64,000 nucleotides of DNA from Modestobacter sp. DSM 44400 (GTDB taxonomy: Bacteria; Actinomycetota; Actinomycetes; Mycobacteriales; Geodermatophilaceae): contig NZ_FNOZ01000006.1 of the NCBI RefSeq assembly GCF_900107175.1, positions 62,001-126,000 of the forward strand, written 5' to 3'. Positions 1 through 64,000 of this stretch are shown here, one piece after another (the stretch's first letter is position 1; every line of letters starts with the position of its first letter). The position numbers and the translations under genes were made by a program. Under the pieces are notes generated by a model. It made no database searches. It had not been told where the DNA came from and worked only from the letters and a program-made list of their open reading frames with translations.

Positions 1-1
1 G

Positions 2-568
2 GTCGTGGCTGAAGCCGGCGACGCCGCAAGCGCGGTCGCTGCAGTCATCGAGCACCGGCCGGACGTATGCCTCCTCGACGTTCACCTGCCCGGAACGGGG
101 ATCGCGGCCGCCGCACGGGCCGCCCGGGCGGCCCCCCGCACGGCCGCCGTTCTGATGACGTCGTCACACGACGCACATGATCTTCTGAATGCTCTGCGCG
201 CGAGCGCCTGGGGATATCTGTTCAAGGACATGGACCCGGATCGGCTCGTACCTGCCCTGCGCGGGGTTCGGGCCGGTGAGATCGTGCTGCCCCGGCGGCT
301 GGTCATCGACGTGATGGCGGAGGCCGGCGCTGCGCCGCAGAGCCGGCTCAGCGTGCGGTCCTGCTCGGCCCTCGCCCGGCTGACCAATCGGGAGGCGGAG
401 GTGCTCGAGCTCCTGGGGGACGGGCTGTCCACCGAGCGGATCGCGTCGCGGCTCTTCGTGGCACAGGTCACCATCAGGACTCACGTCCGCGCCATCCTCC
501 GAAAGCTGCAGGTCGCTGACCGTCAGTCGGCCGTCCGCCTGTCCCGTGGCGAGACGCAGCCGGCCTGA
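2..568 (+). CDS. LuxR-family response regulator, 5' end cut by window
   Basis: C-terminal part of a two-component response regulator. The reading frame is open at the left edge, so the true start lies outside the window. The visible receiver half contains the phospho-acceptor context LLDVHLPG and the later lysine of FKD. The last 65 residues form a LuxR/NarL helix-turn-helix (LTNREAEVLELL, then the recognition helix around VTIRTHVRAIL). It should bind DNA after phosphorylation by a sensor kinase that is not in the window. Family call is firm; target genes are unknown. Confidence 0.9.
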   Translation, partial: VVAEAGDAASAVAAVIEHRPDVCLLDVHLPGTGIAAAARAARAAPRTAAVLMTSSHDAHDLLNALRASAWGYLFKDMDPDRLVPALRGVRAGEIVLPRRLVIDVMAEAGAAPQSRLSVRSCSALARLTNREAEVLELLGDGLSTERIASRLFVAQVTIRTHVRAILRKLQVADRQSAVRLSRGETQPA

Positions 569-767
569 ATCCGCGTTGAGCGATCTCAACGCACGATGAC
601 CCGACCATGCATTGTTCGGCGGATTCCGGTCACCTATGTTTCGCCTGCTAGACCGTGACGCACCGATCCGGGGATCTGCATGTGGTCGCTTGGGCCCCGG
701 GGAGCGAGTAGCGAAACCGACTCGGTGACCTGACTCGACGACGAGCCATCCACTCGGGAGACTTCGC

Positions 768-2423
768 ATGCGCACGCCCACTCGCCCCCGCGCCACACTC
801 CGGCGCCCCCTCCTGCTGTCCGCGGCCTCGGCCGCTATGCTGCTGGCGCTCTCCGTCCCCGCATTCGCCGACCCGGCCTCCGACACCATGGCCCGACAGG
901 CGACGTGCGCAGCCGCAGGTGGGACCTTCTCCGGCCCCAGCGGGAGCAAGGTCACTCAGGCCCAGTTGGCCAACCAGCGCTGCACCGTCGTGACGACCGT
1001 CGTCGGCGCCCAGGTGCCGACCGGCTCTCCGCAGATCAGCGACGGCGCCACCGCCCCGTCTGGCCCAGCGACCAGCGTCGTCTCCCCGCCAGTTCCCGAC
1101 GGAGCGCCCACGAGCTCCTCCGAGGAGGCCGACAGCGGCCAGCCGGTCAGCATCGTCACCCAGGAGCGCGGCACGCCGCGGGTCACCTCGGTCGAGCGTG
1201 ACAGCGGCGAGGCCACCTCCACCTCCGAGACGCTCGCCGTGGGAGAGCCGAGCGTGGACCGGGAAACCGTGGACAGCGGCGAGGCCACCTCCACCTCGGA
1301 GACGGTCAACAGCGGCATCCCCACCTCCGCGTCCGAGACGCGCGACGTCGGTGACGCCACCAGCACGTCCGAGACGGTGAACAGCGGCCCGCCCACCACG
1401 GAGACATCGATCCAACGCGGCACCCCCACCACGACGAAGACCGCCGGTCCGCCGGCCAACTGCACGCCGGCCGGCAAGAGCAGCAAGGTCGAGAAGTGTG
1501 ACCGCACGGAAACCACGACGACGACGACCCCCACCACGGTCGTGACCACCGTCACCCAGCCCCGCGAGACCGTCACCACGACCACGCAACAGCGTGAGAC
1601 GACGACCACCGTCACCCAGCCCCGCGAGAGCGTCACCACGGCCACGCAGCCCCGCGAGACGGTCGTCACCACGACGCAGCCGCGCCAGACGGTGACCACG
1701 ACGACCCAGCCGCGGGAGACGGTGACCACGACGAGCACCGACGTCACCTCGATCACCACCACGACGCAGCAGCGGGAGATCCTCACCACGACGACTCAGC
1801 GCACGACGGTCCTCACCACGACGACCCAGCCCACCACGTTCGAGCGGACCGTCACCCAGCCGACGACCGTCACCACGACCACCACGACGACGAGGTTCGC
1901 CTTCACCTCGCCCGGCAACGCCCTCGTCGTCGACGGCACGCCGACCGTGCAGGTCACCAGCGCCCCCGGCGAACCGATCATCACCCGTTCGACCCTGTCG
2001 GGTGCCGAGATCGTGACGACCAGCAGCTCGGCCGGCGCACCCGTGGTGACGGAGACGCGCATCCCGGCCGAGCCGGCCGTGACCGTCACCCGCGGGGAGA
2101 CGACGACGGAGTCGACCGACGTCGTCACGCCCGCGGACCCCGACGTGACCGTCACCTGGGCGGATGCCGAGAGCGAGGTGACCGTCGTCCGGGTCCCCGC
2201 CGACCCGACAGTCACCGTGACCCGCGCGGAGGCTCCCCCGATGATCACGTCCACCACCGCCCCGGCGACGCCCGAGGTGAACACGAGCACCTCGGCGACC
2301 ACGCCCGTCGTCACCCGCACCTCCGCGCCGGGCGCGCCGATCGTGACCAGCACGACCCGGACGACCGGCGAGAAGTGCGTCAAGAACCCGAGCACCGCTC
2401 AGGAGCGCGCCAACGCCTGCTGA
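768..2423 (+). CDS. Secreted threonine-rich repeat protein
   Basis: A 551-residue exported protein of unknown function. Residues 1-34 form a signal peptide (arginines, a hydrophobic run, then VPAFA before DP). The mature part is extremely rich in Thr, Ser, Pro and Val. It has two repeat blocks: SGEATSTSET-type units at about residues 145-210 and QPRETVTTTT-type units at about 262-375. Cysteines occur as three spaced pairs: C47/C72, one in the middle (NCTPAGKSSKVEKC) and one at the extreme C-terminus. There is no LPXTG motif and no C-terminal membrane segment, so it is probably released or held non-covalently. The composition suggests a mucin-like, possibly O-mannosylated surface protein; that is inference. 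No enzymatic domain is recognisable. Confidence 0.75.
   Translation: MRTPTRPRATLRRPLLLSAASAAMLLALSVPAFADPASDTMARQATCAAAGGTFSGPSGSKVTQAQLANQRCTVVTTVVGAQVPTGSPQISDGATAPSGPATSVVSPPVPDGAPTSSSEEADSGQPVSIVTQERGTPRVTSVERDSGEATSTSETLAVGEPSVDRETVDSGEATSTSETVNSGIPTSASETRDVGDATSTSETVNSGPPTTETSIQRGTPTTTKTAGPPANCTPAGKSSKVEKCDRTETTTTTTPTTVVTTVTQPRETVTTTTQQRETTTTVTQPRESVTTATQPRETVVTTTQPRQTVTTTTQPRETVTTTSTDVTSITTTTQQREILTTTTQRTTVLTTTTQPTTFERTVTQPTTVTTTTTTTRFAFTSPGNALVVDGTPTVQVTSAPGEPIITRSTLSGAEIVTTSSSAGAPVVTETRIPAEPAVTVTRGETTTESTDVVTPADPDVTVTWADAESEVTVVRVPADPTVTVTRAEAPPMITSTTAPATPEVNTSTSATTPVVTRTSAPGAPIVTSTTRTTGEKCVKNPSTAQERANAC
1198..1400 (+). repeat. Coding repeat block 1 (SGEATSTSET units)
   Basis: Degenerate tandem units inside the secreted protein gene. 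Two copies starting near 1200 and 1272 are almost identical at DNA level over about 30 bases; further diverged copies follow to about 1400. Such near-identity is a substrate for slippage or recombination. Confidence 0.6.
1551..1890 (+). repeat. Coding repeat block 2 (QPRETVTTTT units)
   Basis: About ten degenerate units of 10-14 codons with the pattern T-Q-P-R-E-T-V-T-T-T, dominated by ACC/ACG codons and CAG-CC(C/G)-CGC-GAG. The block encodes an almost uncharged Thr-rich stalk with regular Arg-Glu pairs. Confidence 0.65.
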
Positions 2424-2441
2424 TCGCAGCCCCTTGACCGC

Positions 2442-2478
2442 GCAGCCCCACCCTCAGCGAAACGGAGGGTGGGGCTGC
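2442..2478. terminator. Bidirectional hairpin terminator
   Basis: Perfect 14-bp stem (arms 2442-2455 and 2465-2478, GCAGCCCCACCCTC and its complement) with a 9-base loop. It sits between the convergent ends of the secreted protein gene and the aph gene, so it can serve both. No U-tract, as is common in actinobacteria. Confidence 0.75.
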
Positions 2479-2512
2479 CGCGTCAGAAGTTCATGGACCG
2501 GCGCGATGCCCA

Positions 2513-3397
2513 TCAGCGCAGCACGTCGGCAACGGCGAGCGCGGTGTCGTCCACTCCCCCGCCGTCCTGCGCCGTCCAGAGCGCGGAGACGACCGCGCTG
2601 ACCACCGTCCAGCCCCGGCCGCGGTCGATGTCCACACCCATCGCCGGGCAGATCAGCGCGAGCCGGCGCTCCAGCAGAGCGCGCAGGTCGGTCCGCTCGG
2701 CGGGCAATGAGCCCAGCGGGTTGAGCAGGGCCACACCCACGTCCAGCGCCGGGTCGCCCCACACGCCGCGCGGGTCGATCACGACGGTCGCGGTCCCGGA
2801 GCGCAGCACGTTGCCGTGGTGCAGATCGCCGTGGCACAGGACGGGCGCACCGCAGGTGGCCTGCAGGTCATCGAGCAGGTCGGCTGCGATGGTGGACAGC
2901 GCGCGAGGCAGGGCGGGGTGGCCGGCATGCAGGTCGGCGAGCGCGGCCGCGTCGAGGGCGAGCGCCGGGCGCGCGCGCCCGGCGGTGTGCAGGGCCCGGG
3001 CCACCCTGCCCAGCAGCGGCAACGCCTCCTCGTCGGGCGCGGCAGTCAGGTCGGTCCCGGGGTGCACGCGCTCGAGCAGCACCGCCTCGGCGTCGTCCCC
3101 ACCGACGTCGGCCGCCAGCAGGCGCACGGCCCCGTGCCCGGCCCAGGTCGCCAGCATGGCTGCTTCCCGGGCGACGTCCCGCTCGGACGCCGGATAGCCG
3201 ATCTTGAGCACGGCTCCGGCGCCCGCCGGCGCGACCCAGTGGTGGGCGACCGGGAACGGCTCCCCCACCGGGACGCCCCACCGGTCGGCGTAGCCGGCGA
3301 CCAGCCCGGGCAGCCGGTCGCACCAGGCCGCGCCGGCCGGGCCGTGCGCCGCCGTCATCGCCGACCGCAACGCTGCCGGGACGACCACGGGTCTCAT
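2513..3397 (-). CDS. APH(6)-type phosphotransferase (streptomycin 6-kinase family)
   Basis: A 294-residue kinase of the aminoglycoside/hydroxyurea phosphotransferase family. Motifs are the catalytic loop LCHGDLHHGNVL and the metal-binding DPRGVWGDPALDVG, both typical of APH(6) rather than generic APH proteins. The start ATG at 3397 overlaps the dapC stop codon by 4 bp (ATGA), so it is translationally coupled to fdxA-dapC. A longer frame upstream exists but overlaps dapC and was not chosen. Members phosphorylate streptomycin or hydroxyurea-like compounds, but many chromosomal homologues have unknown natural substrates; a resistance role here is unproven. Confidence 0.85.
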   Translation of the reverse strand: MRPVVVPAALRSAMTAAHGPAGAAWCDRLPGLVAGYADRWGVPVGEPFPVAHHWVAPAGAGAVLKIGYPASERDVAREAAMLATWAGHGAVRLLAADVGGDDAEAVLLERVHPGTDLTAAPDEEALPLLGRVARALHTAGRARPALALDAAALADLHAGHPALPRALSTIAADLLDDLQATCGAPVLCHGDLHHGNVLRSGTATVVIDPRGVWGDPALDVGVALLNPLGSLPAERTDLRALLERRLALICPAMGVDIDRGRGWTVVSAVVSALWTAQDGGGVDDTALAVADVLR

Positions 3398-4506
3398 CCC
3401 GCCAGGCGCTGGACCGCCGCCTCGATGCGCTCGTCGGTGGCGGTCAGCGCCATCCGCACGTGCCGCGCGCCGGCGGGCCCGTAGAAGGAGCCGGGAGCGG
3501 CCACGATGCCCAGCCCGGCGAGCCAGTCGATCGTCGTCCAGCAGTCCTCGTCCCGGGTGACCCACAGGTAAAGGCCGGCCTTGGAGTGGTCGATCCGCAC
3601 ACCGGCCGCGCGGACGGCGGCCGCGAGCTGCGCACGGCGGCGCCGGTAGCGCTCGCGCTGCACAGCGACGTGCTCGTCGTCGGACAGCGCCGCGACCATC
3701 GCCGCCTGCACCGGCGTGGGCACCAGCAGCCCGAGGTGGCGGCGGACCTCCCAGACGCGGCGCACCAGCGCCGGGTCGCCGGACAGCAGGCCGCCGCGGT
3801 AGCCGGCCGCCGTCGACTGCTTGGACAGCGAGTGCACGGCGAGCAGCCCGGTGTGGTGCGGACCGGCCACGGCCGGGTGCAGGAGCGAGCGGGGAACGAC
3901 GTCCCAGCCCAGCTCGATGTAGCACTCGTCGGCGGCCACCGGAACGCCGTGCTCGCGCCCCCAGGCCACCCAGGCGGACAGTTGGGCGTCGGTGAGCACC
4001 CGGCCGTCCGGATTGCCCGGGGAGTTCAGCCAGACGAGCACGATTCCGTCCGCGTCCTCCGGGGGGACGTCCGACCGGAGGACGCCCAGCCCGGCGACGA
4101 TCGCGCCCACCTCGTAGGTCGGGTAGGCGACCTCGGGGACGACGACCGTGCCTTTCCCACCCAGCCCCAGCAGCGTGGGCAGCAGCGCGACGAGTTCCTT
4201 GGAGCCCACCGTCGGGAGGACCGAGGGGTCCGTGCCCAGCGGATCGGCCAGCTGCACGCCCAGCCGGCGGGACAGCCAGCCGGCGGCGGCGCGGCGCAGG
4301 TCGGTAGTGCCCAGGGCGGTCGGGTAGCCGGGGGCGTTGCCGGCCGCGGCCAGCGCCTCGCGCAGCACCGGCGGGGTGTCGTCGACCGGGGTGCCGATGG
4401 ACAGGTCGACGACCCCGCCGGGGTGCTCAGCGGCGCGGGCCCGCGCCGGGGCCAGGGAGTCCCACGGGAAGTCCGGCAGCCGGCGGGGGGACGCCGCCGG
4501 AGTCAC
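3394..4506 (-). CDS. dapC: Succinyldiaminopimelate aminotransferase
   Basis: A 370-residue PLP-dependent class I/II aminotransferase of the lysine/diaminopimelate pathway, converting N-succinyl-2-amino-6-ketopimelate to N-succinyl-L,L-diaminopimelate. Visible are the substrate-loop segment WLNSPGNPDG, the DECYIELG aspartate region, the PLP-lysine segment VHSLSKQSTAAGYRGG and the C-terminal arginine region ARHVRMAL. The start is GTG at 4506 inside the GTGA overlap with fdxA; no better start lies downstream before the conserved FPWDSL. Coupling to fdxA is the usual actinobacterial arrangement and supports the DapC call over other aminotransferases. Confidence 0.9.
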   Translation of the reverse strand: MTPAASPRRLPDFPWDSLAPARARAAEHPGGVVDLSIGTPVDDTPPVLREALAAAGNAPGYPTALGTTDLRRAAAGWLSRRLGVQLADPLGTDPSVLPTVGSKELVALLPTLLGLGGKGTVVVPEVAYPTYEVGAIVAGLGVLRSDVPPEDADGIVLVWLNSPGNPDGRVLTDAQLSAWVAWGREHGVPVAADECYIELGWDVVPRSLLHPAVAGPHHTGLLAVHSLSKQSTAAGYRGGLLSGDPALVRRVWEVRRHLGLLVPTPVQAAMVAALSDDEHVAVQRERYRRRRAQLAAAVRAAGVRIDHSKAGLYLWVTRDEDCWTTIDWLAGLGIVAAPGSFYGPAGARHVRMALTATDERIEAAVQRLAG

Positions 4507-4823
4507 TCGCCCTGCGGCGGGAGGGCGGCGACCAGCGGGTGGTCCTTGGGGATCTTGCCGGTCTTGGCGGCGCCGCCAGGGCTGCCCAGGTCGGAGAAGA
4601 ACTCCACGTTGGCGTTGTAGAAGTCCTTCCACTTGTCCGGGACGTCGTCCTCGTAGTAGATGGCCTCCACCGGGCACACGGGCTCGCAGGCACCGCAGTC
4701 GACGCACTCGTCGGGGTGGATGTAGAGCATCCGCTCGCCCTCGTAGATGCAGTCCACCGGACACTCGTCGATGCACGCCTTGTCGAGGACGTCGACACAG
4801 GCCTGGGTGATGACGTAGGTCAC
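4503..4823 (-). CDS. fdxA: 7Fe ferredoxin FdxA
   Basis: A 106-residue ferredoxin with one 3Fe-4S and one 4Fe-4S cluster. The N-terminal half has the cysteine pattern C-X7-C-X3-CP and then CVDCGACEPVCP; the C-terminal helix region (WKDFYNANVEFF) matches actinobacterial FdxA/FdxC. It carries electrons in the cytoplasm, possibly to cytochromes P450 or reductases. It is first gene of the fdxA-dapC-aph operon; its TGA overlaps the dapC GTG. A GGAGG lies a few bases before the ATG. Confidence 0.95.
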   Translation of the reverse strand: MTYVITQACVDVLDKACIDECPVDCIYEGERMLYIHPDECVDCGACEPVCPVEAIYYEDDVPDKWKDFYNANVEFFSDLGSPGGAAKTGKIPKDHPLVAALPPQGE

Positions 4824-4854
4824 GGGTTCCTCCGAGGACGCACGGGCGGCGACT

Positions 4855-4870
4855 CCTGGACACGTCCAGG
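4855..4870. promoter_or_regulatory. Palindrome upstream of fdxA
   Basis: CCTGGAC-AC-GTCCAGG, perfect 7-bp arms around a 2-base centre, 32 bases before the fdxA start. It could be an operator or a short leader hairpin. No regulator is assigned. Confidence 0.4.
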
Positions 4871-5025
4871 GCCGGGTTCGATCTTCTCCAGTATCCCTTG
4901 CCGCTCGGGGCGTGGCGAAACGGGTCGGCGGTGACGCCGCGCGCCGCCTGGGCGGCGACTCCCCCGATGGAGGCGAAGCGCGCCGGGCAGCTCAAGCACC
5001 GCACGGTCATGCCGATCACACCGGC

Positions 5026-5772
5026 ATGTCCGAGATGGTGACGAACGACGCGGTCGTCGTCCGCTCGACGTCGCCGTACGACGCCGAAGTGGCCCTCGCC
5101 GCCCAGCTGGACGCGCTGCGCGCCGCCGCCGACGCCACCCGGGTGTCCGTGTGGGTGCACGAGGCCACCACGGAGATGGCCGTTCCGTTCCGGCGGGCCG
5201 TCACCGTCTCCGCGCCCTCCGCGGTGCGGGAGCAGCGGTTCAAGACGCCGGTGGCGCTGGCGCGTTCGCCCTTCCTGGCCACGGTCATCCGAAAACGCCG
5301 TCCGATGGCCGTCTACACCGGTGACAGCGGGCCCGCGGCCACCGAGCTGGCCTCTTACGGGATCCGCTCGGCGCACGGCGAGCCCCTGCTGGTCGGCGAC
5401 GAGGTCGTCGGAGTGCTGACGGTCGAGCCGGCCACCGCCGCGACCCCCGAGCTGCTCCGCGCGGCGGCGCCTGGGCTGGCGCTCGCCACCGCGGAGGCCT
5501 GGACGCGACGGTCCGAGCAGCGCCGGGTGGCGCAGGCCGGCGTCCTGCTCGGCCTCATCGAGACCGCGGCCACGGCCACGTCGCTGGAGCACCTGCTCGC
5601 CGCCGCGTGCGAGCAGCTGGCCGAGCTGGGCGAGGTCGACCGCGCCTGCGTCTTCCTGCTTCCCGCGGATGGCCTGCTACGCCGACGGCCGGCGGGACAA
5701 GGCCAGCTGGGACCAGTTCCGGTCCGCCCCGGTGCCCCTGCGGCTCGCCGAGAGCGTCCTCCGCTCCGGTGA
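5026..5772 (+). CDS. GAF-domain N-terminal part of a frameshifted GGDEF/EAL protein
   Basis: Encodes about 210 meaningful residues: an N-terminal GAF-like sensor (about residues 20-165) and the beginning of a second GAF domain (AACEQLAELGEVDRACVFLL). After about base 5660 the frame loses similarity and becomes Arg/Pro-rich, while the expected continuation (MACYADGRRD and onward) appears in the next frame at 5669. The start ATG at 5026 is preferred over an upstream frame extension that reads antisense promoter sequence; ATG 5035 is an alternative. Together with the following gene it would form one protein of about 940 residues. Confidence 0.65.
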   Translation: MSEMVTNDAVVVRSTSPYDAEVALAAQLDALRAAADATRVSVWVHEATTEMAVPFRRAVTVSAPSAVREQRFKTPVALARSPFLATVIRKRRPMAVYTGDSGPAATELASYGIRSAHGEPLLVGDEVVGVLTVEPATAATPELLRAAAPGLALATAEAWTRRSEQRRVAQAGVLLGLIETAATATSLEHLLAAACEQLAELGEVDRACVFLLPADGLLRRRPAGQGQLGPVPVRPGAPAARRERPPLR

Positions 5773-7852
5773 GCCCATGGCCGCCGACCAGGACTCGAGC
5801 CTGCTGGCCGGCTGGTGGGCGGAGTGCTTCCAGATCGCCTCGGCGTTGGCCGTCCCGCTGGGCCGCAGCCCGCACCTCGCCGGGGTGCTGACGTTGGACA
5901 GCACCCGGCTCCGGCCGTTCTCCGAGGACGTCCGGCGGCTCGCCTCAGCGGCCGGCGCACACCTGGGCGGGGTGATCGAGCAGGCCCGCACGAGCGAGGC
6001 GCGGGCCGCGTCGCTGAGCACCGCCCACGCCGTCCGCCAGCTGCTCGTCGACGGGGCCCGCGCCACCGGCATCGGCGAGGCCGCGGAGGTGGTGGCGCGC
6101 GTGGTCCAGGGGCTGGCCGGCACCGAGCGCAGCGCCGTCTACCTGCTCGACAACGGCGGCCGGCTGGCCGACGTCCGCTTCATCGACTGGCCGCGCGCCC
6201 ACGAGGACGTCGTACGGGCACGCCTGCTCGGCCAGGACGTCAGCGACGTCCCGCTGTGGCGGCGCACCGCCGAGGAGCGGCAACCGCTGTTCATCGCGGA
6301 CACCGCCACCAGCGACCTGCTGCCACCGCGGCTGGCCGAGGAGACCGCGCTGGCCTCCTACGTAAGCATCCCGCTGCTGTCCGGGGAGCGGTTGCTCGGC
6401 CTGGTGGTCACCGGCTCCGGCGGGCGGCCCCGCGAGTGGTCCCCCGCCCTGCGGCAGGCGGTGCACCAGGTGGTGCTCGAGGGAGCGCTCGTCGTGCAGA
6501 ACGCCGAACTGCGTGCGGTCGAGCAGCTCCGGCTGCAGCAGCTGGCCATCGAGGCGCACGTCGACCCACTCACCGGCCTGGCCAACCGGCGCCGGTTTCT
6601 CGAGGCGCTGGAGACGGCCGTGCGCGACCAGCCGGACCGGGCCTGCGCGGTGCTCATGATCGACCTGGACCGGTTCAAGGAGATCAACGACAGCTTCGGC
6701 CACAGCGTCGGGGACGACCTGCTGCGCCTGGTCGGACCGCGGCTCGGCGCGACGACGGCGCCCGGGGAGCTGCTCGCCCGGATGGGAGGCGACGAGTTCG
6801 CCGTCCTGCTGCCCGACGCCGACGCTTGCCGGGCGCGCGAGGTCGCCCAGGCGATCAACACCGCCCTGCGGGACCCCTTCGTGCTCGACGGCATGCCGCT
6901 GCACGTCGATGCGAGCGTCGGCATCGCGTTGTGCCCCGAGCACGGCCGAGACCGCTCGGTGCTCCTCGCCCGCGCCGACGCGGCCATGTACGTGGCCAAG
7001 CGGAGCCGGGACGGCCACCAGGTGTGGACCCCCGACGGCACGTCCGACTCGCGCGACCGGTTGCAGATCCTGGAGGAGCTGCGGAACGCGCTGGACACCG
7101 ACCAGCTGCTCCTGCACTACCAGCCGAAACTGGACCTGCGCAGCGGCCGGGTCACCGGGGTCGAGGCGCTCGTCCGGTGGGACCACCCCGACCGCGGGAT
7201 GCTCGGCCCGGACGTGTTCCTCGGCTTGGCCGAGCAGGCGGGGCTCATGCGCCGGCTGGCGCTGTGCGTGCTGGAGCGGTCGCTGCGCGACCTGCGGTGC
7301 TGGCGGGCGGCCGGCCACGACCTGTCGACGGCGGTCAACCTGTCCATGTCCAACCTGCAGGACGTCGCCCTCCCCGACCAGGTGGCGATGCTGCTGGAGG
7401 TGACCGGCGTGCCGGCCGGCGCCCTCACGCTGGAGATCACCGAGGACGTGCTGATGGCCGACACAGCGCGCAGCCACCAGGTGCTCTCCGGGCTGCGGGC
7501 GCTGGGCGTCCGGCTCTCGATCGACGATTACGGCACCGGGTACTCCTCCCTGGCCTACCTCCGGGCGCTGCCGGTGCACGAGCTGAAGCTCGACCGGAGC
7601 TTCGTCACCCACCTCACCACCGACCCCCGGGCGGCGGCGATCGTGCGAAGCACGGTCCGGCTGGGACAAGAACTGGGAACGACGATCGTGGCCGAGGGCA
7701 TCGAGGACGCCGGGACGCTCGCCACCCTCCGCCAGTGGGGCTGCGACGTCGCGCAGGGCTACCACATCGCCCGGCCGCTGCCGGCCGGGGAGTTCCTCGA
7801 CTGGCTCGCCGCCCGCTCGGCCCTGATCCCGGTCGACCGGCTCCCCGGCTGA
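5669..7852 (+). CDS. GAF-GGDEF-EAL cyclic-di-GMP signalling protein (C-terminal part)
   Basis: A 727-residue frame carrying the rest of the second GAF domain (about 1-110), a third GAF domain (about 130-280), a diguanylate cyclase domain with intact RMGGDEFAVLL, and an EAL phosphodiesterase domain with EALVRW, LEITED, DDYGTGYSSL and VAEGIED. Both catalytic domains keep their signature residues, so the protein could make and break c-di-GMP. The N-terminal ATG at 5669 falls inside the second GAF domain, which shows that this is the continuation of the preceding frame after a frameshift (frame 1 to frame 2), not an independent gene. A sequencing error, a real pseudogene or programmed shift cannot be told apart here. 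Confidence 0.8.
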   Translation: MACYADGRRDKASWDQFRSAPVPLRLAESVLRSGEPMAADQDSSLLAGWWAECFQIASALAVPLGRSPHLAGVLTLDSTRLRPFSEDVRRLASAAGAHLGGVIEQARTSEARAASLSTAHAVRQLLVDGARATGIGEAAEVVARVVQGLAGTERSAVYLLDNGGRLADVRFIDWPRAHEDVVRARLLGQDVSDVPLWRRTAEERQPLFIADTATSDLLPPRLAEETALASYVSIPLLSGERLLGLVVTGSGGRPREWSPALRQAVHQVVLEGALVVQNAELRAVEQLRLQQLAIEAHVDPLTGLANRRRFLEALETAVRDQPDRACAVLMIDLDRFKEINDSFGHSVGDDLLRLVGPRLGATTAPGELLARMGGDEFAVLLPDADACRAREVAQAINTALRDPFVLDGMPLHVDASVGIALCPEHGRDRSVLLARADAAMYVAKRSRDGHQVWTPDGTSDSRDRLQILEELRNALDTDQLLLHYQPKLDLRSGRVTGVEALVRWDHPDRGMLGPDVFLGLAEQAGLMRRLALCVLERSLRDLRCWRAAGHDLSTAVNLSMSNLQDVALPDQVAMLLEVTGVPAGALTLEITEDVLMADTARSHQVLSGLRALGVRLSIDDYGTGYSSLAYLRALPVHELKLDRSFVTHLTTDPRAAAIVRSTVRLGQELGTTIVAEGIEDAGTLATLRQWGCDVAQGYHIARPLPAGEFLDWLAARSALIPVDRLPG

Positions 7853-7953
7853 CCGCCCGAGCGGTACTGCCAGCGAAGCATCCCGCGCTCCGTTCGGCGG
7901 AACCCGACAGACGCTCGGCGTAGCCGGGGCCATGCCTCGGGTAAGAATTCCGC

Positions 7954-8706
7954 ATGGGACAGAGGCGGTCACCGCTGGGCGTTGTCGACCTCGAACGGGT
8001 CGCGGCCCGCGGGTGGCCGGGCCTGGAGTCCGGTTCCCTCGGTGACTGGCTGCTGCGCGCCGGTGGGGGCTTCACCGGCCGGGCCAACTCCGCGCTGGTC
8101 GTCGGCGACCCGAGGACGGCGCTGCCGGCGGCCGTGGACGCCGTCGCCCGCTGGTACGACGACCGTGGCCTGCGGCCGTGCGCGCAGCTGCCCGGCCGGC
8201 AGTCGCGGGGAGCCGACGAGGCGTTCGCCGCCGCCGGCTGGGAGCGGGACATCGACACCCTGGTGCTCAGCGCACCGCTGTCGGTCCCGCCGGCGCCGGA
8301 GGTGCCGGTCGACCTCTCCCCCACTCCGGACGACGCCTGGCTGGCCGGCTACCGCTATCGGGGCGCCGAGCTGCCGGCGATGGCCCGCGAGGTGCTGACC
8401 CGGGGCGAGGACGTCACCTTCGCCGCGGTCCGGCTCGACCCCGCTCCGGCACCGCTGGCAGCGGTCGCCCGCGGCGCGGTCGCCGGTGGCTGGCTGGGGG
8501 TCACCGCGGTGACCGTTCACGAGCAGCACCGCCGCCGCGGGCTGGGTACGGCGCTGATGGCGGCGCTGCTGGCCTGGGGCGCCGGGCGCGGCGCCACCTC
8601 GGTCTACCTGCAGGTCGTGTCGGACAACGCCCCCGCGCTGGCGCTCTACCGCCGGGCCGGCTTCATCGAGCACCACCGTTACCACTACCGGCGCCGGCCC
8701 GGCTGA
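7954..8706 (+). CDS. GNAT-family N-acetyltransferase
   Basis: A 250-residue acetyltransferase. The C-terminal half is a GNAT domain: TAVTVHEQHRRRGLGTALM contains the acetyl-CoA pyrophosphate loop R-R-G-L-G-T, and [10 protein letters not shown] is motif B. The N-terminal half (WPGLESGSLGDWLLRAGGGF, TGRANS) matches the long actinobacterial GNAT family related to Mycobacterium Rv0428c. Substrate unknown. Its 3' end overlaps the convergent membrane gene by 44 bp. Confidence 0.85.
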   Translation: MGQRRSPLGVVDLERVAARGWPGLESGSLGDWLLRAGGGFTGRANSALVVGDPRTALPAAVDAVARWYDDRGLRPCAQLPGRQSRGADEAFAAAGWERDIDTLVLSAPLSVPPAPEVPVDLSPTPDDAWLAGYRYRGAELPAMAREVLTRGEDVTFAAVRLDPAPAPLAAVARGAVAGGWLGVTAVTVHEQHRRRGLGTALMAALLAWGAGRGATSVYLQVVSDNAPALALYRRAGFIEHHRYHYRRRPG

Positions 8707-9088
8707 CCGTCCGGCGTCCGGGCTCGCCCAGCACCCGGCCGACCGCGAACGCTGCGGCGACGACCCCGAGCAGCAGGAACGCCAGGTTCACCGCCTGGGT
8801 GGCCCCGTCGCCGCCGGTGATCAGCAGGTCGCCCTCGGGACGGCGCATCGCTCCCGCCACGGCCACGACCAGCCACACCACCGCCGGCAGGACGGCGACC
8901 GCGCGGGAGCCGGACAGCCACCGGGCCGCAGCCACCAGCAGCAGATTGCCCGCGATGGCGCCGACCACCGAGAGCGGTACGGCCACCCCGCCGACCCGCA
9001 GCGGCAGCCACATCACCTCGACCACGGCCAGCCAGGCCGACACCAGGACGACGACCAGCGACCACCCCAGCAGTCCCAGCACCCTCAT
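8663..9088 (-). CDS. Small four-helix membrane protein next to mshB
   Basis: A 141-residue integral membrane protein with four hydrophobic segments (about residues 5-25, 32-55, 62-82 and 98-118) and an Arg/Gly-rich cytoplasmic tail. It follows mshB with a 4-bp overlap (ATGA), an arrangement I recall from other actinobacteria, where such proteins are annotated as DUF6113-type; that family name is uncertain. Function unknown. Confidence 0.7.
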
Positions 9089-9981
9089 CCGGTCAACCCG
9101 GCGAAGAGGTCGTCCTCCCAGTCGGCCGGGCCCGGGCCGGCCGGGCCCCGCTGCCCGCGGACCAGCCGGTAGTACTCGGTGGCGAGGACCTGTTGGCCCA
9201 GGTTGTTCGATAGCGCAAAGAACGGTCCGTCGACGGTCATCTGCGTCCGGTGCGCCCGCATGGCTGCCTCCTTAGCGCCGGCCTGTCCGGGGCTGTCGAC
9301 CGCGGCGGTCACCAGGTCGTCGGAGACCGCGAACGGCACCTCGTCGATGTCCCCCAGCCCGGCGAAGGGCGAGGCCTCCCCCAGCGCGGCCATCGCCTCG
9401 ATGCCCTGGCGCATCACCGAACGGGGCATGCAGCACCAGTAGACCTTCGCGACGTCCCAGGGAGCGCCGAAGTCGGGACCGAAGCCGGGGTCGGCGGCCA
9501 GCTCGACGGCACGCATCGCCACCCGGTGGGCCTGGATGTGGTCGGGGTGGCCGTACCCGCCGTTGTCGTCGTAGGTGACGACGACCTGCGGGCGGACCTC
9601 CCGGACGACGGCGACCGCGTGCGCCGCCGCGTCGTCGACCTCGGCGTTCCAGAAGGCCCGGGGGTGCCCGTTGGCCGCAGTGCCCATCATCCCGGAGTCC
9701 CGGTACCGACCGGCACCTCCGAGGAACCGCCAGTCGGCGACCCCGAGGGCGGCCATGGCCCCCGCCAGCTCGCTGATCCGGTACCCGCCGAGCTGGTCGG
9801 CATGGTCGGGAGCCAGCTGCGCGAGGTCGGGGACCAGCACCTCGCCCTCCTCACCCAGGGTGCAGGTGAGCAGGGTGACGTGCGCGCCCTCGGCGACGTA
9901 GCGGGCCATGGTGGCCCCGTTGTTGATCGTCTCGTCGTCCGGGTGGGCGTGCACCAACAACAGTCGGCGGGAGGGTGTCAC
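9085..9981 (-). CDS. mshB: Mycothiol deacetylase MshB
   Basis: N-acetyl-1-D-myo-inositol-2-amino-2-deoxy-alpha-D-glucopyranoside deacetylase, the second step-type enzyme of mycothiol synthesis. Zinc-binding motifs are LVHAHPDDE near the N-terminus and [12 protein letters not shown] in the middle. GTG at 9981 gives 298 residues ([17 protein letters not shown]), very close to the roughly 300 residues of mycobacterial MshB. A start at 10077 would add 32 residues that read through a large inverted repeat, so it was rejected. Coupled to the downstream small membrane gene. Confidence 0.93.
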
Positions 9982-10023
9982 CCGGACAGTCTCCCGCAGC
10001 GGCTCGAGCGGCTCGGCCTGGGC

Positions 10024-10078
10024 ATTGGAAGCTTTACCGGTAGGTAGAGGGCTGCTGCTTACCGGTGAAGCTTCCAAT
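10024..10078. terminator. 19-bp inverted repeat between opp operon and mshB
   Basis: Arms 10024-10042 and 10060-10078 pair over 19 bases with one mismatch (ATTGGAAGCTTTACCGGTA against its complement), loop 17 bases. It ends 6 bases after the dppF-type stop codon and most likely terminates the peptide ABC operon. Confidence 0.7.
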
Positions 10079-10084
10079 ACCGGG

Positions 10085-11149
10085 TCAGAGGACCGACGTG
10101 GTCTCCGCGTAGTGGCAGGCGTTGAGGTGCCCGGTGCCGCGCTCCTCCAGCTTGGGGTCGACGGTCATGCAGACCTCGCGCTCGCCCTCGGTGAGCACGT
10201 TGGCGAACTTCTGGCACCGGGTGCGGAACCGGCAGCCCGAGGGCGGGTTGGCCGGGCTCGGGACGTCGCCGGTGATGATGATCCGCTGGCGGGCCCGCTC
10301 ACGCCGCGGGTCGGGCAGCGGGATCGCTGACAGCAGCGCCTGGGTGTACGGGTGCGCCGGGCGGCTGAACAGCTCGTCGCGCTCGGCGATCTCGATGATC
10401 CGGCCGAGGTACATGACCGCGATCCGGTCGGAGATGTGCCGGACCACCGACAGGTCATGGGCGATGAACAGGTAGGACAGCCCGAGCTCGTTCTTCAGGT
10501 CCTCGAGCAGGTTGATGACACCGGCCTGGATCGAGACGTCGAGAGCCGAGACCGGCTCGTCGAGGACCAGGACCTTCGGCTGCAGCGCCAGCGCCCGGGC
10601 GATGCCGATGCGCTGCCGCTGGCCGCCGGAGAACTCGGCCGGGTAGCGGTTGGTGTGCTCGGGGTTCAGCCCGACGGTCTCCACCAGCTGCCGGACCTTG
10701 GCCCGCAGCTGGGTGTCGTCCTTGGCCAGGCCGTGGATGATCATCGGCTCGGCCACGATGTCGAACACCGGCAGCCGCGGGTTGAGCGAGGCGTAGGGGT
10801 CCTGGAAGACGAGCTGGATGTCCCGGCGCAGGGGGCGCATCTGCTTGCGGGACAGGCCGACGACCTCGCGACCCTGGAAGACCACCGACCCAGCGGTGGC
10901 CGGCTGCAGGTTCAGGATGGCCCGGCCGGTCGTCGACTTCCCGCAACCGGACTCACCGACCAGGCCCAGCACCTCGCCCGGGTAGAGGTCGAGGTCCACG
11001 CCGTCGACCGCCCGGACGGCGCCGACGGTTCGCTTGATCAGACCGCCGCCCTTGATCGGGAAGTGCTTCTCCAGCCCGCGGACGGTGAGGATCGGCTCGC
11101 CCCGCTGGACGGCTCCGCCGCCGGTGCGCTCGGTGGTGGGGGCGCTCAT
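10085..11149 (-). CDS. Oligo/dipeptide ABC transporter ATPase (DppF-type)
   Basis: A 354-residue ATP-binding subunit of a peptide/nickel-type importer. It has Walker [10 protein letters not shown], signature [15 protein letters not shown], Walker [13 protein letters not shown] and the C-terminal Opp/Dpp extension with its cysteine cluster ([12 protein letters not shown]). The ATG at 11149 overlaps the stop of the preceding ATPase gene by 4 bp; a longer frame upstream is only antisense reading of that gene. Last gene of the operon, followed by a strong inverted repeat. Confidence 0.92.
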
Positions 11150-12486
11150 GCCCGGTCTCCGTTCGTGGTGCCCGTCGTGGGGGCGGTGTTCGCGGTGCTG
11201 ACCACGCTGCCGGTGTCCGAGCGGCCCGCGCCGGCCTCGGTCTGGCTGGGCGGGGGCGTACCCGGAGCGGTCGCCTCGCGGGCGCCGTCCCCGGTGGCCA
11301 GGTCGGCCGGCAGAGCCGAGGCGCTCAGCACCGCGTCGTCCGCGGTCTCGTTGAAGATCTCGGCGGCGCGGCCGTGGGCACGGGCGACCTCGTCGGTGCG
11401 GATGCAGGCAGCGTTGTGTGCCGGACCGACCTGGACCAGCGGCGGCTCGTCGGCGTCGCACTCGGCGATGTGCAGCGGGCAGCGCGGCGCGAACGGGCAG
11501 CCGGGTGGCATGTTCACCATGGATGGCGGCGACCCCTGGATCGGGGTGAGCCGTTCGCGGTTGGTGGAGTCCACGCGCGGCAGGGAGCCCAGGAGCCCGA
11601 GCGTGTACGGCATCCGCGGCTCGTAGTAGATGTCCTCGACGCTGCCGAGCTCGACCGGCCGGCCGGCATACATGACCAGCACCCGGTCGGCGATGCCGGC
11701 CACGACGCCCAGGTCGTGGGTGATCAGCACCATCGCCGCGCCGGTCTCCTGCAGCGCGGTCTGCAGCACCTCCATGATCTGAGCCTGCACGGTGACGTCC
11801 AGGGCGGTCGTCGGCTCGTCGGCGATGATCACCTCGGGCTGGTTGGCCATCGCGATCGCAATGACCACGCGCTGCCGCATGCCGCCGGAGAACTCGTGCG
11901 GGTACGAGCGCACCCGGTCCTTGGCGCTGGGGATGCCGACCAGCTCCAGCAGGTCCACCGCGCGCGCCTCGGCGGCCTTGGACGACAGCGACTTGTCGTG
12001 GGAGCGCAGCGTCTCCTCGATCTGGTAGCCGATCTTGTAGACCGGGTCCAGCGAGGTCATCGGGTCCTGGAAGATCATCGACACGCCCTTGCCGCGGACC
12101 CGCGACATGCTGCGGTCGCTCTGTCCCAGCAGCTCCTGGCCGCGGTACTTCACCGAGCCGGTGACGCGCGCGGACTGGGGCAGCAGACCCATCACCGCCA
12201 GCGAGGTCACCGACTTGCCCGAACCCGACTCCCCAACGATGCCGAGCACCTCACCGGAGCGCAGCGCGTAGTCGACACCGCGGACGGCGTGCACCGAGCC
12301 GTCCTCGGTCGGGAACCGGACGTTGAGGTCGCTGACCTGCAGCAGCGGCGCCGCGGGGTCGAAACCGCCGAGGCTGGTCATCCGCGAGCCGGCCTGGCTG
12401 AGGGTGCCGGTGGACGTACCGGTGGACGAGGCGCCGACGGCCGTGGCGCCGGACGTGCCGGGGCCCGTGGTCCCGAGGGTGGACAT
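11146..12486 (-). CDS. Oligo/dipeptide ABC transporter ATPase (DppD-type)
   Basis: A 446-residue ATP-binding subunit that pairs with the DppF-type ATPase. Motifs: Walker [10 protein letters not shown], signature [15 protein letters not shown], Walker [14 protein letters not shown], and the oligopeptide C-terminal cysteine region ([17 protein letters not shown]). It is longer than the usual 320-350 residues because of a 40-residue Ser/Thr/Gly-rich N-terminus and a low-complexity C-terminal tail of about 80 residues; both look disordered. Confidence 0.92.
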
Positions 12487-12508
12487 GGAACTCCTGTTCA
12501 GGGGTCTG

Positions 12509-13477
12509 TCAGGCCCGCACGCGGCGGTTGCTCGGGTCGAAGGCGTCGCGGATGCCGTCGCCGATGAGGTTGATCGCCAGCACGATGATGATGAGGGCGA
12601 GGCCCGGGAAGTAGAAGAGCCAGGGCCGGGTGCTCGCTGCCTGCACCCCGTCGGAGACCAGGCGGCCCAGCGACGTCTGGTTGGCGCCGTTGACCCCGAA
12701 GCCCAGGTAGGTCAGCGCCGCCTCGAGGGTGATGGCGGTGGCTGCAGCGAGCGTCGTCCAGACGATCAGCGAGCCCAACGTGTTGGGGATCAGGTGCTTG
12801 AAGATGATCCGGCTGTTGGAGGCGCCCATCGCGTGCGCAGCCTCGACGTACTCCTTCTCCCGCAGCGAGAGGAACTGGCTGCGCACGATGCGGGCCAGAT
12901 CCAACCAGCCGAACAGGCCGAGGATGACGCCGACGCCCAGCGGGGTGCGCGAGCCGGGGAAGTTGCTGGCCACGACGATCAGCACGACAAGCAGCGGGAC
13001 GGTGAGGATCAGGTCGACGAAGCGCATCAGCAGGCTGTCGACCCACCTCCCGAAGTAACCGGCCAGCGCGCCGACCAGCAGGCCCAGCGGGAAGGCGATG
13101 GCGACGAAGAGCAGCACGATGAACAGCGAACGCTGCACGCCGGTCATGATCCCGGCCATTACGTCCCGCCCGATGGCGTCACTGCCCAGCAGGTAGCCCG
13201 CCGTCCCCGGTGGAACCGACTGCGCGTTCGAGTTCTGAGTGGCGTAGTCCACCCCCTGGACGAGTGGGCCGAGGAAGCCGAAGGCCAGCAGCAGCACGAA
13301 GATGACCAGGCCGGTCATCCCGACCTTGTCGTGGAAGAAGCGACGGACGATCTGCTGTCGCTGGCTGCGCGCCTTGACGGTGAACTCGCGCTCGACCCCG
13401 CCGCCGTTCTGCGGGGTGCCCGGGACGGCGGGCAGGAGGCCGCCGACGGTCTCAGTGGTGGCCTCGGTGGTGGCCAT
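12509..13477 (-). CDS. Peptide ABC transporter permease (DppC-type)
   Basis: A 322-residue inner-membrane permease. An extended cytoplasmic N-terminus (about 55 residues) is followed by a first membrane helix (GLVIFVLLLAFGFL) and the BPD_transp_1 core with the EAA loop (EKEYVEAAHAMGASNSRIIF). Overall layout matches the DppC/OppC family with its N-terminal OppC domain. It lies 27 bp after dppB and 22 bp before the ATPase gene; a GGAGG-type site precedes the ATG. Confidence 0.92.
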   Translation of the reverse strand: MATTEATTETVGGLLPAVPGTPQNGGGVEREFTVKARSQRQQIVRRFFHDKVGMTGLVIFVLLLAFGFLGPLVQGVDYATQNSNAQSVPPGTAGYLLGSDAIGRDVMAGIMTGVQRSLFIVLLFVAIAFPLGLLVGALAGYFGRWVDSLLMRFVDLILTVPLLVVLIVVASNFPGSRTPLGVGVILGLFGWLDLARIVRSQFLSLREKEYVEAAHAMGASNSRIIFKHLIPNTLGSLIVWTTLAAATAITLEAALTYLGFGVNGANQTSLGRLVSDGVQAASTRPWLFYFPGLALIIIVLAINLIGDGIRDAFDPSNRRVRA

Positions 13478-13504
13478 GGAGTGCCTCCTTCTCGCTTCGG
13501 GTGC

Positions 13505-14494
13505 TCAGGCCAGCCGGATCCGCGGGTCGAGCACCGCGTAGAGGATGTCGGCGATCAGGTTGAACACGACGACGAAGACTGCACTGACCAGCAACCAGCC
13601 GAGCACCACGTTGATGTCGTTCTGGCCGATGCCGCTCTTGAGCAGATACTCGCCCATCCCGTGCCAGACGAAGACCGTTTCGGTGATGACCGCACCGCCG
13701 AAGAGGGTGCCGATGCCCAGCGCGACGACGGTGGTGAGCGGGATCAGGGCGTTGCGCAGGCCGTGCTTCACGACCGTGCGCCGGTAGGTGAGGCCCTTCG
13801 CGCGGGCCAGGCGCATGTAGTCCGAGCCGAGCACGTCGAGCATCGCGGCGCGCTGGAAGCGGCTCCAGGCGGCGAAGGACAGCATCGCCAGGCTGACGGT
13901 GGGCAGGATCAGGTGCCCCAGCCGGTCCGACCACAGCTCCCATCCGCTGGCGTACAGCGAGAGGCCGGGGGTCTCTTCCCCGATCGTGTAAAGGACCTGG
14001 GACCCCAGAAGGTCGTTGATCCCGCCGGCCACGAACTCCTTCAACAGCGCGGCGAACCAGAAGGTGGGCAGCGCGATGAGGAGGTAGACGAGGAAGGTGA
14101 ACGCGTAGTCCGAGGGCCGGTACTGCCGGACCGCGCCGATGACGCCGACCACGATCGCCAGCAGTACGGCGAGAATGACCGCGGCGATGATCATGCGCCC
14201 GGTCACCATGATCCGGGTGCCCAGCTGCTGGGAGACCGAGCTGCCGTTGATGGTCTTGCCGAAGTCGCCGGTCAGGGCGCCGGAGAGCCAGTGCCAGTAC
14301 CGGACGAAGAAGTTGTCGTTGAGCCCCAGCTGCTCGCGCAGGTTGTCGAAGAACGACTGCGGCGGCCGGGGGTTTCTCGTGTAGTACTTCGACAGCGGGT
14401 CGAAGCTGGCCGCGGCGAGCGCGAAGACCAGGAACGAGCTCACCAGTAGCACGAGGACGGACGCCAGGATCCGCCGGATCGTGAAGAAGAACAT
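13505..14494 (-). CDS. Peptide ABC transporter permease (DppB-type)
   Basis: A 329-residue permease with the N-terminal DppB helix (FTIRRILASVLVLLVSSFLVF) and a core with the EAA loop YMRLARAKGLTYRRTVVKHGLRNA. The periplasmic insert between helices 1 and 2 is the usual DppB/OppB feature. The gene begins 346 bp after the binding-protein gene, across a stretch with two hairpins, so it may be transcribed at a lower level by read-through. Confidence 0.92.
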   Translation of the reverse strand: MFFFTIRRILASVLVLLVSSFLVFALAAASFDPLSKYYTRNPRPPQSFFDNLREQLGLNDNFFVRYWHWLSGALTGDFGKTINGSSVSQQLGTRIMVTGRMIIAAVILAVLLAIVVGVIGAVRQYRPSDYAFTFLVYLLIALPTFWFAALLKEFVAGGINDLLGSQVLYTIGEETPGLSLYASGWELWSDRLGHLILPTVSLAMLSFAAWSRFQRAAMLDVLGSDYMRLARAKGLTYRRTVVKHGLRNALIPLTTVVALGIGTLFGGAVITETVFVWHGMGEYLLKSGIGQNDINVVLGWLLVSAVFVVVFNLIADILYAVLDPRIRLA

Positions 14495-14673
14495 GCCGTG
14501 ACCTTACGCCGAGAGCGGAAGTCGTCCGGTCGGAACGACCAGTTCAGCGGGCTCTTCGCGAGCGCCGGCCAGGTCCTGCCCGGAGCTGCTGGGGATCCCG
14601 CGCATCGTCGCAGCGGAAGGTCACGGCGAGGTCACCGGGCCGACACAGCAGCGTCACAAGGAGTCCGGACACA

Positions 14674-14708
14674 CCGCGGCCCCCGGGAGGACGTCCCAGG
14701 GGCTGCGG
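14674..14708. terminator. Imperfect 15-bp hairpin between binding protein and permease genes
   Basis: Arms 14674-14688 and 14694-14708 pair with two mismatches or wobble pairs around a 5-base loop. It is the second of two hairpins downstream of the binding-protein gene on the minus strand. Confidence 0.45.
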
Positions 14709-14720
14709 CGCACCCGGTGG

Positions 14721-14747
14721 CCGGCGCCGCCGCAATGGCGGCGCCGG
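14721..14747. terminator. Perfect 11-bp hairpin downstream of peptide-binding protein gene
   Basis: Arms CCGGCGCCGCC (14721-14731) and its exact complement (14737-14747) with loop GCAAT. On the minus strand it is 94 bases after the binding-protein stop codon. Partial termination here would give more binding protein than permease, a common need in ABC importers. Confidence 0.55.
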
Positions 14748-14750
14748 GCC

Positions 14751-14822
14751 GGGGTGGTGCGGTGGTGCGGTGGTGCTCAGTTCGGTGGTGCCCAGTTCAG
14801 CGGTGCTCGGTGGTGCTGGTTT
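14751..14822. repeat. Degenerate GGTGGTGC tandem repeat
   Basis: About 72 bases made of GGTGGTGC-like units, some extended by CAGTTC. It lies just downstream of the binding-protein stop and encodes nothing recognisable. The rest of 14495-14840 holds only the two hairpins and the dppB leader. Confidence 0.55.
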
Positions 14823-14840
14823 CCGCGAGGGATTCGCAGG

Positions 14841-16577
14841 TCACTGCTTGACCGACCACTCCTCCGAGTTCCAGAGCGGACCGGCACTCGAGGCGTTGTC
14901 CTCGACACCGTTGATGGTTGCCTGCCACGCCAGGAAGTCCGGCTTCTGGTAAAGCGGGATGGTGGCCAGCTGCTCCCAGAGCAGGGCGTCGATCTTGTTG
15001 CCCAGGGTGGCCTGCTTGTCGGAGTCCGGCTCGGCCGACAGCTCCGTGAACAGCTGGTCGATCTCCGGAGTCCCGACGCGGGAGTAGTTCTGCTGGATGC
15101 TGTCACCCGTCGGCTGGGCGTAGATCGACGCCGACGAGGAGACGAACGGCGAACCGACCCAGGCGAACAGCGCGATCTGGAAGCCGCCGGCCTCGAGGGA
15201 GGTTGGCTTGTCCGCGCCGGCGAAGATGTCCGGGTTGGCGTTGAAGGTGGCGCCGATGCCGGCCTCCTTCAGCTGCGGGATCATGACCTCGATCGTGGTC
15301 TGACGCAGCGGGTTGTTGGCCGTCGTGTTGATCTGGAACGTGAGCGGCTTGCCGCCCTTGGTGTAGATCCCGTCCGGCCCGAGGGTGAAGCCGTCGGACT
15401 CGAGCAGGGCCTTGGCCCCCGCGACGTCCCGCTTCTTGTACTTGTCCGGTGCGGTGTCCTGGTACTGCGGCTGGTTGCTCAGGAAGATGCGGTTGTTCAG
15501 CACCGAGGCGTCGGAGGAGAACTGCCCGACGGTCTGGTCGACGATCTTCTGCCGGTCCAGGGCCATGCCGAACGCCTGGCGCACCTTCGGGTCACTGAGG
15601 AACGGGTCGGTGGTGTTGAAGTCCAGGTGCTCGAACGAGAGCCCGAAGTTGACGTCGTTGTTGACGTTGGGCTCGAGGTTCTTGATCTGGTCGACCAGGT
15701 CCAGCTGCGGCTGCGGGTAGATGACGCCGAGCTCGCCGGACTGGATGCCCTGCACGGCCGTCGTCGGGTCGTTGCCGATGTTCTGGATCACCAGCTGGGC
15801 GAGCTTCGGCTTGTCGCCCCACCACTTCGGGTTGGGGGTCAGGACGACGATCTGGCTGCCGGCGTCGATGTTCTCCTTCGTGACCTGCCAGGGGCCACCG
15901 GAGATGTCGCCGACGATGCCGTCACCGATGGCCCAGCCCGCGGTGAGCTCGTCGCAGACCGCGACCGGGTCGTCCTTGTCCATCAGGTGCGCGGGCAGCA
16001 GGTTCCCGAAGAGGGCCTTCCAGTCCGCGTAGGGGGTCTCGTAGGTGACGGTGACGGTCTTGTCGTCGGCGCCGGCCTCGACGGAGGCGATGTTCTCGTA
16101 CCCGGTCGTGGACAGGTTCGAGGCGCAGCCGCCGTCGGCCGGGTCACCGCTGCGGTTGGCCCGCCAGGTGAACTCGAAGTCGGCGGCGGTGATGGGGGTG
16201 CCGTCGCTCCAGACCGCGTCGGGGTTGAGCGTGTAGGTGTTGACCTGGGTGCCGCCGCTGTCGTCGAGCGTGGGCTCCTCGGCCAGCAGGTTCTTGTCCC
16301 ACTCGACGCTGAAGTCGGGCTTGACGTTGAAGGCCGAGGGCAGGACCCGGATCAGGATGTTGGCCACCGAGGTCGCATTGCCGGCGGCGATGTTCGGGTA
16401 GAGGTTCTCCGGGAAGTCGGTCGACTCGCCGAAGACGACTCGACCGGTGCCGGCACTGGAGGACTTGTCGCTGCTGCTGCTGCCTCCGCTGTCACTGCCG
16501 CCTCCGCACGCCGTCAGCGCCATCGCGCCGGCGATGCCGGTGGCGACGAGCAGGGAGCTGCGCTTGCTCAACTTCAC
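14841..16577 (-). CDS. Peptide/nickel-type ABC transporter substrate-binding lipoprotein
   Basis: A 578-residue family 5 solute-binding protein. A lipoprotein signal peptide ends in MALTAC followed by a Gly/Ser linker, so the mature protein is anchored to the outer face of the membrane. Family landmarks are FPENLYPNIAAGNA near the N-terminus and the segment NPKWWGDKP. The start is GTG at 16577, preceded by GAGGAGG at a good distance; the longer open frame upstream to 16799 is promoter DNA. Leads the operon with dppB, C, D and F. The ligand (peptide or other) cannot be read from sequence. Confidence 0.92.
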   Translation of the reverse strand: MKLSKRSSLLVATGIAGAMALTACGGGSDSGGSSSSDKSSSAGTGRVVFGESTDFPENLYPNIAAGNATSVANILIRVLPSAFNVKPDFSVEWDKNLLAEEPTLDDSGGTQVNTYTLNPDAVWSDGTPITAADFEFTWRANRSGDPADGGCASNLSTTGYENIASVEAGADDKTVTVTYETPYADWKALFGNLLPAHLMDKDDPVAVCDELTAGWAIGDGIVGDISGGPWQVTKENIDAGSQIVVLTPNPKWWGDKPKLAQLVIQNIGNDPTTAVQGIQSGELGVIYPQPQLDLVDQIKNLEPNVNNDVNFGLSFEHLDFNTTDPFLSDPKVRQAFGMALDRQKIVDQTVGQFSSDASVLNNRIFLSNQPQYQDTAPDKYKKRDVAGAKALLESDGFTLGPDGIYTKGGKPLTFQINTTANNPLRQTTIEVMIPQLKEAGIGATFNANPDIFAGADKPTSLEAGGFQIALFAWVGSPFVSSSASIYAQPTGDSIQQNYSRVGTPEIDQLFTELSAEPDSDKQATLGNKIDALLWEQLATIPLYQKPDFLAWQATINGVEDNASSAGPLWNSEEWSVKQ

Positions 16578-16920
16578 GTTCGATTGCCTCCTCGACCCGC
16601 CTGCGCGGGAGCCCGGGATCACCGGACGGGACTGGGGACCTGCGGGGCGCCACCTGGCGGACAGCTGAACACGAGCCTGTCTGTCAGTACGGTGACGGGT
16701 GGACCCTAGGCAGAGGGTGAGAAGGCAGTCCACGACCGTCACCATTTTGTGACCTGTGCTCACGACCGGCGCGCGTCGGCCGGAAGCTCTGCGGGACACG
16801 CCTCACCCGGCCGCAGGTCTTCCTGTTCAGGGTCGTCGGCCGCGGAGGAGTTGACCACCGCCCCGAGGGCCGCCGGGTCCCTTCACGACGGCCGTCGAGC
16901 CAGCCCCGGAGCGGTTCGGT

Positions 16921-16945
16921 GTGTGAACGCCGTCACGCCGGGTAC
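16921..16945 (+). promoter_or_regulatory. Sigma-B/F-type promoter of csbD
   Basis: GTGT-N15-GGGTAC, matching the actinobacterial general-stress promoter pattern (GNNT, 14-16 bases, GGGTAY). The -10 ends 36 bases before the CsbD ATG. Two more sites with the same GTGT-N15-GGGTA layout occur near 28.8-29.0 kb. The rest of 16578-16920 holds the divergent promoter of the binding-protein gene but no recognisable gene. Confidence 0.65.
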
Positions 16946-16981
16946 CGGCGACTTGACCCGATCCGAGACTGAGGAGCACCC

Positions 16982-17152
16982 ATGAGCGCCATGGACAGGA
17001 TGAAGAACAAGGCCCAGGAGCTGTCCGGTCAGGGCAAGGAAGCCACCGGCAAGGCGACGGACAACCCGGACCTGGAGGCCGAGGGCCACAAGGACCAGGC
17101 CAGCGGCAACGCGAAGCAGGCCGGCGAGAAGGTCAAGGACATCTTCAAGTGA
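16982..17152 (+). CDS. CsbD-family stress protein
   Basis: A 56-residue, highly charged protein. The sequence MKNKAQELSGQGKEATGK and the following KATDNPDLEAEGHKDQASG are the CsbD signature. CsbD proteins are small, abundant products of general stress regulons with no known catalytic role. A GAGG site precedes the ATG and a sigma-B-type promoter lies just upstream. Two hairpins follow the stop. Confidence 0.9.
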   Translation: MSAMDRMKNKAQELSGQGKEATGKATDNPDLEAEGHKDQASGNAKQAGEKVKDIFK

Positions 17153-17155
17153 TCC

Positions 17156-17181
17156 CCGGGCCCCGCCTCGGTGGGGCCCGG
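17156..17181. terminator. Terminator after csbD
   Basis: CCGGGCCCC (17156-17164) pairs perfectly with GGGGCCCGG (17173-17181) around an 8-base loop, starting 3 bases after the stop codon. Confidence 0.75.
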
Positions 17182-17218
17182 CTCGCCAGAGCCGCGGCGG
17201 CGGTACGCCGCCGTTCCT

Positions 17219-17256
17219 GAGAGCGCCGTCCCGGGCACGCCGGGGACGGCGCTCTC
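17219..17256. terminator. Second hairpin between csbD and tldD
   Basis: Perfect 14-bp stem (GAGAGCGCCGTCCC at 17219-17232, complement at 17243-17256), 10-base loop. It isolates tldD from csbD transcription. Confidence 0.65.
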
Positions 17257-17309
17257 CCATGTCCGGGCCGTGTTGTCCGGCGCGCCACCGAGGCGCAGGA
17301 TGGCCGTTG

Positions 17310-18797
17310 ATGATGAGTCCCGCTAACGAGATGGTCGACATCGGCTCGGCTTCCTTCGATGCCGCGTCCGCCGCGGTGGAGGCTGCACTCGCCGCCGGCG
17401 CCCGGTACGCCGACGCCCGCCTCGTCGACCGCCGGCACGAGTCGATGACCGCCCGGGACGGCGACGTCCGCTCGCTGACCCAGACCACCTCCGCCGGGCT
17501 CGGCGTCCGCGCGCTGGTCGGCTCCTCCTGGGGCTTCGCCGCCCTCGGCGACCCGGCCGGGGACCTGGACGCCCGGCGCACCGGGGAGCGGGCTGCCGCC
17601 ATCGCGTCGGCCTCGGCCGCCGTGCCCGGCCCACCGATGGAGCTGGTCGCCGTCCCCGCGGTGCAGGGCAGCTGGGCCAGCGAGTGCATGGAGGACCCCT
17701 TCGCCGTTCCGCTGGCGGAGAAGGGCGACCTGCTCACCGGGGTCACCGCCACCATGCGGGCCGCCGGTGTCGCCGTCGCCGAGGCGCTGTTTCAGGCGTG
17801 GGACACCCGGACGGCGTTCGTGTCCAGCGAGGGCGCCCGGATCGGCCAGCACGTGCGCGAGACCGGAGCCGGCATGCACTGCCTGACCGTCGGGGACGGT
17901 GAGACCCAGCGGCGCTCCTACCCGGCCTTCCGCGGCCAGTACGGCACCCGCGGATGGGAGCTCGTCCGCGAGCTCGACCTGCCCGCGCACGCCGAGCGGA
18001 TCGCCGGCGAGGCGCACGCCCTGCTCACCGCACCGGTCTGCCCGTCGGAGGAGACGACGCTGTTGCTGGGCGGGGAGCAGATGTCGCTGCAGATCCACGA
18101 GTCCGTGGGGCATGCCATCGAGCTGGACCGCATCCTCGGCTGGGAGGCCGCCTTCGCGGGGACGTCCTGGCTGGACCTGGACCAGCTCGGGTCGCTGCGG
18201 TTCGGCTCGGAGCTGATGAACATCACGATCGACCCGACCATCCCCGGCGCCCTGGGCAGCTTCGGCTACGACGACGAGGGCACCCCGGCCACCGCCCGGG
18301 ACGCCGTCCGGAACGGCATCTGGGTCGGCGTGCTCGCCGGCCGGGACTCCGCGGCCGTCGCGGGGCTGGACTACGCCGGCTCCGTCCGGGCCGACGGCTA
18401 CGCCCGGCTGCCGATGGTGCGGATGACCAACGTCGGACTCGAGCCCGGCCCGCACACGCTGGAGGAGATGCTCGCCGCGACCGACGACGGCGTGCTCATG
18501 GAGCACAACCGCTCCTGGTCCATCGACGATCGGCGGCTGAACTTTCAGTTCGGCTGCGAGATCGGCTGGGAGGTCAAGGACGGCGTCCGCGGGCGGATGC
18601 TCAAGAACCCCTCCTACACCGGCATCGGGCCACGCTTCTGGTCCTCCCTGGACATGCTCGGCGGCCGGGCACCCGGCGAGTGGCGGGCCTGGGGCACCCC
18701 CAACTGCGGCAAGGGACAGCCCGGCCAGGTCGGGCACACCGGGCATGGCGCCGCGCCGGCCCGCTTCTCCGGCGTCCGGGTGGGGGTGCGCGGATGA
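17310..18797 (+). CDS. tldD: TldD metallopeptidase
   Basis: A 495-residue subunit of the TldD/TldE protease. The zinc-binding HExxxH is visible as IHESVGHAIELDR. TldD with TldE forms a heterodimer that degrades unfolded peptides and matures some ribosomally made modified peptides. ATG at 17310 is chosen with a weak AGGA nine bases upstream; 17313 and 17331 are alternatives and the frame opens earlier without a ribosome site. The stop overlaps the tldE ATG (ATGA), so the two are co-translated. No precursor peptide gene was seen nearby. Confidence 0.93.
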   Translation: MMSPANEMVDIGSASFDAASAAVEAALAAGARYADARLVDRRHESMTARDGDVRSLTQTTSAGLGVRALVGSSWGFAALGDPAGDLDARRTGERAAAIASASAAVPGPPMELVAVPAVQGSWASECMEDPFAVPLAEKGDLLTGVTATMRAAGVAVAEALFQAWDTRTAFVSSEGARIGQHVRETGAGMHCLTVGDGETQRRSYPAFRGQYGTRGWELVRELDLPAHAERIAGEAHALLTAPVCPSEETTLLLGGEQMSLQIHESVGHAIELDRILGWEAAFAGTSWLDLDQLGSLRFGSELMNITIDPTIPGALGSFGYDDEGTPATARDAVRNGIWVGVLAGRDSAAVAGLDYAGSVRADGYARLPMVRMTNVGLEPGPHTLEEMLAATDDGVLMEHNRSWSIDDRRLNFQFGCEIGWEVKDGVRGRMLKNPSYTGIGPRFWSSLDMLGGRAPGEWRAWGTPNCGKGQPGQVGHTGHGAAPARFSGVRVGVRG

Positions 18798-20149
18798 CCG
18801 CCGCCCTGGACGACCTGGCCGCCGCCGTCCTGGCCGAGGTCGCCCGCCAGGGCGGCCCGGACGCCGTCGCCACGGTGCGGGCCGAGACCGCCGCGCTGGC
18901 ACTGACCCGCTTCGCCGGGTCGGCGATCCACCAGAACGTCGTCGACGAGCGCACCACCGTGCACCTGGAACTGACCGTCGGCGGCGGCCGCACCGCCGGC
19001 TCCTCCACGACCCGGGTGCGCGACGTCCCCGGACTGGTCACCGCCACGCTGGCAGCGGCCCGGCTGGTGCCCCGCGACCCGGACTGGCCCGGACTGGGCG
19101 GGCCCGCGCCGCTGGCGTCCTCCGGCACCCCCGACCGGGCCACGGCGGAGGCCTCCCCCGCCGACCGGGCCGCCGGAGTGGCGGCGTTCATCGAGGCCGC
19201 GGGCGGGCTGTCGACCGCCGGCTTCCTGCAGACGGCGTCGCTGACCGCCGTCCTGCTGGACACTGCCGGGCAGCACGTCACCGGCGCGACGACCTCGGCG
19301 GCCTGTGACGGCATCGCCCGGCTGTCCGGCGCGGACGGTGTCGCCCGTTCGATGTCGGTCCGGCTGGCCGATCTCGACTGCGCCGCCCTCGGTGCCCGGG
19401 CCGCGGCCAAGGCCCGCGCCGGGGTCGATGCCGCCCCGGTCGACCCGGGGCGCTACCCGGTCGTGCTCGAATCCGCGGCGGTCACCGACGTCGTCGCCGG
19501 GCTGGTCACCGGGCAGTTCAACGGCAAGGCGGTCGTGGACGGGACGTCGGGGCTCCGGCTGGGCGAGCAGCAGTTCGACCCGGCGGTCACCCTCGTCGAG
19601 GACTCCCTGGCCCCCGGCGCGATCGGGCTGCCCTTCGACGTCGAGGGCACCCCCGCCCAGCGGACCGAACTGGTGCGCGACGGCGTCCCCGTCGGGCTGA
19701 CCACCGACCGCCGTACCGCCGCCGCGCTGGGCCGGACCTCGACCGGCAACGCCGGCGAGGGCAGCGCGACCTGGGGGCCGGTCGCGGTCGACCCGGCTCT
19801 CTCCCCCGGGTCGGGCGGCAGCATCGACGACCTGGTGGCCGGCCTGGACCGCGGGCTGCTGGTGAGCGACTTCTGGTACACCCGCGTCGTCGACCCCAAG
19901 CGGTCGGTGTGGACGGGGCTGACCCGCAACGGCGTCTGGCTGGTCGAGGACGGCCGGGTGGTCGCCCCGGTCAGCACGCTGCGGTTCACCCAGTCCTACC
20001 TGGAGGCGCTGGCCCCCGGCGCGGTCACGGTGGGCGCGGACGTCGACCCGCAGCCGACCCGGCTGGGTGGCTCGATGGGCTACAACCGGGTCGCCGTCCC
20101 CGCCCTGCGGCTGGCCGCCTGGAACATCACCGGCAACGCCACCGGCTGA
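18794..20149 (+). CDS. tldE: TldE/PmbA-family protein
   Basis: A 451-residue partner of TldD. It has the PmbA fold landmarks SGLRLGEQQFDP and GSMGYNRVAVP but no HExxxH, so the active metal site is only in TldD. ATG at 18794 lies in the 4-bp overlap with tldD; a longer open frame inside tldD is a shadow. A long hairpin follows 28 bases after the stop. Confidence 0.9.
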   Translation: MTAALDDLAAAVLAEVARQGGPDAVATVRAETAALALTRFAGSAIHQNVVDERTTVHLELTVGGGRTAGSSTTRVRDVPGLVTATLAAARLVPRDPDWPGLGGPAPLASSGTPDRATAEASPADRAAGVAAFIEAAGGLSTAGFLQTASLTAVLLDTAGQHVTGATTSAACDGIARLSGADGVARSMSVRLADLDCAALGARAAAKARAGVDAAPVDPGRYPVVLESAAVTDVVAGLVTGQFNGKAVVDGTSGLRLGEQQFDPAVTLVEDSLAPGAIGLPFDVEGTPAQRTELVRDGVPVGLTTDRRTAAALGRTSTGNAGEGSATWGPVAVDPALSPGSGGSIDDLVAGLDRGLLVSDFWYTRVVDPKRSVWTGLTRNGVWLVEDGRVVAPVSTLRFTQSYLEALAPGAVTVGADVDPQPTRLGGSMGYNRVAVPALRLAAWNITGNATG

Positions 20150-20176
20150 CCCCTGCCCCCTCGGGCCCCCTCGCAT

Positions 20177-20222
20177 CCCCTTCCGGCGCCGAGAGCGGCA
20201 CCGCTTTCGGCGTCGAAAGGGG
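20177..20222. terminator. 22-bp hairpin after tldE
   Basis: Arms 20177-20198 and 20201-20222 pair over 22 positions with three mismatch or wobble positions and a 2-base turn. It separates tldE from the convergent DUF559-type pseudogene. The right arm carries the CCGCTTTCGGCG element that recurs at 20937. Confidence 0.7.
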
Positions 20223-20227
20223 GGAGG

Positions 20228-20885
20228 TCAGCGGACGACGGAGGTCGCCAACGCGTCCTTGATCGGTGCCACGACCGCGTCCAGGTCGCGCAGGTCAGCG
20301 GAGCTCAGCCGGAGGACGCGCCAGCCGGCCGCCACCAGCCGCGCGTACCGGGCGTCGTCCTTGACGATCTGCACACCGTCGAAGTGGTAGGCACCCTCGT
20401 ACTCGACCATGAGCTTTGCCTCCGGCCAACCGAGATCGCCGACGGCGATGAGGACGCCGTCCTGCACCACCGGGCGCTGCGCACGGGGCGTGGGGGGCCG
20501 GCCAGGTGACAGGCGACCCGCACCCACGACTCGGGTGGACTCTGAGCCCTGCCGTCGACCAGAGGCAGCACCTTGTGAATCCGACGAGACCCCCATTGCC
20601 CAGCGACTGGCGGGACCACCACCAGGACCGGATCGGTGACCCAGGCGGTGGGGGTGCCCCACCAGACCGCGGCCGAGCGCCCGCCGAGGACCGCCCCGGA
20701 GGCATGAGCAGGGCCGCAGCCCGTGTCAGGAGCGCGTGGTCGTGCGGCGGAGCAGGATCGGCGTACACGTTGCGCAGCACTCGGCGATAGAGCCCGCGCT
20801 GCAGTTGGTCGCGGGTGAGCAAGCCCTCGGCCACAGCGTGGGAGCCGAGGAAGACACCGTGCGGGAGCGGATGGCGGGCGGGCAC
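20228..20885 (-). pseudogene. Frameshifted DUF559-type protein gene
   Basis: The intact ancestor would be about 220-290 residues: an N-terminal winged-helix-like part (GLLTRDQLQRGLYRRVLRNVYAD), a middle part (AVLGGRSAAVWWGTPTAW) and a C-terminal nuclease-like DUF559 domain (AKLMVEYEGAYHFDG, then ARYARLVAAGWRVLRLSS). These three pieces lie in three different frames, with shifts near 20690 and near 20495. The remnants are still readable, so decay is recent or part of the damage is sequencing error. Such genes are multicopy and variable in Geodermatophilaceae and relatives; their role is unknown. Confidence 0.7.
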
Positions 20886-20936
20886 TCCGCGAGCCTGACG
20901 GATGCGAGCGTCCGGCGCGGAGGTTGTCCACAGCCC

Positions 20937-20958
20937 CCGCTTTCGGCGCCGAAAGCGG
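20937..20958. terminator. Perfect 22-base palindrome after the Nudix gene
   Basis: CCGCTTTCGGC and its exact complement form a 22-base palindrome 12 bases beyond the Nudix fusion stop codon (minus strand). It is nearly the same sequence as the right arm of the hairpin at 20201-20222, so the DUF559 pseudogene is bracketed by two copies. Confidence 0.6.
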
Positions 20959-20970
20959 AGTGGGGGTGGG

Positions 20971-21723
20971 TCAGAGGCGGGCGAGGAGGGTGCGGACGGC
21001 GGGGAGCAGGGGCCGGTCCGCCGGGATCCAGTCCAGCTCCTCGAGCGCCTCGGCGGGCAGCCAGCGCACCTCGCTGTGCTCGTGGGCCACGGGCTTCCCG
21101 CCGACGACCCGGCCCCACCACACCCGCAGTGTCGACGCGCCGGGGGCGCCGCCGGCCACGACGCCGTCCAGGGGCACCTCGCCGAGGAACGCCTCCGGGA
21201 CGACGTCGACCCCCAGCTCCTCGCGGCACTCCCGGACCACCGCCGCCAGGTCGTCCTCCCCGGACTCGACCTTGCCGCCGGGGAACTCCCACAGCCCGGC
21301 CAGCGAGCCCGACCTGCGCTGGGCCACCAGCACGCGGCGGCGGTCGTCGACCAGTGCCGCGCCGACCACCTGGGTCACCCCGCGGGCGGCCTCGGCGGCG
21401 GCGGCCGCATAGGCGTCCAGGTGCGACTGCATGCTCCGAAGCACCCGGCGGCCCAGCAGCATCCCATCGAGCGACCCGCCGAGCGGACCCGCCGACCAGT
21501 CGACCTGCTCCTCGACCAGGGTGCCGGTGCCGGTCGCGGAGAAACGCCGGGTGTGCGTCAGCCGGCGTCCCGGTCCGCGCGTCGCTACGTACACGTCGGA
21601 GTACGGCCGGACCGACTCGACCTCCGCCAGCGGGTACGGCCACGGCCGACCCAGCCGCCGGGCGACGTCGAAGGCAACGGTCAGCGGAGCCTCCACCAGG
21701 GTGGTGAACCGGAGTTGGGGCAC
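20971..21723 (-). CDS. SRPBCC-Nudix hydrolase fusion
   Basis: A 250-residue two-domain protein. Residues 1-120 look like an SRPBCC/polyketide-cyclase-type ligand-binding fold (FTTLVEAPLTVAFDVARRLG ... VDWSAGPLGGSLDG). Residues 122-250 are a MutT-type Nudix domain with a complete Nudix box (GGKVESGEDD ... RECREELGV), indicating hydrolysis of a nucleoside diphosphate derivative such as 8-oxo-dGTP. GTG at 21723 gives a natural N-terminus; an ATG at 21765 would run into the divergent Rrf2 gene. The fusion is unusual, and the first domain could sense a ligand. Confidence 0.8.
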   Translation of the reverse strand: MPQLRFTTLVEAPLTVAFDVARRLGRPWPYPLAEVESVRPYSDVYVATRGPGRRLTHTRRFSATGTGTLVEEQVDWSAGPLGGSLDGMLLGRRVLRSMQSHLDAYAAAAAEAARGVTQVVGAALVDDRRRVLVAQRRSGSLAGLWEFPGGKVESGEDDLAAVVRECREELGVDVVPEAFLGEVPLDGVVAGGAPGASTLRVWWGRVVGGKPVAHEHSEVRWLPAEALEELDWIPADRPLLPAVRTLLARL

Positions 21724-21757
21724 CACCTCAGCGTCCCAGACACGGCAGGATGGGCCC

Positions 21758-22240
21758 GTGCGCATTTCCGCCCGGGTCGACTACGCGGTGCGGGCGGCGA
21801 TCGAACTGGCTGCCGCCGCCCCCGGCGCCCTCACCTGTGACCGCATCGCCCAGTCGCAGGGCATCCCCTCCCGGTTCCTGCAGGCCATCCTCGCCGACCT
21901 GCAGCACGCCCGGCTGGTGACCAGTCAACGCGGCCGGGAGGGCGGCTACCGGCTGGCCCTCCCGCCGGAGCAGGTGTCGATCGCCCGGGTCATGCGGGTC
22001 GAGCAGGGGTTCCTCGCCGAGGTGCACGGCCAGCGCCCGGAGGACGTCGAGTACCCCGGTCCTGCCGCCGAGCTGGCGTGTGTCTGGGTGGCCGCGCGGG
22101 AGAGCTATCGGCAGGTCCTGGAGCGGGTCACCCTGGCCGACGTGGTCGCCGGCACCCTGCCGCCGCACGTCGCCGAGCTGGTGGAACTCGAGAGCGCCTG
22201 GCGTTCCTTCGGCACGGTCGCCGACGACGTCCACAGCTGA
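21758..22240 (+). CDS. Rrf2-family transcriptional regulator
   Basis: A 160-residue regulator. The N-terminus (ISARVDYAVRAAIELA) and the wing (SQRGREGGYRLA) are typical Rrf2 winged-helix features. The three clustered cysteines that hold the Fe-S cluster in IscR are absent, so it is closer to the CymR-like members. It stands directly before the sulfur assimilation operon, so control of sir and cysH by sulfur status is likely but inferred. Start GTG at 21758; the longer open frame upstream overlaps the divergent Nudix gene. Confidence 0.85.
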   Translation: MRISARVDYAVRAAIELAAAAPGALTCDRIAQSQGIPSRFLQAILADLQHARLVTSQRGREGGYRLALPPEQVSIARVMRVEQGFLAEVHGQRPEDVEYPGPAAELACVWVAARESYRQVLERVTLADVVAGTLPPHVAELVELESAWRSFGTVADDVHS

Positions 22241-22280
22241 CCTCCGGGTCATCGGCCGCCCGGTGTGGCACCATAGAGGC

Positions 22281-22367
22281 GTGACGGACTGCGGCGCGCT
22301 CCTTGTAGAGCGGCTGCACGTCGATCTGGCGCGGGTCTCCAGCGCCGCGTGTCGCGCCGCGCGCTGA
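22281..22367 (+). CDS. Leader peptide of the sulfite reductase operon
   Basis: A 28-residue ORF (GTG start, AGAGG upstream) whose core reads RLHVDLARVSSAACR. This matches the conserved R-x-H-V-D-L-x-R-V-x-S-A-x-C-R pattern of actinobacterial leader peptides found before sulfur metabolism genes. It ends 97 bases before the sulfite reductase start. Two cysteine codons near its end suggest translation-dependent attenuation sensing cysteine supply; the mechanism here is inference from the family. Confidence 0.8.
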   Translation: MTDCGALLVERLHVDLARVSSAACRAAR

Positions 22368-22463
22368 CCCGGCATCCCCCGCAGCCCCCGCTGCACACCC
22401 CCGGCCAGCACCGTGTCACGCCCCTGGAGCAGGCGCGTGCCGGCGCAGAGGAGAAGTACTGAC

Positions 22464-24143
22464 GTGTCCTCCCCCACCCGCACCAGCAACCGTCCGGTCC
22501 GTGGCCAAGGTCAGTGGGCGCTCGGCTACCGGGAACCGCTGAACCCGACCGAGAGGTTCAAGAAGGACTCCGACGGGCTGGCTGTCCGCCAGCGGATCAT
22601 CGACATCTACTCGAAGGCCGGCTTCGACAGCATCGACCCCAGTGATCTGCGGGGCCGGATGCGCTGGATGGGGCTCTACACCCAGCGGGCCCAGGGCATC
22701 CCCGGCGGCAAGACCGCCGTGCTGGAGCCCGAGGAGCTCGAGGACTCCTACTTCATGATGCGGGTGCGCACCGACGGCGGTCAGCTGTCGGGCGCCCAGC
22801 TACGGACGATCGCGGGCATCAGCGCCGACTTCGGCCGCGACATCGCCGACATCACCGACCGGCAGAACGTGCAGCTGCACTGGATCCGGATCGAGGACGT
22901 GCCGGAGATCTGGCAACGGCTGGAGTCCGTGGGCCTGCAGACCACCGAGGCCTGCGGTGACGTCCCCCGCGGCATGCTGAACTGCCCGCTGGCCGGAGTC
23001 GCCCGGGACGAGGTCCTCGACGCGAGCGGAGTGCTCGCCGAGGTGGTCGAGAAGTACGTCGGCAGCCCGGAGTTCAGCAACCTGCCCCGCAAGTGGAAGA
23101 CATCGATGTCCGGCTGCATCGACCACTGCACCGAGCCGGAGCTGGACGACGTGTCCTTCGTCGGCGTCCGCAACGGGGACGGCGAGGAGGGCTACGACCT
23201 GTGGGTCGGTGGCGGGCTGTCCACCAACCCCATGCTGGCCCAGCGGATCGGCGTCTTCGTCCGCCCCGAGCAGGTCTCCGAAGTCTGGGCCGGGGTGACC
23301 TCGATCTTCCGCGACTACGGCTACCGCCGCTCGCGCAACCACGCCCGGATGAAGTTCCTGATGGCTGACTGGGGCCCGGAGAAGTTCCGCCAGGTGCTGC
23401 AGGACGAGTATCTGCACGCGCCGCTCCCCGACGGCCCGGCGGCGCCCCCGGCCAGGCACGACGAGCGGGACCACGTGGGGGTCACCAAGCAGAAGGACGG
23501 CACCAACGCGCTCGGTTTCGCCCTGCGGACCGGTCGGATCAGCGGCAGCCTGCTGGGGCAGCTGGCCGACAAGGCCGAGGAGCTCGGCACCCGGGGCGGC
23601 CGGATCCGGACGACGACGCAGCAGAAGATGCTCATCCTCGACATCCCCGACGAGCGGGTCGAAGAGCTCGTCGACTGGCTGGCCGAGCGGGACCTCCAGG
23701 TGCGGCCCAGCGCCTTCCGTCGCGGCACGATGGCCTGCACCGGCCTGGAGTTCTGCAAGCTCGCCATCGTGGAGACCAAGAACCACGCCCAGGACCTCTA
23801 CAACGAGCTGGAGAAGCGGCTCCCCGACTTCGACGAGCCGATCTCGATCAACGTCAACGGCTGCCCGAACAGCTGTGCCCGGTTCCAGACCGCTGACATC
23901 GGCTTCAAGGGCTCGATGGTCCGCAACGCGGTCGGCGAGATGGTGGGCGGCTTCCAGGTGCACCTGGGCGGCCACCTCGGCACCGAGGCTGCCTTCGGCC
24001 GCAAGTTCCGCGGCCACAAGGTGACCCAGGACGAGACTGCGGACTACTGCGAGCGGGTGCTGCGCACCTACCTCGAGCGTCGCGATCCCGGCGAGCGCTT
24101 CGCCGCCTACGTCGCCCGGGCCGACGAGACCTGGCTGATCTGA
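22464..24143 (+). CDS. sir: Ferredoxin-dependent sulfite reductase
   Basis: A 559-residue siroheme/4Fe-4S reductase that reduces sulfite to sulfide with six electrons from ferredoxin. The cluster ligands are visible as CTGLEFC and CPNSC in the C-terminal half; the N-terminal half has the parallel nitrite/sulfite-reductase repeat (NVQLHWIRIEDVPEIW). The neighbouring cysH and the leader peptide argue for sulfite rather than nitrite as substrate. GTG at 22464 follows a GAGGAG; the ORF extends upstream to 22413 but without ribosome site. Confidence 0.9.
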   Translation: MSSPTRTSNRPVRGQGQWALGYREPLNPTERFKKDSDGLAVRQRIIDIYSKAGFDSIDPSDLRGRMRWMGLYTQRAQGIPGGKTAVLEPEELEDSYFMMRVRTDGGQLSGAQLRTIAGISADFGRDIADITDRQNVQLHWIRIEDVPEIWQRLESVGLQTTEACGDVPRGMLNCPLAGVARDEVLDASGVLAEVVEKYVGSPEFSNLPRKWKTSMSGCIDHCTEPELDDVSFVGVRNGDGEEGYDLWVGGGLSTNPMLAQRIGVFVRPEQVSEVWAGVTSIFRDYGYRRSRNHARMKFLMADWGPEKFRQVLQDEYLHAPLPDGPAAPPARHDERDHVGVTKQKDGTNALGFALRTGRISGSLLGQLADKAEELGTRGGRIRTTTQQKMLILDIPDERVEELVDWLAERDLQVRPSAFRRGTMACTGLEFCKLAIVETKNHAQDLYNELEKRLPDFDEPISINVNGCPNSCARFQTADIGFKGSMVRNAVGEMVGGFQVHLGGHLGTEAAFGRKFRGHKVTQDETADYCERVLRTYLERRDPGERFAAYVARADETWLI

Positions 24144-24146
24144 CCC

Positions 24147-24314
24147 ATGACCCAGCCCACGTCAGGAAGAACCCGCCAGTTGCCCCCGTTCCACTGCCCG
24201 TACTGCGGGGACGAGGACCTCACCCCGCACGGGGACGACGGGTCGTGGCACTGCGGTGCCTGCCTGCGGACCTTCACGATCCGACTGACGGGAACGGGGG
24301 AGACACGCGCATGA
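24147..24314 (+). CDS. Zinc-ribbon microprotein of the sulfur operon
   Basis: A 55-residue protein with two CxxC knuckles, FHCPYCG (C17, C20) and WHCGAC (C36, C39), which should bind one zinc. It starts 3 bases after the sulfite reductase stop and overlaps cysH by 4 bp (ATGA), so it is translated as part of the operon. Small zinc-ribbon ORFs at this position occur in other actinobacterial sulfur operons as far as I recall. Role unknown; a chaperone or sulfur-relay function is possible. Confidence 0.85.
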   Translation: MTQPTSGRTRQLPPFHCPYCGDEDLTPHGDDGSWHCGACLRTFTIRLTGTGETRA

Positions 24315-25024
24315 CCAGCGCTGTCGTCCAGAGGAACGAGGAGCTGGCCGAGTGGGCCAACCTCCGCTTCGAGTCGATCTCCGACCCGGAGTGGCAGGCG
24401 CTGTCGGTGCTGTGGTGGGCCGGGGAGACCTTCGGGAACGGCTTCGCGATCACCTCGAGCATGGCCGACGGGCTGCTCGCCCACCTCGCGTCCCGCGCCC
24501 TGCCCGGCGTCAACGTGGTCTTCCTGGACACCGGCTACCACTTCGCCGAGACCCTGGGCACCCGCGACTGGATCGCCGGCGTCCTGCCGATCACCGTGCA
24601 CAGCGTCCAGGCCGAGCTGACCGTGGCCGAGCAGGACGCCCGGTACGGCCCGCAGTTGCACGACAGTGACCCCGACCTGTGCTGCTCGATGCGCAAGGTG
24701 GTGCCGCTGGCCAAGCAACTCCAGGGGTACACCGCGTGGGGGTCGGGCGTGCGCCGCGACGAGTCGTCGACCCGGCGGGACACCAAGCTGGTCGACTGGG
24801 ACGCCAAGCGCGGCATGGTCAAGGTCAACCCGCTGGCCGCCTGGACGCAGGACGACGTCGACGCCTACGTCGCCGAACACCAGGTTCCGGTGAACCCGCT
24901 GATCGACCTGGGCTACGCCTCCATCGGCTGCGCTCCCTGCACCCGCCCCGTCGCGCCGGGCGAGGACCCGCGCGCCGGCCGCTGGGCGGGCAAGAACAAG
25001 GTCGAGTGCGGGGTCAACGTCTGA
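24311..25024 (+). CDS. cysH: Assimilatory APS/PAPS reductase CysH
   Basis: A 237-residue reductase producing sulfite from adenylyl sulfate. It has the PP-loop-like FAITSSMADGLLAHL and the double cysteine pairs DLCCSMRK and GCAPCTRP that ligate a 4Fe-4S cluster, which indicates APS rather than PAPS as substrate. The C-terminal KVECGVN contains the catalytic cysteine of the ECG(L/I)H-type tail. ATG at 24311 lies in the overlap with the zinc-ribbon gene. Confidence 0.92.
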   Translation: MTSAVVQRNEELAEWANLRFESISDPEWQALSVLWWAGETFGNGFAITSSMADGLLAHLASRALPGVNVVFLDTGYHFAETLGTRDWIAGVLPITVHSVQAELTVAEQDARYGPQLHDSDPDLCCSMRKVVPLAKQLQGYTAWGSGVRRDESSTRRDTKLVDWDAKRGMVKVNPLAAWTQDDVDAYVAEHQVPVNPLIDLGYASIGCAPCTRPVAPGEDPRAGRWAGKNKVECGVNV

Positions 25025-25040
25025 GCTGGGAGACTCCGGC

Positions 25041-25442
25041 ATGGTCCGTCCGCACGCGTTGTCCGCCGAGCGGGTCGCTGCTGCCCTCACCGGGCTGCCC
25101 GAGTGGTCCGGGGACGTCACCGGGATCCACCGCCGGATCCGGGAGGCCAGCCTCCTCGCCGCGGCCGAACGCGCGGTGGAGCTCGCGACCATCGCGGCGG
25201 AGATGGACCACCACCCGGACCTCGACATCCGCCACCGCACGCTGACCGTCTTCCTGGTCACGCACTCCGCGGACGGCGTCACCGAGCTCGACCTCGAGTT
25301 CGCCCGCCGGGTCGACGAACTGCTCTCCGAGGGCAACCTGGAGAACCCCAGCCCGGCGGAGCGCAAAGCCCTCGACCAGATCGACCAGGCGTGCGCGAGG
25401 GGCCGCCAGCGGAAGTTCGATCAGCCCGGCAGGGGCGCGTAG
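25041..25442 (+). CDS. Pterin-4a-carbinolamine dehydratase family protein
   Basis: A 133-residue protein of the PCD/DCoH family. The conserved histidine segment EMDHHPDLDIRHRTLTVFL is clear, followed by the FARRVDEL helix. These enzymes dehydrate 4a-hydroxytetrahydropterin; actinobacterial members often lack an obvious aromatic hydroxylase partner. The gene starts 16 bp after cysH and may be co-transcribed. It has a charged C-terminal tail of about 35 residues beyond the usual domain, part of which overlaps a glyoxalase remnant on the other strand. Confidence 0.85.
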   Translation: MVRPHALSAERVAAALTGLPEWSGDVTGIHRRIREASLLAAAERAVELATIAAEMDHHPDLDIRHRTLTVFLVTHSADGVTELDLEFARRVDELLSEGNLENPSPAERKALDQIDQACARGRQRKFDQPGRGA

Positions 25443-25581
25443 AGGTCGACCCGGACGACGAGTCGGTCTGGACGTGGTCCTCCTCCGGACCGAGCGGCGG
25501 ATGGGCAAATCCGAGCAGCTCGTAGAACGCCATGGCGCGGGGCAGGTCGGTGGCGCTCACGCCCACCGCGGTGATCTCCAC
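25421..25581 (-). pseudogene. Truncated VOC (glyoxalase-like) gene remnant
   Basis: The first 37 codons read as the beginning of a VOC domain (ITAVGVSATDLPRAMAFYELLGF). After that the frame degenerates, and in another frame a short end (RVDLYAPLPG then stop at 25421) appears. The usual length is about 120-130 residues, so most of the domain is deleted. Its 3' part overlaps the PCD gene end. Confidence 0.5.
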
Positions 25582-25647
25582 GCGCGCGGTCTACCAGCGG
25601 CCACCGACATCTGGCCGCGCGGCGCGGGCCCGGCCAGGATGGGGCGC

Positions 25648-26085
25648 ATGCCTCCTGTGCAGATCGTCTTCGACGCCACCGACACCGAGGGGCTGGCCCG
25701 GTTCTGGGCCGCGGCGCTGGCCGACCGCGGCTACCGCGTGCCCGACCCGCCCGACGGCGCCCCCGACTGGCCGACGTGGCTGCGCTCCCAAGGCGTGCCG
25801 GAGGAGGACTGGGCCGCCGGCTTCGCGCTGGAGGAGCACACCGGCACGCAGCCGCGGATCTACTTCCAGCGGGTCCCGGAGGTGAAGTCGGCGAAGAACC
25901 GCGTGCACCTGGACCTGCTGGCCGGCGGCGGCTCCCGGGTGCCGCTGGAAGAGCAGCGCACCCTGGTGGCCGCGGCGGTCGAGCGGCTCACCGCGCTGGG
26001 CGCCACCCTCGTCGAGGAGAAGACGGAGCTGGGCGTGCACTGGGCGGTGCTGTTGGACCCCGAGGGCAACGAGTTCTGCGCCTGA
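25648..26085 (+). CDS. VOC-family glyoxalase-like protein
   Basis: A 145-residue VOC protein with the paired beta-alpha-beta modules VFDATDTEGLARFWAAAL and NRVHLDLLAG, and the closing segment LLDPEGNEFCA. It resembles the actinobacterial glyoxalase-like group of unknown substrate. ATG at 25648 follows AGGA at a good distance; ATG 25639 is a weaker alternative. Convergent with the DUF3037 gene 2 bp away. Confidence 0.85.
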   Translation: MPPVQIVFDATDTEGLARFWAAALADRGYRVPDPPDGAPDWPTWLRSQGVPEEDWAAGFALEEHTGTQPRIYFQRVPEVKSAKNRVHLDLLAGGGSRVPLEEQRTLVAAAVERLTALGATLVEEKTELGVHWAVLLDPEGNEFCA

Positions 26086-26087
26086 CC

Positions 26088-26483
26088 TCAGCCCCCGACC
26101 GGCAGCACCAGCAGCCGGAGCAGCCGGTCGGCCTCCGCGTCCGGGTCGAGAGTCAGCCCGGTGTGCACCGGGCCGGGCTGGACCACGGTGCTGCGCGGGG
26201 CGGTGAGCCAGCGGAACCGGGATCCCAGCGCCTCCCGGCCCGCAGCACCGGCGGCCACCGCGGCGGCGCACACGTCGGCGGCGGCCTGCAGCGCCGCGGT
26301 GATGGCGGCCGGATCGGCGGTGGGGTCCAGGGCGCGCAGCCGGTCGGCGTCCAGGTGCACCCGCGAGCCCAGGTAGTCGCGCTGCCGGCAGTACACCAGC
26401 ACGCCGGCGTTGAGGATCTCCCCGCGCTCCACCCGCGGGACGACCCGCAGCACGGCGTACTCGAAGGTGTCCCTCGATGTCAT
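26088..26483 (-). CDS. DUF3037 protein
   Basis: A 131-residue protein whose N-terminus (FEYAVLRVVPRVERGEILNAGVLVYC) matches the DUF3037 family. It follows a HipA-like kinase gene by 5 bp, a pairing seen in many bacteria and likely functional. No known activity. ATG at 26483; the longer open frame upstream belongs to the antisense of the kinase gene. Confidence 0.85.
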   Translation of the reverse strand: MTSRDTFEYAVLRVVPRVERGEILNAGVLVYCRQRDYLGSRVHLDADRLRALDPTADPAAITAALQAAADVCAAAVAAGAAGREALGSRFRWLTAPRSTVVQPGPVHTGLTLDPDAEADRLLRLLVLPVGG

Positions 26484-26488
26484 AGCCC

Positions 26489-27346
26489 TCACCGCTGGCT
26501 GATCCCCTCCGGCGGCGGCGGCCCCAGCCAGGCGGGCCGGTTCTGCCCGCGCGGCGCGGTGCGCCGTCCGGCGGCGCCGGTGGCGACCGCGGCGACCAGC
26601 CCGGGGAACCAGGAGTCGCGGGCGGCGAGCCGGGCCAGCAGCTGCTCTGCGTACCGCGCCCGGACGTCGTCGGCCGGCTCGTCGGGCGTGGGGCCCTCGA
26701 GCCAGGCGTCGGGCACCAGTGCCAGCACCTCGGTGAGCAGCGGGCGGGTGACCCGGCCGGCAAGCGCCGCGTCGGCGGCGGGGACGTCGGGGTCGCACTC
26801 GATCAACGCGTGCTGCGAGGCGTCGTAGGGCCGGGCCACCGCGGCCGGGGCGCCGGGCCAGTTGTGGTGGAAGGTCAGCGTCGCGCCGTGGTCGATCAGC
26901 TGAAGCCAGCCGTGCCAGAACAGCATGTTGGGGTTCCGCCACGAGCGGTCGACGTTGCCGACCAGCGCGTCGAACCACAGCACCCGGCCGGCCAGCTCAC
27001 CGGTCACCTCGGCAACGCCGGCCTCGAAGTCCAGCGCGCCGGGCAGATAGTCCATCCCCAGGTTGACGCCGGCGGAGTTCCGCAGCAGCTCCTGGACCTC
27101 CTGGTCCGGCTCCCCCACCGCGAGCTCCGGGGCGACGTCCACGGTGACCAGCGCCGGGACCGGTAGGTCCAGCCGGCGGGCCAGCTCACCACAGACGACC
27201 TCGGCGGCGAGCACCTTCACTCCCTGGCCGGCCGCACGCCACTTGACCACGTACGTGCCCAGGTCGTCGGCCTCCATGAGCCCGGGCAGCGAGCCGCCCT
27301 CACGCAGCGGCGTGACGTAGCGGGTTGCGGTAACAGCGGGCAGCAC
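26489..27346 (-). CDS. HipA-like kinase
   Basis: A 285-residue protein with a HipA-like protein-kinase fold: the catalytic loop FDALVGNVDRSWRNPN and the metal-binding LIDHGATL are clear, as is the ATP-lysine region YVVKWRAAGQ. It is shorter than classical HipA and lacks the HipA N-terminal domain. No HipB-type antitoxin is adjacent; instead the DUF3037 gene follows. Could phosphorylate a protein target; substrate unknown. Confidence 0.85.
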   Translation of the reverse strand: MLPAVTATRYVTPLREGGSLPGLMEADDLGTYVVKWRAAGQGVKVLAAEVVCGELARRLDLPVPALVTVDVAPELAVGEPDQEVQELLRNSAGVNLGMDYLPGALDFEAGVAEVTGELAGRVLWFDALVGNVDRSWRNPNMLFWHGWLQLIDHGATLTFHHNWPGAPAAVARPYDASQHALIECDPDVPAADAALAGRVTRPLLTEVLALVPDAWLEGPTPDEPADDVRARYAEQLLARLAARDSWFPGLVAAVATGAAGRRTAPRGQNRPAWLGPPPPEGISQR

Positions 27347-27391
27347 AGTGCGGTGACCCTACCGGCGCACGACGCCGACACCGGAGAGACT

Positions 27392-27943
27392 GTGCGTGTG
27401 GGACTCCTCCGCCGGACCACCCTGGCCCAGCTCGCCGACGCGCCGTTCACCTATCCGGAGGTCGGCCGGACCCGGGACGGCGACCTGCCGACCGGCTACG
27501 ACCACGTCGACCGGGCGGCAGTGGTGGGCACCGGCCGGGCGGCCTTCGACCGCGCGGCCACCGCGGTGTTCGGCTGGTGCGCCCAGCGTGGCGCCGGGCT
27601 GCGCGTGCAGGCCAGCGGCCCGGCCGGCACGCCGGGCACCGTCGTCCTGATGACGGCAGGACTGCGCCGGCTGGGCCTGGACATCCCCTGCCGGGTGGTC
27701 TGGGTGGTCGACGAGTCCGACCGGCGGGGGTTCGGCTACGGCACCCTGCCTGGCCACCCGGAGAGCGGCGAGGAGTCCTTCGTGGTCTCGGTGCAGCCCA
27801 ACGGCGACGTCGTCTACGAGCTGCGGGCCTTCTCCCGGCTGGCCACGCCGCTGTCCAGGCTGGGTGCGCCGGTCAGCCGCCGGGTGCAGTCCGCCGCGCT
27901 GGACCGGTACGTCGCCGCGATCCGCCGGGCGGCCTCGGGCTGA
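27392..27943 (+). CDS. DUF1990 protein
   Basis: A 183-residue protein of the DUF1990 family: GYDHVDRAAVVGTGRAAFDRA, FGYGTLPGHPESGEESFVV and the final YVAAIRRA are characteristic. Function unknown; the fold is predicted to be SRPBCC-like. GTG at 27392 follows GGAGAG; an earlier GTG at 27353 is possible but sits close to the divergent kinase start. Confidence 0.85.
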   Translation: MRVGLLRRTTLAQLADAPFTYPEVGRTRDGDLPTGYDHVDRAAVVGTGRAAFDRAATAVFGWCAQRGAGLRVQASGPAGTPGTVVLMTAGLRRLGLDIPCRVVWVVDESDRRGFGYGTLPGHPESGEESFVVSVQPNGDVVYELRAFSRLATPLSRLGAPVSRRVQSAALDRYVAAIRRAASG

Positions 27944-27954
27944 CCCGCCGCGGG

Positions 27955-28770
27955 TCAGGTGTCGGCGCCGGCCTCGGCCCGTTCCTCCTTGATCAGCTCT
28001 TTGCTGCGCACCAGCCGCAGCAGGGTGACCACCAGCAGGCCACCCGCCATGTTCAGCAGCGCCGTGTACCAGAACCAGGCGACCCAGTCGCCGTAGCCGA
28101 ACGGCGCGCCGGCGTGCAGCGCCGCGAAGATGATCAGCGAGTCCAGGATCGAGTGGAACAGCTGCAGCCCGGCCAGCACCAGGGCACCGGCGACCGCGGC
28201 GATGGCCTTCGCCGGGTCGGACTCCGTTCCGTGCTGCATCCGGGTCATGAGCGTGATCGCGATGCCGGCGAGGAATGCCAGCGACGCTGACTGCAGGTCC
28301 AGCGGGGCGTCCACGTAGTGCGTGGCACTCTCGATCGCGGTGACCCGTAGGTCCGGGAAGGCGCGCACGACCAGCCACATCATCAGCCAACCGCCGAGCA
28401 GGTTCGCCAGCAGCGTGCCGCTCCACAGCTTGCCCAGCTGGGCCACGCTGGCCCGGCCGGCGACGACCGCGGTGACCGGGACCAGAAAGCCCTCGGTGAA
28501 CAGCTCGCTGCGCGCCAGCAGCAGTGCCAGGAAGCCGACCCCGAACGCGAGGCCGGCGAGCAGGTGGCTGCCGGTCTCGGCGTAGACGGCGAAGAGCAGG
28601 AGGACGCCGATACCCACCTCGAGGCCACCGGCGAATCCGGTGGTCAGCACCTCCCGCCAGGTCCGGTGCAGCCGCTGCGCCCCTTCACTCACGATGGTGT
28701 CGAAGGCCTCCTGCAGCTCGTCCTCGGTCGGCCCCTCGGAGTCCCCCAGCTCATTCCGTGCGCTGTCCAC
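27955..28770 (-). CDS. Formate/nitrite transporter (FNT) family membrane protein
   Basis: A 271-residue integral membrane protein with six hydrophobic helices. FNT landmarks are GFAGGLEVGIGVLLLF, the filter segment SELFTEGFLVPV and GTLLANLLGGWLM. The acidic N-terminus precedes helix 1 by about 45 residues. It may carry formate, nitrite or a related small anion. GTG at 28770 follows AGGAGGGG. A sigma-B-type promoter on the minus strand suggests stress control together with the divergent catalase. Confidence 0.85.
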   Translation of the reverse strand: MDSARNELGDSEGPTEDELQEAFDTIVSEGAQRLHRTWREVLTTGFAGGLEVGIGVLLLFAVYAETGSHLLAGLAFGVGFLALLLARSELFTEGFLVPVTAVVAGRASVAQLGKLWSGTLLANLLGGWLMMWLVVRAFPDLRVTAIESATHYVDAPLDLQSASLAFLAGIAITLMTRMQHGTESDPAKAIAAVAGALVLAGLQLFHSILDSLIIFAALHAGAPFGYGDWVAWFWYTALLNMAGGLLVVTLLRLVRSKELIKEERAEAGADT

Positions 28771-28825
28771 GACCCCTCCTGCCACGACGGCCCGGCTTTC
28801 CGGCAGGCCGCGGTCCGGGGGCGAT

Positions 28826-28850
28826 CTACCCGGACACCGGGAGTCCACAC
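28826..28850 (-). promoter_or_regulatory. Sigma-B-type promoter of the FNT gene
   Basis: On the minus strand: GTGT (28850-28847), 15-base spacer, GGGTAG (28831-28826), 56 bases before the GTG start. Same pattern as for katE and csbD. Confidence 0.6.
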
Positions 28851-28955
28851 GGCCCGACCACCCCGGCACCCAACCGTCCCGGCGCGGCGGCGGCACGACG
28901 CCGGGGTCGGCCGCCGACCGACACCCGACGGCGCCTGCGCGGTGCGACCGGCAGC

Positions 28956-28980
28956 GTGTCGATGGCCGCGCGTCGGGTAG
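28956..28980 (+). promoter_or_regulatory. Sigma-B-type promoter of katE
   Basis: GTGT (28956-28959), 15-base spacer, GGGTAG (28975-28980), 42 bases before the catalase ATG. Confidence 0.6.
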
Positions 28981-29021
28981 CGCCCAACCGATCGCGCGCC
29001 CCCCAGCACCCGGAGAACCCC

Positions 29022-31133
29022 ATGTCCCCGCAGCGCCAGCCCGACCAGTCCGCACCGAAGACCGTCAGCCCCACGGGCGTGGCGTACGACGGCCCGAAAG
29101 AGGGACGTGACCCGCGCGCCCAGGCCGGGGAGTTCCTGACGTCGGCCCAGGGCGTGCGCATCCCTGACACCGACCACTCGCTCAAGGCCGGTCGCCGGGG
29201 CCCCGTGCTGCTGGAGGACTTCCACCTCCGCGAGAAGATCATGCACTTCGACCACGAGCGGATCCCGGAGCGCGTGGTGCACGCCCGCGGCGCCGGGGCG
29301 CACGGCGTCTTCACCGCCTACGGCGCCGCCGCCTCGGTCACCAGGGCCGCCGTGCTCGCCGAGGAGGGCCTGGAGACGCCGGTCTTCGTCCGGTTCTCCA
29401 CCGTGCTGGGCTCGCGGGGGTCGGCCGACACGGCGCGGGACACCCGCGGGTTCGCGACGAAGTTCTACACGAAGGAGGGGACCTGGGACCTGGTCGGCAA
29501 CAACATGCCGGTCTTCTTCATCCAGGACGCGATCAAGTTCCCCGACATCATCCACGCCGGCAAACCGCACCCGGACCGCGAGATCCCCCAGGCGCAGTCC
29601 GCGCACGACACGTTCTGGGACTTCGTCACCCTGCACACCGAGGCCACCCACCACACGATCTGGAACATGAGCGACCGGGGCATCCCGCGCTCCTTCCGGA
29701 TGATGGAGGGGTTCGGCGTCCACACCTTCCGGCTCGTGGACGCCGACGGGAACACCTCGCTGGTCAAGTTCCACTGGAAGCCGAAGCTCGGCGTGCACTC
29801 CCTGATCTGGGAGGAGGCGCAGATCGCCGCCGGCGTCGACCCCGACTTCCACCGGCGGGACCTCTACGACGCCATCGAGGCCGGCGCCTTCCCGGAGTGG
29901 GAGCTCGGCATCCAGGTCATGCCCGACACCGACGAGGAGACCTTCGAGGGCATCGACCTGCTCGACCCGACGAAGCTCGTCCCGGAGGAGCTCTGCCCGG
30001 TGCAGCCGATCGGGAAGCTGGTGCTCAACGGCAACCCGACCAACTTCTTCGCCGAGACCGAGCAGGTCGCGTTCCACACCGGGCACGTCGTCCCGGGCAT
30101 CGAGTTCACCAACGACCCCCTGCTGCAGGGGCGCAACTTCTCCTACCTGGACACCCAACTCACCCGGCTCGGCGGCCCGAACTTCGCCCAGATCCCGATC
30201 AACCGGCCGCACGCGCCGGTGAACGACAACTCGCGCGACGGCTTCCACCAGGCGGCCGTGCACGAGGGGCTGGCGCCGTACAAGCCCAACAGCGTGGACG
30301 GCGACTCCCCCGCCGTCGCCGACGCCGCGCACGGCGGATACGTCAACGTGCCGCGGAAGGTCGAGGGCGAGGTGGTGCGCGGCGCCGCCGCGTCTTTCGA
30401 CGACCACTTCTCACACGCGGCGCTGTTCTACGCCAGCCTGTCCGACCTCGAGAAGCGGCACACCGCCGAGGCCTACACCTTCGAGCTCGGCAAGGTCTAC
30501 GAGCAGGCGATCAAGGAGCGCGCGCTCACCGTGCTCGCGAAGATCGACACCGGCCTGTGCGCCCAGGTCGCCGCCGGGCTCGGCCTGCCTGCGCCGTCCG
30601 GCACGCCGGCCGAGCACCTCGCACCGTCGCCGGCGCTCCGCCAGATCACCGACGTTCCCTTCCCGATCACCGGTCGCCTCGTGGGCGTCGTAGCCGGTCC
30701 GGACGCCGACCTGGCCGGCATCGCCGCGCTGCGGACGGCGCTGGAGGCCGAGGGGGCCATGGTCAAGGTGATCGCCCCGGTCGGCGGGAAACTCGGCTCG
30801 GGCACGGACACCCAGGTCATCGAGCGGACGTTCGTCACCGGCCGCTCGATCGAGTTCGACGCGGTGGTCGTGGCCGACGGCGCGCCCAAGGACAACGACC
30901 TCAAGGCCGTCGTCCTGCTGCAGGAGGCGTTCCGCCAGCTGAAGGCGTTCGGCAGCTGGGGCGACGGCGCCGACGTGCTGACCGCCGCCGGCATCGACAC
31001 GTCGGGGCCCGGCGTGCTCGGCGCGGACAGCGGGGCCGCCCTGGCCGCGGACCTGATCGCCGCGATGGGGATGCACAAGGTGTGGGAGCGGGCGGACCTG
31101 GTGACCGCCTCGGCGGTGCCGCCGGCCGCCTGA
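29022..31133 (+). CDS. katE: Large-subunit catalase
   Basis: A 703-residue clade 2 (HPII-type) heme catalase. The active-site histidine region is [14 protein letters not shown]; the proximal heme region is [18 protein letters not shown] with its tyrosine. The last 150 residues form the DJ-1/glutamine-amidotransferase-like domain typical of large catalases ([17 protein letters not shown]). ATG at 29022; the longer open frame upstream is non-coding. A sigma-B-type promoter lies just upstream and a perfect 15-bp terminator follows. Confidence 0.95.
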
Positions 31134-31149
31134 CAGCCGACGGCACGCC

Positions 31150-31189
31150 GTTGAGCAGGACGGGGACGCACTCTCCCGTCCTGCTCAAC
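31150..31189. terminator. Terminator of katE
   Basis: Perfect 15-bp stem (GTTGAGCAGGACGGG at 31150-31164, complement at 31175-31189) with a 10-base loop, 16 bases after the catalase stop. Confidence 0.8.
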
Positions 31190-31345
31190 CCGGACACAGC
31201 CGGAGCGGGTCCACAACGAGTCACCCCTCGCCGTCCGCTCTCCGCGGGTGGGACCGGTCGGCGTCCGGTGCCGGTCCGGATGCCGTCGGCCTCCCTAGCG
31301 TGATCCTCTCGGACCGCGGGCTCGACGTCCCACCCGGAGGCGGCC

Positions 31346-32769
31346 ATGTACCGGCGACTGGCAGTCGTGGGGCGGTGACCGTGGGACTCGTGCCCGGCAC
31401 CGCAGCAGCGGGCCCCGGTTTCGGCGCTCACGCCGAGCCCGCCCCCGGCGCCCCGGGCACCGGCGACCCGTACGTCCTCCTCGACGGCAACGGCGGCTAC
31501 GACGTCGGGCACTACGACCTCGACCTGCGCTACGACCCGGCGACCGACGTCCTCGGCGGGACGGCGATCGCCGCCCAGGCGCTGTCCAGTTCCAACCTCG
31601 ACCTCCGGGGCCTGGACGTCGAGGCGGTGACCGTCGACGACCACGTCGCCACCTGGACCCGGGACGCCGGGGAGCTGACCATCACCCCGCGTCGTGCCCT
31701 GCGGGAGGGCCGCGAGTTCACCACCGTCGTCACCTACAGCGGGGTCCCGCAGACGTTGTACGACGAGTTCGGGGCCAACGGCTTCATTCCCACCGACGAC
31801 GGCGCGATCGTGGCCGGTGAGCCCGACGGTGCCGACACCTGGTTCCCGTCCAACGACCACCCGCTCGACCCCGTCTCCATCGACGTGACGGGCACCGTCC
31901 TGAAGGGCTTGGAAGCGCTGTCCAACGGGGTGCTGCGGGGCCAGTCCACCAGCACGGCTGGACTACCTGGCGCTGCACGCCCACGAGCCGATGGCGACCT
32001 ACCTGGTGACCCTGGCGATCGGCGAGTACGACGTGCACGCCTACGAGGCCGACGGGATCCGTTACTGGGACGCCGTGGACGTCGGCCTGTCCGACCCCAC
32101 CACCGACGGCAGCACCCCGCTGGGCGTGCAGGCGAGCGCGTCCCTGGCCCGCCAGCCGAAGTTTCCTGTCCGAGCACCTCGATCCCTATCCGTTCCGGGC
32201 GGCCGGCGGCATCGTCGACACGCCCCGGAGCCCGGGTTCGCCCTGGAGACCCAGACCCGGTCGTCTACGCAGCCGGCTTCTTCGGCGACCCCGCGTCCGG
32301 CGACCTCGTCGTGGTGCACGAACTGGCCAACCAGTGGACCGGGGACCTGGTCCGGCTGGCCCGCTGGCAGGACATCTGGCTCAACGAGGGCTTCGCCACC
32401 TATGCCGAGTGGCTGTGGGCCGAGCACGAGGACGTGGCCACCGTCCAGGAGCAGTTCGACCAGTTCGCCGCCATCCCCGCCGACGACCCGCTGTGGACGC
32501 TGGCCCCCGGCGACCCCGGTCCGGGCACCGACCAGCTGTTTCGGTGACGCGGTGTACACCGGGGCGCGATGACGCTGCACGCGCTGCAGCTGGCGGTCGG
32601 GGACGACACGATGCTGCGCATCGTCCGGGAGTGGACGTCGTTCTACGCCGGGGAGGCCACCACCACCGAGGACTTCATCGCTCTGTCCGAGGAGGAGTCC
32701 GGGCAGCAGCTCGACGAGCTGTTCCGGATCTGGCTCTACACCCCGGGCAAGCCCGCGGTCCTGGGCTGA
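31346..32769 (+). pseudogene. M1-family aminopeptidase, multiply frameshifted
   Basis: Remnant of a secreted zinc aminopeptidase of about 470 residues. The original start ATG at 31346 follows GGAGG, but a stop or frameshift in the signal peptide follows within 11 codons. The M1 N-terminal domain ([18 protein letters not shown], then WFPSNDHP) continues in another frame; later pieces ([34 protein letters not shown]; the C-terminal part from 32570) occupy further frames. At least five indels are needed to restore one frame. In addition the zinc motif HExxH reads HELAN (Asn codon 32329-32331), so even a repaired enzyme would lack one zinc ligand. Confidence 0.85.
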
Positions 32770-32794
32770 GCTCCCGGCCGGCCCGGCGGCCCGG

Positions 32795-32814
32795 GCGGAC
32801 GGCGTGCCGTCCGC
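32795..32814. terminator. Hairpin next to the oxidoreductase stop
   Basis: GCGGACGG (32795-32802) and CCGTCCGC (32807-32814) pair perfectly around the tetraloop CGTG, directly beside the minus-strand stop codon. May serve both converging genes. Confidence 0.5.
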
Positions 32815-33549
32815 TCAGACCGCCGGGCCGCCGGAGGGGCCGAAGCGCTCCACCCGGATCGCCGCCGGTGCCACGCCCATCCCGACCAGCAGCTGGCTGG
32901 CCGACTCCGCGAACGGCGTCGACCCGCAGACGAGCGCCACCTGGCCGGATTCCCACAGCGGCAACAGGTCCATCGCGGTGAGCCGCGCGGCCGGCCGGAT
33001 GCCGTGCGGCTCTCTCGTGGTCACCACCAGGGCGCCGGCCGCGACGAGCTCGTCGGCGTAGGGCAGCTCGGCCAGCGTGCGGGCCGACACCGCCACCCGC
33101 AGCAGGTCCTCACCGCCGATGTCCCGGGCGTGCCGGACCATCGCCACCAGCGGGACGACGCCGCTGCCGCCGCCGACCAGCAACGCCGGCTCCTCGCCGT
33201 CCCAGACGAACCAGCCGCCGATCGGCCCGCGCACGTCCAGCACGTCCCCGGGCTCGACGACGTCAACGAGGTAGCCGGACACCTCACCTTCGTCCAGCCG
33301 TTCCACGAACAGCTCGACCAGCGGGTCGCCGGGCGCCGAGGCCACCGAGTAGGATCGCTGGGCGGTGTACCCGTCCTCGGCGGTCAGCCGCACCACGTAG
33401 TGCTGACCGGGCAGGTGGTCGACCCGGTCGGCGACGTCCAGCCGGAGCTCCACCGACCGGGCCACCGGACGGCTGACCCCCGCGACCGTCGCGGTCCGCC
33501 AGCCACCGGCCGGTGCCCGCAGCCGCCGTTGCGGCTGGGCGTCAGTCAC
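32815..33549 (-). CDS. Ferredoxin-NADP reductase-type flavin oxidoreductase
   Basis: A 244-residue FAD/NAD(P)-binding protein without an iron-sulfur domain. FAD-binding motif QRSYSVASAP and the NAD-binding GGGSGVVPLVAMV are visible; the C-terminus has CGSTPFAES (nicotinamide site). It overlaps the preceding molybdopterin gene by 8 bp, so the pair is likely a small redox complex in which this protein supplies or accepts electrons. Cytoplasmic; no signal peptide. Confidence 0.88.
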   Translation of the reverse strand: MTDAQPQRRLRAPAGGWRTATVAGVSRPVARSVELRLDVADRVDHLPGQHYVVRLTAEDGYTAQRSYSVASAPGDPLVELFVERLDEGEVSGYLVDVVEPGDVLDVRGPIGGWFVWDGEEPALLVGGGSGVVPLVAMVRHARDIGGEDLLRVAVSARTLAELPYADELVAAGALVVTTREPHGIRPAARLTAMDLLPLWESGQVALVCGSTPFAESASQLLVGMGVAPAAIRVERFGPSGGPAV

Positions 33550-34153
33550 CCTGGTACCGCTGCTGGCGCCACGGGTCGCCGCGGTCGTGGTAGCCGTTTT
33601 GCTCCCAGAAGCCCGGCTGGTCCCGGGCCATCAGGGTCAGCTTGGAGATCCACTTCGCGCTCTTCCAGAAGTACAGGTGCGGGACGAGCAGTCGGACCGG
33701 CCCACCGTGCTCGATCGGCAGCGGCTTGCCGTCGTACTCCCAGACCACCCACGCCTTGCCGCCGGTGACGTCCTCCAGCGGCAGGTTGGTGTTGTAGCCG
33801 GTCTTGGACGTCGCCATCACGAACCGGCCCTCGGGGGTGGGCCGGGCGATGTCCAACAGCGAGTCCACGCTGATCCCGCCGAAGCGCGTGCCGAACTTCG
33901 ACCAGGTGGTGACGCAGTGGATGTCGCCGCGGTACTCGGCCCCCGGCAGCTGGTGCGCCTCGTCCCAGGTCCAGGTGGTCGGCTTCTCCACCTGACCGTC
34001 GACGGTGATGCTCCACGTCTCGGGGCTGATCCGGGGCGTCGGCTCGGCGGTGAGCACCGGCCAGTCGGCTCCGGCGTCGTACTGACCGGGAGGCAGCCGC
34101 GGGTCACGCGGCGCCCGGCTGCGGCCGAGGAAACCTCGGGTGGGTCCTGCCAC
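33542..34153 (-). CDS. Sulfite-oxidase-like molybdopterin oxidoreductase
   Basis: A 203-residue protein of the oxidoreductase molybdopterin-binding family. The molybdenum-ligating cysteine is in DIHCVTTWSKF and the cofactor segment continues to TSKTGYNTNLPLED; HGGPVRLLVPHLYFWKSAKW is the following cofactor-binding stretch. It lacks a Tat signal, so it is probably cytoplasmic. GTG at 34153 follows GGAGAGG. Operon with the flavin reductase. Substrate unknown; members reduce or oxidise sulfur compounds or oxidised methionines. Confidence 0.88.
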   Translation of the reverse strand: MAGPTRGFLGRSRAPRDPRLPPGQYDAGADWPVLTAEPTPRISPETWSITVDGQVEKPTTWTWDEAHQLPGAEYRGDIHCVTTWSKFGTRFGGISVDSLLDIARPTPEGRFVMATSKTGYNTNLPLEDVTGGKAWVVWEYDGKPLPIEHGGPVRLLVPHLYFWKSAKWISKLTLMARDQPGFWEQNGYHDRGDPWRQQRYQGD

Positions 34154-34247
34154 GTCGTCGTCCTCTCCTGGGGGCTGGGCTGATCTCACCCGATCCTGCC
34201 CGGTGTCCTCCGGCGCTGCCTCCTCTCCCCCGGACCAGTGCGTGCGC

Positions 34248-34266
34248 TGAGGCTCGCCTTACATGA
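34248..34266. promoter_or_regulatory. DtxR/IdeR-like box upstream of sdhC
   Basis: TGAGGCTCGCCTTACATGA matches about 14 of 19 positions of the iron-dependent repressor consensus. An overlapping inverted repeat, CTCGCCT/AGGCGAG (34253-34259 and 34266-34272), adds to the symmetry. It lies 60 bases before the sdhC start. Assignment to DtxR/IdeR is tentative. Confidence 0.35.
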
Positions 34267-34325
34267 GGCGAGTCACGCCGCGTTCACCTGGGTATCACCT
34301 GGGCAGTGGGCATACCTTGTTCAGC

Positions 34326-35036
34326 GTGGCGACAGTGACGACGCAGCAGGCTCCACCGAGGGCTCCCAAGACCGGGCGGTTCAGCAGCTCGGTGGTCAAG
34401 AAGGCCGTGATGGCGGTCAGCGGGATCATCATGGTGCTGTTCCTGATCGCGCACATGATCGGCAACCTGCACGTGTTCCAGGGAGCTGAAAGCTTCAACG
34501 ACTACTCCGAGTGGCTCCGGTCCTTCGGTGAGCCGGCGTTCCCGCCGCGCACGCTGCTGACGGCCATCGAGGTCGTGCTGACCATCTCGGTGCTGGCCCA
34601 CATGTGGGCGGCGTACTCGCTGTGGGCCCAGGCGCGCCGCGCCCGCCCGGTGGCCTACGTCAGCAAGAAGCGGGTGCAGCAGAGCTTCGCCTCCCGCACC
34701 CTGCGATGGGGCGGGACGATCATCCTGCTGTTCATCATCTGGCACATCCTGGACATGACGTTCGGGGCGGTGAACCCCGAGGGCACCGACAGCTCGCCCT
34801 ACGACCGGCTCGTGGCCAGCTTCGAGAACATCCCGATCACCCTGTTCTACGTGGTGGCGCTCATCCTGCTCGGCCTGCACCTCCGCCACGGGATCTGGAG
34901 CGCCACGCAGACCCTGGGGCAGACCACCAAGCGCCGGGAGCGGTCGGTCAACGCGATCGCCATCGTCTTCTCGACACTGCTCATCGCCGGCTACCTCGTG
35001 GTCCCGGCGGCCGTCGCATTCGGACTCGTGGACTGA
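34326..35036 (+). CDS. sdhC: Succinate dehydrogenase cytochrome b subunit
   Basis: A 236-residue membrane anchor of the B-type (fused, five-helix) succinate dehydrogenase. Heme-ligand histidines are in [12 protein letters not shown] and HLRHGIWS plus [10 protein letters not shown]. It passes electrons from SdhB to menaquinone. GTG at 34326; the longer frame from 34263 runs over the promoter and was rejected. First gene of sdhCAB. Confidence 0.93.
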
Positions 35037-35050
35037 GACAGGAGCCCCTG

Positions 35051-36993
<1,943 letters not shown>

Positions 36994-36997
<4 letters not shown>

Positions 36998-37749
36998 ATC
37001 TGACCCTGAAGGTCTGGCGGCAGGTCAACCCCGCCGTCAAGGGCAAGATGGTGAGCTACCACCTCACCGACGTCTCGCCCGACATGTCGTTCCTCGAGAT
37101 GCTCGACGTCCTCAACGAGCAGCTCATCCTCGACGACGACGACCCGATCGCCTTCGACCACGACTGCCGTGAGGGCATCTGCGGCTCCTGCGGCCTGATG
37201 ATCAACGGCATCGCGCACGGCCCGGAGCAGACCACCACGTGCCAGCTGCACATGCGGTCGTTCTCCGACGGTGACGTCATCGACATCGAGCCGTGGCGAT
37301 CGGGTGGTTTCCCGGTGGTCAAGGACCTGGTGGTCGACCGGTCGGCGTTCGACCGGATCATCGCCGTCGGCGGGTTCATCACTGCACCGACCGGCACCGC
37401 CCCGGAGGCGCACGCGGTAGCGGTGCCGAAGCAGGACTCCGACGCCGCGTTCGACGCCGCCACCTGCATCGGCTGCGGCGCCTGCGTCGCCGCCTGCCCG
37501 AACGGCTCGGCGATGCTGTTCACCGCCGCCAAGGTGTCCCACCTCGGGCTCATGCCGCAGGGCCAGCCGGAGCGGGACGCCCGGGTGCTGAAGATGGTGG
37601 CGCAGCAGGACGCCGAGGACTTCGGTGGCTGCACCAACATCGGCGAGTGCTCCGCCGTCTGCCCGAAGGGCATCTCGATGGAGACCATCTCCCGGCTCAA
37701 CCACGACCTGCTCGGCGCGCTGCGCGCCGGGGCGGTGCCGACCAGCTGA
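36994..37749 (+). CDS. sdhB: Succinate dehydrogenase iron-sulfur subunit
   Basis: A 251-residue subunit with three clusters: 2Fe-2S ([15 protein letters not shown] ... TTTCQLH), 4Fe-4S ([14 protein letters not shown]) and 3Fe-4S ([14 protein letters not shown]). Translation starts at GTG 36994 within a GTGA overlap. An internal 93-bp stretch (37174-37266) is repeated at 56636-56728, far downstream. Confidence 0.95.
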
Positions 37750-37803
37750 ACCCGGCCCATGTCCGTCTTTCGTGCGGTGGAGCGGTCTGGCGGCCCGGCG
37801 CGA

Positions 37804-39219
37804 TCATTGCTCGCAGTGTGCGGGTGGGGCCGGGCGTGGCCAACGGGGGCGCTCGATCAGCGACCCGAGCTGGCACAGGTCGGCCTCGCTATGGCGCGGT
37901 CCGATGAGCTGGGCACCCACGGGCAACCCGTCGCCGTCCGCCCCCACCGGCACGCTGAGCGCGGGATGTCCCGTGACTGACGCCAAGGCGGTGAGCCGCG
38001 AGTACGCCGCTGTCACCGGTTCCGCCCTGGCCCCGATGCCGACGGTGTCCGCGCTGGGCGGGGCCGCGGTCACCGGCACGGACGGCAGCAGGAGCGCGGC
38101 GAGCCGCTGTGCGCGCAGCATTGCATCGACGTCGCGGCGCAGCTGGGCCGCCACCCGCAGCGCGAGAACGTAATCGGTCCCGAGCACCCCGGCTCCAGCA
38201 CGCAACAGCGCCGCAGTCTCGGGTGTGAGCGCGTCGTCGGCGAGCAACTCCGGCGTGGCCCAGTGAGTCGCCGCCTCGACCATCATGATCACATAGCTCG
38301 CCGGGCGGGCGAGGCGGGCTCGCGTCAGCTCGACGTCAACGACCTCCACCCCGGCCGCGGATAAGCGCGCGGCGGTGGCCTGCAGGGCCCGCTGGACGGC
38401 GGGGGCGACCCGGTGCGTGCACTCGCTGGCCAACCGTCCGACCCGTAGACCGGCGGTGCCGGCCGGAGCCGAATGCGGCAACGCGCTCAGGACCTGGTGG
38501 GCAAGCAGACAGTCGGCCGCGGTGCGGGCGATCGGTCCCACCGTGTCGAGGGACGGCGCGAGCGGGGACACGCCCTGCATCGGCACGGCGCCGGCGGTCG
38601 GGCGCAGCCCGGCCACCCCGCATAGTGCGGCGGGGATGCGGATCGAGCCGCCGGTGTCGGTGCCCAATGCGAGGCGGACGATGCCCGCCGCGACCGCCGC
38701 GGCTGAGCCGCCACTCGAGCCGCCGGTGCCTCGCGCCAGGTCGTGAGGGTTGCGGCAGCCCGGGGTGAGCACTCCCCAGGCGAGTTCATGCATGCGTGTA
38801 CGACCGATGAGGACGCCGCCGGCCTCGGTCAGCCGCTGCCAGACCACCGCATCGGTGGGGGCCACCCTGGCTGCGGAACCGGTGGTCCCGTTGCCGACCC
38901 GCTGCCCTGCGACGTCGATGTTGTCCTTGATCGCGACGGGCAGCCCCTGCAGCGGCCCCGGTGCGGCGAGGTTGGCCGCGGCGTCCTCGTACAACGCGAC
39001 GAACGCGCCCAGTTCGATGGCCGACCGCGCCCTCGCCAGTGCGTCGGCGACCCCCCGCGGCCGCGACTCCGCCGGCCGCATCGGCCGCGGCAACCCCTTC
39101 CTGTCCACCCCGGTCTCCTCGACCGTTGGCAGCAGTCCGTCGACATCCAAGTGGCGAGCGGCCTCCCGGAGCGCCCGGACGGCGCTGGCTACGGGATCAG
39201 CCACGCGTGGGCCCAGCAC
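37804..39219 (-). CDS. Amidase-signature family hydrolase
   Basis: A 471-residue amidase. The Ser-cisSer-Lys triad is visible: lysine in PVAIKDNIDVAG, serines in RGTGGSSGGSAAAVAAG and DTGGSIRIPAALCG. It would cleave a carboxamide or imide to acid and ammonia. It is downstream of the crotonase gene, with which it overlaps by about 20 bp, so both are in one operon of the catabolic island. GTG at 39219 (or GTG 39204). It may act on a ring-opened amide intermediate; that is inference. Confidence 0.9.
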   Translation of the reverse strand: MLGPRVADPVASAVRALREAARHLDVDGLLPTVEETGVDRKGLPRPMRPAESRPRGVADALARARSAIELGAFVALYEDAAANLAAPGPLQGLPVAIKDNIDVAGQRVGNGTTGSAARVAPTDAVVWQRLTEAGGVLIGRTRMHELAWGVLTPGCRNPHDLARGTGGSSGGSAAAVAAGIVRLALGTDTGGSIRIPAALCGVAGLRPTAGAVPMQGVSPLAPSLDTVGPIARTAADCLLAHQVLSALPHSAPAGTAGLRVGRLASECTHRVAPAVQRALQATAARLSAAGVEVVDVELTRARLARPASYVIMMVEAATHWATPELLADDALTPETAALLRAGAGVLGTDYVLALRVAAQLRRDVDAMLRAQRLAALLLPSVPVTAAPPSADTVGIGARAEPVTAAYSRLTALASVTGHPALSVPVGADGDGLPVGAQLIGPRHSEADLCQLGSLIERPRWPRPAPPAHCEQ

Positions 39220-39889
39220 CGGACCACCCGTCCAGGTTGCGGGTGCGTTCCTCGCGCAAGCGAGCGAGCAAGTCCCCGCTTGCGACGATGTCCCGGGTCC
39301 GGGTCACCGCGGCTGGTTGGAGGTCGCGCAGTTGCAATGCCAGCTCCGCAGCCCGTGCCCACGGGTCTCCGGCGACCTCGGTGACGACGCCGACGGCCTC
39401 GGCCTGCTCGGCCGTGAGACGTCGTCCGGTGAGGGTGAGATCCAGTGTCCTGGCGCGTCCGACCAGGCTGGGCAGGATCCAGGCGCCGACGGCCAAGCCG
39501 TGTCCGGGTCCCAGCCAGCGCAGCCAGGCGCGGGGCGAGGCGATCCGCAGGTCCGCCGCGGTCGCAAGCTGGGCCCCGCCGCCGACCGCCGGACCGTCGA
39601 GGACGGCGATCACGGGGGCCGACCGACAAACCATTACCTCGTAGCAGGCGTAGAGGCGATCAGAGACGCGCGCTCGTTCGTCGTCCGGGATGTGCAGGTC
39701 GGCACCGGCGCAAAAGATGCCCGGCGTCGTGCTACCGAGCAGTGCTATGTGACTGGGGTCGGTCTGCAACGCATCGATCAACGCGTCCACCGTCTGCGAG
39801 TCGACCGCGTTACGTCGCTCGGGACGGTTGAGCCGAATCCGGACGACGCCGTCCGCCGCCGGCTCGTAGACCAGTGGCGACGAGAACAC
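39197..39889 (-). CDS. Enoyl-CoA hydratase/isomerase family protein
   Basis: A 230-residue crotonase-fold protein, shorter than the usual 255-260. Oxyanion-hole segments FCAGADLH and GPAVGGGAQLATAADLRIA are present. The region that normally holds the catalytic glutamates (GxPE...) reads SPRAWLRWLGPG, so standard hydratase chemistry is doubtful. GTG at 39889 follows AAAGGGG; the frame extends upstream to 39928. A partial GntR site lies about 95 bases upstream. Confidence 0.85.
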   Translation of the reverse strand: MFSSPLVYEPAADGVVRIRLNRPERRNAVDSQTVDALIDALQTDPSHIALLGSTTPGIFCAGADLHIPDDERARVSDRLYACYEVMVCRSAPVIAVLDGPAVGGGAQLATAADLRIASPRAWLRWLGPGHGLAVGAWILPSLVGRARTLDLTLTGRRLTAEQAEAVGVVTEVAGDPWARAAELALQLRDLQPAAVTRTRDIVASGDLLARLREERTRNLDGWSGAGPTRG

Positions 39890-39983
39890 GGGACGCCCCT
39901 TTCTGGAGATCTCATGACGGCTGGACATCGCGGGAGGGCGGGAGGAACCGCGCTTCGAAGCTTGTTCCCGAGCGAGAGGAGGA

Positions 39984-39993
39984 TGATATACCG
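39984..39993. promoter_or_regulatory. Partial GntR operator in the echA-gntR intergenic region
   Basis: TGATATACCG matches 8 of 10 positions of the TGGTATACCA palindrome found at three other promoters of the island. The 544-base intergenic region 39890-40433 otherwise holds no recognisable gene; it is visibly less GC-rich than the flanks. Confidence 0.35.
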
Positions 39994-40433
39994 GAGTCGC
40001 GCTGCGGCGACGTTTCTTCGCTCGGCAGCTGCCTGACGATCGAGGTAGAAGAATCTTCAGCAGCTCATCGGCTGCCAGCTCCCCTGTCCGCGAGCGGGCA
40101 CCTACCGACGAGAGCCCGGACGACGGCGTCGCCGCTTCGACCGCACTCAGCGAGCGCGGCCGGACGCCGCTCCGCGCACCGTGATGATATCGCCGTCGTC
40201 GTCTCGGTGAGCTGTCTCGTCATGATCCCCACCCGCCTTCCCGCATACGGCGTTCTACTTCTTCGACGTCCCGCGCTCGCTTGGAGGGACCATCCCCGCC
40301 CCTGTGCGGGGCGACGCGACGCGACGCGAGGTACCATCATCGCCGGGAGCGCGACTGGCATGCCTGGGCTGCGACTGAATACGGGCGCCGCCGCACACCG
40401 CATGACAGCCCGCAATGATCCGAGGGAAGTCCA

Positions 40434-41117
40434 TTGTCCACCTTCAGCAGCAAGACCGACATGGTGACGGCCACGCTGCGCGAGTTGATTTTGGTGGGCG
40501 ATCTCAGACCGGGCGAGCAACTTCGTCAGCGCGAACTGTCGGCACGCCTCTGCGTGAGCCAGACGCCGGTTCGAGAGGCCCTTCGCCGGCTGGAGTCGGA
40601 GGGGCTCGTCGTCTCCGACTCCTACCGTGGGTCCACCGTCGCCGAAGCTGGACTAGGCGCGACGGAGGAGAACTACCAACTGCGGGCGGCATTGGAAGGA
40701 TTGGGCTCCTCGCTTGCGGCAGCGGTCATCACGGAGCCACAGCTGGCATCGCTCGAGGCGATGAACAGGCGGCTGACCGAGGTGACCTCCGATCACGAGC
40801 AGTACGCAGAACTAAATCGCAAGTTCCATTTTGCGGTGTATGAGTACGCCAATAGCCCCCTCCTGCTTTCATTGATGCGGCTGCTCTGGCAGTCAATGCC
40901 GGGCGGACCGAAGGTGCTGCGGTCGCACGCGGAGTCGGTCGCCCAGCACGGCACGCTCCTCGATGCTCTTCGTGATCGCGATGCAGAACGGGCGGCGGAA
41001 GTGACCCGGAGGCACATCCTCGGGTCAGCCCATCTTGACAGCGGGACCGGCGAGGAGTTGGCGGAGCGGGGAACCGACTACGCGCCTACGCCGCCCGGGG
41101 AGTCACCCAACCGGTGA
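40434..41117 (+). CDS. GntR-family (FCD) transcriptional regulator
   Basis: A 227-residue regulator. The N-terminal winged helix has the GntR core GEQLRQRELSARLCVSQTPVREALRRLESEGLV; residues 75-210 form an FCD ligand-binding domain with metal-binding histidines (HFAVYEY, SHAESVAQHG). It starts with TTG at 40434 after GAGGGAAG. Central position among the catabolic operons and the recurring TGGTATACCA palindrome, which fits FadR/FCD operators (TNGTNNNACNA), make it the likely regulator of the island. Its 3' end overlaps livF by 15 bp on the other strand. Confidence 0.9.
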   Translation: MSTFSSKTDMVTATLRELILVGDLRPGEQLRQRELSARLCVSQTPVREALRRLESEGLVVSDSYRGSTVAEAGLGATEENYQLRAALEGLGSSLAAAVITEPQLASLEAMNRRLTEVTSDHEQYAELNRKFHFAVYEYANSPLLLSLMRLLWQSMPGGPKVLRSHAESVAQHGTLLDALRDRDAERAAEVTRRHILGSAHLDSGTGEELAERGTDYAPTPPGESPNR

Positions 41118-41864
41118 CTCGTTCTCGTCGGCTATTGCACGGGAGCCGTCAGCTTCATGGGCGCTGCTCACACCGATCAGTCGGCGGAGCGTCTGAGTAT
41201 CCGCTCTGAGCAGCTGAGGGCGGTCGGTCTCATAGATGACCTGGCCCCTGCTCAGGATAAGGGCGCGATCCACCCGCTCAAGGGTGAAGCCAACCTTCTG
41301 TTCCACCAGAAGTGCCGATGTTCCGCGCCGGCGCAACTCATCGATAGCCTCTCCCATGCGGCCGACCGTCTGCGGGTCCAGGCCTTCCGTCGGCTCGTCC
41401 AGCAACATCAATTTCCCATTGCAGACCATCGCCCTGCCCATCGCGAGCATCTGCTGCTGCCCTCCACTCAGCTTTCCCGCGGGCACGCTCCAGCGCTCCC
41501 GAAGAGCCGGGAAGTACTCCAGCACTTCGTCCGCGGTCCAGTCCCGGTCGCCGACCCGGCGGCTGGCTATACGAAAGTTTTCCCGCACGGTCAGGGAGGG
41601 AAAGATCCGATGACCCTGGGGAACCAGCGACATCCCCAGCCGAGAAATCCGCTCGGCTGCCAGGGAGGAGATCCGTCGACCCCGGAAGGTGACCTGCCCT
41701 CGCCGCGGCTTCAGCAGGCCTGCGACGGTGTGCACCAGCGTCGACTTGCCCATCCCATTACGCCCGAGCAGGCCGACAACCTCACCCTCCCCGACCGAGA
41801 GGCTCGTCCCGTGGAGGATCTGGCTCGACCCGTAGTAGGTGTCGACGCTGTCGATCTCAAGCAT
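41103..41864 (-). CDS. Branched-chain-type ABC transporter ATPase LivF
   Basis: A 253-residue ATPase with Walker A GRNGMGKST, signature LSGGQQQMLAMGRAM and Walker B LMLLDEPTEGLD. The family pattern (IFPSLTVRENF) is LivF. It pairs with the LivG ATPase, which it follows with an 8-bp overlap. The island context suggests import of the catabolic substrate, not of leucine. Confidence 0.92.
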   Translation of the reverse strand: MLEIDSVDTYYGSSQILHGTSLSVGEGEVVGLLGRNGMGKSTLVHTVAGLLKPRRGQVTFRGRRISSLAAERISRLGMSLVPQGHRIFPSLTVRENFRIASRRVGDRDWTADEVLEYFPALRERWSVPAGKLSGGQQQMLAMGRAMVCNGKLMLLDEPTEGLDPQTVGRMGEAIDELRRRGTSALLVEQKVGFTLERVDRALILSRGQVIYETDRPQLLRADTQTLRRLIGVSSAHEADGSRAIADENESPVG

Positions 41865-42612
41865 CGGACATGTCTCCTAGATAGACCTGCAGCACCTCTT
41901 GGTTCACCGCGACCCGTCCCGGGACGTCCTCGGCGAGGACGCTTCCCTGATGCAGGACGGTGACGCGGTCCGCGAGGGCAAAGGCGACCTCCATGTCATG
42001 CTCGATCATGATGATCGTGATGTCCCTCGGCAGTGCAGCCAACAGATTGGTCAGGCGGATGGCGTCAGCAGGTGCCAGCCCGGCCGTGGGCTCGTCGAGC
42101 AGCAACACCCGCGGCTGCTTGCTCATGGCGAGCACGATCTCCATGACGCGCTGCTGCCCATAGGCCAGCTCGCGCACGGGCCAGTCGGCGAGGTCGGAGA
42201 ACTCCCACTCGGTCAGCAGGGCATTCGTTCTGGCCCTGATCCCCGGTAGCGATCCCAGGTCCCGCCAGAACACCCGCCGCGACCTGGCTTCCGACGCCAG
42301 GGTGATCTCGATGTTCTGCCGCACGGTCAGTTCGTCGAACAGGTTGTTGATCTGGAAGGTACGGGCCAGACCCATCCGGGCACGTTGGTACGCGGGCTTC
42401 CTGGTCACCTCGCGTCCGAGCATCTCCACCGAGCCTTTCGACGGGCGAAGTTGTCCTGCGAGCACGTTGAACAGCGTCGTCTTTCCCGCACCGTTGGGTC
42501 CGATGAGCACTCGGCGCTCCCCGACCGGAACCTCGATCGTGACATCACTATTGGCGAGAAACGACCCGAACCGCGTGTCTATGCCCCGTGCTGCGATCGC
42601 CATATCCGTCAC
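41857..42612 (-). CDS. Branched-chain-type ABC transporter ATPase LivG
   Basis: A 251-residue ATPase with Walker A GPNGAGKTT, Walker B VLLLDEPTAGLAP and H-loop IEHDMEVAF. The signature motif reads LAYGQQRVMEIVLAM, normal for LivG. It starts at GTG 42612 inside a GTGA overlap with livM; ATG 42603 is an alternative. The long frame upstream is antisense to livM. Confidence 0.92.
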   Translation of the reverse strand: MTDMAIAARGIDTRFGSFLANSDVTIEVPVGERRVLIGPNGAGKTTLFNVLAGQLRPSKGSVEMLGREVTRKPAYQRARMGLARTFQINNLFDELTVRQNIEITLASEARSRRVFWRDLGSLPGIRARTNALLTEWEFSDLADWPVRELAYGQQRVMEIVLAMSKQPRVLLLDEPTAGLAPADAIRLTNLLAALPRDITIIMIEHDMEVAFALADRVTVLHQGSVLAEDVPGRVAVNQEVLQVYLGDMSDA

Positions 42613-43667
42613 GTGTGCCGCTCCTCCACCAAATCGTCGGTATCGGCCGGCACCGCGACGTCGGTCTCTCCGGCAGCGGCGCGCGTGGGCGACTCGGCGG
42701 TCTTGCGTCGCGCCCTCCGTCGCAGGTAGGCGATGCGACCGAGTATCCCATCGCTCATGAACAGCGCGGTCAGGACATAGACGATCCCGAGGACAAAGGT
42801 CCACCGTGATGTAAGCGTGCTGACATAGAGTTCCAGGGACAGGATGACAGCGGCTCCGAGGAACGGTCCGAAGAAGAACGCTGCACCACCGAGGATGGCG
42901 AAGACCATGACTTCCGCACTGAGCAGGAACGCCATGTTGGACGGGGAGGCGCTACCGAGCAGGTATGCGTCGAGCAGCCCCGCCACCGCCGAGAAGGCAC
43001 CCGATACCGCGAAGGCATAGACACGGTAGCTGCCCACCCGGTAACCGGTCGCGGCCAGTCGGGACTCGCTTTCACGCAATCCCGTGATCGCCATGCCGAC
43101 AGGGGAACGCATGAATGCCCACATCAGTGACAATGAGACCACCACCATTGCCAGCGCAAGCCAGTAGAAGGCCGACGCGGAACCCGGGATCGGAACACCC
43201 TCGCGTGTGATGCCCGAGATTCCGTTGTCACCACCGGTCAACTCGACCTGCTGGAACGCGAGCCCGTACGCGGCCTGAGCCAGGGCAAGTGTCAACAGAA
43301 GGAGATAGATCCCCTTGGCTCTCAGATTGAACAAGCCGAAAACGACGCCGAGCGCCGTACCCGCCACGAGTGTCAGGACCACGATGACCACGAACGGTAG
43401 ATCCGACCGCGTGCTGGCGATACCAACCACATACGCACCCAGGCCGAAGAATGCAGCGTGTCCGAGCGACGGCATTCCGCCGAACCCGAACACGATATTG
43501 AACGCTGTGGCGAACAGCCCGAGAGCCAAGATCCGCGTCGCCACGAACAGGTAGAAACTCGGAAGGACGAACGGTAGAGCCAGAAGCACGAGCAGGAGCA
43601 CGCCAAGGACGACCGCGGAGCGCAGGCGTCGGCTCTTCACGTGATCCCCTGGCGACGGCAGGTTCAT
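42609..43667 (-). CDS. Branched-chain-type ABC permease LivM
   Basis: A 352-residue permease with about nine membrane helices; FGFGGMPSLGHAAFFGLGAYVVG and RESESRLAATGY are LivM landmarks. A cytoplasmic C-terminal tail of about 45 residues is Arg/Thr-rich. ATG at 43667 overlaps the livH stop (ATGA). Confidence 0.92.
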   Translation of the reverse strand: MNLPSPGDHVKSRRLRSAVVLGVLLLVLLALPFVLPSFYLFVATRILALGLFATAFNIVFGFGGMPSLGHAAFFGLGAYVVGIASTRSDLPFVVIVVLTLVAGTALGVVFGLFNLRAKGIYLLLLTLALAQAAYGLAFQQVELTGGDNGISGITREGVPIPGSASAFYWLALAMVVVSLSLMWAFMRSPVGMAITGLRESESRLAATGYRVGSYRVYAFAVSGAFSAVAGLLDAYLLGSASPSNMAFLLSAEVMVFAILGGAAFFFGPFLGAAVILSLELYVSTLTSRWTFVLGIVYVLTALFMSDGILGRIAYLRRRARRKTAESPTRAAAGETDVAVPADTDDLVEERHT

Positions 43668-44527
43668 CGCGACTCCACCTTCCCCAGCAGTCCGTTCGGT
43701 CGGAACGCAAGAAAGAGCGCGACCGGGGCGTAGATGGTGAACAGGGACCACTCAGGGAACAGCACCTTGCCGAACTGGTCGAGCAACCCCACGGCGAACG
43801 CGGCGATCAACGCTCCCGGCACCGAGCCCAGGCCTCCGACGACAACCACCACGAGGGCGAGTAGGAGAACGTCGAGGCCGGTGTCGGGCGACAAGCTCGT
43901 CAATGCCCCTCCCCAGACTCCTGCGAAGGCCGCCAGCGCGGTTCCGGCGCCGAAGACGAGAAGGAAGATCAGGGGCACCCGGATCCCGATGGTGCGGGCA
44001 ATCTCCTGGTCGTCGACGGCGCTCCGAACCTTCGCCCCGATCGAGGAGAAGCGCAGGAACGCCATGATGAGGGCAGCAAGGACGAGCGCCAGGACAATCA
44101 GGAACGCGCGGAACTTGGGGAAGATCACTGATCCGAAGAGTTGCATCGAACCCTCCAACCCGGCAGGCGTCGGGGGGGAGATCGGGCTGCCCCCGTACTG
44201 CGTCAGGAGCAGATCACCGATCATCAGCGAGACGCCGACGGTGAGGATGATCTGGGGCAGCTCCTGGTTCAGCAGCCGATGGAGCAGCAACCGCTCCACG
44301 AGCATGCCGATCACGGCGGTCACAACTACTGCGACTACCAGGGACAACCAATAGCTGCCCGTTCTGACGTAGAGGTCGAAGGCCAGGTAACCACCGACGA
44401 GATAGAAGGCGCCGTGCGCGAGGTTGATAGTGCGCATGAGACCGAACGTGATCGTCAGCCCACTGGCAACAAGGAACAGCAGGGAGCCGAACGCCAGGCC
44501 GTTCAGGACATTGGACAGCCATACCAT
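43664..44527 (-). CDS. Branched-chain-type ABC permease LivH
   Basis: A 287-residue permease: FGLMRTINLAHGAFYLVGGYLA at the N-terminus and GGLGSVPGALIAAF near the C-terminus are LivH signatures. It follows the binding-protein gene by 13 bases and overlaps livM by 4 bp. It forms the channel with LivM. Confidence 0.92.
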   Translation of the reverse strand: MVWLSNVLNGLAFGSLLFLVASGLTITFGLMRTINLAHGAFYLVGGYLAFDLYVRTGSYWLSLVVAVVVTAVIGMLVERLLLHRLLNQELPQIILTVGVSLMIGDLLLTQYGGSPISPPTPAGLEGSMQLFGSVIFPKFRAFLIVLALVLAALIMAFLRFSSIGAKVRSAVDDQEIARTIGIRVPLIFLLVFGAGTALAAFAGVWGGALTSLSPDTGLDVLLLALVVVVVGGLGSVPGALIAAFAVGLLDQFGKVLFPEWSLFTIYAPVALFLAFRPNGLLGKVESR

Positions 44528-44540
44528 GTCGACTCTCCGA

Positions 44541-45821
44541 CTACTTGGCCCACGTACCCTTGAGCTTGTCGTACGGCGGGAACTGCAGGTACTCGTCCAC
44601 GTCGTAGGTGTAGAACTGATTCACGGCCGGCACAGTGTCCACCACCTTGTTGACCCACTTGCCGTCCTGCTTGGTGACCTTTCGCATGTACACGTCGTAG
44701 ATGGCCTGCCCGTACTCATCGAACCGCAGGGCGCCGCGCGGAGCGTCGATGGACACATTGCGCATCGCATTGGTGATTCCATCGCCCGTCGGCTCCCCCT
44801 TGACATCGGAGAGCGCAGCCTCGAGCGCCTGGGCGGCGGCCCAGCCGTCCTCGGCGTACTGGTTCGTCGATCGGTCGTACTTTTCAGTCCACGCGTCGAC
44901 GAACGTCTTGTTGGCGGGGTTATCGATGACCGGGGAATAATGAAGGCTGCTCATCACACCGTCAGCCGTCTCGCCCATCGTCGGGAGGAGCTGCTCATCG
45001 GTGGTGGATCCCTGCGCAAAGATGGGCGTGTCCAGCCCGAAGCCCCGGTAGGCCTTGAGGAAGCGGACGGCGTCGCTGCCGGGGGTCACCGCGAAGACCA
45101 CGTCGGCGTCACGGTTGATCTGGGTGACGTAGGGAGCCCAGTCCTGCGTGGCCAACGGTGCATACAGTTCCTGCACGACCTTGCAGCCGGCATCCTCATA
45201 CGTTCGCGCGAAGCCCCCGGAGGCCTCCCAGCCGAACGAGTAGTCGAGCCCCACGATGGCCGCGGTCTTCAGACCGAGCTCTTTGCACACGTAGTCGCCG
45301 GCCGGCATGGTGTCCTGCGAACCGGTGTAGGACACGCGGAAGAGGTTGCCGCCCTTGGTCCGCGTGAGCCCGTCAGCACCCGCGACGGTGATCATGAGGG
45401 GAACGCCAGCACTCTCGAGATAGGGAGCTACGGCGTAAGCGACCCCTGAGTTGACGAGGCCGATGACGATGCCCGCGCCCTCCTGCTGGACGAGCTGGCG
45501 CGCCTTCGTCGTGGCCACGCCGGGATCGTTTGCCGGGTCTTCTTTCACCACGTTGATCCCGTAGTCGCTGAGCTGCCCACCCTTGCTGTCCAGGTACAGC
45601 TCGAATCCAGCGTTGACGTCCTCCCCGAGGGCGGCGAACGGACCGGTCAGGGGATTGAGCAGACCGACGGTGAGAGAGCCGTTCGCGCCCTCCTGAGCGC
45701 TGCCGCTCCCGCTGTCGGCCGACACCCCACCGCTCGACGGCGCTTGGCTGCCACACCCGGCAAGAGCCAGGGTGGCCGCTGTGAGGGCCACCAGTGGGCG
45801 AGTCGCGCGCCGTTTGCTCAT
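44541..45821 (-). CDS. Branched-chain-type ABC substrate-binding lipoprotein LivK
   Basis: A 426-residue binding protein. The signal peptide ends in ALAGC (lipobox) followed by a Ser/Gly/Gln-rich linker. The mature part begins VGLLNPLTGPFAALGEDVNAG, typical of family 6 Leu/Ile/Val-type receptors, which in catabolic clusters often bind aromatic acids or amides. AAGGAGCG precedes the ATG. A perfect GntR-type palindrome lies 31 bases upstream, so this promoter is probably repressed without inducer. First gene of livKHMGF. Confidence 0.93.
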   Translation of the reverse strand: MSKRRATRPLVALTAATLALAGCGSQAPSSGGVSADSGSGSAQEGANGSLTVGLLNPLTGPFAALGEDVNAGFELYLDSKGGQLSDYGINVVKEDPANDPGVATTKARQLVQQEGAGIVIGLVNSGVAYAVAPYLESAGVPLMITVAGADGLTRTKGGNLFRVSYTGSQDTMPAGDYVCKELGLKTAAIVGLDYSFGWEASGGFARTYEDAGCKVVQELYAPLATQDWAPYVTQINRDADVVFAVTPGSDAVRFLKAYRGFGLDTPIFAQGSTTDEQLLPTMGETADGVMSSLHYSPVIDNPANKTFVDAWTEKYDRSTNQYAEDGWAAAQALEAALSDVKGEPTGDGITNAMRNVSIDAPRGALRFDEYGQAIYDVYMRKVTKQDGKWVNKVVDTVPAVNQFYTYDVDEYLQFPPYDKLKGTWAK

Positions 45822-45851
45822 GTTCGCTCCTTCGATGGTTGATTCAACGTT

Positions 45852-45861
45852 TGGTATACCA
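45852..45861. promoter_or_regulatory. GntR operator upstream of livK
   Basis: Perfect palindrome TGGTATACCA. Read on the minus strand its wider context (ATGGTATACCAAA) is identical to the site at 53310. It lies at promoter distance from livK. The 418-base region 45822-46239 between the divergent operons has a second such site and no recognisable gene. Confidence 0.65.
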
Positions 45862-46175
45862 TGCGAGGACCAACGTGGCTAGCGTCACACAATCACTCGT
45901 GATGCCGGACAGGATTCCTTCTGCGTGCGCGGGGCCCGAGGAGAAACCGCGAGGGCCCGATGTGCTCGATCACGTCCGACTCCGGGAAGTTATCGGCCTG
46001 ATCCCTGTTCCAGTGGCGGCGAATCGGGCGGACCGACTCGGCTCCCGTGGCCCCGGTTCTGACCCAACCGCATCAGTCGCTCCCCGCCTGAGTCAACGGG
46101 TACGACCGGCCGAGAGGTCGCGGCCAGCGCCGGCAGAGCTCTCCGGCCAGCAAGGTACCAACTTGGCCCCGGAAC

Positions 46176-46185
46176 GGGTATACCA
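46176..46185. promoter_or_regulatory. GntR operator upstream of the molybdenum hydroxylase operon
   Basis: GGGTATACCA, one base from the perfect palindrome, 54 bases before the first hydroxylase gene. Confidence 0.55.
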
Positions 46186-46239
46186 GCTGCAACAGCTCAG
46201 AGCGCCGGCCACGCAGGCGCCTCACCGTCAAGGAGAGCC

Positions 46240-47097
46240 GTGAAGCCAGCCCCGTTCACCTACCACCGCGCCCATGACGTCCGAGGCGCGGTCGAGTCCC
46301 TCCATGAGCTCGGGGAGGACGCCAAGCTCATCGCCGGCGGGCAGAGCCTGGTCGCGATGATGAACTTCCGGCTGGCCCGACCCAGTGCGCTGATCGATGT
46401 CAACCGCATCGACGCGCTGCGCTACCTGCGTCGCGACGGTGAGGGCCTGCGAATCGGGGCCCTGACCACGCATCACACGGTGGAGTCCAGCGGTTCCACC
46501 GCCGCGCTGGCGGGCTTCGGCGTGCTGTCGCACGCGGCGCGCTGGATCGGCCACTACCCCATCCGTACACGGGGCACGATCGGCGGGAGCATCGCGCACG
46601 CCGACTCCACGGCCGAGTGGTGCCTGTTGGCGGTGCTGCTGGACGCCCAGATCGTGGTCCGCGGTCAGGTCGGAGAACGTTCGGTCGCCGCAGCGGACTT
46701 CTTCCACGGCTTCCTGACCACCGCCCTGGAACCCGAGGAGATGATCGTCGAGATCCTCTTCCCGCGGCCGGCACCACACGCGGCGCTGAGTGAGTTCGCC
46801 CAGCGCAAGGGCGACTTCGCGATTGTGGCCGCGGCCGTCGACCTCGACGTCGAGGATGGCGTGTGCAGCGCCGGGCGGATCGCGCTGGGTGGCGTGGACG
46901 CCGTCCCGATCCGAGTGCCCGAGGCCGAGTCCCTGCTGCAGGGTGCCCCGGCCACCGCCGAGACCTTCCGGGCTGCGGCGGACGCGGCTGCCGCAGCAGT
47001 GGAGCCCGGCAGCGATGCGCACGGCGACGCCGATTACCGGCGCGGCCTCGCCCGCACCCTGATCGAGCGGGCGTGCGCCCAGGCGATCGCCGTATGA
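46240..47097 (+). CDS. Molybdenum hydroxylase FAD subunit (CoxM-type)
   Basis: A 285-residue FAD-binding subunit of a xanthine-dehydrogenase/CO-dehydrogenase family enzyme. FAD motifs are AGGQSLVAMMNFR and the segment IRTRGTIGGSIAHADSTAEW (TIGGSIAHAD replaces the more common TIGGNLA.A). It relays electrons from the 2Fe-2S subunit to an acceptor. Start GTG 46240 after AGGAGAG. Overlaps the first large subunit gene by 4 bp. Promoter has a GntR-type palindrome. Confidence 0.9.
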   Translation: MKPAPFTYHRAHDVRGAVESLHELGEDAKLIAGGQSLVAMMNFRLARPSALIDVNRIDALRYLRRDGEGLRIGALTTHHTVESSGSTAALAGFGVLSHAARWIGHYPIRTRGTIGGSIAHADSTAEWCLLAVLLDAQIVVRGQVGERSVAAADFFHGFLTTALEPEEMIVEILFPRPAPHAALSEFAQRKGDFAIVAAAVDLDVEDGVCSAGRIALGGVDAVPIRVPEAESLLQGAPATAETFRAAADAAAAAVEPGSDAHGDADYRRGLARTLIERACAQAIAV

Positions 47098-49481
47098 GCG
47101 GCACCGGCATCGACCCTGCCCCAGGAGAAGCGACCCTGTCCCGGGCCGGTCGGTGGATCGGCGCGAGTGTCCCCCGGCGCGAGGATCCGCGGCTGCTCAC
47201 CGGCCGGGGGCGCTTCGTCGACGACCTCGACCGGGTCGGCTTGCTGCACTGCGCCTTCGTGCGCAGCTCCGTGGCCGCCGCCGGCGTCGAGCACCTGGAC
47301 CTGGCCGCAACCCGGAATGTCGACGGGGTGGTTGCCGCCTACTCGGCGGCGGATCTGGCCCTCGGTGAGCTGACCGCGATCCTGGAACGGCCGGAGTTCA
47401 CCGTCACCTCGATGCCGATCCTCGCCGGGGACCGGGTGCGATACGTCGGGGAGCCACTGGCGATCGTCGTCGCCGAGGACGCTTACGCCGCCGAGGACGG
47501 CGTGGACGCGGCGCTGGTCGACTACCGGCCGGGCACGGCCATCACGACAATGGACCAGGCGCTGGAGGCCGGCGCCCAGCAGGTGCACGCCGAGCTGATC
47601 GAGAACACCGTGCTGGACCTGGAGCCGTTCAGTGACCCCCACATCGGTGCGGTCTTCGACGCCGCCGCGTGCGTGGCCGAGGTGGACGTGCGCACCGGCC
47701 GGCAGAACGCGACACCGCTCGAGCCCCGCGGCTGCCTGGCCGAGTGGGACGCCCGCGACGAGCAGCTGGTCGTACACGTCTCCACCCAGGTCCCGCACCA
47801 GGTGCGCACCGCCATCGCCCGGTGCCTGCGGCTGCCCGAGCGTTCGGTGCGGGTCATCGTGCCCGACGTCGGCGGGGGTTTCGGGCTCAAGTGCGTGGTC
47901 GGCCGCGAGGAGGTGGCCGCCGCGGCGGTCGCGCTGCGGCTGCGCCGCCCGGTGAAGTGGATCGAGGACCGGCGGGACAGCCTGACCGCCAGCTTCCACG
48001 CCCGCCAGCAGGCCTACCGCGCGCGGGCCGCCTTCGACGCGGACGGCAGGATCTTGGCGCTGGAGGCTGATGTCCGCTGCGACGTGGGCGCCTATTCAGT
48101 GTTCCCGTTCACCAGCGGGGTGGAGCCGCTGATGGCAGCGACGGAGCTGCCCGGGGTGTACCGGGTGCCCCGTTACCACGTGCGGGCCCGCGGGATCGCG
48201 ACCAACAAGGCGCCCACCGCCCCCTACCGTGGGGTCAGCCGCCCGCAGATCGTGCTGGTGATGGAGCGGCTGATGGAGCGCGCCGCACGGGAGTTGCACC
48301 TCGACGCGCTGGATCTGCGGCGGGTGAACCTGATCGAGGAGTTCCCCTACACCGGGATCAACGGCATCACCTACGACCCGGGCTCCTACCGGGCATCCCT
48401 GGACCTGTGCGAGCAGCAACTGCGCGATGAGGGCTGGTACGACCGGCGCGCGCAGCCGACCGCGGACGGGACCGTGCTGGGCATCGGCTACGCCTGCTTC
48501 AACGAGCGGACCGGGTACGGCACCGAGGCTTTCTCGCAACGCAAGATGACGGTGGTGCCCGGCTATGACATCGCCGGGGTGCGGATGGACTCCGACGGCA
48601 CCGTCTCACTGACAACCGGCACCTCCTCGCACGGCCAGGGCCACGAGACCACGCTCGCGCAGGTGGCCGCCGACCAGCTGGGCCTGCCACCGACCGCGAT
48701 CAAGGTCCGTCAGGGCGACACCGACCTGGTGACCTACGGCTGGGGCACGTTCGGCAGCAGGTCCGCGGCCATCGGCGGGGGCGCGGTGCACCTGGCCGCG
48801 GGCCGGCTGGGCGACAAGGTGCGCATCGTCGCCGCGCACCTGCTCGACGCCGAGGCCGCAGACATCGAGCTGGTGGACGGGCAGGCGCGACACCGCGACC
48901 AGCCCGAGCGTTCCCTCTCCCTCGCCGCGGTGGCCGAGATCGCCTACCTGCGCGCCCACCGGCTGCCCAAGGGCGTGGACCCGGGGCTGACTGCCGAGGC
49001 CGCCTTCGACGTCCTCACCTCAGGCACCTTCTCCAACGCCACGCACGGGGTGGTTGCCGCACTGGACCCGGCCACCGGCCAGGCGCAGATCCTGCGCTAC
49101 TTCGTCGTGGAGGACTGCGGAGTGGTGATCAACCCCAGGATCGTCGACGGGCAGGTCCGCGGCGGGGTGGCCCAGGGCATCGCCGGTGCCCTGTTCGAGG
49201 AGATCCGCTACGACGAGCAGGGGCAACCCACCACATCGACCCTGATCGACTACCTGGTGCCCACGGCCACCGAGATACCCGTCATCGACATCATGCACCT
49301 CGAGACGCCCTGCACCTTCACCGAGACCGGCGCCAAGGGCATGGGGGAAGGCGGCACGATCGGCGCGCCCGCCGCCGTCCTCAACGCCGTCAACGACGCG
49401 CTCCGCGGGACCGGCGTGGAGCTGGACTCGGTTCCGATCCGACCCGACGCCGTCCACCGAGCCCTGGGGGGCAACTCGTGA
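47094..49481 (+). CDS. Molybdenum hydroxylase large subunit 1 (CoxL-type)
   Basis: A 795-residue molybdopterin subunit. Conserved parts: GRGRFVDDLDRVGLLHCAFVRS at the start, VGGGFGLK, the cofactor motif SSHGQGHETT, and the catalytic-glutamate segment GAKGMGEGGTIGAP. The active-site loop reads APYRGVSRPQ and lacks the cysteine of true CO dehydrogenase (AYRCSFR), so the substrate is not CO. It should hydroxylate a carbon next to nitrogen or an aldehyde. ATG at 47094 overlaps the FAD-subunit stop. Confidence 0.9.
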   Translation: MSGTGIDPAPGEATLSRAGRWIGASVPRREDPRLLTGRGRFVDDLDRVGLLHCAFVRSSVAAAGVEHLDLAATRNVDGVVAAYSAADLALGELTAILERPEFTVTSMPILAGDRVRYVGEPLAIVVAEDAYAAEDGVDAALVDYRPGTAITTMDQALEAGAQQVHAELIENTVLDLEPFSDPHIGAVFDAAACVAEVDVRTGRQNATPLEPRGCLAEWDARDEQLVVHVSTQVPHQVRTAIARCLRLPERSVRVIVPDVGGGFGLKCVVGREEVAAAAVALRLRRPVKWIEDRRDSLTASFHARQQAYRARAAFDADGRILALEADVRCDVGAYSVFPFTSGVEPLMAATELPGVYRVPRYHVRARGIATNKAPTAPYRGVSRPQIVLVMERLMERAARELHLDALDLRRVNLIEEFPYTGINGITYDPGSYRASLDLCEQQLRDEGWYDRRAQPTADGTVLGIGYACFNERTGYGTEAFSQRKMTVVPGYDIAGVRMDSDGTVSLTTGTSSHGQGHETTLAQVAADQLGLPPTAIKVRQGDTDLVTYGWGTFGSRSAAIGGGAVHLAAGRLGDKVRIVAAHLLDAEAADIELVDGQARHRDQPERSLSLAAVAEIAYLRAHRLPKGVDPGLTAEAAFDVLTSGTFSNATHGVVAALDPATGQAQILRYFVVEDCGVVINPRIVDGQVRGGVAQGIAGALFEEIRYDEQGQPTTSTLIDYLVPTATEIPVIDIMHLETPCTFTETGAKGMGEGGTIGAPAAVLNAVNDALRGTGVELDSVPIRPDAVHRALGGNS

Positions 49482-49960
49482 AAGACCTGCAGCTGATCAC
49501 TCTGACCGTCAACGGCACCGAGCACGAGCTGGTGGTGGAGTCCCGCCGGACGTTGGCCGACGTGCTCCGGCACGACCTGGGCTACACCGGCACGCACCTG
49601 GGCTGCGAGCACGGCATCTGCGGTGCGTGCACGGTGCTGATCGACGGATCGCCCGCCCGGGCCTGCCTCACCTTCGGGGTCCAGGCCGACGGCTGCTCGA
49701 TCAGCACAGTCGAGGGCCTGGCGTCCGACGGTGAGCTCTCCGACCTGCAGCGCGCATTCTCCGAGCGCCATGCCCTGCAGTGCGGCTTCTGCACCCCGGG
49801 GTTCCTGATGCTGGCCGAGGCCTACCTGGCCGAGTACCCCAACCCCAGCACCGAGGAGGTCCGGGAGGTCGTCGCCGCCAACCTCTGCCGGTGCACCGGA
49901 TATCAGGGCATCGTCGAGGCGATCTCCGACGTCGCGAGGTCGCGGCGGGAGTCGCGGTGA
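49478..49960 (+). CDS. Molybdenum hydroxylase 2Fe-2S subunit (CoxS-type)
   Basis: A 160-residue subunit with two 2Fe-2S clusters: plant-type CEHGICGACTVLIDGSPARAC and the helical-domain CGFC ... CRCTGY. GTG at 49478 lies in a GTGA overlap with large subunit 1, and its own stop overlaps large subunit 2. It is the only small subunit for two large ones. Confidence 0.93.
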   Translation: MKDLQLITLTVNGTEHELVVESRRTLADVLRHDLGYTGTHLGCEHGICGACTVLIDGSPARACLTFGVQADGCSISTVEGLASDGELSDLQRAFSERHALQCGFCTPGFLMLAEAYLAEYPNPSTEEVREVVAANLCRCTGYQGIVEAISDVARSRRESR

Positions 49961-52386
49961 CCAGCCTGCTCGGCGACCTGACGGTGGCGCCGCCGGCACC
50001 GGTGCGTCCCCGGCCGTCACCGGCGCCCCCCCGGCCGGCATCGCCCGAGCCGTCCGCCGTCCCGGACACCGAGCCACCGGCCGACGCACCGGGCCTGCCG
50101 CCGGCACCGGACGCCGGCCCCGAGCGGTCCCGGTCGGTCATCGGGTCACGGGTTCCCCGGCACGAGGACGACCGGCTGGTGCGCGGGCAGGGCAAGTTCG
50201 TCGACGACGTCGACCGGCCGCGGCAGGCACACGTCCGCATCGTCCGCTCGACCGTCGCGCACGCGCGGCTGGTCGCCGTGGACGTGGCGGCGGCCCGGGC
50301 GGTGCCCGGAGTGGTGTTCGTGCTCACCGGGGCCGACCTGATCGGGCTGCCACCCATCCCCATCCGGCTGCCCCGCGGGGACGAGCCTCCCGGGTGCCTC
50401 CAACCGGTGCTGGCCCACGACGAGGTCCGCTACGTCGGCGAGCCGGTCGCTGCGGTGGTCGCCGAGGATCCCTACCTGGCCGAGGACGCCGCCGAGCTGG
50501 TCACCGTCGAGTACGCCGACCTGCCGGTCGTGGTGGACGCCTCGACGGCCGAGCCGGCGACGGGCTTCGACGTGAGCTACGGCGATGCCGAGGCCGCCTT
50601 CGCCACGGCGAGGCACGTGGTGGAGATCGACGTGTCCGTCGGGCGGCACGCCGCGGTGCCGATGGAGCCGCGCGGCCTGGTCGCCGACTACGACGAAGCC
50701 ACCGGCGTGCTCGAGATCTGGGGCGCGACCAAGGTCCCGGTGTTCAACCGCAACGTGATCGCCACGATGCTCGACCTGCCCGCCAGCCGGGTGCACCTGC
50801 ACGCCATGGACGCCGGGGGCGGCTTCGGTGCCCGCGGGGAGTTCTACCCGGAGGACCTGCTGATCCCCTGGCTCGCCCGCCGGCTGCGTCGACCGGTCAA
50901 GTGGGCCGAGGACCGCGCCGAGAACCTGGTGGCGCTCAACCACTCGCGCCAGCAGCGGCACCGGATCGCCGCGGCGTTCGCCGTCGACGGCACCCTGCTG
51001 GCGCTGCGCGACCACGTGGTGCACGACAACGGGGCCTACCTGCGCACGCACGGGCTGCTGGTCCCCGAGCTCACCGTGACGATGCTGCCCGGCCCCTACC
51101 GGCTGCCCGCCTACGCGGCGCGGATCGACGTCGTCCTGACCAACAAGACCCCGTGCGGCACCTACCGGGCCCCGGGCAGGTACGAGGGCACCTTCGCCCG
51201 CGAGCATCTCCTCGACGTCGCCGCCGACCGGATCGGCATCGACCGGGCCGAAGTGCGCCGGCGCAACCTGCTGACCCCCGAAGAGCTGCCGCACCGCCGC
51301 GACCTGCGGGCGCTGGGCACCGACGTCGTCCTGGATGCCGGGGACTATCCCGGCCTGTTCGCCACCGCGTTGGCCCGCACCCGCGACTGGGCGACCGAGG
51401 CCAGGCAGCTGCGCGAGCGGGGCCGCACGGTCGGTCTGGGGTTCGCAGTCTTCCTGGAGAAGAGCGGCCTGGGCCCCCATGAGACCGCCGACGTCACCGT
51501 CGAGCAGGACGGCGAGGTCACCGTGCACTCCGGCGGCACGTCGCTGGGACAGGGCATCGAGACCGTCCTGGCCCAGATCGCCGCCCAGCGCCTGGACATC
51601 GACGACCGGGCGGTGCACGTGATCAACGGTGACACGAACCTGCAACCCTTCGGGGTGGGCTCCTGGGCCAGCCGGTCCACCGTGGTCGGAGGGAGCGCGG
51701 TCGACCTGGCCGCCACGGCGGTGCTCGAGCGCGCGCTCCAGGTCGCGGCCCGGGTACTCGGCGTGCCCGCCGAGCAGGTGCGGCTGACCGGGGGCTGCTT
51801 CTCCGCCATCGGAGAACCCGGCCGCCGGCTCAGCTGGGGGGACGTCGCCGGCGCCTGCGCGCCGGGCAGCCCGCACCTGCGGCCCGAGGACACCCCCGGG
51901 CTCTCCGCCCGCCGGGTGTTCGCCGTCGACCACATGACCTACCCCTACGGCGTGCACGTGGCGCTCGTCGACGTCGACCGGGACACCGGGCACGTGGAGG
52001 TGCTGCGCTACCTGGTCGCCTACGAGGTCGGCCGGGCGATCAACCCGACCCTCGTCGAGGGGCAACTCATCGGGGGCGTCGCCCAAGGGCTGGGCGGCGC
52101 ACTCTACGAGAGCTTCGTCTACGACCAGCAGGGCCAGCCGCAGGCGACGACGTTCATGGACTACCTGATGCCCACCGCCGAGGAGGTCCCGCGGCGCGTC
52201 GACACACTCGTCACCGAGGATGCGCCCAGTCCGGGTAACCCGCTGGGCGTCAAGGGCGCCGGCGAGGGCGGGATCACCGCGGTCGCGGCGGCGACGGCCA
52301 ACGCCGTCCGCGATGCCCTCGGCCTGACCGGTGATGTCGGCGCCCTGCCGCTAAGCCCGCACCGGGTCGTCGCCCTGTCCCGCTGA
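49957..52386 (+). CDS. Molybdenum hydroxylase large subunit 2 (CoxL-type)
   Basis: An 809-residue second molybdopterin subunit, only distantly similar to subunit 1. It keeps AGGGFGAR, TSLGQGIETV and the catalytic segment GVKGAGEGGITAV; the active-site loop is GTYRAPGRYEG, again not CO-type. About 60 N-terminal residues are Pro/Ala-rich and precede the usual start of the fold (IGSRVPRHEDDRLVRGQGKF), which is unusual for the family. GTG at 49957 overlaps the 2Fe-2S gene. Confidence 0.9.
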   Translation: MTSLLGDLTVAPPAPVRPRPSPAPPRPASPEPSAVPDTEPPADAPGLPPAPDAGPERSRSVIGSRVPRHEDDRLVRGQGKFVDDVDRPRQAHVRIVRSTVAHARLVAVDVAAARAVPGVVFVLTGADLIGLPPIPIRLPRGDEPPGCLQPVLAHDEVRYVGEPVAAVVAEDPYLAEDAAELVTVEYADLPVVVDASTAEPATGFDVSYGDAEAAFATARHVVEIDVSVGRHAAVPMEPRGLVADYDEATGVLEIWGATKVPVFNRNVIATMLDLPASRVHLHAMDAGGGFGARGEFYPEDLLIPWLARRLRRPVKWAEDRAENLVALNHSRQQRHRIAAAFAVDGTLLALRDHVVHDNGAYLRTHGLLVPELTVTMLPGPYRLPAYAARIDVVLTNKTPCGTYRAPGRYEGTFAREHLLDVAADRIGIDRAEVRRRNLLTPEELPHRRDLRALGTDVVLDAGDYPGLFATALARTRDWATEARQLRERGRTVGLGFAVFLEKSGLGPHETADVTVEQDGEVTVHSGGTSLGQGIETVLAQIAAQRLDIDDRAVHVINGDTNLQPFGVGSWASRSTVVGGSAVDLAATAVLERALQVAARVLGVPAEQVRLTGGCFSAIGEPGRRLSWGDVAGACAPGSPHLRPEDTPGLSARRVFAVDHMTYPYGVHVALVDVDRDTGHVEVLRYLVAYEVGRAINPTLVEGQLIGGVAQGLGGALYESFVYDQQGQPQATTFMDYLMPTAEEVPRRVDTLVTEDAPSPGNPLGVKGAGEGGITAVAAATANAVRDALGLTGDVGALPLSPHRVVALSR

Positions 52387-52423
52387 CCGCCCTTCCATCC
52401 ATCCGTCTGCAGTAGGAGATGCC

Positions 52424-53200
52424 ATGCGCCTGACCAACGAGGTCGTCCTCCCCGCCCCACCGGAGCAGGTCTTCCGGCTGCTCAACGACGTGCAACGGGT
52501 GGCCCCGTGTCTGCCGGGGGCGACCCTGGAGGGCGCCTCGGGTGCCGACGCCTACCAGGGCAAGGTCAAGATCAAGGTCGGCCCGATCACAGCGGCCTAC
52601 CAGGGCACGGTCCGTTTCCTCGAGGTCGACGAGGCCGCCAGGCGGCTCGTGCTGGACGCCAAGGGCGCGGACCAGCACGGCAGCGGCAGCGCCGAAGCCA
52701 AGGTGAGCGTGGCCATCACCGCGCACGCCGAGGGCAGCACCCTGTCGCTGGACACCGACCTGGTGATCCGCGGCAAGGTCGCCCAGTTCGGTCGCGGCGC
52801 CATCAACGAGGTGTCGCAGAAGCTGATGGAGCAGTTCGCCCGCAACCTGAGCGGCCTGCTCAGCGAGCCGGCCCCCGCGGCCGACGGCGTCGCACCACCG
52901 ACCGCCGTCCCCACCCCTCGGCCCGCGGCCGGCGACGGCGCCGTACAACCCGCGGGGACCGTGGCCGGCTCGACGGACCACGGCTCGCTGAACGCGTTGT
53001 CCCTCGTCGTCCTGCCCCTGCTCAGGCGCGCCGCGCCGGTGGTGGGAGTGCTGGCCGCGGCGCTCACCGCGGTGGCGCTCGTCCGGCGGGGCGGCGGACG
53101 GGGTGTCCTGCTCGACGAGGTCGTTCCCGCCGTGATCCGCGTCGACGGGGAGCGGGTGCAGGTGCAGGTGCGCCGCCGGATCGAGACCCTCCGGCGCTGA
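52424..53200 (+). CDS. CoxG-family SRPBCC protein
   Basis: A 258-residue protein. Residues 1-145 are a CoxG/SRPBCC domain (FRLLNDVQRVAPCLPGATLEG; INEVSQKLMEQFARNL). A Pro/Ala linker leads to one membrane helix (about 190-215) and a short charged end, as in CoxG proteins that recruit the hydroxylase to the membrane. GTAGGAG precedes the ATG. Probably the last gene of the hydroxylase operon. Confidence 0.88.
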   Translation: MRLTNEVVLPAPPEQVFRLLNDVQRVAPCLPGATLEGASGADAYQGKVKIKVGPITAAYQGTVRFLEVDEAARRLVLDAKGADQHGSGSAEAKVSVAITAHAEGSTLSLDTDLVIRGKVAQFGRGAINEVSQKLMEQFARNLSGLLSEPAPAADGVAPPTAVPTPRPAAGDGAVQPAGTVAGSTDHGSLNALSLVVLPLLRRAAPVVGVLAAALTAVALVRRGGGRGVLLDEVVPAVIRVDGERVQVQVRRRIETLRR

Positions 53201-53309
53201 CCGGACCGGACGGCGCTGTCCGCGGGCGGGGTGCTGTGCCAGGCGCCCCTACCGGCGCACGGCACCTCCCCTGCGACGTCTTGACGCCGCCCGCCTCGCC
53301 AGGGCAGGA

Positions 53310-53319
53310 TGGTATACCA
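53310..53319. promoter_or_regulatory. GntR operator upstream of the alpha/beta hydrolase gene
   Basis: Perfect TGGTATACCA palindrome 20 bases before the hydrolase start, close enough to overlap the promoter or transcription start. Confidence 0.65.
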
Positions 53320-53338
53320 AATAGCAAAGGGAGGCGCA

Positions 53339-54220
53339 GTGACGTTCGCGACCACCGACGACGGGGTCCAGCTGTACTACGAGGAGACCGGTGCCGGCAC
53401 CCCGCTGGTCTTCGTGCACGAGTTCGCCGGTGACCACCGCTCGTGGGAGCCGCAGCTGCGTCACTTCAGCCGGCGCTACCGGTGCATCGTCTACGCGGCC
53501 CGGGGCTACCCGCCCTCCGACGTCCCGACCGATGAGGCCAGCTACGGCCAACTGCGGGCGGTGGAGGATCTGCGCAGCGTGCTCGACGCCGCCGGGGTCG
53601 AGCGGGCGCACGTGGTGGGCAACTCCATGGGCGGCTTCTGCGCCCTGCACTTCGGACTCCAGCATCCCGACCGCGCACTGTCGCTGGTGCTGGCCGGCTG
53701 CGGGTACGGCGCACACCCGGACAAGGAGCCGACGTTCCGGTCGGAGTCCGAACAGATTGCCCTCGCCTTCGACACGGAGGGCTCGGCCGCCATGTCCCGG
53801 TGGTACGGCCTCGGTCCGGCACGCGTGCAGTTCCTGGCCAAGGACCCCCGCGGGCACGCCGAGCACGTACAGGTGCTGGCCGAGCACGATGCCAAGGGCG
53901 CTGCGTTGACGATGCGCGCGGTGCAGAAGGCGCGGCCCTCGCTGTACGGACTGCGCGCCGAACTGGCTGCCCTTGAAGTCCCCACGCTGATCGTGGCCGG
54001 CGACGAGGACGAGGGCGTCCTGGAGACCGACCTCATGCTCAAACGCACGATCCCCCGATCGGGGCTGCTCGTGCTGCCCAAGAGCGGCCACGTGACGAAC
54101 CTGGAGGAGCCGGCCGTCTTCAACGACCACGTCGAGCGCTTCCTCGGCCAGGTCGAGAACGGCCGCTGGAGCCGCCGGGACCCACGGTCGCAGAGCGCGT
54201 CCACGACCGGCGTCAAGTAA
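53339..54220 (+). CDS. Alpha/beta-fold hydrolase
   Basis: A 293-residue hydrolase with nucleophile elbow VVGNSMGGFC, acid region VAGDEDEGVLE and catalytic histidine in SGHVTNLEEPAVF. Overall similar to 3-oxoadipate enol-lactonase or MhpC-like C-C hydrolases, used after ring cleavage. GTG at 53339 follows GGGAGG. First gene of the right-hand operon of the island. Confidence 0.88.
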   Translation: MTFATTDDGVQLYYEETGAGTPLVFVHEFAGDHRSWEPQLRHFSRRYRCIVYAARGYPPSDVPTDEASYGQLRAVEDLRSVLDAAGVERAHVVGNSMGGFCALHFGLQHPDRALSLVLAGCGYGAHPDKEPTFRSESEQIALAFDTEGSAAMSRWYGLGPARVQFLAKDPRGHAEHVQVLAEHDAKGAALTMRAVQKARPSLYGLRAELAALEVPTLIVAGDEDEGVLETDLMLKRTIPRSGLLVLPKSGHVTNLEEPAVFNDHVERFLGQVENGRWSRRDPRSQSASTTGVK

Positions 54221-54247
54221 GCCCATCACCGAGAAGAGGAACAGCAC

Positions 54248-55045
54248 ATGGACCTGCAGTTGACGGGCAAGATCGCGCTGGTCACCGGCGGCAGCAAGGG
54301 AATCGGTCGCAAGTCCGCCGAGCAGTTGGCGGCTGAGGGATGCGACGTCGTCATCGTCTCACGCACCGAGTCGGAGATCCTGCAGGCCGCCCAGGAGATC
54401 GCCGCCGAGAGCGGCCGCACGGTGCTGGGCCTGACCGGCGACATGAGCGTAGCTGCGGACGTCGAGGGCGTCGTGGCGACGACGCTGGAGCGGTTCGGCC
54501 ACATCGACATCGTGGTGACCTGCGCGGGCTCCTCCCCTGGCGGCCTGCTCGAGGAGCTCACCGAAGAGCAGTGGCTGGGCAGCATGCAGCTGAAGTTCCT
54601 CGGCTACGTGCGCACGGTGCGTGCCGTCATCGGCCACATGCGCGAGCGCGGCGAGGGCTCGATCGTGCTGGTCGTCGGCAACGACGGGCTCAAGCCGTCG
54701 TACTGGGAGATGACCGCCGGTGCCGCCAACGCCGCCGACATCAACTTCGCCTCCTCGGTGGCCGAGCAGTACGGGCCACTGGGCGTGCGGGTGAACACGG
54801 TCAACCCGGGACCGGTCAACACCGGCCGCTGGGAGGGCCTGGAGGCCGCCTTCGCCCGCGACAAGAAGGTTGACGCCGCACGGGCGCATGAGCTGGCCGT
54901 CAGCTCGCTGCCGCTGGGGCGGATCTGTGAGCCCGACGAGGTTGCCAACCTGGTCACCTTCCTGGCCTCACCGCGCTCGAGCTACATCAACGGGGCCCAT
55001 ATCCCGGTCGACGGGGGCCAGCGCAAGGCGCTGATGGACGTCTGA
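54248..55045 (+). CDS. SDR-fold protein lacking canonical catalytic residues
   Basis: A 265-residue short-chain dehydrogenase/reductase fold. The cofactor motif TGGSKGIG and the SDR end (NPGPVNTGRW; INGAHIPVDGGQRKAL) are normal. In the active-site region, VVGNDGLKPSYWEMTAGAAN stands where Ser, Tyr and Lys (S...YxxxK) would be, and lysine aligns with asparagine. It may bind NAD(P) with altered chemistry. It starts 27 bp after the hydrolase gene with AGAGGA upstream and is followed by a strong hairpin. Confidence 0.85.
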   Translation: MDLQLTGKIALVTGGSKGIGRKSAEQLAAEGCDVVIVSRTESEILQAAQEIAAESGRTVLGLTGDMSVAADVEGVVATTLERFGHIDIVVTCAGSSPGGLLEELTEEQWLGSMQLKFLGYVRTVRAVIGHMRERGEGSIVLVVGNDGLKPSYWEMTAGAANAADINFASSVAEQYGPLGVRVNTVNPGPVNTGRWEGLEAAFARDKKVDAARAHELAVSSLPLGRICEPDEVANLVTFLASPRSSYINGAHIPVDGGQRKALMDV

Positions 55046-55066
55046 GCCTGCGCCACCCACCCGGGT

Positions 55067-55103
55067 GAAGCGGTGGCCGTCAGTCGGTGCTGGCCACCGC
55101 TTC
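55067..55103. terminator. Hairpin between SDR and CoA-transferase genes
   Basis: Perfect 12-bp stem GAAGCGGTGGCC (55067-55078) with its complement (55092-55103), extendable by wobble pairing, loop 13 bases. Suggests that the CoA-transferase gene has its own promoter or is fed by partial read-through. Confidence 0.65.
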
Positions 55104-55176
55104 GCCACATCCGGGACCGGTCTTCCACCGCCCGTGATCCGACCTCCCGACGCACACCGGACCGGAAGGACCCAGC

Positions 55177-56403
55177 ATGCAACCGTTGGCAGGAGTGACG
55201 GTGGTGGACTTCACCCGCTATCTGTCCGGGCCCTACTGCACGATGATTCTCGGTGACTACGGCGCGGACGTGGTCAAGGTCGAGCGCCCGGCGGGCGGAG
55301 ACGACTCACGGGACATGGCCCCGTTCGTCAACGGCGAGAGCTACCCCTCCGCGATGGTGAACCGCAACAAGCGCTCGCTGGCGCTGGACCTGAAGACTGC
55401 GGCCGGACGGCAGGTGGCGCTGGGGCTGGCTGCCCGCGCGGACATCGTGGTGGAGAACTTCCGGCCCGGGGTGATGAGCCGGCTGGGGTTGGACTACGAC
55501 GCCGTGCGGGCGGTCAACCCCGAGGCGGTCTACTGCTCCATCACCGGTTTCGGGCAGACCGGACCGGAGAGCCACCGCGCCGGGTTCGACATCATCGCCC
55601 AGGGCATGAGCGGCTTCCTGCGGATGACCGGTGCGCCCGGCGGGGAACCGGCGAAGTTCGGTATCGCGGTCAACGACCTGACCGCCGGGCTGACCGCCGC
55701 GCACGCCGTCCTGGCCGGCTACATCCATCGCCTGCGCGAGGGCGGCGGTCAGTACATCGACGTCGCGCTGGTGGATGCGGGGCTGGCGCTGACGGTCTGG
55801 GAGGCAGGCTCCTGGTTCGGCGCGGGCCGTGAGCCGGCCCCGGAAGGAACCCGGCACCGGCACAACGCCCCGTATCAGGCCTTCCGGACGACGGACGGCT
55901 ACGTGACGATCGGCGCCAACAACGACCGCCTGTGGACGCGTCTGTGCCGTGAGGTGCTGCACCGCCCGGACCTGCTCGAGCGTCCGGAGTACGCCGACGC
56001 GCGTTCCCGACCGCAGCATGTGGACCAGTTGACCGCCGAACTGGAGGAGATCCTGCAGCGGGAGTCGACCGACACCTGGGTGAAGGCGCTGGACGCCGCG
56101 GGCATCCCCGGGGGTCCGGTGCTCACCTACGGTCAGGCCCTGGGTCAGTCGCAGGTCGCGGCGCGGGAGATGGTCGTCGAACTCGATCACCCGGTGATCG
56201 GGCCGATGCGCGCACTGGGCATGCCGGCGAAGCTGTCGGAGACCCCGGCAACCATCCGGCGTCCCGCACCTCTGCTGGGTCAGCACAGCCGCCACGTCCT
56301 CGCCGAGGCCGGCTATGACGATGCCCAGATCGATGCCTGGGTCGCCGCCGGAACCGTGGGCGAGCCCGCGGCCAGCGGCTCACCCACCCACCACCAGGAT
56401 TGA
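55177..56403 (+). CDS. CaiB/BaiF family CoA-transferase
   Basis: A 408-residue family III CoA-transferase. The N-terminus (VTVVDFTRYLSGPYCTMILGDYGADVVKVERP) and the catalytic aspartate in AVNDLTAGLTAAHAV (Asp167) are clear. It moves CoA between carboxylic acids and would activate the acid made by earlier steps for crotonase-type chemistry. GGAAGGA precedes the ATG. Last intact gene of the island. Confidence 0.92.
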   Translation: MQPLAGVTVVDFTRYLSGPYCTMILGDYGADVVKVERPAGGDDSRDMAPFVNGESYPSAMVNRNKRSLALDLKTAAGRQVALGLAARADIVVENFRPGVMSRLGLDYDAVRAVNPEAVYCSITGFGQTGPESHRAGFDIIAQGMSGFLRMTGAPGGEPAKFGIAVNDLTAGLTAAHAVLAGYIHRLREGGGQYIDVALVDAGLALTVWEAGSWFGAGREPAPEGTRHRHNAPYQAFRTTDGYVTIGANNDRLWTRLCREVLHRPDLLERPEYADARSRPQHVDQLTAELEEILQRESTDTWVKALDAAGIPGGPVLTYGQALGQSQVAAREMVVELDHPVIGPMRALGMPAKLSETPATIRRPAPLLGQHSRHVLAEAGYDDAQIDAWVAAGTVGEPAASGSPTHHQD

Positions 56404-57082
56404 CCGCCGCTCTATTCAGCCGTCAAGCCACCTCCCTATCGCTGGCCGCGCGGGACACTTTTCCAGCCGACTCTGAACCTGCAGCTGGACCACGTGCTGG
56501 GCCGTGCTCACCTTGGCGTGCTCAGCAGGTTCAGTGTCCGGCATCACCTCTGGCACCAGCGCGGCGGTGACCCCGGCCCCGTGCCGGGCCACGGCCGGAG
56601 TCCGGGCGCCGCTGACCACCACGTCATCACCCTCCGGCATCTGCGGCTCGTGCGGCCTGATGATCAACGGCATCGCGCACGGCCCGGAGCAGACCACCAC
56701 CTGCCAGCTGCACATGCGGTCCTTCTCCTTGGGTGCAGCTATCGCCGGTGCTGGTGACGGGATCTAGCGTTGTACCTGGTCAGCGGCGGAGCAGTCGGCG
56801 TGGGCACCGAGACGCCTCGTGACGGAGATCTTGGCCGATTGGTCCTGTTGAGCTGGGGGTTGGGCCGGTAGCGTCTGAGGACGTGTTCGTGCGGACGTCG
56901 ACTCGCCGAAACAGCGCCGGGGTACCGGCGCACCGACACCATCAGGCGCTGACCGTCGACGTCGAGGCGAATCTCGGATGAGTGCCGACCCGGGCGCGGT
57001 CTTGCGGTGTTCCCCGCATTCCAGCGGCCCTGCAACGGCGCCAGAGCTGGCGGAGCACCGCAAGAGCCGGAGGAGCGCGGAA
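56404..57082. other. Non-coding junction region at the right end of the island
   Basis: About 680 bases with no intact gene. It contains the sdhB fragment at 56636-56728. The segment 56410-56630 reads weakly protein-like on the minus strand ([19 protein letters not shown]) but matches nothing I recognise. The segment 56740-57060 has short overlapping ORFs without a convincing start. It looks like a recombination scar. Confidence 0.55.
56636..56728 (+). pseudogene. Duplicated internal fragment of sdhB
   Basis: Ninety-three bases identical to 37174-37266 of sdhB except for three substitutions, in the same orientation. It encodes the 2Fe-2S core [18 protein letters not shown] through HMRSFS and then departs abruptly. 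No start, no remainder of the gene. Its left boundary is sharp; the right boundary shows faint similarity for about 25 more bases. Confidence 0.9.
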
Positions 57083-57688
57083 TCAGGCGGCGTCGTCCTC
57101 CCGGCGGCCGGCCAGCTCCAGCAGGTGCGGGGCCAGCGTCGCGGCGACGAGGGCGTACCCGGCCGAGGAGGGGTGGAAGCGGTCGGCGGAGAACAGCGCC
57201 GGGTCGGCGGCGAACGTGGCCGACAGGGCGGGGGTCACGGGGGCGACGACCGCCCCGGCGGCCTCGGCGACCGCGGTCTGCAGGCTGCGCAGCTGGTCGC
57301 AGATGCCGGCGACGAACGAGCGGAACGCCGGCGGAACCCAGGCCACCGAGGACAGGTCGGGGGTAGGGACGACGAGCACCTGGGTGCCGCCGGCGCGCAG
57401 CTCCCGGAGCGCCGCGCCCAGGGCTGCGGTCGACTGCGCGGGGGGTACCTGGTGGGTCAGGTCGTTGGCGCCGATCACCAGCAGGACGAGGTCGGCCTGC
57501 AGCGGGACGGCCCGGCGGACCTGGGCGGCGAGATCGACCGAGGTGGCCCCGGGCACGGCGAGGACGTCGAGCCGGACCTCGTGCCCGGCCTGCTCGAGCG
57601 AACGGGTCAGCCGTGCACCCAGGGTGTCCGCGGCGGTGCCGGCGCCGGTGCCGTACGCGAGAGAGTCGCCGAGGACGAGGAAGCGCAT
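57083..57688 (-). CDS. SGNH/GDSL-family hydrolase
   Basis: A 201-residue esterase-like protein. Block I FLVLGDSLAYGTGAG carries the nucleophile serine, GANDLTHQV is block III with the asparagine, and DRFHPSSAGY is block V with Asp and His. No signal peptide, so it is cytoplasmic. ATG at 57688; the longer frame upstream is not coding. Substrate unknown. Confidence 0.9.
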   Translation of the reverse strand: MRFLVLGDSLAYGTGAGTAADTLGARLTRSLEQAGHEVRLDVLAVPGATSVDLAAQVRRAVPLQADLVLLVIGANDLTHQVPPAQSTAALGAALRELRAGGTQVLVVPTPDLSSVAWVPPAFRSFVAGICDQLRSLQTAVAEAAGAVVAPVTPALSATFAADPALFSADRFHPSSAGYALVAATLAPHLLELAGRREDDAA

Positions 57689-57759
57689 ACGGCTGTCAAC
57701 AGGCCCCGTCCCGAGGCTCATCCCGAGCGTGCGCGGGATGAGGAGGACGGGCTCCTTCT

Positions 57760-57981
57760 TCAGCCGCTGCGGGCGAAGAGCTCCGCGGCCTGGGTATCCA
57801 CGAAGGGGTACCTCACTCTGAACTGGGCGAGCGCATCGGCGACCGACAGCACGTGGGTCCCCCGCCGCCCCGCCCGGTCGACGGTGCACGGTGACCATGT
57901 CGTGGTGATCGGGACCCCGTGCGTCTCGGCGTAGTCGGTGAACACGTTCTCCCGCGCCCTCCCCACTGCCCCGGCACGCAC
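57760..57981 (-). CDS. Hypothetical 73-residue protein
   Basis: A small ORF (MRAGAVGRARENVFTDYAET) of balanced composition ending AAELFARSG. No family recognised. It fills part of the gap between the SGNH hydrolase and fdhA genes; ribosome site is weak. Could be a fragment. Confidence 0.3.
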   Translation of the reverse strand: MRAGAVGRARENVFTDYAETHGVPITTTWSPCTVDRAGRRGTHVLSVADALAQFRVRYPFVDTQAAELFARSG

Positions 57982-58044
57982 CGGCGGCCCCCATCGGCGG
58001 AGCCGCCGGCCCGGCTCTCGGGCTCGGGCCGACGGCCGTGACCC

Positions 58045-59259
58045 TCAGGCCACCATGCCGTGCGGGTCGATGACGTACTTCTTCGCGGCGCCGGAGTCGA
58101 ACTCGGCGTAGCTCTGCGGTGCGTCATCGAGGGGGATCACGGTGGCGTTGACCGCCTTCGCGATCTGCACCTTCTCGTGCAGGATCGCCTTCATCAGGCC
58201 GAGGTTGTACCGCATGACCGGGCACTGCCCGGTGGTGAACGACAGCGACTTCGCCCAGCCGGTGCCAAGGCTCAACGAGAGCGACCCGACCTTCGCCGCC
58301 TCGTCGATGCCACCGGGGTCGCCGGTCACGTAGAGCCCGGGGATCCCGATCTGGCCACCGGCTGCAGTGACCTCCATCAGGGAGTTCAGCACCGTAGCGG
58401 GCGCCTCGGTGGTCGAGCCGTCGCCGTGTCCGCGGGCCTCGAAGCCGACGGCGTCGACCGCGGCGTCGACCTCGGGCACCCCGAGCAGCTGTTCGATCTG
58501 GTCCTGGGGTGCCCCCTTCGACACGTCGACGGTCTCGCACCCGAAGCTGCGGGCCTGCGCGAGCCGCTGCTCGTTGAGGTCGGCGACGATCACCACGGCG
58601 GCACCCAGCAGCTGAGCGCTGGCCGCTGCCGCGAGCCCGACCGGTCCCGCCCCGGCGATGTACACCGTCGACCCCGGCTTGACCCCGGCAGTGACCGCAC
58701 CGTGGAAGCCGGTCGGAAAGATGTCCGACAGCATCGTGAGGTCCAGGACCTTCGCCATCGCCTGGTCCCGGTCCGGAAAGCGCAACAGGTTCCAGTCGGC
58801 GTAGGGCACGGTCACGTACTCGGCCTGACCGCCGACCCACCCACCCATGTCGACGTAGCCGTAGGCGGCCCCGGGTCGCGCGGGGTTCACATTCAGGCAG
58901 ATGCCGGTCTTGCCCTCCTTGCAGTTGCGGCACCGCCCGCAGGCGATGTTGAACGGCACGGAGCAGACGTCGCCGACCTCGACGAACTCCACGTCCGGCC
59001 CGGTCTCCACCACCTCGCCGAGGATCTCGTGCCCGAGGACGAGGTTCGCCGGGGCCGTGGTCCGGCCGCGGACCATGTGCTGGTCACTGCCGCAGATGTT
59101 GGTGGTGACGACCTTGAGGATGGCTCCGTGGTTCAGTTTCCGGCCCACGTTGGCCGGGTTGACACCCGGTCCGTCGAGCAGCTCCAGCTTCGGGTAGTCG
59201 ATCTCGTGTACCTCGACCTTGCCGGGCTCCATGTACGCAACGCCTCTGTTGCCAGCCAT
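58045..59259 (-). CDS. fdhA: Glutathione-independent formaldehyde dehydrogenase
   Basis: A 404-residue zinc alcohol-dehydrogenase-family enzyme. The catalytic-zinc cysteine is in TTNICGSDQHMV, the structural zinc site is CGRCRNCKEGKTGIC, and the NAD-binding loop is YIAGAGPVGLAAAASAQLLG. Length and the insert after GYVDMGGWVGGQAEYV match the Pseudomonas putida-type FdhA with tightly bound NAD. It oxidises formaldehyde to formate. ATG at 59259 follows AGGAG. Divergent from the glpF-dha operon. Confidence 0.92.
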   Translation of the reverse strand: MAGNRGVAYMEPGKVEVHEIDYPKLELLDGPGVNPANVGRKLNHGAILKVVTTNICGSDQHMVRGRTTAPANLVLGHEILGEVVETGPDVEFVEVGDVCSVPFNIACGRCRNCKEGKTGICLNVNPARPGAAYGYVDMGGWVGGQAEYVTVPYADWNLLRFPDRDQAMAKVLDLTMLSDIFPTGFHGAVTAGVKPGSTVYIAGAGPVGLAAAASAQLLGAAVVIVADLNEQRLAQARSFGCETVDVSKGAPQDQIEQLLGVPEVDAAVDAVGFEARGHGDGSTTEAPATVLNSLMEVTAAGGQIGIPGLYVTGDPGGIDEAAKVGSLSLSLGTGWAKSLSFTTGQCPVMRYNLGLMKAILHEKVQIAKAVNATVIPLDDAPQSYAEFDSGAAKKYVIDPHGMVA

Positions 59260-59456
59260 GACGATGGCTCCTGTCTGCTCGTGGACCGTGCCTGGTGAAG
59301 CCGCATGCGGGGCTCCCTCCGCTCGCCCGTCGAGGGCTATGGCGGACGAGTCTGCTCCTCCGCGACGCCGACCGCAGCGCGTAGGAGCCCTGGAGCGGCG
59401 AGGAGACCGACGTCCGGATCCCGCTCCCGGGACGGCCACGACTCGGCCAGGAGCCG

Positions 59457-59471
59457 TCCGACATTGTCGGA
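59457..59471. promoter_or_regulatory. Palindrome between fdhA and glpF
   Basis: TCCGACA-T-TGTCGGA, perfect 7-bp arms around a single base, 91 bases before the proposed glpF start and about 200 bases upstream of fdhA. A plausible operator for one or both operons; regulator unknown. The rest of 59260-59561 shows nothing else. Confidence 0.45.
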
Positions 59472-59561
59472 TCGCCGAGGTTGCTGTGCGACATGGATCA
59501 CTTCTACCTTCCACGTGACCGACGCCCCGTCGGCCTGGTCACTCCCGCTGCTGGAGGACAC

Positions 59562-60443
59562 TTGCCTGAGCAATTGAAGCCGCACACCCTGTTCGGCGAA
59601 CTGGCTGCTGAGTTCGCCGGGACCCTGATCCTGATTCTCTTCGGCCTCGGCGTAGTAGCGCAGGTGGTCGCCGGTGGCCTCGGCGACCACGACAGCATCT
59701 CCTGGGCCTGGGGCCTCGGCGTCACTTTCGGCGTGTACGTGGCGGCCCGGATCAGCGGCGCCCACCTGAACCCGGCGGTCACCGTGGCGCTGGCGGTCTT
59801 CCGCGGCTTCGAGTGGAAGAAGGTGATCCCCTACTCGATCGCCCAGACGCTGGGCGCCTTCGTCGCCGCCCTGATCGTCCGCTGGAACTACACCGAGGTG
59901 CTGGCCGCCTTCGACCCCGGACACACCATCAAGTCGCAGTTCGTGTTCTCGACCCTGCCCGGGAACGGTGCACTGCCCGTCGGCACGTGGGGAGCCTTCC
60001 GGGACCAGATCATCGGCACCGCGATCCTGCTCTTCCTGATCCTCGCCGTGACCGACCTGCGCAACAGTTCGCCCGGGGTCAACCTGGCGCCGGTCGTCAT
60101 CGGCTTCATCGTCGTCGCCATCGGCTTCGCCTGGGGCACCGACGCCGGCTACGCGATCAACCCCGCCCGTGACTTCGGGCCGCGACTGGCGTCCTTCCTG
60201 ACCGGCTACGGCGGCGCCTGGCGCGACCAGTACGGCAACTTCTACTTCTGGGTGCCCATCGTCGGCCCGCTGATCGGCGGCGTCCTCGGTGCCGGGCTGT
60301 ACGACGTGCTGGTCGGCCGGCACCTGCCGATCGCCGACGAGGACCAGGAGGCCGGCCGCATCCCGACCGACCCGGAAACCGACGCCGACCGGGCACGCCG
60401 GACCGAGCCCACAGCCGGCCGCCCCGAGCAGGAACCTCGATGA
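59562..60443 (+). CDS. glpF: Aquaglyceroporin (GlpF-type MIP protein)
   Basis: A 293-residue channel with six membrane helices and both NPA boxes ([10 protein letters not shown] and [11 protein letters not shown]); the Asp after the second box (NPARD) marks glycerol-conducting members. It should let in glycerol or dihydroxyacetone. TTG at 59562 has a strong GGAGG four bases upstream and gives the natural N-terminus [16 protein letters not shown] at 59493 in the same frame is the alternative. A charged C-terminal tail of about 45 residues follows helix 6. Overlaps dhaK by 4 bp. Confidence 0.88.
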
Positions 60444-61441
60444 AGAAGCTGATCAACGACCCGGCCGACGTCGTCAGCGACGCGCTGCGCGGGATGGCCG
60501 CCGCACATCCCGAGTTGCGGGTCGACCACGAGAACCGGGTCGTCTTCCGCGGCGACGCCCCGGTGCAGGGCAAGGTCGGCCTGGTCTCCGGCGGCGGCTC
60601 GGGTCACGAGCCGATGCACGGCGGGTTCGTCGGCCCCGGGATGCTGGACGCCGCCTGCGCCGGCGAGGTGTTCACCTCGCCGGTCCCCGATCAGATGGTC
60701 GCGGCCACGAAGGGCGTGGACGGCGGCGCCGGCGTGCTGCACATCGTGAAGAACTACACCGGCGACGTGCTGAACTTCGAGATGGCCGCCGAGATGGTCG
60801 CCGCCGAGTCAGGCACCGAGGTGGTCTCGGTGGTCACCGACGACGACGTCGCCGTCCAGGACAGCCTCTACACCGCCGGCCGCCGCGGGGTGGGTGTCAC
60901 GGTCCTGCTGGAGAAGATCGTCGGTGCGGCGGCCGAGCAGGGCCGCCCGCTCTCCGGCGTCGCCGACCTCGCCCGGAAGGTCAACGCCCAGGGCCGCAGC
61001 ATGGGCATGGCGCTGACGTCCTGCACGGTCCCGGCAGCCGGGAGACCCACCTTCGACCTGTCCGACGACGAGATGGAGATCGGCGTCGGCATCCACGGGG
61101 AGCCCGGCCGGCGCCGGGTGCCGCTGGCCCCGGCCCGGGAGATCGCCGAGATGCTGCTCGAACCGGTGCTCGGTGACCTCGACTTCACCGGCAGCGACGG
61201 CGCACTGGTGTTCGTCAACGGCCTGGGCGGCACGCCGCTGCTCGAGTTGTACCTGCTGTTCGCCGACGTCACAGCCGTGCTCGAGAAGGCCGGGGTGCGC
61301 ATCGCCCGGTCGCTCGTCGGGTCGTACATGACCAGCCTGGACATGGCCGGCTGTTCGGTGACGCTGCTCAAGGTCGACGACGACCTGGTCCGGCTGTGGG
61401 ACGCCCCGGTGCGCACCCCCGGCCTCCGGTGGGGGACGTGA
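60440..61441 (+). CDS. dhaK: Dihydroxyacetone kinase subunit DhaK
   Basis: A 333-residue substrate-binding subunit. [16 protein letters not shown] is the DhaK signature and His219 in GVGIHGEPG forms the hemiaminal with dihydroxyacetone. With DhaL and DhaM it makes dihydroxyacetone phosphate using PEP. ATG at 60440 overlaps the glpF stop. Confidence 0.95.
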
Positions 61442-62085
61442 GGGTGGCGGACGGTGTCGACGTCCAGGCACTGACGGCCTGGGTCCGCGAGTTCGACCGG
61501 CTGGTCGCCGAGCACGAGGGCGAGCTGACCGGGCTCGACGCGGCGATCGGCGACGCCGACCACGGCGCGAACATGCACCGGGGGCTGACCGCCGCAGTCG
61601 CCGCCCTCGCCGGCACCCCGCCCGCCGACCCGGCGGCGCTGCTCAAGCAGGTCGGCATGACGCTGATCAGCAAGGTGGGCGGGGCCAGCGGCCCGCTCTA
61701 CGGCACGCTGTTCCTCCGGATGGCCGGCGCCGTCGGGACCGACGAGGTGGACGCCGCCACGTACGCCCGCGCCCTGCGGGCCGGGCTGGACGGCGTCCTC
61801 GCCCGGGGCAAGGCCGAGCCCGGCGACAAGACCATGGTCGACGCACTCGGCCCGGCCTGCGACGCCCTCGATCAGGAGATGGCGGCGGGCGGGTCCCTGG
61901 CCGAGGCACTGCGCCGGGCGGCCACCGCAGCCCGGCAGGGACGCGACGCCACCGTGCCGATGCTCGCCCGCAAGGGCCGGGCCAGCTACCTCGGCGAGCG
62001 CAGCATCGGCCACCAGGACCCGGGGGCGACCACCACCGCCCTGCTGCTCGACGCCGCGGTGACCACGCTGGGCGGGGAGGGCTGA
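61438..62085 (+). CDS. dhaL: Dihydroxyacetone kinase subunit DhaL
   Basis: A 215-residue ADP-binding subunit. The Mg-binding aspartates are in [30 protein letters not shown] and GDKTMVDAL complete the nucleotide site. GTG at 61438 lies in a GTGA overlap with dhaK. Confidence 0.93.
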
Positions 62086-62090
62086 CGCGC

Positions 62091-62501
62091 GTGGCGCGGG
62101 TCGGGCTGGTGGTGGTCTCGCACAGCCGCGCGCTGGCCGAGGCCACGGTCGCGCTCGCTCAGCAGATGCTCCCCGGTCGGGAGCTGGCGATCCAGGTTGC
62201 CGCCGGAACCGAAGACGGCGGTCTCGGCACGGACGCGGTCGCCATCTCCGCGGCGATCACGGCCGCTGACGCCGGCGACGGCGTGGTGGTGCTGATGGAC
62301 CTGGGCAGCGCGGTGCTGTCCGCCGAGACGGCGCTCGAGCTGCTGGCGGACGACCTGCGCGAGCGGGTCCTCCTGAGCGCCGCGCCGCTGGTCGAGGGGC
62401 TCGTGGGTGCCGCGGTGGTGGCAGCAGGCGGCGCCGACCGCGCTCGGGTGGGCGCCGAGGCACTGCTGGGCCTGGCGCCCAAACAGGCCCACCTCGGGTA
62501 G
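62091..62501 (+). CDS. dhaM: PTS-dependent dihydroxyacetone kinase phosphotransferase DhaM
   Basis: A 136-residue EIIA(Man)-type protein with the phospho-histidine in LVVVSHSRALAE (His11) and DLGSAVLSAE. It phosphorylates the ADP bound to DhaL. Only the EIIA domain is present, without fused HPr or EI, so general PTS proteins must be encoded elsewhere. GTG start 5 bases after dhaL. Confidence 0.9.
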   Translation: MARVGLVVVSHSRALAEATVALAQQMLPGRELAIQVAAGTEDGGLGTDAVAISAAITAADAGDGVVVLMDLGSAVLSAETALELLADDLRERVLLSAAPLVEGLVGAAVVAAGGADRARVGAEALLGLAPKQAHLG

Positions 62502-62762
62502 GCCGGGCCGGATGCGGCAGCGTGGCGTTCCGGGATGGGTGGTCGGGTCGCCAGCCGACGCGCCATCGTCGACGACGTGCGGGTGGTGGATCTGCAGGAC
62601 GCCGCGGCGTGGCCGCGCCTGGCCAGCGCAATTGCGGTGAACAGACCGGGGGTCCGGCTCCGACGACCGCGGCATGCTCATCCGCATCCGGGTGCCCCGG
62701 TGGGCACGGGACCAGGCTTCTTGCGTCGGCGGAGAGGTGTCAACCGGGTTCTCGAGGCGCCC

Positions 62763-63764
62763 TCAGGGAGCCGCGGCCGCCACCGCGGCGAGGTGCCGCT
62801 CCTTGTCCGCCGCCGGCAGGAAGCTGGCCCGGAAGCTGTTCTCGGCCAGCCGCCGGCGCTCCCCCGCATGCAGGCCGAGCGCCCCCGCGACCGACTCGGT
62901 GTTGTCGTGCAGGTAGCCACCGAAGTAGGCCGGGTCGTCGGAGTTGACGGTAGCGAGCAGCCCGGCGTCCAGCATCCGGCGCAGCGGGTGCGCAGCCAGG
63001 TCCGGCACGCAGCGCAGCGCCACGTTGGACAGCGGGCAGACCGTCAGCGGCACCTGCTGGTCGCGGAGCCGGGCGACCAGCGCCGGATCCTCCAGGCTGC
63101 GGATGCCGTGGTCGACGCGCTCCACACCGAGAATGTCCAGCGCCGACCAGACGTAGGCCGGCGGGCCCTCCTCGCCCGCGTGCGCGACCCGGTGCAGCCC
63201 CTCGTCGGCGGCCAGCGCGTAGGCCCGCTCGAACAGCTCCGGCGGGTGCCCCACCTCGGCGCTGTCCAGCCCGACGCCGATCACCAGGTCGCGGTACGGG
63301 CGCAGTCGGGGCACCAGCGCCTCGGCCTCCGCGGGGTCGCGGTCGCGCAGGAAGCAGACGATCAGGGACGCCGACAGCCCGTGCCGCTGCTCCGCCGTCG
63401 CGAACGCCGCACCCAGGCCCTCGAACACCACTTCCAACGGGACGCCGCGGCCGGTGTGCGCCTGCGGGTCGACGAAGACCTCGGCGTGCCGCACGCCCTG
63501 CGCGGCCGCCCGGACGAGGTAGGCCTCGGCCAGGTCGGTGAAGTCCTGCGGTGTCTGCAGCACGGCGGTCAGCTCGTAGTACAGATGCAGAAAGGACTGC
63601 AGGTCGGCGAAGGCGTACGCGCGGCGCAGCTCGTCGAGGTCGGCGTGCCGGAGCGGCGTGCGGTTGCGGCCGGCCAGCGCGAAGGCGAGCTCGGGTTCGA
63701 GCGTGCCCTCGATGTGCACGTGCAGCTCAGCGGTCGGGAGGGGCGGCGACTGCGGCGGGGTCAC
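62763..63764 (-). CDS. Adenosine/adenine deaminase
   Basis: A 333-residue metal-dependent deaminase. Metal-ligand motifs are ELHVHIEGTLEPEL, the catalytic HAGEEGPPAYVW, DHGIRSLED and NSDDPAYFGGY. The tail LHDNTESVA and the HAGEEGPP.Y.W pattern lean towards adenine deaminase-type members rather than classical adenosine deaminase; both names are possible. GTG at 63764 overlaps the upstream exporter gene end by 38 bp. The 260 bases to dhaM hold nothing convincing. Confidence 0.88.
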   Translation of the reverse strand: MTPPQSPPLPTAELHVHIEGTLEPELAFALAGRNRTPLRHADLDELRRAYAFADLQSFLHLYYELTAVLQTPQDFTDLAEAYLVRAAAQGVRHAEVFVDPQAHTGRGVPLEVVFEGLGAAFATAEQRHGLSASLIVCFLRDRDPAEAEALVPRLRPYRDLVIGVGLDSAEVGHPPELFERAYALAADEGLHRVAHAGEEGPPAYVWSALDILGVERVDHGIRSLEDPALVARLRDQQVPLTVCPLSNVALRCVPDLAAHPLRRMLDAGLLATVNSDDPAYFGGYLHDNTESVAGALGLHAGERRRLAENSFRASFLPAADKERHLAAVAAAAP

Positions 63765-64000
63765 GGGCGTCGACGGTAGCGGGGACGGCGGCGACGGTGG
63801 TGCCGGTCGGTATCGGCCGGCGGCGCACGTCCCGGATCGCCACCCCGAGCGCGGCGAGGGCGACCACCACGCTGAAGGCCAGGGCAGCGGTGTACGCGGA
63901 GCCGTAGTGCTCCTGCCGACGGAGGCCGTCGGCGGCAGCCCCGGTCGCCGCGGCGTAGAAGATGGCGGTCATGACCGCGGCACCGGCCGCGTTGCCGATG
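63727..64000 (-). CDS. MFS exporter, C-terminal fragment cut by window
   Basis: The last 90 residues of a major-facilitator transporter; the frame is open at the right edge. IGNAAGAAVMTAIFYAAATG is a late helix of the drug-exporter type (DHA2/EmrB-like) and SAYTAALAFSVVVALAALG is the final helix, followed by a charged tail. Confidence 0.7.
   Translation of the reverse strand, partial: IGNAAGAAVMTAIFYAAATGAAADGLRRQEHYGSAYTAALAFSVVVALAALGVAIRDVRRRPIPTGTTVAAVPATVDARDPAAVAAPPDR

Follow-up and report, generated by a model that had tools for sequence, protein, structure and literature searches.

A displaced piece of sdhB lies outside a lineage-specific catabolic island in Modestobacter sp. DSM 44400 and may record a separate event

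Does the conspicuous direct repeat on either side of the catabolic gene cluster behind sdhB in Modestobacter sp. DSM 44400 mark the way in which that cluster entered the chromosome? Comparing the window (the whole stretch of 64,000 nucleotides analysed here, positions 62,001 to 126,000 of contig NZ_FNOZ01000006.1) with itself pairs 56636-56728 with sdhB 37174-37266 over 93 bp, 90 of them identical and on the same strand (E 3.8e-38), exactly as a first-pass annotation had given it in coordinates, length, orientation and its count of three substitutions. The starts of the two copies are 19,462 bp apart, the pair is the strongest dispersed repeat within the window, and identity breaks off abruptly at both ends of the displaced copy. 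The repeat covers codons 61-91 of the 251 codons of sdhB, and the mismatches, at copy positions 15, 66 and 87, are without exception synonymous C/G exchanges at third codon positions. In a self-comparison of 374,269 bp of this genome, the pair was the longest of four reaching at least 40 bp and 88% identity, the remaining three measuring 44-57 bp. Control samples of 200 kb also contain repeats of similar size: G010 has two pairs, of 69 bp (94%) and 64 bp (89%), with spacings of about 3 kb, and G004 has pairs of 59-60 bp (90%). A misjoined 93-bp stretch might be suspected in a draft genome of 182 contigs, but we consider such an assembly artefact extremely unlikely, since three sites distinguish the copies, which occupy distinct contexts within one 147-kb contig, and since a collapse would not produce a stump cut on both sides.

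First, comparison with relatives supports the view that the segment between sdhB and the SGNH hydrolase gene is a lineage-specific insertion. The hydrolase gene lies 72-4280 bp from sdhB in 18 of the 19 same-genus genomes with an sdhB match, and because all 18 intervals in which the two genes are linked stay within this range, which is too short for the island, the island is an insertion specific to this lineage. The interval of G003, for example, holds a nucleotidyltransferase gene (PF14907), an endonuclease/exonuclease/phosphatase (EEP) gene (PF03372) and a DCC1-like gene. A whole-island DNA search of 112 family genomes (two candidates scored in each) returned partial blocks only, such as that of G017. 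An sdhB match was found in 98 of these 112 genomes (eight candidates scored per genome); no second long match came up among the candidates scored in the 22 congeners, and two long matches, besides those of the studied genome, were present only in G055, a draft with 4% contamination, where they lie on different contigs, so that an ancestral second sdhB was rejected. The comparison with island-free relatives that the first-pass annotation had proposed gave neither of the outcomes that would have spoken against its reading: in the genus and family genomes examined, relatives were not found to carry the fragment, and the island is not ancestral.

The island genes (Table 1) encode an amidase, an enoyl-CoA hydratase (ECH), a GntR/FCD regulator, a five-gene branched-chain-type ABC transporter, CoxM, two CoxL, CoxS, CoxG, an alpha/beta hydrolase, an SDR and a CaiB-type CoA-transferase. 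The island has a GC content of 0.695, compared with 0.705 at 30-37.7 kb and 0.727 at 57-64 kb, and its transporter genes are at 0.63-0.65. The transporter block is syntenic in G017 at a different chromosomal place, with 68-86% amino acid identity. No single donor of the whole island was found, partial blocks being present in G017, G314 and G157; the order-wide DNA search for the island covered 397 genomes, 76 of them unscored. The 21 kb surrounding the CaiB relative at 78% contain no other island gene.

Table 1. Positions of the features discussed, in window coordinates.
Feature	Position	Strand	Basis
Intact sdhB, 251 aa	36994..37749	+	Pfam Fer2_3, Fer4; junction vs G012
sdhB codons 61-91, source-side repeat copy	37174..37266	+	window self-comparison
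Lineage-specific catabolic island; right edge within 56404-56440	37750..56418	.	interval comparison with 18 relatives; Pfam/NCBIfam
Amidase	37804..39219	-	Pfam PF01425 E 4.5e-80
Enoyl-CoA hydratase family	39197..39928	-	Pfam PF00378
GntR/FCD regulator	40434..41117	+	Pfam PF07729, PF00392
ABC transporter genes: two ATPases, two permeases, binding protein	41103..45821	-	Pfam; G017 synteny
CoxM, CoxL1, CoxS, CoxL2, CoxG molybdenum-hydroxylase genes	46240..53200	+	Pfam; G314 syntenic
Alpha/beta hydrolase and SDR	53309..55045	+	Pfam PF00561, PF13561
CaiB-type CoA-transferase, last island gene	55177..56403	+	Pfam PF02515 E 5.7e-132; Pseudonocardia dioxanivorans CB1190 78%
Decayed 3' part of native EEP gene; best core 56440-56499	56419..56520	+	same-place match in relatives; alignment
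Perfect 12-bp inverted repeats around the copy; weak	56607-56618 / 56777-56788	.	one of six inverted pairs in stretch
Displaced copy of sdhB codons 61-91	56636..56728	+	self-comparison; alleles in relatives
34-bp sequence in common only with contig C130 of the studied genome (G000), at the break of truncated rpsD (37 bp there)	56728..56761	+	
Possible last codons of EEP remnant (weaker evidence)	56938..56968	+	E 7e-4 vs G021; 0.002 vs G016, G010
Palindromic element beside SGNH stop; also in G013	56995..57061	.	
SGNH/GDSL hydrolase ORF, native neighbour on the right; true start probably around residue 101	57083..57994	-	Pfam PF13472 E 2.7e-29

Second, neither edge of the island coincides with the repeat. 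The left edge lies directly 3' of the sdhB stop codon (37749), 483 bp beyond the repeat, as judged from the junction with G012 in a very permissive blastn, which otherwise gave background and was used for its junctions only. The right edge falls within 56404-56440, at the start of the decayed EEP piece and about 200-230 bp ahead of the sdhB copy, which is thus situated beyond it, inside the decayed right flank. The two copies had been taken to bracket the island, and with both edges elsewhere this description has to be given up. It had also been suggested that the island integrated by recombination at sdhB, the direct repeats marking its ends and allowing its excision. While the direct orientation, the 97% identity and the position of the island between the copies would suit such a history, we regard it as very improbable, because the edges are off the repeat ends and one sdhB is complete whereas the other is a piece cut on both sides; Campbell-type integration, which predicts one 3'-truncated and one 5'-truncated gene, was rejected on this ground. 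Moreover, a crossover between the copies would not restore the empty site but would cut SdhB from 251 to a stump of 103 residues, so that the repeats are unusable as a harmless exit and the proposed excision route was rejected. Att-type repeats of an integrative element were likewise rejected, given the position of the edges and because none of the 16 genes of the island matched an integrase family. Pfam scans of these genes and of the flank ORFs revealed no integrase or transposase family, in agreement with the initial impression from the letters, and no tRNA was found in the window.

Third, the surroundings of the copy look like a decayed native flank. An EEP gene is present in 8 of the 15 sdhB-SGNH intervals searched (13 of the 15 same-genus), and all eight relatives that keep it there have a match to the EEP tail (56440/56477-56499) in the interval, on the sdhB strand. 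This was the best match in seven relatives and exceeded all 184 control chunks (maximum 36.5 bits) in six of the seven, the match in G003 not rising above the controls; these matches are homologous and hence not independent, and the remnant is short and decayed. Outside the interval, G020, G002 and G016 each have one further exact occurrence of the 17-bp EEP core. The palindromic element is probably native as well, because it is also there in G013. Other identities considered for this region were rejected: a minus-strand gene across the copy had no Pfam match, and its matches in 7 of 22 congeners were weak (E 0.017 at best); phages gave no match to 56404-57083; of the six plasmid records matching the same segment, four do so across the sdhB copy and two are short; and the one known RNA, a riboswitch, is far away. 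At the ends of the copy, the receiving sequence is too decayed for microhomology to be read.

Fourth, to judge from its base changes, the sdhB copy seems to be of more recent date than the decay of its surroundings. Three mismatches that are all synonymous C/G exchanges have a chance of 0.0002 under random uniform change, and the bases of the copy at these sites occur in 12, 23 and 12 of 34 sdhB segments of relatives, although the argument for a donor rests on three sites and these genes differ most often by C/G exchanges. By parsimony, with G012 and G005 as references, two changes fall on the branch of the copy, compared with the 6.6-8.1 expected from the third-position rate if a silent copy dated from the sister-species split. 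An old copy could also look young through ectopic gene conversion with the intact sdhB as donor. On a simple estimate for a genome of 5 Mb, about 1% of randomly placed pieces would end up within 19 kb of their source, and the distance of 19 kb between the copy and its source therefore favours a local or locus-guided process. A single event may be envisaged, in which a double-strand break between sdhB and the EEP gene was repaired with catabolic DNA and 93 bp of resected sdhB were copied as templated filler, the three differences arising later. The nearby source, the shared orientation, the abrupt ends and the presence of Ku would all be in line with this, but we find it doubtful, since about 200 bp including decayed native EEP sequence separate the copy from the island, and a silent copy should have gained every kind of change, and more changes given the decay around it, rather than three synonymous C/G exchanges.

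The copy is followed by a 34-bp sequence whose one other occurrence in the genome is at the broken rpsD (E about 1e-5 genome-wide) and which, with up to three mismatches allowed, was found in none of the 22 congeners. As both occurrences lie at a break beside a piece of a housekeeping gene, and the sdhB copy stands between 12-bp inverted repeats, this sequence of 34-37 bp might mark a hitherto unrecognised small mobile element by which host genes are broken or pieces of them taken up. We consider such an element improbable: a perfect 12-bp inverted pair arises in 41 of 1000 shuffles and none is present at the rpsD site, no target duplication was seen by eye, only two copies of the sequence exist, and it has no exact match in viral contigs and none in phages. 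Moreover, the truncated rpsD stump is the native gene and not a captured piece. It is distinctly improbable that an element which breaks housekeeping genes, or carries their pieces and pastes them elsewhere, left both the sdhB copy and the broken rpsD as footprints.

We therefore favour, with a probability of roughly 0.55, two separate events, namely insertion of the island and a later pasting of a short sdhB piece by illegitimate repair, the repeat having played no part in the island's entry or exit. As the comparison with relatives shows, a catabolic cluster, of a type that recurs in actinobacteria, was inserted into the variable sdhB-SGNH interval, presumably joined by illegitimate recombination and probably replacing the nucleotidyltransferase gene and the front of the EEP gene. 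The leftover EEP tail would then have decayed, and a short stretch of working sdhB could have been pasted into it with no end homology, by end-joining or short-patch illegitimate recombination; its source may have been the sdhB of a close relative, the cell's own sdhB being less likely. Ku is encoded in 22 of 23 genomes of the genus, including the one studied. The 34-bp neighbour that the copy has in common with the broken rpsD is not accounted for by the two-event reading. Our analysis thus identifies the empty site of a catabolic island in relatives and reveals that a conspicuous direct repeat is not its border, while the synonymous differences in the copy hint that short DNA of close relatives can be inserted into chromosomes without end homology.

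Finally, both proposed events resemble known systems in part. Actinobacterial Cox/CaiB clusters contain the same kinds of genes in changing combinations: G157 holds GntR, two CoxL, CoxS, CoxM, ECH, SDR, CoxG, hydrolase and CaiB inside 18 kb, G314 has CoxM to SDR, G017 has the transporter with CoxM, L, S and G, and Pseudonocardia dioxanivorans has the related CaiB. However, the full set in the order of the island was present in none of the compared genomes, and such a cluster was at the sdhB locus in none of the 18 measured intervals. The 93-bp copy, with its abrupt ends and no homology past them, fits the illegitimate insertion of a short piece. Short-patch double illegitimate recombination, which inserts a short genomic or foreign piece both of whose ends lack extended homology, has been described in a competent gammaproteobacterium, where the patches are shorter, and is not known to have been shown in this bacterial group. 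Bacterial Ku/LigD end joining (PMC7719229) could join unrelated ends, and Ku is present in this genome, although no junction signature proves its action here. In homology-facilitated illegitimate recombination, foreign DNA is joined by homology at one end and without it at the other (PMC3240628); although neither end of the 93-bp piece is homologous to the receiving place, such a process would place the DNA of relatives near the matching locus.

The first-pass annotation had reported a 93-bp, same-orientation partial copy of sdhB carrying three substitutions, and comparison of the window with itself bears this out exactly: 90 of the 93 bases are identical, similarity ends at both borders of the copy, and the pair is the strongest dispersed match found (E 3.8e-38). 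When 374,269 bp of the genome (a 5.0-Mb draft in 182 contigs, with the window inside a 147-kb contig) are compared with themselves, the sdhB pair is the longest of four pairs with at least 88% identity over at least 40 bp. Repeats of such size are not peculiar to this genome, since 200-kb samples from two relatives, G004 and G010, contain two and four repeat pairs respectively, among them one of 69 bp at 94% in G010 and one, nearly in tandem, of 1,050 bp. A second long sdhB match was seen in none of 22 same-genus genomes (24 candidates scored per genome); sdhB itself is matched in 19 of them, and the three others (G011, G014, G015) are 70-80% complete.

Features in and around the sdhB-SGNH hydrolase interval and elsewhere (window coordinates unless stated)
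Feature	Position	Strand	Remark
c-di-GMP-II-GAG riboswitch	647-731		50.3 bits, above gathering score
Imperfect repeats	1541-1882		offsets ~60-300 bp
sdhB	36994-37749	+	intact gene
Source segment of the copy	37174-37266	+	within sdhB
Island genes (Pfam)	37750-56418		amidase, enoyl-CoA hydratase, GntR/FCD regulator, five-gene branched-chain-type ABC transporter, CoxM, two CoxL, CoxS, CoxG, alpha/beta hydrolase, SDR, CaiB-type CoA-transferase
Second copy of sdhB codons 61-91	56636-56728	+	same strand as sdhB; window self-comparison
Possible second EEP remnant	56938-56968		weaker match
Palindromic element	56985-57069		by SGNH stop; several 73-79% relatives in the present genome and in others of the genus
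SGNH hydrolase ORF	57083-57994	-	
57-bp repeat	57702-57758		93% copy on contig C87
Glutathione-independent formaldehyde dehydrogenase	58045-59514		TIGR02819, above cut-off; between SGNH and aquaporin
rpsD lacking its first part	contig C130, locus L212 1836-2163	-	break at shared sequence

Comparison with relatives shows that the catabolic island is an insertion into the interval between sdhB and the SGNH hydrolase gene. The two genes stand 19.3 kb apart in the window, and in 18 of the 19 relatives with an sdhB match 72 to 4280 bp separate the sdhB stop from the hydrolase, the exception being G005, which has no SGNH core in the ~6.5 kb up to its contig end. In the closest relative by sdhB DNA, G012, the interval is ~75 bp long and includes a hairpin-like sequence; in G003 it holds a nucleotidyltransferase (PF14907), an endonuclease/exonuclease/phosphatase (EEP; PF03372) and a DCC1-like gene. 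The search for EEP covered 15 intervals, 13 of them from the genus and two from another genus of the family, and 8 carry the gene. The relatives' intervals are short and differ in content, so the interval is variable and the island is new to the present lineage; neither the sdhB fragment nor the island, whose presence in relatives could have spoken against a gain in this lineage, was seen at this place in the same-genus intervals measured. The gene content of the interval changes from species to species over 72 bp to 4.3 kb (loci L202, L203, L220, L225-L227); the intervals of G022 and G010 reach ~4.3 kb, and that of G010 holds a long extra stretch. By eye, sequences like the 57-bp repeat are also present in the intervals of G021, G004 and G010. 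On the far side of the hydrolase, the formaldehyde dehydrogenase may be a further gain, as SGNH and aquaporin lie ~440 bp apart in G012 with no such gene between them. The SGNH ORF itself is probably called ~100 codons too long, since in 15 of 19 congeners with a match of at least 62% identity the best match starts at residue 90-103.

The repeats had been proposed to bracket the island, and here the evidence points the other way. On the left, similarity to G012 extends up to the sdhB stop codon, beyond the native repeat, so this edge alone removes the bracketing, even without the EEP reading of the right side. There, 56440-56499 aligns with the tail of the G005 EEP gene over 62 columns at 76%, and 56477-56499 has its counterpart at this place in seven other relatives, with 22 identical bases out of 23 (21 in G003); each match falls between sdhB and SGNH and has the orientation of sdhB. 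The controls, 184 chunks of 2 kb taken from G004 and G010, scored at most 36.5 bits; the G005 interval reached 42.8 bits and five others 38.3, that of G003 (33.7 bits) fell within the control range, and G013 matched best to the palindromic element instead (56995-57061, 45.5 bits); the relatives' matches are homologous and thus not independent tests. Seventeen bp of the matching core also have one exact occurrence beyond the interval in G020, one in G002 and one in G016. A wider alignment gives the remnant segments only 50-60% identity to the EEP genes, against 74-96% between those EEP genes that were compared in pairs. On the strength of the EEP-tail matches, the right end of the island most likely falls at 56404-56440, and the copy most likely sits beyond it, in decayed native DNA.

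Excision through the direct repeats, also suggested earlier, fares poorly: joining the copies would leave 103 residues (SdhB 1-91 plus 12 unrelated) in place of 251, and the Pfam 4Fe-4S stretches at SdhB residues 148-229 would be gone, so that such excision would damage a respiratory enzyme. Because its edges carry no integrase, tRNA or repeats, we believe that the island may have entered by illegitimate joining; Ku is encoded in 22 of 23 genomes of the genus, the present one among them. Short-patch double illegitimate recombination is a known mechanism. The sdhB piece would have been pasted in later, since it has diverged little and sits in decayed native DNA. The main point against random capture is that the copy lies 19 kb from its source in a 5-Mb genome, which speaks for a local or locus-guided process. 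The literature considered on mechanism was PMC7719229 (bacterial Ku/LigD end joining), PMC3240628 (homology-facilitated illegitimate recombination) and PMC3519483.

Beside the copy, 56728-56761 has a single further occurrence in the present genome, on contig C130, where the alignment has one 3-bp gap; none of 22 congeners carries it, even at up to three mismatches to a 26-base core. On C130 the shared sequence (34-37 bp) adjoins the break in rpsD, which stands behind a TetR-family gene. A relative's RpsD comprises an S4 N-terminal and an S4 domain, whereas the stub keeps only a portion of the latter, and relatives' similarity begins where the shared sequence ends; the stub is the native gene rather than a captured piece. 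The copy and its 34-bp neighbour are enclosed by perfect 12-bp inverted repeats, one of six such inverted pairings in this region, and a perfect pair of this kind arose in 41 of 1000 shuffles.

The copy and native sdhB differ at three sites, 15, 66 and 87, each a synonymous C/G exchange. Relative to the sister species G012 and G005, positions 15 and 87 changed in the copy and 66 in native sdhB; G013 agrees with the copy at 15 and with native sdhB at 66 and 87. Among 34 relatives' sdhB segments (19 genes at full length, 15 around the segment only), the bases of the copy at these three sites are present in 12, 23 and 12, respectively. Under random uniform changes, three synonymous C/G exchanges have a probability of 0.0002 and three synonymous changes 0.014, and this improbability, resting on three sites, favours a working sdhB of another strain as the donor. 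The nearest sequence to the copy among those found is native sdhB, followed by G100 and G102, from another genus, with four differences. Two changes fall on the copy's branch, against 6.6-8.1 expected from third-position divergence (0.14-0.18) for a silent copy dating to the sister-species split, which suggests a copy younger than the surrounding decay, barring refreshment by gene conversion.

As for the island's role, it may be N-heterocycle or amide breakdown; among the best 25 NCBIfam families for each of nine island proteins scanned, no specific cut-off was passed. The CoA-transferase is 78% identical to that of P. dioxanivorans CB1190, with no other island genes in the 21 kb examined around it. 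Elsewhere, an actinobacterial genome, G157, carries ten of the island's genes within 18 kb, another, G314, holds the run from CoxM to SDR (58-82% protein identity), near which lie an amidase (46%) and a GntR regulator (56%), and the relative G017 has the transporter together with CoxM, L, S and G elsewhere on its chromosome. The gene set is of an ordinary, reshuffled actinobacterial kind.
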